In this document: one piece after another, positions 1 to 64,000 of the stretch
Layout of the letters: each line of letters opens with the position of its first letter
Numbering within the stretch: position 1 is the first letter of the stretch
Source of the DNA: Agelas oroides
Lineage: Eukaryota > Porifera > Demospongiae > Agelasida > Agelasidae
Direction: 5' to 3'
Assembly: GCA_949130485.1 (NCBI GenBank)
Contig: OX422197.1
Span: 8,222,212-8,286,211, forward strand
Length of the DNA stretch: 64,000 bases
The notes under the pieces: generated by a model
Seen by the model: only the letters and a program-made list of their open reading frames with translations
Database searches by the model: none
What the model was told of the DNA's origin: nothing
Program-made: the position numbers and the translations under genes

Positions 1-353
1 TGAGGGACCGGGCAGGTTAGCTGTGTGGAATGTGGGATGGTAGAGAAGGCACTTAAGGGTAGTCGTTAAAGTAGTAATTGTGTGTCAGCGATAGAAGCAT
101 TTGTGAACGAGATTGAGAATTTTGATCAACCCAAAATTGATCACTTGATCACCTGACCATCTTCAAAACCTCCTGATCACTTAATTTACAGGACAAAGAT
201 GGTTGCCACACCCCCTTAGAAAATTAGTGGATCTGTTGGTCTTGGTTGTCATATCAACCCCTCAAAAATGTTGATTACTTTTTTTTTTTTTTTTGCAAAT
301 GCTTCTACAGGTGAGTGGCTATACCGACTATAAGATGTTCCCTCAAGTCCTAC
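1..353. other. Left edge, nothing recognised
   Basis: This stretch follows the donor of gene 1 exon 354-517 and should be intron of gene 1. I find neither of the two terminal C-propeptide exons expected from gene 2 (TYHC- and GPACFF-like motifs) here on the minus strand. A T-run lies at about 279-294. Confidence 0.5.
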
Positions 354-3300
354 CTTGTATCCATCCTTCAGTTCAGAGAACGGCACACTGCTGCTTCCCA
401 TCCACTGCCCAGTGGTCTCTGGTGCCTCACAGTCCAGGCACGAGCATCCCGGTTTGCCGCAGTATACCTGGACGGCGTCGCTGGAGCTGCCCAGGTTGGG
501 GTCAATCCAGTAATAACCTGGAGGGAGTGACAAGTGTGCGAAGAACTCAAATTCTGAAGAAGGAGGCTTCCACAAGCACAGGTCCCAGGTTCTAGCTACA
601 CTAGCAGCAGGTTTCTTTGCCTTTCAAGGTGCACTCAGCCTCACCTCAAACATCACGAACATTGACTTTCAATGGGAGATTAAGCCCTTAATAAATATCT
701 CCTTGAGCGTCATGTTGCCGTGTGTTACGATATACATCTTGGACTTTCATGGTATGGTTGGCAAATTTTATTTTTGCAACGTATACCGTGAAAGTCCAAG
801 ACCCATCATTAATATTACTATTACATGCGCGTCGGGGTAAAAGGGTTAAGTGTTCTTAATATTCAATAAAAGTCACTCACTCTCGAGCAATCCGTGGGCA
901 AACTACGGTACGTAATGTCGACCGTGCGTATATTTTTGTAATATCCAATGTCGCCCAGCGCCTCTACATGCTGAATTGCTGCCCACAACTCCCAGCAATC
1001 GCCATAGGACAATTTACTATTGGGATATTGTTGTTAACTGGTTTTATACTTAGTCTACATTGTGCCTTCCCACAAGTCAAGAACAAATTATGACATAAAT
1101 GCAATTTTTTCATCGGTAAGATTTCCCTAGCCTCGTTCCCAGGCCTCCCCCATTTTTTGTTCTTCGGTTTGTGTTCAGTATAATACACGGAAACGGAAGA
1201 GCAGCGAAAAACGAGGAAGGCCTGGGAACACCTATCACGTGAGTGACGTCTGGTGGATGCCAGGTGGACTTTGGGGGGGAGGGGTACACGTTCAACTAAC
1301 GCACTGGACTTCATCATCGAGTGCTCCAACGTTAGCCAGGACCCCAGATGTTCACAAGATCAACAGTACTTGACTTCACCGGTTAGAAACTTGCTCTATG
1401 GCTTATTGCACATGAGTTTGTAGATGGCCACCGCCCCCCCCCCCCCCCCCCCCCCCCCCACGTCCGTCATTCACGTGATAGGTGTTCCCCAGGCCTTCTC
1501 TGTTTTTTGCTGCTCTTCTGGTTCCATGTATTATACTGAACGCAAACCGTGGGGAGGCCTGGGAACGAGGCTAAGATTTCCCCATGCAGCCTCGTTCCCA
1601 GGTTAGAGATAAAATCTGGGAGAGACCTGGGAACGAGGCTAAGATTTCCCCATGCAGCCTCGTTCCCAGGTTAGAGATAAAATCTGGGAGAGACCTGGGA
1701 ACGAGACTATAAGGTTGTTCCCTAAATGAAAACATTTTCGTACGCACCCTCAGTGAATGATGGCTGGCAGAGGAAGAGATCGTAGCAGCTTCTAGCTGGG
1801 GCCATTTGGCTCCCGTTTGGTTTCAGCATGGTATCCAACTCGACACGAATCTCATCAATTTCGTTGAAGATGGTAAATATGCCCTCCTGGAATAGCTTGT
1901 CACCCTGCTTCTGGCTGGCGTAGAATCCCTTGAGATCCACGGGTGGCTGTATGCAGAGAGCGGAAGACAGCATGCAGACATGGGGTTCAAGTCAACAGTT
2001 CTAGAACAAATCCATGATGCGTTTTGTAACGTAATTGTGCAGTGTACAATGAGATAGACTTCTTTTTCACTGGTGAACATTTTATTTCGGGTTTAATATC
2101 AGATTTGACTACTAAGTCAAACTTTCGGAAGGTCCAAATAAAGTTGGGAGATATGTAACTTACAGATGATCCGCCGAGTGGGACGGTGGTCTGAAGAGGG
2201 AAGGAAGAAATTCCGGATAAACAGTCAACTGAAGCAGCTGCAAAAACAAGATGTTTAACTCACTGATTGTCCGGCTGGACCAGGTTCTCCTTTGGCTCCC
2301 TAAAGAGGGAGGGAGGGAGGGAGGGAGGGTGGGAGGGTGGGAGGGAGGGGTGGGAGGGTGGGTGGGAGGGTGGGAGGGTGGGTGGGAGGGTGGGAGGGAG
2401 GGTGGGAGGGAGGGTGGGAGGGTGGGAGGGTGGGAGGGAGGGTGGGAGGGTGGGAGGGTGGGAGGGAGGGTGGGAGGGTGGGAGGGAGGGTGGGAGGGTG
2501 GGAGGGAGGGAGGGAGGGAGGGAGGGAGGGTGGGAGGAGGGAGGGTGGGAGGGAGGGAGGGAGGGAGGGAGGGAGGGGGGGGGGGGGGGAGAGTTTGTAA
2601 AATGGTCATAATATTTATGTTGTATCTATGATGTTGAGTTGGTGAAATGTGACTCACAGGTGGCCCAGATGTCCCCTGGTCTCCCTTCTCTCCCTGAAGA
2701 AAAAAAGAGAGATATAATATGATCAACACTCCATCGCCATCATAGTGAAGCTTCAACTTACTGGTGGTCCCTGTAGGCCAGGAGGTCCAATCGGTCCATT
2801 TTCCCCAGCTGCTCCGGTAATACCTTGTTGCCCCTGTCAAGATACGATGGAGTGCGAGGTAAATACAAGATATTGACAGTGAAGCACAAAGAGAATTGCT
2901 AAGCATAAAGTCACGATTGAGGGAAAGTTCTTTGAGTATGGTGTCTGTAGGTTGCATGAGAGTTAATTGATGCCTATTGTCTCTCAGGAGCTTATTCACG
3001 GCGCTCATAAGCTCCTGGCCTCTGAATGTGTGAGGTTATGCTAGAGAGCTATTGGGAACTACGTAGATAAGGCGCTGCCACATAACTCTAAAATCACACA
3101 AGTCCCTTATTCAAACTTCAATTATCCAAACACCCCTGTGTTACCCGAATCCTTCAGCTCAGTCTCATGCATAATGTAAGCAATAATAACGCGACCTGGT
3201 CCCAGCTAGTTTGGATCACCAAGGTGCACCAACAAAATAGATGAAAGTATACAAGAGACACAGAGAGGTTACATGTAGTTGCTAGGGATACGGAACATAG

Positions 3301-3832
3301 ACATACTCTTTGTCCCTTTGGTCCAGCAGGGCCAGGAGGTCCAGAGTGGCCAATGGCACCCGCCTCGCCAGGGTCTCCCCTTTCTCCTTGGAGACCTTTG
3401 TTTCCCCTCGTACCTTGCTCTCCTTTCTGGCCCTCCACACCCTGTGATCCCGGCAGTCCAGGTGCTCCCTGTGGAGTGGGAGGAATGTATTCACCCACAG
3501 AACAGACATAAAAACAACAAACAATTAAACAAGTTTTTGATCAATTACATGCGTCGAGAGTGCATGTGATCTAGAACAGAAAATAGACCACCATTTCTCC
3601 AATACCGTAATACCCTCTCCCCTTCCCTCACTCCCTCCCTCCATTATTCCTCTCTCCCTCTCTCCACCATCCTTCTCTCTTTCCCTCCACCCTCCTTTCT
3701 CCCTCCCTCCCTCCACCCTTCCCTTCAAACAAAAGTGTTTTTGTCACTGCACAAAGGTAGCCATGCACTCACGGGTGGTCCTGCTTCTCCATTAGGCCCA
3801 TCCCTACCAGAGGGACCCACTTCACCCTGCAC

Positions 3833-3866
<34 letters not shown>

Positions 3867-6800
3867 GTGATTCCTCGGGTGGAAGGACTTACAGTAGCTC
3901 CAGTAGATCCTGGAGGTCCGGTCGGACCAGGTGGGCCAGTCTCACCCTGAGGAGAGAAGGAGAAAAAAAAATGTACTTCTTGCCCTCACACGGCCCTCAC
4001 ACCCGGGGGCCCTCACACCCGGAGGCCCTCACACCTATTGGATACTCATGCAACTATGAAGCTAGCACATTTAGCATGCAATTTCTTCTCCACAGGCATA
4101 CATGATGACTAAATACCATAACAGATTATACATAATTATGTGGGAAGGGGTATTCCCCTGATTGTCATGCAAAGGGGTAAGTCCCTGTTATTATACAGGA
4201 GGCGTATGTCTGACCTGCAATCCTGGAGGACCAGACTGTCCTCTAAGACCAGTCTGCCCTTGGGATCCCTGCAAGAAAAAGGTAGAGAAAGATCAAGTCA
4301 CATGACATTGACTAGCATGCAGTCTGGCCCATTCCCAACCTCTCCCCTGGGGAAAAATGAGGTATGGGAATGAGATTAGACACAAACTGACCTTTTCTCC
4401 TCGTGATCCTTTAGGTCCAAGCTCACCACTTGGTCCAGGAGGTCCCTAAGAAATTCAAGAGCCACAAACTCAATTTTGGGCGTTATATTCAACAAAAGAT
4501 GATTACACTCAACACAATGACGGAGGTGTGTTCCCAGCTGGCCTAGCACTTACAGCGGGCCCAGGATCTCCTGGGGCTCCGATGGGTCCTGGTGGGCCCG
4601 CCAGTCCCTGTGCCCCCGCTGAGCCCGGGGTCCCGTCTTCCCCATCAGCTCCATCGTCTCCCTATGAGGTAGGTCATATATTTCAACTTCAAGGATCGTT
4701 GTAGCAAAACAGATCCTTCCAACAGTTCACTGCTTGTAGTTTAAAAACTGGTTCATATGAAGGAGGAGCCTGGTAACAAGGCTAAGAGATGATTACAGGC
4801 TGAGAACGAGTGTCTGTAGAGACTCACAGGGGGTCCAGGAGGTCCCTGGGGGCCGGTAGCTCCAGGTGCCCCAATTTGACCCTGCGGGGAAAATTCAATA
4901 CTGTAACTTATAACTGTTGTGGACTTGGTCAATAGCACACGTTGCATCATAATAGTGGCAGACATACGGGAGGTCCAGGCTCTCCTGGAAGGCCGGCTGC
5001 ACCAGGGTCACCAGGTGCCCCCTGTGTAAGGAGGAAAGGAGGGAGGGAGGGAGGGACATGGTTTCACTCAGTGGTTTAGACATTATCAATGCACAATTAA
5101 TGGCTTCTCGGCAGTTTTGACAACCAGCCAACTGTCACACTCACTGGAGGGCCAGGTTGTCCTACAGGTCCAGATGTGCCTGCCTCACCGTCCACTCCCT
5201 TCTGTCCTGGTAGACCAGTGATGCCAGATGGGCCTGGTGGACCTTCATTTCCCTTCGGTCCTACAAAACCTTCCGCCCCGGGTGGACCAGGAGGACCAGA
5301 TGGACCCTACAAGTGGTATGTATGTGCATGTCACATGACATTTGTACGCACTATATAAATGTACATGACTAGCTATCTAATTATACAAGTAGAATTTTTT
5401 TTTTAAATGAAAACAAGCGTATGTGACTAGAGGAATGGAATCCATAAAAAGTAACCACGCGCTTCGCTAGGGCCATCGGTGCACATCTTCACTAGGGCCA
5501 TCAGTGTACATCTTCGCTAGGGCCATTGGTGTACATCTTCCTAGGGCCATTGGTGTACATCTTCGCTATGGCCATCGGTGCACATCTTCGCTAGGGCCAT
5601 CAGTGCACATCTTCGCTAGGGCCATTGGTGTACATCTTCGCTAGGGCCATCGGTGTACATCTTCGCTAGGGCCATTGGTGTACATCTTCGCTAGGGCCAT
5701 CGGTGTACATCTTCGCTAGGGCCATCGGTGTACATCTTCGCTATGGCCATCGGTGTACATCTTTGCTAGGGCCATGCAATGCTTCACTACTGAGCGAGCC
5801 CCACACTAGCGGGACTGCATTGCAAGACGCGTGTGTATGTTGGTTTGTTTGTTTGCGGCCATATACCGTGAATTTTAAATGCGCATAAATATTTCCCGAA
5901 AATTGAACGTCCACGTGCAGGTATCCTCAATAGGTGATGGGCAATGCTGGCTACTTCCAGAGTGCAGCGTCGGCAACCGTAGCGGAGACGCCTCAAGTTG
6001 AAGCACGTACGCCACCCTACATCTTGTTTGTCACGGCAGCAACGGACAGACCATCAATGGCAGGCTGCTCGCAGAGCGTACAACTGAATTGTACACGCCG
6101 GTTTGTGACCATTTCAAGTAAGGCCCATGCATAAACGGCACTCATAAACGCCAGTGATTCAGCTCATGATTTCAGCATGAAGCTTAGTCTATTCATGTGT
6201 AGCCATAGTAGCTGCTTGCTCAGGCTCGCCCCCACAATGTTCTACATTTTCTAGTTATCTACCTTAGGTTGACTGCATGCTATTGCACAGTCCTGAGGCC
6301 AATGTTTAGCCAGGTTTTTGTACACACGTTATGTGAGCATCTTGGAGTGAAGTTTCGTCTTACATTAGGCAGGAAATGATACTACAAGGCTGCACCATAT
6401 TAAGTGGGCTTACAATATCTCCCGGACTTCCCCGTGGGCCTTGCAGGCCAGACCCTCCAGTTGGACCCTGTGTATAGAAATAATTGCACCTTAATTCATC
6501 ATCTTCATACTTTACAGACAGTTTCCATGGTGATTCTTACCGTCAGACCCCTGTCTCCTGTGTCACCTTTCTCTCCTCTCTCACCAGGAGGACCCTGAGG
6601 AAGAAATGGAGCTGACACAGCTAGACCACACTTTTAACTAGAGGCTGGATGGCCACCATGCACTACGTACCGAGGGTCCTGACAAGCCGTTCTGTCCAGC
6701 AAAACCTCGAGTTCCACGCTGACCCTACAGAAACAATGTTTAAGATATGCTCACTTTGTACCCGTTCTCTTTCACACCATCGATCCTCTTCTCAGTGTAG

Positions 6801-9800
6801 TTAAGGCCTGGGTCAGGTTATTTCACATGTATTTGTGTTTTCATCAGTACTTCAATATGGTTCATACACACTTCAGTGTTTCTATATAATGACTTGTTAA
6901 TATTATGAAACTGAAAGATTTACCCTTTCACCCACGCATTTAATTAGGTTATATCTGTCACGTGACGAAGATGGGTGGGACTGCCATCACCAGCAAAAAC
7001 AAACACAGAGGCTGATAGGCGGAAAGTATGCCGGGTAGCTAACCATTTCATAACTAACTTAAACCTCACCGGGAAGATTGCGCGAATTCAGATGCTCTAA
7101 CCAAGCAAACAGGCCCTCAAGAGATGGACAGTTGGGGCATCCTTTTGGTCACAGCAACTCTTACGAACAATATTTCCACAATCTACGCGGTAGGCAAACT
7201 CCTTGATGCCTACTCATTAGAATGCAGTCGTTAAGGTAAAGAAGTACCAAGCTATATAATTTCCGCCTCGTTCAACTTTTTCATTCGCTACACTCTATGC
7301 TGCCATCTCTCTGGAAGTCACGCGGATATGTAGCCACGCCCTACCTTTTTCACGTGGTACATACGAACGTTTACCCGCAAAACACCCGCAACACACGTAC
7401 AGCTGTCTTGGGCATCTAGTAATCATGTCATCGAACGTCAGCCTTCATCAGTCTACCGCTACAGCCAGTCCTTCTCAACAGTCAAACGTAAACAAATCAC
7501 AGTGCCGCGTGTAGAACTAACCGCAATCACATGACAGATCGTGCCATGTGCAATCGTTTCCATGGATACGTATGGCGCGCATGGCATTTCGCCGACCCAG
7601 GCCTTAACTACGCTGAGTTTTTGGATGGCTTACAGTAAACCATCATAAACTGGACAGTGGTGAGGTCTGGAGACGAAGCTACTTTCATTGCTGATTACAC
7701 CTACCTTTGTACCTCTGTCTCCCTTTGACCCCGCTGTACCTGGGTTACCTCTTGGTCCCTGCATATCATGAGAACCATTCTGGCTGTTACCATAGTAACA
7801 ATAAGTGATAGACATTACTATTGGGTCAATGTAATTGTTGACTATATGCTGTGCACCTGGTAGTGTTGTTACCATAGTAACTATAATTATTGGTGATAGA
7901 CTATATTGCATACTGTGGCAATCCAGAATTGCAAATTGCAGTTGGCCCATGCATCGTAGGGCTCTTGTGTAAGGTGTAGGGTTAGTGTTGCTGGTCAGGT
8001 CTTGCTACCTACAGTAAACTAACCACTCAATTTAAGATGCCGCACGTAACTGAACCTATGAATATTTCACATGCTACATTTGTCAAGTCAACCCAATCCA
8101 GTGCTACCACAGAACAAACATGACACCACTAATCATATTCTTGAGGACCAATGAACGGAATGTTGCCTAGGGGTGCCACACAGAGCTAGCTAAATTCAAG
8201 TATTAGTATGCATGAGGGGAGAGATTGCCCGACTTCCAGCTGGAATTATACATGCCTTTAATGAGATTCATTGATCTCAATTGGGACATTAACAACATTC
8301 ACAAGTATCCGAGGAGGGTTAATGAGATTCATAGCCCTGTTCTGTTCGGGTTTGAGTCCATGAAAGGGTTAGGGCATACTCATAAATATTCATCACCATT
8401 TACCCAACCCCAAGCCAAGCTGCCAATGTTTCAACAGAAGGTCAATAATGAAGTTCATGAGAGTCAACATACTCTAACCCTCCCATTGGATAGCTGACTG
8501 AACCCAGGGTTGTTCATGGGTAATGCTGAGGTCTAGTTAAAGCCAACTCATTACATGGACAGAAACACTCCAGATTTTAGAGCTCTGTCGGGCTTTAATT
8601 AGATTCATAGGCTCAATTAGGGTTAGGGATTTTAGGGTTAAGGCAAACCAGGGTTAGGGCTAGGGCTAGACTTAGGGTTTAATGCTCTAATTATATGAAT
8701 CTGAGTAATATTGAATTTGCAAGCATGTATGTGGTTCTCAGTTACCGATGTTCCGTCTGCACCAGGAGCACCTGGTGGTCCTCTTTCACCAGCTGAGCCC
8801 TGTGGAAGCAAAAAGTGTACTTATACACATGCAGGATTGGGGAAGGGGGGGGGGGGGGGGGGATAGGGGGAAGGGAAGGGAGGGAGAGAAGAAGGAAGGG
8901 GAGGGAAGGGTGGGAAAGGGAAGGAGGGAGGGAAGGGAGAGGAAGGGAAGGAGGGAAGAGGGAAGAGAGAGGAGGAAGGGAGGGATCCGGAGGGGGAGAG
9001 GAAGGAAGGAGGAGAGAGGAAGAGGGGGGAGAGGGGAGACTCACCGGCTCTCCTCTTGGTCCCTCTGGACCCTGAGTCCCAGAATCACCATCACTACCCT
9101 GCAACAGAGAGAGATCAACAAAGATGGGTAAGTCTCTTTCAGTTAATTGACACAAACATGCAATTCTCAGTAGAAAATATCATTCCTGACCTTTGGACCT
9201 TCAGATCCTTGACTACCTGGCTCACCAGGAGCTCCAGGTGCACCCTGCAATTAATGAGTTAATTAACACATTGTTCAGATGGTGAAGTTTCGTCAATGTT
9301 GTGTAATGGGCTAGCTACCGGTCCTACAACTCACAGGGGTCCCAGGCTGTCCATCCTCACCAGGGTCACCTCTCTCACCACGCTCACCAGCATCACCAGG
9401 CTGTCCCGAGCTCCCCGGCTGACCTGCCTGACCAGGATTTCCCTACAAGGTAGCCACACACACAAAAACAAGTGAATATCACAGGTATACATACAGCTGC
9501 CAGAATATGTGCCTGTGTCTATAGAATACCCTCATCCCTAGCCTCGTTCCCAGGCCCCACCCAGCTTTCTGTCGCTTGCAGTACGGAAAAGCCGTGGAGA
9601 GCCTGGTATCTTTTCTCACGTGAGCATGACATAATCGGAAAATGGCGAAATTTTGCAGAACAGGCTGCGTTTCGCGTATTTTAAACCGACTACACCCTCA
9701 ACGCTTGGTGTGTAAGACAGTCGCCTCCCGCTAGCTAGATACGTGAGGTAAGTTACCTGGTACCTTGGCTCTTTTCGCTGTTCTGGGCCCGGTGCGCCCA

Positions 9801-12800
9801 CGCACAATGAAACCCTTTCTACCATCCTTTCTATCCTGACGTCACTCACGTGAGAAAAGATACCAGGCCCTCTCCCGCTTTACCGTACTAATAAGCGACG
9901 GAAAGCTGGGCGGGGCCTGGGAACGAGGCTACTCATCCCCATATTCGGTGAAAATATAACCCCAAAAACACTCAAAAATATCAATTCCCTCTTTGAGAAC
10001 CGGTACCACTGATGAAGAACCACCCACAGGCATATATTTTCATTTTCAGGAGAAGTTTCGAAAGAAAGTTTATCGCCCATGGGTGTTTATTTTACGGTAT
10101 TGAGCATGATCATTTAATTTATGGTTAAATGGAAATTGTCATTGGCCATAGCTTACTGGGTTGCCAGGGGGACCCGTTGGCCCAGTCAGACCGGGAGGTC
10201 CAGCCAGACCAGGGTTGCCATTGGTTCCTGCCTGTCCAGCAGGTCCCTGCAGCCCAGGCTCTCCCGATGGTCCCTTTGGACCGGTCTCTCCTCTCTGTCC
10301 TTGTTCTCCCTGTGGGCCAGTGGGTCCAGGCGGACCAGAAGGGCCTGGTGGGCCAGATTCTCCGTCTCTACCATCAGCACCAGATGTACCAACTTCTCCG
10401 CGAGCACCCTAGAAAATGGAGGCAAAGCATGTGTGTGTGAGTGTGTGTGGTGTGTGTATGTGTGTGTGTGTGGTGTATGCATGTGTGCGTGAGTGTGTGT
10501 GTGTGGTGGGTGCATGTGCGTGTGTGTGTGTGGTGCATGCATGTGTGTGTGAGTGTGTGTGTGAGTGTGTGTGTGTGTGGTGGGTGCATGTGCGTGTGTG
10601 TATGCGTGCGTGCGTGTGTGTGCAAACACGCACATTCACAACAACCAACACAACACAACTGCCCAAGTTTTCAATCTCCAGTTGGCAAGAGAAAACTTGT
10701 TTCATAACTGCCAGGGCTGGAGTCGGCCAGAACCCTGCCAGAAAACTTATGAACACCATAAAAAGCCTGCCAACAAATGCAATTTATAGTGCGCAAACAA
10801 GCTAGCTATAGACGGACATGAATTCTTGACTACCAGCATTAAACAGTACTTGTGGCCATCAAACGGGGAGGTTATCCTGCAATAACGACTTTATTACTTC
10901 CAGAGTTGATTTAATACACATGTACTGTTGCAATGTGCGTACCGGTAGTCCTGGTTCCCCAGGGTCTCCAGATGAGCCTCGAGTACCAGCTTCACCCTGA
11001 GATGAGAAATAGCACCACGTAGCCATGTAATTACACACATACTGCAGCTCGACACATACTGTATTCTCTGAATGACTTAAGGTTACGATGAACAAGCTGT
11101 GTGCGCGCTTATTTATAATTATATTCATGACGTATACCGCAAGTCCGAATGCATTCCTACCGTTACTAACTTTGCGTCAATTTTAGCGAACTACTTTTAT
11201 TTTCTGTGGAAGATAACAGCTCAACGGCCATCCGTACTAAATTTTTTCGGTCGACTCGTCAAGTTTTGCCAAAAAAGTTCTGGACAAACTGTCAGAAAAT
11301 GGCTTTTTCGGTCGTGGTTTACGAAGAATGCTACTCAAAATTTTATGTAGCGCCTACATTTCGAGCGCTGCTTGAAAATTGCCATCGACTCGACCTAGAT
11401 ACTTGTGCTAGGAGACTAGTAACCGAAAACGGTGAGTTTGAGGGCCGTCAGTAGGCAGATATTTGACGCAAGAGAGTTTATGTGAAGGCTTTGTTCTGGA
11501 TGGTGTGGATTATAAGCTGCTAGAGCTGTTATGACCAAAAGAGCATTGTGTATAGCCTGGTCTTCGGTATCTCCATAGGCTTTTGAAGCGCTAAAGTACC
11601 TCCAAGCACTCTAGAGTTATAACCCTGACATTCAAGCGCATTTATTGAATTCTGAGATAGGACAGGTTGTTCATAGTTAGTTAGAAAGTTGTAAAATGAT
11701 GTTTCCTATAAACTATATTGTTTACAGTGTAAACTATCTGTATGTATACTAATAACAAGAAGGACCAAGCAGGTAGGAAAATGTCCCACTTATTGCATGG
11801 TACGGCATATATATATTGCCTAGGGATTTTGCAATTAGTTTACAGTAACCAACCCTCGTCCTCGGGCTCAGCCCTTGAAGTTCAGTACTAGTGGTTACTG
11901 ACATAAACCTCAGACTTTGTACCATGCAATATCTATTACATCGTGTTAATTTGACAATGAAGTCGTTCCAACAGTTTACATTATGTTCGTAGCACCATAG
12001 AAGAAACTCAGTACGTACCTTCTCTCCTCTCACTCCCGGAGGACCAGGGGTTCCATCTGTGCCAGGCAGCCCCTGAGAGAGACAAAGCCATCAACACTTG
12101 TACATGCATGAAAACAGCACTTCAGTGGTACAGCATAACAAACGTACAGGATCCCCTGGGGCTCCCGGGAAGCCCGGTGCGCCATCCCTACCAGCTGCAC
12201 CCTGCACACAAAACAGAAGCAACAATATGTCATGCGTGTGAGTGCATTGTGAAGGAGGGGCTAAGGGGTAGTGCACTGGTTAACAAAATTTGGGAGCATA
12301 CAGATTCTCCAGAAGGTCCAGGTGGGCCTCTTCCTCCGGGCTCCCCTACAAATCCCTGGAAGGGTGGGGGGGGCAGAACAGAGGTAAGAACAATTCATGA
12401 AATACGCACAGCTCAGCAGCTTGAAGCTCACTCACAGGATCTCCATTTGATCCAGGTGGACCCTCTGCACCTCTGGCGCCCTGCACAACAGAAGGAGAGT
12501 ATGAGTTGCCATGCATTTCTCAAGTGTGCTAGCAAGAGGAGCTCCTACCTTTTGACCAGTTCTACCGGGAGCACCTGGCAGACCTCTTGTTCCTTGTGGG
12601 CCCTGTGTTGGTGTTGTTATTGTTAATGTTGTTGTTATTGTTAATGTTGTTTGTTATTATTAATGTTGTTTGTTGTTGTTAATGTTGTTTGTTGTTGTTA
12701 ATGTTGTTTGTTGTTGTTAATGTTCATTAGTTGTTGTTAATGTTGTTTGTTGTTGTTAATGTTGTTTGTTGTTGTCAATGTTGTTTGTTGTTGTTAATGT

Positions 12801-15800
12801 TCATTAGTTGTTGTTAATGTTGTTTGTTGTTGTTAATGTTGTTTGTTATTATTGGAGATATTAATTTTGACCTCCAACTGCTTGAGAACGTACAATACGT
12901 ACCTTAGGGCCATTCACTCCTGCCTCGCCAGGGAAGCCTTGTCTTCCAGATTTTCCCTTTGGCCCTGATGGGCCTCTCTTTCCTGATACACCTGGGCTAC
13001 CTTTTGCTCCAGGGGGGCCAGGGTAGCCAGCGAAACCTCGGGCACCTTGTGGGCCCTAGCATGGTGAGATGAGAAGTAAAATGGTCGATTGCTACAAGCA
13101 CAAAATGATAGATCAGCCTTACTCTCTCTCCAGGCAGTCCAGGTGAGCCAGGGTTGCCAGGTGAACCAGGTGGACCCTGTGATCAACGCAAGATGGACAG
13201 TTGATGCAGCTGATATAGCTGATAGATATTCATCTCGTAGTATTATTAGAGTGACACAATTGAGAGAGAATCAGTGAGTAACACAGGATCACAGTGGGTA
13301 ACAGGATCACAGTGGGTAACACAGGATCACAGTGAGTAACACAGGATCACCGTGAGTAACACAGGATCACAGTAACATAGGATCACAGTGAGTAACACAG
13401 GATCACCGTGAGTAACACAGGATCACAGTAACATAGGATCACAGTGAGTAACACAGGATCACAGTGAATAACACAGGATCACAGTGAGTAACACAGGATC
13501 ACAGTTAGTAATACAAGATCACAGTGGGTAACACAGGATCACAGCGAGTAACACAAGATCGCAGCGAGTAATACAGGATCACAGTGAGTAACCCAGGATC
13601 ACAGTGAGTAACACAGGATCACAGTGGGTAACACAGGATCACAGTGAGTAACACAGGATCGCAGCGAGTAATACAGGATCACAGTGAGTAACCCAGGATC
13701 ACAGTGAGTAACACAGGATCACAGTGGGTAACACAGGATCACAGTAATACAAGATCACAATGAGTAACACAGGATCACAGTGGGTAACACAGGATCACCG
13801 TGAGTAACACAGGATCACAGTAACATAGGATCACAGTGAGTAACACAGGATCACAGTGGGTAACAGGATCACAGTGAGTAACACAGGATCACAGTGGGTA
13901 ACAGGATCACAGTGAGTAACACAGGATCACAGTGGGTAACACAGGATCACAGTTAGTAATACAAGATCACAGTGGGTAACACAGGATCACAGTAATACAA
14001 GATCACAGTGAGTAACACAGGATCACAGTGGGTAACACAGGATCACAGTGGGTAACACAGGATCACAGTGGGTAACACAGGATCACAGTGGGTAACACAG
14101 GATCACAGTGAATAACACAGGATCACAGTGGGTAACACAGGATCACAGTTAGTAATACAAGATCACTGTAATAATCAATCAAGGTTACCTGAGGTCCATC
14201 GTCACCATCTTTTCCATGAAGACCAGGAGCACCAGAAACACCCTGCACACAGTCAGGAAGGACAGTGAAACTGCATATAGCTAGGTGGCTAAGTGATCAA
14301 GGGAAGCTTACAATAGGTCCTTGGTCTCCAGGAGGGCCTCGAGCGCCAGCCAAACCATCGAAACCCTGACCGACAGATAATATGAGGTATTGCAGATAAA
14401 CATTGACCACGCAAGACTCCATATGTACTAAACCCCTGGGCGCAATGAACATATATGCACATTGTGTGAAACTTACCCTTTCTCCTTTGGAGCCGGGTGG
14501 GCCAGGTGGGCCAATGTCACCCTGCAATTATTGAGGAAGATATTGTATCATGGCACAATCAAGGAGGAGGTGAGAGGGGTGTGAGGGAGGGGGGTGAGGG
14601 AGGGGGGTACGTACGAGAGAGATGAGGAAGTAGGAGGTGAGAAAACAGATGTGGGGTGAAGCGAGGAGTGCATGCAATCACTTACTACTTCTCCATTTGC
14701 ACCAGGAGGGCCTGAGTGTCCTGGCGGACCAGGTGTACCCTATGTGTAGTGGCCATGTGTTGATCAATTGGTACATGCACAGCTACCATTAATGTCTGAT
14801 GAGTATACTTACCGCTGTGCCTTTTTCACCATGTGGACCCTCAGGACCAGGGTGACCCTGAGTTGAGAAAGGGTTAATTAATGTACTCCGTTACCATGGT
14901 AACCACAGTGTTGCTAGGTGACTCACAGGTGGGCCCCCGGGGCCAGGTGGACCAACATCCCCATTCTGTCCAGCCACGCCGTCGCTGCCTGGTGGTCCCT
15001 GAGATCCCGGCACACCATCTCGACCCTTTGAAGAAAACAAAAAACACGTGGGCATAAAATCATGAGACTAGAGAGATGGTCTGGGCATGAGACCAGAGCC
15101 ACATACGTCATGAGTTATCAATGTGGACCATATATTACTTTTCGGTGTAGTGAATATGTACTATCATCTGATTGGTTGAAGCTTTGCTGACTAAATCAGA
15201 AGTTGCTTACAGGTGATCCAGAGGTGCCCCGTTGTCCTGGAAACCCACGTGGTCCCGGTGGACCCTAGCGGAAAGATGCGAGAGGAAAACCGTTGTAACT
15301 CCACAGTACAGTGCATCACACTTGGTGTACACTTACCCTTGATCCCTTTCCACCTGGCTCTCCTGTCTCCCCGGTTGGTCCCTGAGAGGTGGGAACACAG
15401 AGGATACAGCTAGCCGGTTCACAAATGGTTCATTTTCCTGCACTCATGGGCAATTTATTAATAGCACACTCACGGGTGGTCCAGGGGGACCAATTTCTCC
15501 AGGGGGGCCTTGAATACCTTGTGAACCCTATCAAATCAACATATAAAAATGTTACGTATGGATAAATAGTGGTATAAATAAATAGTGGTGCAATAAATAG
15601 TGGTATGAATAATTAGTGGCATTAATAAACAGTAGCATAAATAAATGGTGGTATGATTTAGGGCATAATAAATAGTGGTGTAGCGAATAGTTGTATGGAT
15701 AAATAGTGGTATGAATAAATAGTGGCATGAATGAATAGTGGTATGAATGAATAATGTGGATATTGGTATGTGGTTATCCCACTCACAATATTTCCAGAGG

Positions 15801-18800
15801 GTCCAGTTGGACCGGGGTCTCCAGGATGACCGGAGTCTCCATCTTCTCCATTGACTCCAGGCGTACCAGGTGGACCAGTTGTGCCCTGTGTGTGTGTGTG
15901 TGCGTGGGCATGCATGTGTGTGTGTGTGTATTGTACATGTGTGAGGGAGAGGAGAAAGCAGAACAATTTCATTCTCCATCCATAAAATGCTTATAATTTG
16001 AAGACTCACGGGAGGTCCTTTGGATCCTTGTGGACCCTTCGGCCCTAGCAGCCCTTTATTGCCCTACAAGACAAGTTGTTGTCATTTTTCCATCCATTCC
16101 TGTAACACACAAGCTATGTCTGTTTAAACCCACCTTCTCTCCAGGGAGTCCTCGTGGGCCGGGGTGCCCAGGAGCACCTGGTGGTCCCTGCAAAACAGAG
16201 CAACTCAATAAAGCTCCAACCTGAGATGAAAAGATGATTATCAGCACACCTTCTCCCCGTCTCTTCCTCTAGGTCCCGGAGGGCCAGACGCACCAACTGA
16301 ACCCTGGATTTACGAGCATCAAGGAGGAGGATTGGAACAGTGGTAAGGAGGGAAGAAATTGAAACAAGCTCTAAGTAAGGGAGGAGATGCATCCATTACT
16401 CACTGGTGGTCCTCTGTCGCCAGGGGCTCCTTGAGTACCGTCATGCCCGGGGGGACCCTGCAGAGCAGTAAAAAGATTAGCAAGTAAGTGTAGTTGAGGT
16501 GAGGTCCAGCTACATGCAGTTGCCAAATCTTGGTTCTTACCGTTGTTCCTCTTCTGCCTTGCGGACCAGGAGGACCTCTAGGTCCTTGCTCACCCTGCGT
16601 GAAGAAGTAGAATGAAGTTCCTTATAATTATTTATATTAATTATATCTCATTCCACCAATAATACATGTACGTATACCAGAATACCGGAAGTCGAGAAGA
16701 AAAATCGTTCTGATTAGTAGCGTATATACGGGGCGAGCCTGAGCGAGCCCCACACTAGCGTGACTTCATTGCGCACATGCGTGTGTATGTTTGCTTGCTT
16801 GCGTGCTTGGACCGACCCCTTACCGAAAATTTTAAATGAGTGCATTCAAATATTTCACGAAGTCGATATCGTGAAGCATGTGAAGGCCAGTGCAGGGCTA
16901 CTGTCAGAGTGCAGCGTCGGGGACCCTGAGCGAAGACAACTGAAGTTGAAGCACGCGTGGCACTGGTTTGTGCTTCTACCGACGACGACAGGCCGCTCAC
17001 AGACGGTACACACATAATATGGCGGTGGCCGGTTGACTGGGTCGCCTGCTTCAGGTAGCGGGCCCTGATGCATAAACGGCACTCATAAACGCCAGAAATT
17101 TAGCTCACGATTTCGGTGTAAAGCTTAGTCCATGCATGTGTAGCCACGTTAGTTCCCCTGGCTGGAGAAATGGTTGGCATATGTGATACTCATATTTATC
17201 TCTGGTGAGGACTTATGCATTGTCAAATTTGGCTTAAACAGTCGACAGTGACAAATCCTGCTGTGTGCCATGACAAGGTAGTAAATCAGCAGTTTGTTGC
17301 TTGCTCAGGCTCGCCCCATGATGATGAATCATCTCACTAGTTTATATAAAGTTGGGACTTGTTTGAGTGTCCTGGTTAATGAGGTGTCCTTAATTTAGGG
17401 GTACTGTCTTTAGGGCCCATAGCGCCAAAAGGGTTTTTGGGCCCTAAAGGGTTAAGAGGGGTACAATCCACCCATGTACTCTCAGACACATGCAACAATT
17501 CTGTCTAGTTCACTCACAGGGGTACAGCTTGCAGTCGGTCCTTTGCCATAGTCTGATGGCGTTCCACCATCTCCGTCTTGTTGAACCTGCAATGACGCAA
17601 GTGAATGTAACAGTCATGTGAACACGTGCTCTGAACTTCCCCCCCAAAAAATTATATAGTGAGTGTTCTTAATTTAGAGAGAAAACAAATCCTAATTAGT
17701 AAGGTTTCTTTAATTTAGAGAGAAAAAATTTGATTAGTGAGGAGTCTTTAATTTAGAAAGGACAAAATTCTGATTAGTGAGGAGTCTTTAATTTAGAAAG
17801 GAAAAATTCTGATTAGTGAGGAGTCTTTAATTTAGAAAGGACAAAATTCTGATTAGTGAGGAGTCTTTAATTTAGAAAGGACAAAATTCTGATTAGTGAG
17901 GAGTCTTTAATTTAGAAAGGAAAAAATTCTGATTAGTGAGGAATCTTTAATTTAGAAAGGAAAAATTCTGATTAGTGAGGAGTCTTTAATTTAGAAAGGA
18001 CAAAATTCTGATTAGTGAGGACTCTTTAATTTAGAAAGGAAAAAATTCTGATTAGTGAGGAGTCTGCAGTGTCCTAATAAGAAAGTACTAGTCTCCAAAT
18101 TAAGTCATGAATGCATGTGCTCCAGTGTGCTGCATCCTGTACGCACTCAAATCACATAGCAGAACTTACAATAAAAGCCTGTCCAGGTGGTCCTGGGGGG
18201 CCTCTGCCACCAGGTTGTCCAGAGTAACCAGGATCACCCTGCACCAATCAAAACATGGCTTACATAGACCATGCATGCAGCAGCATAAAATGGGAAAGAA
18301 AAAAAAAACAAGCTTGCACTAAACTGACCCTAGGTCCCTTCCTCCCAGCTAAACCAGGCACGCCAGGAGGTCCACGTGAACCCTGTGTTCCAGTAAAAAT
18401 AAAAAGAAAATGTGGAGTTAAACATGTACAAAAAAGTGGATATTCTGTACATACATCACTCCATCTGGCTGGTTAACGTTTTTTGCAGTTAATTTCAAGA
18501 GGCCAATTAAGTAAATTAATTGCAGGAAATTCCCCCTAGGATAAACAAAGGAGGTACTGGATTGTACACTAACAGAGTGAAAAGAGGACAAAAGTGGGGT
18601 AACCAGACATCACAAATAATCATTTGCCAGAAAAAAGGGCGGGGCAAGAACTAGTCTATCAAGCCAGACCATCTCTCACCCTCCAGAAAAGTGAGAGAGG
18701 GTCTAGCAGCTGTTATTAGTATGCATGAGATGCTGACCAATCAGATCCTACTGTTCCATTTTGAACCAGTAGCAACACCTTGGCTTCAGTATGTAAGACT

Positions 18801-21800
18801 AATACTGGTGCAGTTTTAGGGCTGCACACTAATAACATCCCTCTCTCAGTTTTCTGGAGGGTGAGAGATGGGGTGGCTTGATAGACTAGGCAAGAACAGG
18901 AAATATGTGCAAATCGAAGGGTTGTCCATGAGGATGCACAAACGCTACACACAGTTGAAAAAACTGGTATGGATATTTTGTTGCCAACACTCAAACAACT
19001 TTCACTTTCACTAATGACAATTCATACAATAAGCCTCTAAGTTCTCCATACCGCTCTTCCATTAGGACCAGGTGGCCCCACTGTTCCAGGCTAGTGGAGA
19101 GAGAGAAGTTAATGTCAGTCATTCCATCTGCACACCAATTTCAACACAGAGAACCTTCCTTATCAACCAGAGTACAAATGAGCATACAAGCCGTCTAGGT
19201 GTACATTTCATAGGTGGGCGAACCTTGGGGGGCATGTGCCCCTCATCCTCCCCCCCTTGAAAATGCTTTAAACACATTACTACATATACTAGCATACTCC
19301 ATTTTCATTGCTAACCCTCAATCCCCCTTTCTCCCTGTCAAAACTAGCTTCCCTTGAGCAATGCATTGGTGATACTCATTTACACCACAGACCCATTCCC
19401 ATACCACCTACCTTACTTAGTCCTATTCCCATGCCTAACATTTGCCAGACCCATTCCCATACCACCTTACTTAGTCCCATTCCCATGCCTAGCATTTGCA
19501 CAGTCCCATTCCCATGTCATTTAAGGAAGAGGCCATGCAGGTCTTGTGCGTCTGACTAATGGTAATGCAGACATACATTAATGCAAGAGCGCATAAGAAC
19601 GGGCGGCTAGAGTAAGAGCGCCCGTTCTTATGCGCTCTTGATTAATGTTATCGCTAGTACACTTACTGGTCCGAATACGATGTCTCCATTTTGCCCTTTC
19701 TCGCCTTTTTGCTAATATGGTATAAAGTTAAAAAATAATAGATGACCTTTTTATGACAGAATAGGAAGGGATGGGGAGGGAAGGTAGAGAGGAGGAGAGG
19801 GAGGGAAAAAGGGAGAGAGAGGGGGGGGAAGAAGAGGGGGAAGAAGAGGGGGAAGGGAGGAAGAAGGAGGAAGGGAGGGAGGGAGAAGGAGGGGGCAAGG
19901 GAAGAAAAGGAAGGGGAGGAATGAAAGGGGAGGGAGGTGGAGGCAGAGAGGGGAGGAAAGGATGGAGGGAGGAAAGGAGGGAGGATGAGAAAATGTGAGG
20001 GAGGGAGAGAAGGAGGGGGAGGGAGAGGAAGGAGAGGGAAGAGGATGGGAGGGAGGGGAGGGAGGGAAAGGAGGAAGAGTAGGTAAAAAAAAAGAGGAGA
20101 AAGAGAGATAACAGAGGAAGAACTGGAGCTGAATGTTAGTCTTGTGCCCAAACCCCGCCCTCTCACGAGGAAAAGATCTGGTTACGACATCCTGTTCAGC
20201 CCAGTGACGTAGCTGTCTGGTATGTGAATGGCCAATCACAGTGAATTAGAGGAATTATAAAATTGCTAGAATGAAGTACAGAAGACGGTGGTGGCATGCG
20301 TGTACACTTAAAGCGTCATTTCCAAGAGCACCATGTACTGACAGGGAAACTAACCGGAAAAACAACTACAGCAGAACAAAACAGCTGACAGCCAAGCAAA
20401 TGCTATCTGATGTGACTTGTCCTCTCAAAATATAGTCTGCTGTGCTCTACGATATTTTTTTCGCATAGTGGGGTCAGTTATCTGGGAATGAGGCAAGAGC
20501 TAAAGCCAGTAAAGTTGCCAAGCAGGGGGGAGGGTGAGAGTGAGGGAAGAAAGAGGAGAACAAGGGAGTCAATATGGGTGTCAAGTGTGGCTCACCCCTT
20601 TGATAGTTGTTCCACCAAGAGGCTGCATGTGGACAGAGGAAGAGGCAAACGGTAGGCATGTGGATATTATACCTTATATATTTATTAGCTTCATTGCTGA
20701 TACAATAGGGTGATTGCTTAAACCTGTTGCATACTGAAATTGTACCCACTTTCAGTTCTGACAAATATCTGATAGTATTAGTGTCTTGAAAATACTAGTC
20801 GGATGGCTCGGATCACAACTCAGGTTGTTCTGCTTGAAAGAATCCAATTCTAAGTCACCAGTACAATATCTGGTACTGTCGGACTAGTACAAGATAAACA
20901 GCAATTGGAAAAGCAATTCAGACATGGTGGCTGGGAAATATTAGCTGTGTTTGCGTATAAGTGACCACACCCTTTTAGAAGAAAACCTCTGTGCAAAGAT
21001 TCATAGAGCGTCTATTATGCTCAAAATTATGGTTTGTGTGTCTCGTATACGAAGATAATTGCTGTATGTAGCTACACCTGTTATTTACTATAATGTACAA
21101 CACTAGTTCTCAAGCTGTTAGGTAGTAAGTATAGCCTCCAAATTTACTATAATGTACAACACTAGTTCTCAAGCTCCTGGGTGCCTAAAATGCAGGCATG
21201 AAAGCCACACCACACATTATGGTCGAGAAAAGGAACGTTGAGATCCAGCCAGGACTCGAACCTGGGTCTTCTGTGGTAAAAACTACTGCAAATAGCAAAT
21301 TTGAAAGTTGTGTTCGTCATGGATGCAAGTTGAGAATCTACCCAAGAGGTTAGTATAAGTATAATTATCTACACTTTCTATAGACAATGATAGTTGAACT
21401 ATACATTTGCTTAGTCTCATTCCCAGACCACATTTTTTGCACTTAAAAGTAATCTGGATATGAGACTAACACTTGCTAGTAATTGTAGTACAGCTTACAG
21501 GTGTTGTCGGGGCTGGAAGTGTGAGCTGATTGAACACATCTTGGATAGGCACGTAAGGTAAAGTGCAGTCAGCAGGCTGTGAGGTGCACTGGGCATTGAC
21601 TTGGCTTTGTATAGGAAGACCGGAGCAGCTGGATAGATACAGCTGTTGAAAAGGTCCCTGAAAGATGAAAGCGAAAACAGAAAGTAAGGATGCTATTAAA
21701 ATAATCATCTAAGACTAACTTACATCAAACTGAGGATTACTGGCAAACAGTGGTGTGAAGAGGGAAAGTACTGCATTCTCGGAGACTCCAGGTGCCGAAA

Positions 21801-22523
21801 ATGCCACTGACATGGAAAATCGGCAACCGATGTACAGATTCATGTGAGTGCCATTTGCACAGAGTTGGATTTGATTGAAGCCGGTGAAGTTGCCAAACAG
21901 ATTTGCAGAATTTCCGTTCAAAGTGAAAAGGATGTTATCACTATTAATAGTTAGAAGACCTACTGGAGTTAGTGTGTTTTGATAGATGTAGAACATGGTT
22001 GGTTCATTCATGGGGTTCACAATCATTGCCAAACAGAATGGAGCGTTCAGTTGGTTTCGGATATTACTGAACGATAGAACGGTTCCGTTGCGGTTACTCT
22101 GCTGTTGATAAGCTCGTGGTTCTGGTCTCATAATGCCACATATTCCCGGTCTTGGTAGATAATTACTTGGGGCCGCAGCAAGGGCTTGTGCCAACAGATC
22201 TGTAGCCACAAGAACCATACATTTTCAACATTCCTATGCATGCATGACATTTTCTACACCTACCATCAACATTGCAGGTCTGTGCCTCACTTGCTCCCCA
22301 TAAGAGGGAGACTATCAGCACCAAATACACCAAAGGCCTGAAGTAAGAATGATGCAGATAGAGTCAATATCAATGCGATCATGTGGGTATATAGTTAAGA
22401 TCTCGGACCTATCCTTCATCTTACAATTGCTTAACGTCAACTGACGTCTTTAATACCCTTGAAAGACACTACAATCTTCAGTATATTTCAACAGACCATC
22501 ACAACTTACGTGACCAACCTCAT
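354..22523 (-). CDS. Fibrillar procollagen alpha chain, gene 1 (TSPN type; 3' end outside window)
   Basis: This multi-exon gene encodes a secreted fibrillar procollagen chain, which trimerises through its C-propeptide and, after processing, assembles into extracellular matrix fibrils. I place 57 exons between the start ATG (22521-22523) and the last visible exon (354-517), about 1483 residues. Order: signal peptide, TSPN/laminin-G-like domain (about 30-190), linker, minor helix (from about 242), cysteine-bearing spacer, uninterrupted Gly-X-Y major helix (343-1353), short C-telopeptide, and COLFI C-propeptide cut by the window edge. Every junction is GT/AG and in phase. TSPN plus minor helix is the layout of vertebrate type V/XI chains, but helix length and exon sizes are shared with the two collagen genes on the plus strand. 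Only the first two C-propeptide coding exons are visible; by comparison with gene 2, two more are expected beyond position 1. Exon lists are in the three sub-entries. Confidence 0.92.
1128..1573. mobile_element. Foldback element, TAGCCTCGTTCCCAGGCC ends, about 120-bp arms
   Basis: The left arm (1128-1250) and right arm (about 1459-1573) are inverted copies over about 115-120 bp with modest divergence. They enclose a spacer with a C-run. Immediate flanks are identical 9-bp repeats AGATTTCCC (1119-1127 and 1574-1582), as expected of a target-site duplication. No protein is encoded. Lies in a gene 1 intron. Confidence 0.8.
1585..1712. repeat. Two 69-bp tandem copies of a TAGCCTCG foldback unit
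   Basis: A unit of about 69 bp containing AGCCTCGTTCCCAGGT and its inverted partner ACCTGGGAACGAGGCT is repeated, the second copy ending in GAGACTA. It belongs to the foldback family of 1128-1573 and is adjacent to it. Confidence 0.65.
2303..2590. repeat. G-rich (GGGA/GGGT)n tract
   Basis: About 290 bases of GGGAGGG/GGGTGGG repeats on the plus strand, therefore C/T-rich on the gene 1 sense strand, ending three bases before the acceptor of exon 2264-2299. The plus strand has high G-quadruplex potential. Long open frames here are low-complexity by-products. Confidence 0.9.
5466..5776. repeat. Minisatellite, about 24-bp unit with ATCTTCGCTAGGGCCAT
   Basis: About thirteen imperfect copies of a 24-bp unit (core ATCTTCGCTAGGGCCATYGG, then TGTAC or TGCAC) in the gene 1 intron 5307-6413, directly next to a dispersed element at 5791. 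Confidence 0.85.
5791..6232. mobile_element. Dispersed element, copy of 16730-17317 lacking one end
   Basis: Shares GAGCGAGCCCCACACTAGCG at its left, internal blocks including AGAGTGCAGCGTCGG and CATAAACGGCACTCATAAAC, and the right end TTGCTCAGGCTCGCCCC with the element at 16730. The outer left terminal repeat is missing. Confidence 0.7.
8838..9040. repeat. Polypurine tract (gene 1 sense strand polypyrimidine)
   Basis: About 200 bases of nearly pure G/A on the plus strand occupy most of the 245-bp intron between gene 1 exons 9045-9098 and 8746-8799. On the sense strand this is polypyrimidine. Confidence 0.85.
9539..9931. mobile_element. Foldback element, about 87-bp terminal inverted repeats, 8-bp direct repeats
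   Basis: The ends TAGCCTCGTTCCCAGGCCCC (left) and its inverted counterpart (right) extend into arms of about 87 bp, with inner CTCACGTGAG on both sides. Flanking direct repeats CTCATCCC (9531-9538 and 9932-9939) indicate insertion. No coding capacity. Confidence 0.82.
10433..10625. repeat. TG-rich microsatellite
   Basis: An interrupted (TG)n run of about 190 bases in the intron just upstream (sense) of gene 1 exon 10157-10408. Confidence 0.85.
12606..12858. repeat. Minisatellite with unit GTTGTTGTTAATGTTGTTT
   Basis: About thirteen copies of an 18-19 bp unit, some with an inserted CATTAG variant, in the gene 1 intron 12603-12902. Confidence 0.8.
13266..14166. repeat. Minisatellite with unit AACACAGGATCACAGTGGGT
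   Basis: About 45 copies of an approximately 20-bp unit with variants (AGTGAGTAACACAGGATCAC, AGTAATACAAGATCAC) fill most of the gene 1 intron 13177-14188. Higher-order blocks are visible because strings of variants recur. Confidence 0.9.
15543..15760. repeat. Imperfect 17-bp repeat (AATAGTGGTATGAATAA)
   Basis: A degenerate AT-rich tandem repeat in the gene 1 intron between exons 15787-15885 and 15474-15527. No other signal. Confidence 0.65.
16730..17317. mobile_element. Element with GGGGCGAGCCTGAGC terminal inverted repeats
   Basis: The left end GGGGCGAGCCTGAGCGAGC and the right end GCTTGCTCAGGCTCGCCCC are inverted repeats of about 19 bp, bounding 588 bases without coding capacity. A related copy is at 5791-6232. 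I could not define a target-site duplication. Most likely a non-autonomous DNA transposon. Confidence 0.7.
17640..18066. repeat. Minisatellite, about 40-bp unit (GATTAGTGAGGAGTCTTTAA)
   Basis: About ten copies of a 38-41 bp unit (TTTAGAAAGGACAAAATTCT plus GATTAGTGAGGAGTCTTTAA) in the gene 1 intron 17587-18169. Confidence 0.88.
18652..18888. mobile_element. Foldback element, TAGTCTATCAAGCC ends, 9-bp direct repeats
   Basis: The left arm (TAGTCTATCAAGCC, then TCTCTCACCCTCCAGAAAA) is repeated inverted at the right end. Perfect 9-bp direct repeats GGCAAGAAC flank it (18643-18651 and 18889-18897). Lies in the gene 1 intron 18383-19051. Confidence 0.8.
19575..19648. repeat. Near-perfect hairpin of about 74 bp
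   Basis: ACATTAATGCAAGAGCGCAT and onward pairs with its complement ending in ATTAATGT across a short loop. Could be a minimal foldback element; no flanking duplication identified. Confidence 0.7.
19763..20105. repeat. Polypurine tract, about 340 bp
   Basis: Nearly pure G/A on plus, polypyrimidine on the gene 1 sense strand, in the intron 19712-20595. Long antisense frames here are low complexity. Confidence 0.88.
21240..21290 (-). repeat. tRNA-like remnant (box B only)
   Basis: On the minus strand CCCAGGTTCGAGTCCTGG forms a T-arm-like stem and matches the pol III box B (GGTTCGANTCC). No box A or full cloverleaf is present, so this is a remnant or SINE fragment, not a tRNA gene. Confidence 0.45.
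21412..21468. mobile_element. Small foldback element, TAGTCTC ends
   Basis: The 57-bp unit begins TAGTCTCATTCCCAGA and ends TCTGGATATGAGACTA. Flanks ACATTTGCT and ACACTTGCT are 9-bp direct repeats with one mismatch. Confidence 0.65.
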
Positions 22524-23092
22524 ATCTGCAATTATCCTGCTACACTCTATGCTGCAATACGTGCAGCGCACAGAGTGCAAACAGAAAAACCTTGGTGATC
22601 CGCGCAGAAAGATCTGCAAAATGCAAATTTTCTCCGGTTGTTCCAACTCGGAGGACACTGTAAATGGCACTGCGCCCGCCTACCTGGCCTGCTCGTAAAT
22701 GGGACAAAGGGGCTTTATTCCGCAAACAATGCGGCCTGCACACGCTGCCGCGAAGAAGTGAAATGCGTTTGCGGTTTCGCAGACATTGAATATTGTTAGT
22801 CTTCGGGGCCTGTGACTCGAAGCCATTCCATGCGGCCGTACTGTTGTAGTCATGCGGCCAACAGCTACCTGTGAGGCTACATTCTTGCGCATGCGCAAAT
22901 ACTTGTTTTCTATTTGTAGCTACGCCCTTCTCTAAGATTCTTGCATAAAAGCACAATGCATTGTCTACCTGTTTTGTTTTGTGCTGAAGCTAAAGACATT
23001 CTGCATAGCAACCAATATGGGGTTAGAAAAAACCTGCATGGTGTTAGCTAGTATAGTTGTTTAGGCATTGACTGTTTTTTGCTTCCCTACAG
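22524..23092. promoter_or_regulatory. Probable bidirectional promoter between collagen gene 1 and the FN3 gene
   Basis: The start codon of gene 1 (minus) and the first recognised exon of the FN3 gene (plus) are about 570 bp apart and point away from each other. The spacer is locally GC- and CpG-richer than the surrounding introns (about 22580-22900) and contains the 14-bp palindrome at 22885. No TATA box is convincing on either side. The unplaced FN3 start exon may lie inside it. Regulation of both genes from this spacer is inference. Confidence 0.5.
22885..22898. promoter_or_regulatory. Palindrome TTGCGCATGCGCAA, NRF-1-like site
   Basis: A perfect 14-bp palindrome whose core matches the animal NRF-1 consensus (YGCGCAYGCGCR). 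It lies about 360 bp upstream of the gene 1 ATG and about 200 bp upstream of the FN3 leader exon. A palindromic site fits a bidirectional promoter, but function is not shown. Confidence 0.4.
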
Positions 23093-26000
23093 GGGAATAA
23101 GTACAGCTGCTACTGTAGTCCTTGTAATGCAGGTTTTTCTGCTTCACACACATGTACTGGCAACAGAAACAGGTAGGAAATTATGAAGTAATGAATGTCA
23201 GTAACAAATGAATTTCAAGAGTATATTTGGTTTTCAGACAAGCTCCGCCCCCCAGAGGGGCTGAAGACTTGGCTACTGCAGGCTCAGAACAGAGTTGAAG
23301 TAATAACTTCATGGAAAGATGTGCCGGGAGCAAAGGTCAGTGACTCTATAGATTTCAAACTGAGCTATATATAGAGCCATAATTCTTCATCTTGTGCTTG
23401 ACGACATGTGGCACAGGTACCGTGTAACTTATTGTCTAACAACAATGTAATGAATTTTTGTTGTTTGAATTACAGCATGCCCATGGAAACTGCAAGCTCT
23501 TCAGACTATTAGTGGTTATGCAGTCAAAGGAGTGTTATGTATAGCACCACCATAAGCCTGTCTGCACAGCACATGAGGCCTCTGTGCTCAGTCTAAAGTA
23601 TAGCTGCTGTATCCCGGCCAGGGTTTTATTTAAAAGAGTCAAACAGTCTATAACAAGGTTACAATAATGTGATTGCTTACAATTTTAATGATATTCATTG
23701 CATCATGTGCCAAATTAAGGTGGGTGTGGCTGCTACCCATTGGCATACTAGTTAGTAATATACCTGTGCGTTTGTAGGTGAAGAAACCAACTTTGATAAT
23801 TGCTGTGAGCTTCAAGTTTAATAGAAATTACAAGGTTTGAATTTCACCTGAACTAATTCTGACATTGCACAACTTCTACTACTTTCCCTGAAACATTTTT
23901 TTCTGATGGAACCCTGATATTCAGAAAATCTAAATGGCCATTATATGATTTGTCTCCTTACAAACTTTATCTCATCACCCCTCAGGAATACTTAGTATTC
24001 TACACTCTATCAGGAGTTGTGTACACGAGAAGATCGCAAAATGTCACACAAACTATTCATATCAGTCTACAGAACACTACTGAAATAGTGGTTCAAGTGG
24101 CTGCAGTTGGCAGTGGAGGGAAACTGGGTAGGAAGAGCGCAGTTCTGCAGGTAGAGACAACCATTCCATTTCAAGGGTTCTTTCCAGCAATGGGGATAGA
24201 GTCTACTGTTTTAGACTTGCGTGCCACTGCTGTCAGCCAGACATCCATTAGCATACTCTGGAGGCCCCCAACACAATGCAGTGGAATACAGGTACAAAGA
24301 TCAAAACTTGTCATGTCAGACACAATGATTCGTTCTTTTTTAATTTTTTGCCTTTAGAGATACAGCATGTTGGTTTATGAGAAAGGCCAAGGATTTACTG
24401 GTTCTGGGGCTGTCTCACAAGACACACTAGGATATAACTTCACTGCCCTTCTTCCTGGAACAACCTACTACATTTTCCTGCATGCTGTGTTCAGGAGAGG
24501 AACGGGTCCTGCCACACAGATTGCTGTTACTACCCTCCCACAAAATTTAGAAAGCCTATCTTCAGGTAAGGTATACTGGACATGTGTATTGGACCTAGCT
24601 GGCAGTTTCTCTATGTGCAGTTCTTGGATTCCAGGCTGTTCACTATTTTGTGAGATGCTTTATCTGCCAGTGAGCACTGAGAAAGCCATTATTTGGGAAA
24701 CAGCTATGTGTAAAACATGCTTTATGTAACTTGTTCTGTCTTGTGATTTACTGCTTATCTGGTGTTTTTAGCCTGGCAGCTATACTAATTTATACTCATA
24801 TCACAGTTGTATAATAATTTATTTTCTCTGTATCATCATCCATACACAGTGCTCCAAAGCAAGAGAGCAAAACTTTCAATTTTGGAAACTTTTAGCTGTA
24901 ATGCTTGACACACACATCAAATGTGTTTACAAAGTACATAAAAGGAATGACTCAACACTTGTTGTAGTTATTATCAAACAGTTGACTGTGGTAGGATATA
25001 GGCTATATACAATAAATATTGCAGACAATAGTTCTTGCATGCTTCATGATACTATAGAGCTGAAGGCCGCACCTCAGAACTTTCGAGTCACCGTGATCAA
25101 AGGGAATCTGGTGTCCTTCTCCTGGAACCGTGTTTCCAATGCCACTGTGAGTGAGGAGAGACATTATAGATGATATTTGTATAGCTAAGAGTAAGGAATG
25201 TTACTCTGCGTGAGTGAGGAGAGACATTATAGATGATATTTGTATAGCTAAGAGTAAGGAATGTTACTCTGCGTGAGTGAGGAGAGACATTATAGATGAT
25301 ATTTGTATAGCTAAGAGTAAGGAATGTTACTCTGCGTGAGTGAGGAGAGACATTATAGATGATATTTGTATAGCTAAGAGTAAGGAATGTTACTCTGCGT
25401 GAGTGAGGAGAGACATTATAGATGATATTTGTATAGCTAAGAGTAAGGAATGTTACTCTGCGTGAGTGAGGAGAGACATTATAGATGATATTTGTATAGC
25501 TAAGAGTAAGGAATGTTACTCTGCGTGAGTGAGGAGAGACATTATAGATGATATTTGTATAGCTAAGAGTAAGGAATGTTACTCTGCGTGAGTGAGGAGA
25601 GACATTATAGATGATATTTGTATAGCTAAGAGTAAGGAATGTTACTCTGCGTGAGTGAGGAGAGACATTATAGATGATATTTGTATAGCTAAGAGTAAGG
25701 AATGTTACTCTGCGTGAGTGAGGAGAGACATTATAGATGATATTTGTATAGCTAAGAGTAAGGAATGTTACTCTGCGTGAGTGAGGAGAGACATTATAGA
25801 TGATATTTGTATAGCTAAGAGTAAGGAATGTTACTCTGCGTGAGTGAGGAGAGACATTATAGATGATATTTGTATAGCTAAGAGTAAGGAATGTTACTCT
25901 GTGTGAGTGAGGAGAGACATTATAGATGATATTTGTATAGCTAAGAGTAAGGAATGTTACTCTGCGTGAGTGAGGAGAGACATTATAGATGATATTTGTA

Positions 26001-29000
26001 TAGCTAAGAGTAAGGAATGTTACTCTGCGTGAGTGAGGAGAGACATTATAGATGATATTTGTATAGCTAAGAGTAAGGAATGTTACTCTGCGTGAGTGAG
26101 GAGAGACATTATAGATGATATTTGTATAGCTAAGAATAAGGAATGTTACTCTGCGTGAGTGAGGAGAGACATTATAGATGATATTTGTATAGCTAAGAGT
26201 AAGGAATGTTACTCTGCGTGAGTGAGGAGAGACATTATAGATGATATTTGTATAGCTAAGAGTAAGGAATGTTACTCTGCGTGAGTGAGGAGAGACATTA
26301 TAGATGATATTTGTATAGCTAAGAGTAAGGAATGTTACTCTGCGTGAGTGAGGAGAGACATTATAGATGATATTTGTATAGCTAAGAGTAAGGAATGTTA
26401 CTCTGCGTGAGTGAGGAGAGACATTATAGATGATATTTGTATAGCTAAGAGTAAGGAATGTTACTCTGCGTGAGTGAGGAGAGACATTATAGATGATATT
26501 TGTATAGCTAAGAGTAAGGAATGTTACTCTGTGTGAGTGAGGAGAGACATTATAGATGATATTTGTATAGCTAAGAGTAAGGAATGTTACTCTGCGTGAG
26601 TGAGGAGAGACATTATAGATGATATTTGTATAGCTAAGAGTAAGGAATGTTACTCTGCGTGAGTGAGGAGAGACATTATAGATGATATTTGTATAGCTAA
26701 GAGTAAGGAATGTTACTCTGCGTGAGTGAGGAGAGACATTATAGATGATATTTGTATAGCTAAGAGTAAGGAATGTTACTCTGCGTGAGTGAGGAGAGAC
26801 ATTATAGATGATATTTGTATAGCTAAGAGTAAGGAATGTTACTCTGCGTGAGTGAGGAGAGACATTATAGATGATATTTGTATAGCTAAGAGTAAGGAAT
26901 GTTACTCTGCGTGAGTGAGGAGAGCATGGAGGAACTTTTATAGTAGCAAAGACCATATTTGTATGGCTAAGAATAAGGGAGAGATGCTATTTCCAATGCC
27001 ACTGTGAGTGAGGAGAACATGGATTTTATTATATTAGCATATTTGCATGGCTAAGGATGAGGAGGAGTTAGGGTGAAATGCTGTTTAAGAAGCCCAACTT
27101 CCATACCATGTCTTAGAGGTTGGCTACAAAATGTGATATCTTTTGCACATCCAGGAATAGGTGTCAGTTAAGCAAGTAAGCTTTATTGAGACCTGGTGGG
27201 GAGGATTAGCCGAATGATGCTGCTTTCAAGGCAAAGCACTGGGTAGCTACACTAAGCTATATAATAGTGTAGTTGAATGGCCATAAGTATCAATGGTCAC
27301 ACCACAATTTACACCTATATCCAAGACAGCATGATTGAATGGCCATTGAATGTCTTGTACATTGATTCCCTAGCAATACGTCATGCTACTGTCATCTGGC
27401 CAAGGACTAGTGACTTTTGCAAACACTTCAGCATCAAGTATCACGACCAAGCTCAACCGCCAAATGGAAAGAACTGCCATTTTCTTTGTGTTTGCAGTGA
27501 ATAACGCTGGAAGATCTCGACTTAGTCTGTTCCGCTCTATCCCTCTCCAAGATATGAGCATTCCCTCACAACCAACAGACTTGCAAGTGCTCAACACTTC
27601 TGGGAGTTCTGTCAGCCTCATTTGGAGACATCCTCTGGGGGAAGTCAGAATCAATGTAAGCACCATACACTGCTCAAATTCATTGTTAAAAAATTGGGGT
27701 ACAAAGTGATCTAGTGATGATTTAATTGTTATAGCAATTTGGCAGCCATCACTATGGCAACAGTTTTTACTTTCTGGTGTAAGCTTTTGAGAGAGAAAGA
27801 AAAAGTACGCAGAAAAATCTGGGATCCAGCCGAGCATCGAAGCCAGAACCTTCTGAATACTAGATATGCTCTTACCACTGAGTCACCAGACCCACAGCAT
27901 ATGAGCAGAAGCAAGTCTGAATATAGCAAGACAGGCTAGAAAACTTTGTTCACAGGGGATTCTCTACGTGTGATACATAGGCATGATTAAAAAATGGCTT
28001 GAGCCTTGCCCCTCAATATTGAAACACATGGATTAATGAGAACAGGGACAATGGCTACCAAGCCTTTTTGTTTGTTTGTTTGTTTGTTTGTTTTGTTGGG
28101 GGGGGGGGGGGGGGGGGGGGGTTGCACATACTGTTGCTTCTTATAGTGCTCACAAAAATATCTAATATGGTGCATTGTTTGTTTGTTTAGCTGTACAGGC
28201 ATCCTAACATGTCCATGTTGTTTGTTTGTTTGTTTAGCTGTACAGGCATCCTAACATGTCCATGTTGTTCACTTGACAAGACCTACAGGTGCACTGCAGT
28301 GAAAATGCAGAGAAGAGGAGAGAACGAATCGGTGATTGAAGCAAACACTTTTGCCACTGTTTGCACCCTGGAAGGACTAAAGCCAGGCAGTGAGTACCTC
28401 CTCTCAGTGAGAGCCATCAACTCTGTGTCTGCTAGCGCTGCTGCTCAAGTGACCCTGCTCATGCCTGGAGGAGGTCAGTGCTGCATGTAGTTTAGCAGTA
28501 TTGTAGCTAGGCTTCAGACCTTTGTCTTCAAAGTAAAAGTTCAGCAATATCATTCTATTAACCACATCTCCCTAAAAAAAGGCGGGGCTAGGTGTTACAC
28601 AGAGTCACACTGTGCAGTACATGTTATGGCCAATACCAGGCCTCATCAGCTGCACTGGCGGTGACCAATAGGAGGAGACTATGTATCACTAAGTAAAACT
28701 GAGAGTGTTAAACTTGTGGATGTTATTTTCTGATTCAGGGAACAATATTTTGCCAGCACCAGTACTGATGGCTACAGTGACTAAGAAGGGAACTGTTCGG
28801 TTTTCATGGAATAGAGTTACTGGAGCAGTGGTACGTATCAGCTAATACTAAAAACTAAAATGCATTTAGTAAGACCTGTTTTGTTTTGGTGATTAAAACT
28901 AAAACTAAAACTAATGCTATTTTAGTCCATTACACCTAAACTGAAACCACCCAATAATGAGCACTGATACTAGCCATTTTTAATTAAAACTAAAACTAAA

Positions 29001-32000
29001 CTAGCCTATGTAAACTGAAACCAAACTACTAGTCCACACGTTACTAAACAACACTGGTACATACGTATGTGAGCCAATGTTGTCATAGCAGTGTGAGTTG
29101 CTCACGCTACTCTTTTTATCATCAGTTATAGACCAACTAGGTATACTGTGTTTCCAATATCATCAGTTATAGACCAACTAGGTATACTGTGTTTCCAATA
29201 TCATCAGTTATAGACCAACTAGGTATACTGTGTTTCCAATATCATCAGTTATAGACCAACTAGGTATACTGTGTTTCCAATATCATCAGTCATAGACCAA
29301 CTAGGTATACTGTGTTTCCAATATCATCAGTTATAGACCAACTAGGTATACTGTGTTTCCAATATCATCAGTCATAGACCAACTAGGTATACTGTGTTTC
29401 CAATATCATCAGTTATAGACCAACTAGGTATACTGTGTTTCCAATATCATCAGTTATAGACCAACTAGGTATACTGTGTTTCCAATATCATCAGTTATAG
29501 ACCAACTAGGTATACTGTGTTTCCAATATCATCAGTTATAGACCAACTAGGTATACTGTGTTTCCAATATCATCAGTTATAGACCAACTAGGTATACTGT
29601 GTTTCCAATATCATCAGTCATAGACCAACTAGGTATACTGTGTTTCCAATATCATCAGTTATAGACCAACTAGGTATACTGTGTTTCCAATATCATCAGT
29701 TATAGACCAACTAGGTATACTGTGTTTCCAATATCATCAGTCATAGACCAACTAGGTATACTGTGTTTCCAATATCATCAGTTATAGACCAACTAGGTAT
29801 ACTGTGTTTCCAGTATCATCAGTTATAGACCAACTAGGTATACTGTGTTTCCAATATCATCAGTTATAGACCAACTAGGTATACTGTGTTTCCAATATCA
29901 TCAGTTATAGACCAACTAGGTATACTGTGTTTCCAATATCATCAGTTATAGACCAACTAGGTATACTGTGTTTCCAATATCATCAGTTATAGACCAACTA
30001 GGTATACTGTGTTTCCAATATCATCAGTCATAGACCAACTAGGTATACTGTGTTTCCAATATCATCAGTTATAGACCAACTAGGTATACTGTGTTTCCAA
30101 TATCATCAGTTATAGACCAACTAGGTATACTGTGTTTCCAATATCATCAGTTATAGACCAACTAGGTATACTGTGTTTCCAATATCATCAGTTATAGACC
30201 AACTAGGTATACTGTGTTTCCAATATCATCAGTCATAGACCAACTAGGTATACTGTGTTTCCAATATCATCAGTCATAGACCAACTAGGTATACTGTGTT
30301 TCCAATATCATCAGTTATAGACCAACTAGGTATACTGTGTTTCCAGTATCATCAGTTATAGACCAACTAGGTATACTGTGTTTCCAATATCATCAGTTAT
30401 AGACCAACTAGGTATACTGTGTTTCCAATATCATCAGTTATAGACCAACTAGGTATACTGTGTTTCCAATATCATCAGTTATAGACCAACTAGGTATACT
30501 GTGTTTCCAATATCATCAGTTATAGACCAACTAGGTATACTGTGTTTCCAATATCATCAGTTATAGACCAACTAGGTATACTGTGTTTCCAATATCATCA
30601 GTTATAGACCAACTAGGTATACTGTGTTTCCAATATCATCAGTTATAGACCAACTAGGTATACTGTGTTTCCAATATCATCAGTCATAGACCAACTAGGT
30701 ATACTGTGTTTCCAATATCATCAGTCATAGACCAACTAGGTATACTGTGTTTCCAATATCATCAGTCATAGACCAACTAGGTATACTGTGTTTCCAATAT
30801 CATCAGTTATAGACCAACTAGGTATACTGTGTTTCCAGTATCATCAGTTATAGACCAACTAGGTATACTGTGTTTCCAGTATCATCAGTTATAGACCAAC
30901 TAGGTATACTGTGTTTCCAGTATCATCAGTTATAGACCAACTAGGTATACTGTGTTTCCAGTATCATCAGTTATAGACCAACTAGGTATACTGTGTTTCC
31001 AATATCATCAGTTATAGACCAACTAGGTATACTGTGTTTCCAATATCATCAGTTATAGACCAACTAGGTATACTGTGTTTCCAATATCATCAGTTATAGA
31101 CCAACTAGGTATACTGTGTTTCCAATATCATCAGTTATAGACCAACTAGGTATACTGTGTTTCCAATATCATCAGTTATAGACCAACTAGGTATACTGTG
31201 TTTCCAATATCATCAGTTATAGACCAACTAGGTATACTGTGTTTCCAATATCATCAGTTATAGACCAACTAGGTATACTGTGTTTCCAATATCATCAGTT
31301 ATAGACCAACTAGGTATACTGTGTTTCCAATATCATCAGTTATAGACCAACTAGGTATACTGTGTTTCCAATATCATCAGTTATAGACCAACTAGGTATA
31401 CTGTGTTTCCAATATCATCAGTTATAGACCAACTAGGTATACTGTGTTTCCAATATCATCAGTTATAGACCAACTAGGTATACTGTGTTTCCAATATCAT
31501 CAGTTATAGACCAACTAGGTATACTGTGTTTCCAATATCATCAGTTATAGACCAACTAGGTATACTGTGTTTCCAATATCATCAGTTATAGACCAACTAG
31601 GTATACTGTGTTTCCAATATCATCAGTTATAGACCAACTAGGTATACTGTGTTTCCAGTATCATCAGTTATAGACCAACTAGGTATACTGTGTTTCCAGT
31701 ATCATCAGTTATAGACCAACTAGGTATACTGTGTTTCCAGTATCATCAGTTATAGACCAACTAGGTATACTGTGTTTCCAATATCATCAGTCATAGACCA
31801 ACTAGGTATACTGTGTTTCCAATATCATCAGTCATAGACCAACTAGGTATACTGTGTTTCCAATATCATCAGTCATAGACCAACTAGGTATACTGTGTTT
31901 CCAATATCATCAGTCATAGACCAACTAGGTATACTGTGTTTCCAATATCATCAGTTATAGACCAACTAGGTATACTGTGTTTCCAATATCATCAGTTATA

Positions 32001-35000
32001 GACCAACTAGGTATACTGTGTTTCCAATATCATCAGTTATAGACCAACTAGGTATACTGTGTTTCCAATATCATCAGTCATAGACCAACTAGGTATACTG
32101 TGTTTCCAATATCATCAGTTATAGACCAACTAGGTATACTGTGTTTCCAATATCATCAGTTATAGACCAACTAGGTATACTGTGTTTCCAATATCATCAG
32201 TTATAGACCAACTAGGTATACTGTGTTTCCAATATCATCAGTTATAGACCAACTAGGTATACTGTGTTTCCAATATCATCAGTTATAGACCAACTAGGTA
32301 TACTGTGTTTCCAATATCATCAGTTATAGACCAACTAGGTATACTGTGTTTCCAATATCATCAGTTATAGACCAACTAGGTATACTGTGTTTCCAATATC
32401 ATCAGTCATAGACCAACTAGGTATACTGTGTTTCCAATATCATCAGTCATAGACCAACTAGGTATACTGTGTTTCCAATATCATCAGTTATAGACCAACT
32501 AGGTATACTGTGTTTCCAGTATCATCAGTTATAGACCAACTAGGTATACTGTGTTTCCAATATCATCAGTTATAGACCAACTAGGTATACTGTGTTTCCA
32601 ATATCATCAGTTATAGACCAACTAGGTATACTGTGTTTCCAATATCATCAGTTATAGACCAACTAGGTATACTGTGTTTCCAATATCATCAGTTATAGAC
32701 CAACTAGGTATACTGTGTTTCCAATATCATCAGTTATAGACCAACTAGGTATACTGTGTTTCCAATATCATCAGTCATAGACCAACTAGGTATACTGTGT
32801 TTCCAATATCATCAGTTATAGACCAACTAGGTATACTGTGTTTCCAATATCATCAGTTATAGACCAACTAGGTATACTGTGTTTCCAATATCATCAGTTA
32901 TAGACCAACTAGGTATACTGTGTTTCCAATATCATCAGTTATAGACCAACTAGGTATACTGTGTTTCCAATATCATCAGTTATAGACCAACTAGGTATAC
33001 TGTGTTTCCAATATCATCAGTCATAGACCAACTAGGTATACTGTGTTTCCAATATCATCAGTCATAGACCAACTAGGTATACTGTGTTTCCAATATCATC
33101 AGTCATAGACCAACTAGGTATACTGTGTTTCCAATATCATCAGTTATAGACCAACTAGGTATACTGTGTTTCCAGTATCATCAGTTATAGACCAACTAGG
33201 TATACTGTGTTTCCAATATCATCAGTTATAGACCAACTAGGTATACTGTGTTTCCAATATCATCAGTTATAGACCAACTAGGTATACTGTGTTTCCAATA
33301 TCATCAGTTATAGACCAACTAGGTATACTGTGTTTCCAATATCATCAGTTATAGACCAACTAGGTATACTGTGTTTCCAATATCATCAGTTATAGACCAA
33401 CTAGGTATACTGTGTTTCCAATATCATCAGTCATAGACCAACTAGGTATACTGTGTTTCCAATATCATCAGTTATAGACCAACTAGGTATACTGTGTTTC
33501 CAATATCATCAGTTATAGACCAACTAGGTATACTGTGTTTCCAATATCATCAGTTATAGACCAACTAGGTATACTGTGTTTCCAATATCATCAGTTATAG
33601 ACCAACTAGGTATACTGTGTTTCCAATATCATCAGTTATAGACCAACTAGGTATACTGTGTTTCCAATATCATCAGTTATAGACCAACTAGGTATACTGT
33701 GTTTTAATTACTCTAGTCTCCTCATGGGTATGTTAGCCCTAAACCTGACACAGGGGGTTGCAATCTTTGCAACACCCAAGCTCAAATTGTTGAAGTTTGG
33801 TTTATAATTAGGTAGTTGTGAACAAGGTATTTCTTCCTACATAGGCACACAAAGGGACATTACATAACCATAGCCTCAGTGGTGCAACTCTGACTTCCAT
33901 ATAAGGAACTCAGATGGGTTTCACTTTGAAGTAGTGTTGCAAAGGTTCTGAAAAAACAACATGATGATATTCATGCTTGTGTGCATGAACTGCATGGTGT
34001 ACAAACCATGTGTATGTATGCATTACCAGCAGGAAAGCCTCTATATACCTCCTGACTGTACATATGCATGCTTGTGGTTTGAATTTTATTGGGGCAAGAA
34101 CCATATTTGGTTGTAGTTCAGGTTGTTGACTACAATGTTTGTTTGTCCACTAGCCAATAGTAGTGATAAGGATGGCCAACCCATCTGTACTAGTGTCACA
34201 GATGAAGGCCATGTTCTATGAACATCTCAACTATTGAAGATGTGCCAATAACCTAATTGACTAATCATATACTGTGTTAGCAACCAATTAGTCAATTACT
34301 AATATCCTCTAGTCGTTCTAAATTTACAGACTTATGCAATTGTCATGACAGGAGTACGTTCTCTATTCCGTCTTGGACAATGTGACAGTCCCTCTGACTC
34401 GCACTGCCATGCTGCAGTACACGCTGGAAGATGTGCCCAAGGGGATTTCTCTACTTCACCAGGTGGCAGCCATCAGCAGCGAGGGCAGGAAAGGAGTTCC
34501 ATCCACCACCGTGGCAGTCAGCGGTAATGAGTCAAACTTTATCGCAAAAAGTTACAGAATGCAACTAGTACAGATAGCTAGCAGCTTATTTACAATACAG
34601 TGTTGCAACCAGGAACACTACTATAGAACTGGCTGTCTATGGGGCCTGCTGAATAATTACATTTCTAGAGAGCATGCTGATTGTAGTCATTCCTGTAGAG
34701 CTTGCTGAATAGGTCCATTTCTATAGAGACTACAGTTTTACTATATGCAATAATTTTATACGAACATGCACTATCATGCAGCTGAAGCTTACTGACTGTA
34801 AGTCTTACCTCAGTGTACGTACAATGGCAGCTCTAGGTACTGGCCTTGTATTTACATACTTGAGAGTGTGGCTTAATGTACTAGCATGCCTTGCTTTTAT
34901 AGGAATGGAGGTGTGGTTTGCATGAATGTAATGATTAAGTTACCTTCTCTGTTAATAAACTCTGTGGTTGGTTCAATTCAATTTATAACCCATTTTTTGG

Positions 35001-35325
35001 CTGTTAATGTAACGATTGTCTGCCAACCAACCCACGCAGTTGTGAAGTGTCTGCGAAGTTGAGAACAATGTGCATTATTGGCAGCTACTATTCATACATT
35101 TGGCTATAGACAAATGACAGGTAGTAGCTGTCTGCATGTTTGTATGGGTGGATACTTGCTCACCACAATATTGTAACTGGGTCATGGTTACTGCAGACAA
35201 CATAGACTGTGTGATAACAAAGGAAGTATTGATACTTTGATTTTTTCTGGCTTCTTTATTCTACAGTTGTCACCAAGCACCGACTTGTGAGTAACATATT
35301 ATGTTGTCTGTGTTGTAATTTGTAA
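23093..35325 (+). CDS. Secreted-type protein with five fibronectin type III domains
   Basis: Exons: 23093-23172, 23238-23335, 23986-24291, 24358-24565, 25025-25146, 27374-27655, 28281-28473, 28739-28830, 34352-34523, 35267 to about 35325. All joins keep phase. The first exon encodes a hydrophobic leader (ATVVLVMQVFLLHTHVLA), consistent with a signal peptide. An upstream start exon probably exists but I could not place it; the first in-frame Met is at 23127. Five FN3 domains follow, each with a B-strand Trp (VITSWKD, SILWRPP, SFSWNRV, SLIWRHP, RFSWNRV) and a late strand of the V-x-A-V/I-x-x-x-G kind. No catalytic domain or membrane segment is visible, so an extracellular adhesion or matrix role is inferred. 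The C-terminus is uncertain: exon 35267 either stops at TAA 35323-35325 (ending CCLCCNL) or splices on at GTGAGT 35287. An ATTAAA at 35569-35574 could be the polyadenylation signal. Divergent from collagen gene 1. I do not recognise an orthologue. Confidence 0.8.
25147..26924. repeat. 63-bp minisatellite, 28 full units, each starting with the exon's 5' splice site
   Basis: The unit begins GTGAGTGAGGAGAGACATTA, and the array starts exactly at the donor of FN3 exon 25025-25146. The distance 25147-26910 equals 28 x 63, plus a partial 29th unit. Copies are almost identical (C/T at the CGTGAG step, rare others). Because 63 is divisible by 3 and one antisense frame has no stop, a 619-codon minus-strand open frame results, which I do not regard as a gene. 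Confidence 0.95.
26985..27016 (+). repeat. Duplicated FN3 exon end with splice donor
   Basis: TTTCCAATGCCACTGTGAGT from the end of exon 25025-25146 recurs here, about 60 bp beyond the 63-bp array. It marks a duplication that flanked or generated the array. Preceded by CTA, so it is not a complete exon. Confidence 0.8.
27821..27891 (-). repeat. tRNA-like / SINE fragment
   Basis: On the minus strand TGACTCAGTGGTAAGAGCA (box A-like) is followed about 30 bases later by GGCTTCGATGC (degenerate box B). The arms do not form a clean cloverleaf. Probably a tRNA-derived SINE piece. Confidence 0.45.
28558..28675. repeat. Dispersed repeat (CCAATACCAGGCCTCATCAG), copy 1
   Basis: Shares AACCACATCTCCCTAAAAAA and CCAATACCAGGCCTCATCAG, followed by a GGTGACC end, with copies at 46831-46910 and 48501-48610. 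Non-coding and of unknown class. Confidence 0.7.
29118..33704. repeat. 41-bp minisatellite, about 112 copies
   Basis: Unit ATCATCAGTTATAGACCAAC plus TAGGTATACTGTGTTTCCAAT repeated over 4.6 kb within the 5.5-kb FN3 intron 28831-34351. Variation is nearly confined to two sites (GTTATAG/GTCATAG and CCAATAT/CCAGTAT), and variant runs recur in blocks, suggesting segmental amplification. No spacers and no coding potential. Confidence 0.97.
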
Positions 35326-35737
35326 TGGTCATACAGGGCTTCCTTGCACTAAAGGTAGCCTAAGCAACCGGATAACTGTGAAGCCAACCTTTATACACAC
35401 CCTAGATTAATTGCATCTGGCTTCACCAGTGGTAGACATATTAGATCTAATAATAGGCTTGGTTTTTGTCTGTAGGTAACACAAGGCTCCTTGTAGGCTG
35501 GCTATTGTCTATGAGAGAAAGGGCCAGGAAGTGTGGTGGTTTATCTTGATAGGGTTCATTAGGGTACCATTAAACTTCCAGTATACCAGCTCTAGTGCTA
35601 TCAGTTTCTCTCTGTGCATGTACCTAAGTTAGGCCACCCAACTGGCATTGACTAGGTATATTGTAGAAAGCCAGAGAGCTGTAGTTATCGCTTTGTGTTT
35701 GTTGGCTGGGCACTGAAGCACACTTGGAGAAGCCGCC
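35326..35737 (+). promoter_or_regulatory. Spacer and upstream region of collagen gene 2
   Basis: This 412-bp stretch lies between the possible end of the FN3 gene and the gene 2 ATG. It holds a possible polyadenylation signal ATTAAA (35569-35574) and the 5' UTR leading into gccgccATGG. I see no TATA box or other clear promoter motif. Confidence 0.35.
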
Positions 35738-50647
<14,910 letters not shown>

Positions 50648-51212
50648 ACTGATCACCAGGCAGCTGCTGACTGACTTGAAGTGCATTTTAATATATATTT
50701 TAACAAACATAAAATTTTATGCAATAGCTGGACACTTATCAATTATTATCTGTAACTAGCTATACACATTTCTGAACTACAAAACATTCATCAGATATTT
50801 ATTAATTTTTAACGATGAAATGTGTGTATTATATTGCGCGGGCCGCGGCGCTGGAGTGCGCAATCCTCCGGGGCATAGAGGCGCGCGCTTCATATCTCCA
50901 TTCCATTCTTGAGAACGCAATTTGGAAAAACTTCCGTTTCGCTACCGCTGAAGCTCTAGTAGTGCTAATTAACCGATGAATGCTGTCAGCCTTACCTTTG
51001 TTTCCCCGATCAGGACTATTTGTTATGCGCATAATACGCGAGCCTTCCGGCGACAAAGGGTTTTTGTTAACACTTGGGCGCGCAACACTGCGCCGGAATA
51101 TGGCGACCGCATAACTTGCAGTCTCCGTGCGAACTGCAAGCGGGGAAACCCTAATTAGAGAAATTTTTGCATCCAATAGGACTGGAGTTGCATGCAGCGT
51201 GAGCTGTAGGCA
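50648..51212 (+). promoter_or_regulatory. Spacer and GC-rich promoter region of collagen gene 3
   Basis: After the gene 2 stop comes an AT-rich 3' UTR-like stretch to about 50830, then an abrupt change to CpG-rich sequence (about 50835-51140; for example gcgcgggccgcggcgc). A CCAAT motif lies about 40 bp before the gene 3 ATG (51213). The composition shift suggests the promoter and first-exon region; no TATA box is clear. Confidence 0.45.

Positions 51213-64000
<12,788 letters not shown>

What the first reader, a model, noticed from the sequence alone, without database searches (positions are those of the whole stretch)
354..50647. Complementary C-propeptide cysteines in genes 1 and 2 predict a heterotrimer
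Sequence: at the C1/C2 segment gene 1 reads SCYDLFLC and gene 2 reads SCLDLFIQ; at the C3 site gene 1 reads DPNLGSSSD and gene 2 reads DPNGGCTSD. Gene 1 therefore has C2 but not C3, and gene 2 has C3 but not C2. Established: in COLFI trimers C2-C3 bonds are interchain, and vertebrate chains that cannot homotrimerise lack one of them (pro-alpha2(I) lacks C2). Inference: neither chain can make C2-C3 bonds alone, but together they can, so the two chains probably co-assemble.
Basis: partly seen in the sequence, partly recalled or inferred. Interest (0 to 1): 0.82.

Follow-up and report, generated by a model that had tools for sequence, protein, structure and literature searches.

The report
Half-cysteine collagen chains, probably sponge
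Two neighbouring collagen genes of what is probably a sponge each keep a different one of the two cysteines that tie collagen chains together, which hints that they build mixed molecules but cannot on their own close a fully bonded three-chain bundle.

Summary
Gene 1 (minus strand) keeps C2 and lacks C3; gene 2 (plus) keeps C3 and lacks C2; both sites align without gaps to human procollagen I/III C-propeptides.

The inference is half right. In the known geometry C2 of one chain bonds C3 of the next, so a trimer of genes 1 and 2 alone has at most one of three bridges. Two bridges need a third chain with both cysteines. Human analogues: [a1(XI)]2a2(V) (one bridge, modelled) and type V a1a2a3.

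The pair is not unique. The genome, probably a demosponge, has at least seven fibrillar genes; of six readable at both sites two are C2-only, two C3-only, two have neither, none both. Four of 15 pairs are complementary; absence of a both-chain has probability 0.4 under independence (little power). Gene 1 also lost C6 and C7 and gained cysteines; a cleaner C2-only partner for gene 2 is gene 5, on another contig. Gene 3, the obvious third chain, could not be read at C1-C4.

New member of a known kind; moderate interest.

The parts
1..20 (-). gene 1, start of C-propeptide exon 3 (continues left of the window; exon 4 with the stop codon also lies outside)
   Evidence: exon 3 begins at C15:8222231 after an acag acceptor
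354..517 (-). gene 1, C-propeptide exon 2: [19 protein letters not shown]..., C3 site = Ser, C4 present, extra cysteines in GCSCLDC
1748..1946 (-). gene 1, C-propeptide exon 1: stalk plus [12 protein letters not shown]1 and C2 present
2264..18391 (-). gene 1, Gly-X-Y exons (crude count 343 triplets in 45 exons)
36825..48021 (+). gene 2, Gly-X-Y exons (crude count 329 triplets in 34 exons; at least the last exons missed)
48980..49190 (+). gene 2, C-propeptide exon 1: [12 protein letters not shown]1 present, C2 site = Gln
49470..49642 (+). gene 2, C-propeptide exon 2: [19 protein letters not shown]...RTC, C3, C4, C5 present
49915..50082 (+). gene 2, C-propeptide exon 3: C6 (TYHC) and C7 (YDGC)
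50501..50647 (+). gene 2, C-propeptide exon 4: [12 protein letters not shown] stop, C8
54005..63882 (+). gene 3, first Gly-X-Y exons of a third fibrillar gene; its C6-C8 exons lie beyond the window (C15:8296292-8296798), its C1-C4 exons could not be read

Best explanation
Genes 1 and 2 encode two fibrillar procollagen chains of what is probably a demosponge, each of which lacks one half of the inter-chain C2-C3 bridge. Most likely each is an obligate-hetero chain: its C-propeptide first associates non-covalently through the Ca2+ loop (inferred), and the surviving cysteine then forms one bridge to a neighbour that carries the other half (inferred). Genes 1 and 2 can be such neighbours, but two chain types of this sort give only one bridge per trimer, so a fully linked molecule needs a third chain carrying both cysteines; gene 3 is the obvious candidate and is unread at these sites. 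Shown: residues, gene structure, cysteine inventory, bridge counting. Inferred: that the bridge geometry of human C-propeptides holds here, that the chains meet in one cell, and that the lone cysteines are kept because they are used.
For: Residues and alignment to human chains. C1, C4 and C5 are kept in 6 of 6 readable chains (C5 of gene 1 with an uncertain placing), C2 and C3 in 2 of 6 each. Genes 2 and 5 have exactly seven C-propeptide cysteines, lacking only C2 and only C3 respectively, so one cysteine of each has no canonical partner in a homotrimer. The DPNxGxxxD loop is kept in 6 of 6. Single-bridge analogue [a1(XI)]2a2(V), where a1(XI) lacks C2 and a2(V) lacks C3; the single bridge there is from an AlphaFold3 model (PMC12562938 section 13). 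Human C-propeptides lacking C2 or C3 run as monomers alone, and a C2-less a1(III) variant was rescued into a linked trimer by the wild type with both (PMC6181919 section 11). Genes 1 and 2 are split from the rest in the helix tree (support 92) and weakly in the C-propeptide tree (71-72), which would fit reciprocal loss after duplication.
Against: The pattern is no stronger than chance. Gene 1 has lost C6 and C7 and has four cysteines beyond the canonical set, so its C2 may pair elsewhere. Genes 6 and 7 have neither C2 nor C3 and keep the other canonical cysteines where read, so in this animal trimers can probably form without the bridge. No expression, protein or relative-species data could be had here, and no structure was predicted.
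Confidence: 0.45

Rival explanations
1. C2 and C3 are dispensable in these chains. Trimers (homo or mixed) form by the Ca2+-dependent interface and coiled stalk alone; the single-cysteine states are steps of neutral loss and say nothing about partners.
For: 2 of 6 readable chains lack both; independence gives P = 0.4 for no chain with both; the Ca2+ loop is kept in 6 of 6; C2/C3 are absent in some invertebrate chains and C2 was reported not to be needed for association and folding in semi-intact cells (PMC2852846 passages; that test was later criticised for lack of Ca2+, PMC6181919 passages); the pro-alpha2(I) C-propeptide trimerises transiently with Ca2+.
Against: An unpaired cysteine in a secreted domain is usually costly (general knowledge), yet 4 of 6 chains keep exactly one; genes 2 and 5 keep every other canonical cysteine.
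Confidence: 0.35
2. Other cysteines do the linking. Gene 1 (extra cysteines next to C5, in exon 3 and at the C-terminus), gene 4 (stalk cysteines and extra ones before C8) and gene 7 (CQGC in the stalk) use new inter- or intra-chain bonds, so the C2/C3 count is not the right test.
For: 9 C-propeptide cysteines in gene 1, 11 in gene 4 with its stalk, two stalk cysteines in gene 7.
Against: Genes 2 and 5 have no extra cysteines in the stretch modelled; placement of the extra ones in a trimer is unknown.
Confidence: 0.15
3. Gene 1 + gene 2 + gene 3 form a 1:1:1 heterotrimer with two bridges and fixed chain order (gene 1 C2 to gene 3 C3, gene 3 C2 to gene 2 C3), as in human type V a1a2a3. This is a special case of the best explanation.
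For: Genes 1 and 2 are the C2-only and C3-only chains the code asks for; gene 3 lies next to gene 2 and keeps C6, C7, C8.
Against: Gene 3's C1-C4 exons could not be read; 0 of 6 readable chains have both cysteines.
Confidence: 0.15

Closest known systems
Human mixed V/XI collagen [a1(XI)]2a2(V)
   Same: One chain lacks C2, the other lacks C3; a single C2-C3 bridge is possible (PMC12562938 section 13; the bridge from an AlphaFold3 model, the molecule as reported in work cited there).
   Different: Human gene 1 counterpart a2(V) is not described as losing C6/C7 or gaining cysteines (from recall); co-assembly is reported there, here only inferred.
[quoted passage not shown] 2018, PMC6181919)
   Same: A C2-only and a C3-only chain are two of the three parts (section 10).
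   Different: The required both-cysteine chain was not found among six readable chains; gene 3 unread.
Sponge fibrillar collagens (seven chains described in sponges; PMC2852846 passages)
   Same: Number of chains; loss of C2/C3 in some invertebrate chains is noted there, as is the incomplete chain-selection sequence of the sponge and sea anemone chains.
   Different: The primary paper (Exposito 2008) was not held, so its chains could not be compared one by one.

Membership tests
Fibrillar procollagen (COLFI) chain | COLFI C-propeptide over the Pfam cut-off | tested here: met
   both genes
Fibrillar procollagen (COLFI) chain | long Gly-X-Y helix of about 338 triplets | tested here: met
   343 and 329 triplets, mostly in 45/54/99/108/162-bp exons, with a crude exon finder (some exons missed, some perhaps of the minor helix)
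Obligate-heterotrimer chain by the C2/C3 cysteine code | exactly one of C2, C3 missing | tested here: met
Obligate-heterotrimer chain by the C2/C3 cysteine code | no disulfide-linked homotrimer when expressed alone | not testable with these tools
   needs protein expression
Closed disulfide-linked heterotrimer of genes 1 and 2 only | at least two inter-chain C2-C3 bridges possible | tested here: not met
   at most 1 in 4 of 4 compositions
1:1:1 heterotrimer code | third chain with both C2 and C3 | tested here: inconclusive
   0 of 6 readable chains; gene 3 unread at these sites

The most novel reading that the evidence does not exclude
Genes 1, 2 and 3 of one cluster are the C2-only, C3-only and both-cysteine chains of a 1:1:1 heterotrimer with a fixed chain order, so that a cysteine pattern dated to chordates in print arose earlier, or arose separately in sponges, by reciprocal loss in sister genes.
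Probability: 0.13. Interest if true: 0.7.

Novelty: new member of a known kind. Interest (0 to 1): 0.36.

Why it matters
How invertebrates choose collagen partners without the vertebrate chain-recognition sequence is left open in PMC2852846 (passages), and the one-chain-lacks-a-cysteine pattern was described as emerging with chordates (PMC6181919 section 6). If half-cysteine chains of a sponge really pair, the pattern is older or recurrent. The genome offers a direct test: two C2-only and two C3-only chains, and one unread neighbour that decides between one and two bridges.

Tried and rejected
Considered and dropped: (1) a frame or splice error at the C2/C3 sites: borders are GT-AG and phases fit. 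My first join of gene 1 exons 3 and 4 was out of frame because I used a wrong donor; the donor GAGGAG|GTTGGT keeps the frame, and the protein corrected by hand went into. The gene 1 queries lacked exon 4. Gene 2 was first joined from a wrong start (right), gene 7 likewise (corrected by hand). (2) A second C3 exon in either gene: the searches gave one place per gene. (3) Most COLFI matches as further collagens: 34 of 43 lie outside the six genes that match, 33 of them in open frames of 239-441 aa and one of 126 aa; I looked at 3 of these 34 and scanned 1; those 3 showed no Gly-X-Y. (4) VWC in the N-propeptides: 3 genome matches, none in the cluster. (5) A tight bidirectional promoter: genes 1 and 2 are divergent, but about 18 kb separate their first Gly-X-Y exons. 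(6) Grouping of chains by cysteine state: genes 1 and 5 (C2-only) and genes 2 and 4 (C3-only) do not group, though supports are uneven and helix alignments of repeats are rough; the gene 3 tail was left out, gene 3 was used only in part and gene 7 not at all. (7) Structure prediction was not run: the tool takes proteins read straight from the DNA, and these are joined from exons. (8) The phage collection search gave no match and is uninformative. (9) Papers: I saw listings only for the searches, apart from the papers named in the report; the primary 2008 paper was not held.

Full report
What is there. The window is part of contig C15 of a 259-Mb genome in 141 contigs. The source is probably a demosponge: its mitochondrial contig (22,436 bases, 19,000 fetched) carries 22 tRNA genes as ARAGORN reads them, a subunit-c ATP synthase gene and a cox1 in two pieces with in-frame TGA. 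That such a set marks demosponges, and that cnidarian mitochondria keep one or two tRNAs, is recalled, not from a call. Four fibrillar collagen genes lie in about 112 kb: gene 1 (minus) and genes 2, 3 and 4 (plus). Further chains are gene 5 and gene 6 on C1 and gene 7 on C9. Seven chains is the number described for sponges in PMC2852846 (passages).

The observation. The exons have GT-AG borders, and both genes pass the Pfam COLFI cut-off. Against human COL3A1 and COL1A1 C-propeptides of the PDB, the stretch C1-C4 aligns without gaps: gene 2 has Gln at C2 and Cys at C3, gene 1 has Cys at C2 and Ser at C3.

The rest of the C-propeptides. Against the human columns C1 to C8: gene 1 C C S C C S L C, with four further cysteines; gene 2 C Q C C C C C C; gene 4 C R C C C H C C, with five further ones; gene 5 C C S C C C C C; gene 6 C E S C C C, then unread; gene 7 C E N C C C C, with two stalk cysteines, its C8 exon seen but not put in the alignment; gene 3 only C6, C7, C8 readable. 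The placing of C5 in gene 1 and of C7 in gene 4 is uncertain. PDB searches bear out the C1-C4 placing for genes 4, 5, 6 and 7; genes 5 and 7 need a one-residue gap between C2 and C3. So among six readable chains two are C2-only (1, 5), two C3-only (2, 4), two have neither (6, 7) and none has both. The cleanest half chains, with seven cysteines and no other canonical cysteine changed, are genes 2 and 5, not genes 2 and 1.

Is it more than chance? With 2 of 6 chains carrying C2 and 2 of 6 carrying C3, no overlap has probability 0.4 under independence, and 4 of 15 chain pairs are complementary. The complementarity by itself is therefore weak evidence; with six chains the test also has little power.

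What the bridges allow. In human homotrimers C2 of each chain bonds C3 of the next (PMC6181919 section 10). Enumerating compositions of the six readable chains gives at most 0 bridges for 36 and 1 bridge for 20 of 56; the two mixed compositions of genes 1 and 2 give one each, their two homotrimers none. Two bridges need a chain with both cysteines; one hypothetical such chain gives two bridges with each of the four complementary pairs. This one-bridge situation is described for human [a1(XI)]2a2(V), the bridge from an AlphaFold3 model (PMC12562938 section 13), and the two-bridge one for type V (PMC6181919 section 10; PMC12562938 passages).

Mechanism. Non-covalent, Ca2+-dependent trimerisation comes first and disulfides then lock it (PMC6181919 passages). 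The loop DPNxGxxxD is kept in all six readable chains; that its two Asp and the Asn bind Ca2+ is recalled. I think it most likely that genes 1 and 2 make mixed molecules in which each surviving cysteine finds a partner in another chain, with a third chain needed for full locking. The main rival is that the bridge is dispensable in this animal, as genes 6 and 7 suggest.

Relationships. In a rough helix tree genes 1 and 2 are split from the rest with support 92 and genes 3 and 4 group with 95; in the C-propeptide tree genes 1 and 2 are split from the rest at 72, and at 71 with the C2 and C3 columns masked. The trees are unrooted, use a general protein model and rest on hard alignments. If they hold, the C2-only and C3-only states arose more than once, and genes 1 and 2 are nearest relatives that lost opposite halves.

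Known or new. That C2 and C3 are absent in some invertebrate chains is in print (PMC2852846 passages). I found no paper that describes a complementary pair in a sponge in the listings; the key 2008 paper is not held. What I saw of papers: PMC6181919 sections 6, 10, 11 and passages; PMC12562938 section 13 and passages; PMC2852846, PMC5353611 and PMC5120351 passages; the rest as search listings.

Noticed in passing
G000 contigs C8, C10, C13, C16, C18, C20, C21, C22, C27 (loci L006-L008): 34 of the 43 COLFI matches (a lower bound) lie outside the collagen genes, 33 of them in open frames of 239-441 aa. The three looked at have a hydrophobic start, a coiled-coil-like stretch and a COLFI-like SC(K/R)EIKE...SGYYW...YC unit with no Gly-X-Y: a sizeable non-collagen family with a COLFI-like domain.
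   Followed up: partly
L022 (C1:31880170-31880675) and C1:27321910-27321990: Copies of the last C-propeptide exon of gene 5 (94% DNA identity over 506 bases; 78% protein identity over 27 residues); no copies of its other C-propeptide exons rang.
   Followed up: partly
L035 (mitochondrial contig C141, 13976-16550): cox1 is split between two matches about 1.2 kb apart; a 397-aa open frame (C141:14584-15774, code 4) overlaps the end of the first and fills most of the gap, as for an intron-encoded protein.
   Followed up: no
L033 (C107:16176-16808): A third COX1 match without TGA codons on a small contig, perhaps bacterial or otherwise not the mitochondrion of this animal.
   Followed up: no
window 25100-26986 (-): 629-aa open frame between genes 1 and 2 that matches DUF6690 (76 bits, 12 stretches) and several unrelated families, probably a repetitive array rather than a gene.
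   Followed up: no
L017 (C1:31888163-31889047): The intron between the C1/C2 exon and the C3 exon of gene 5 is almost wholly a tandem repeat with offsets in steps of about 20 bases.
   Followed up: no
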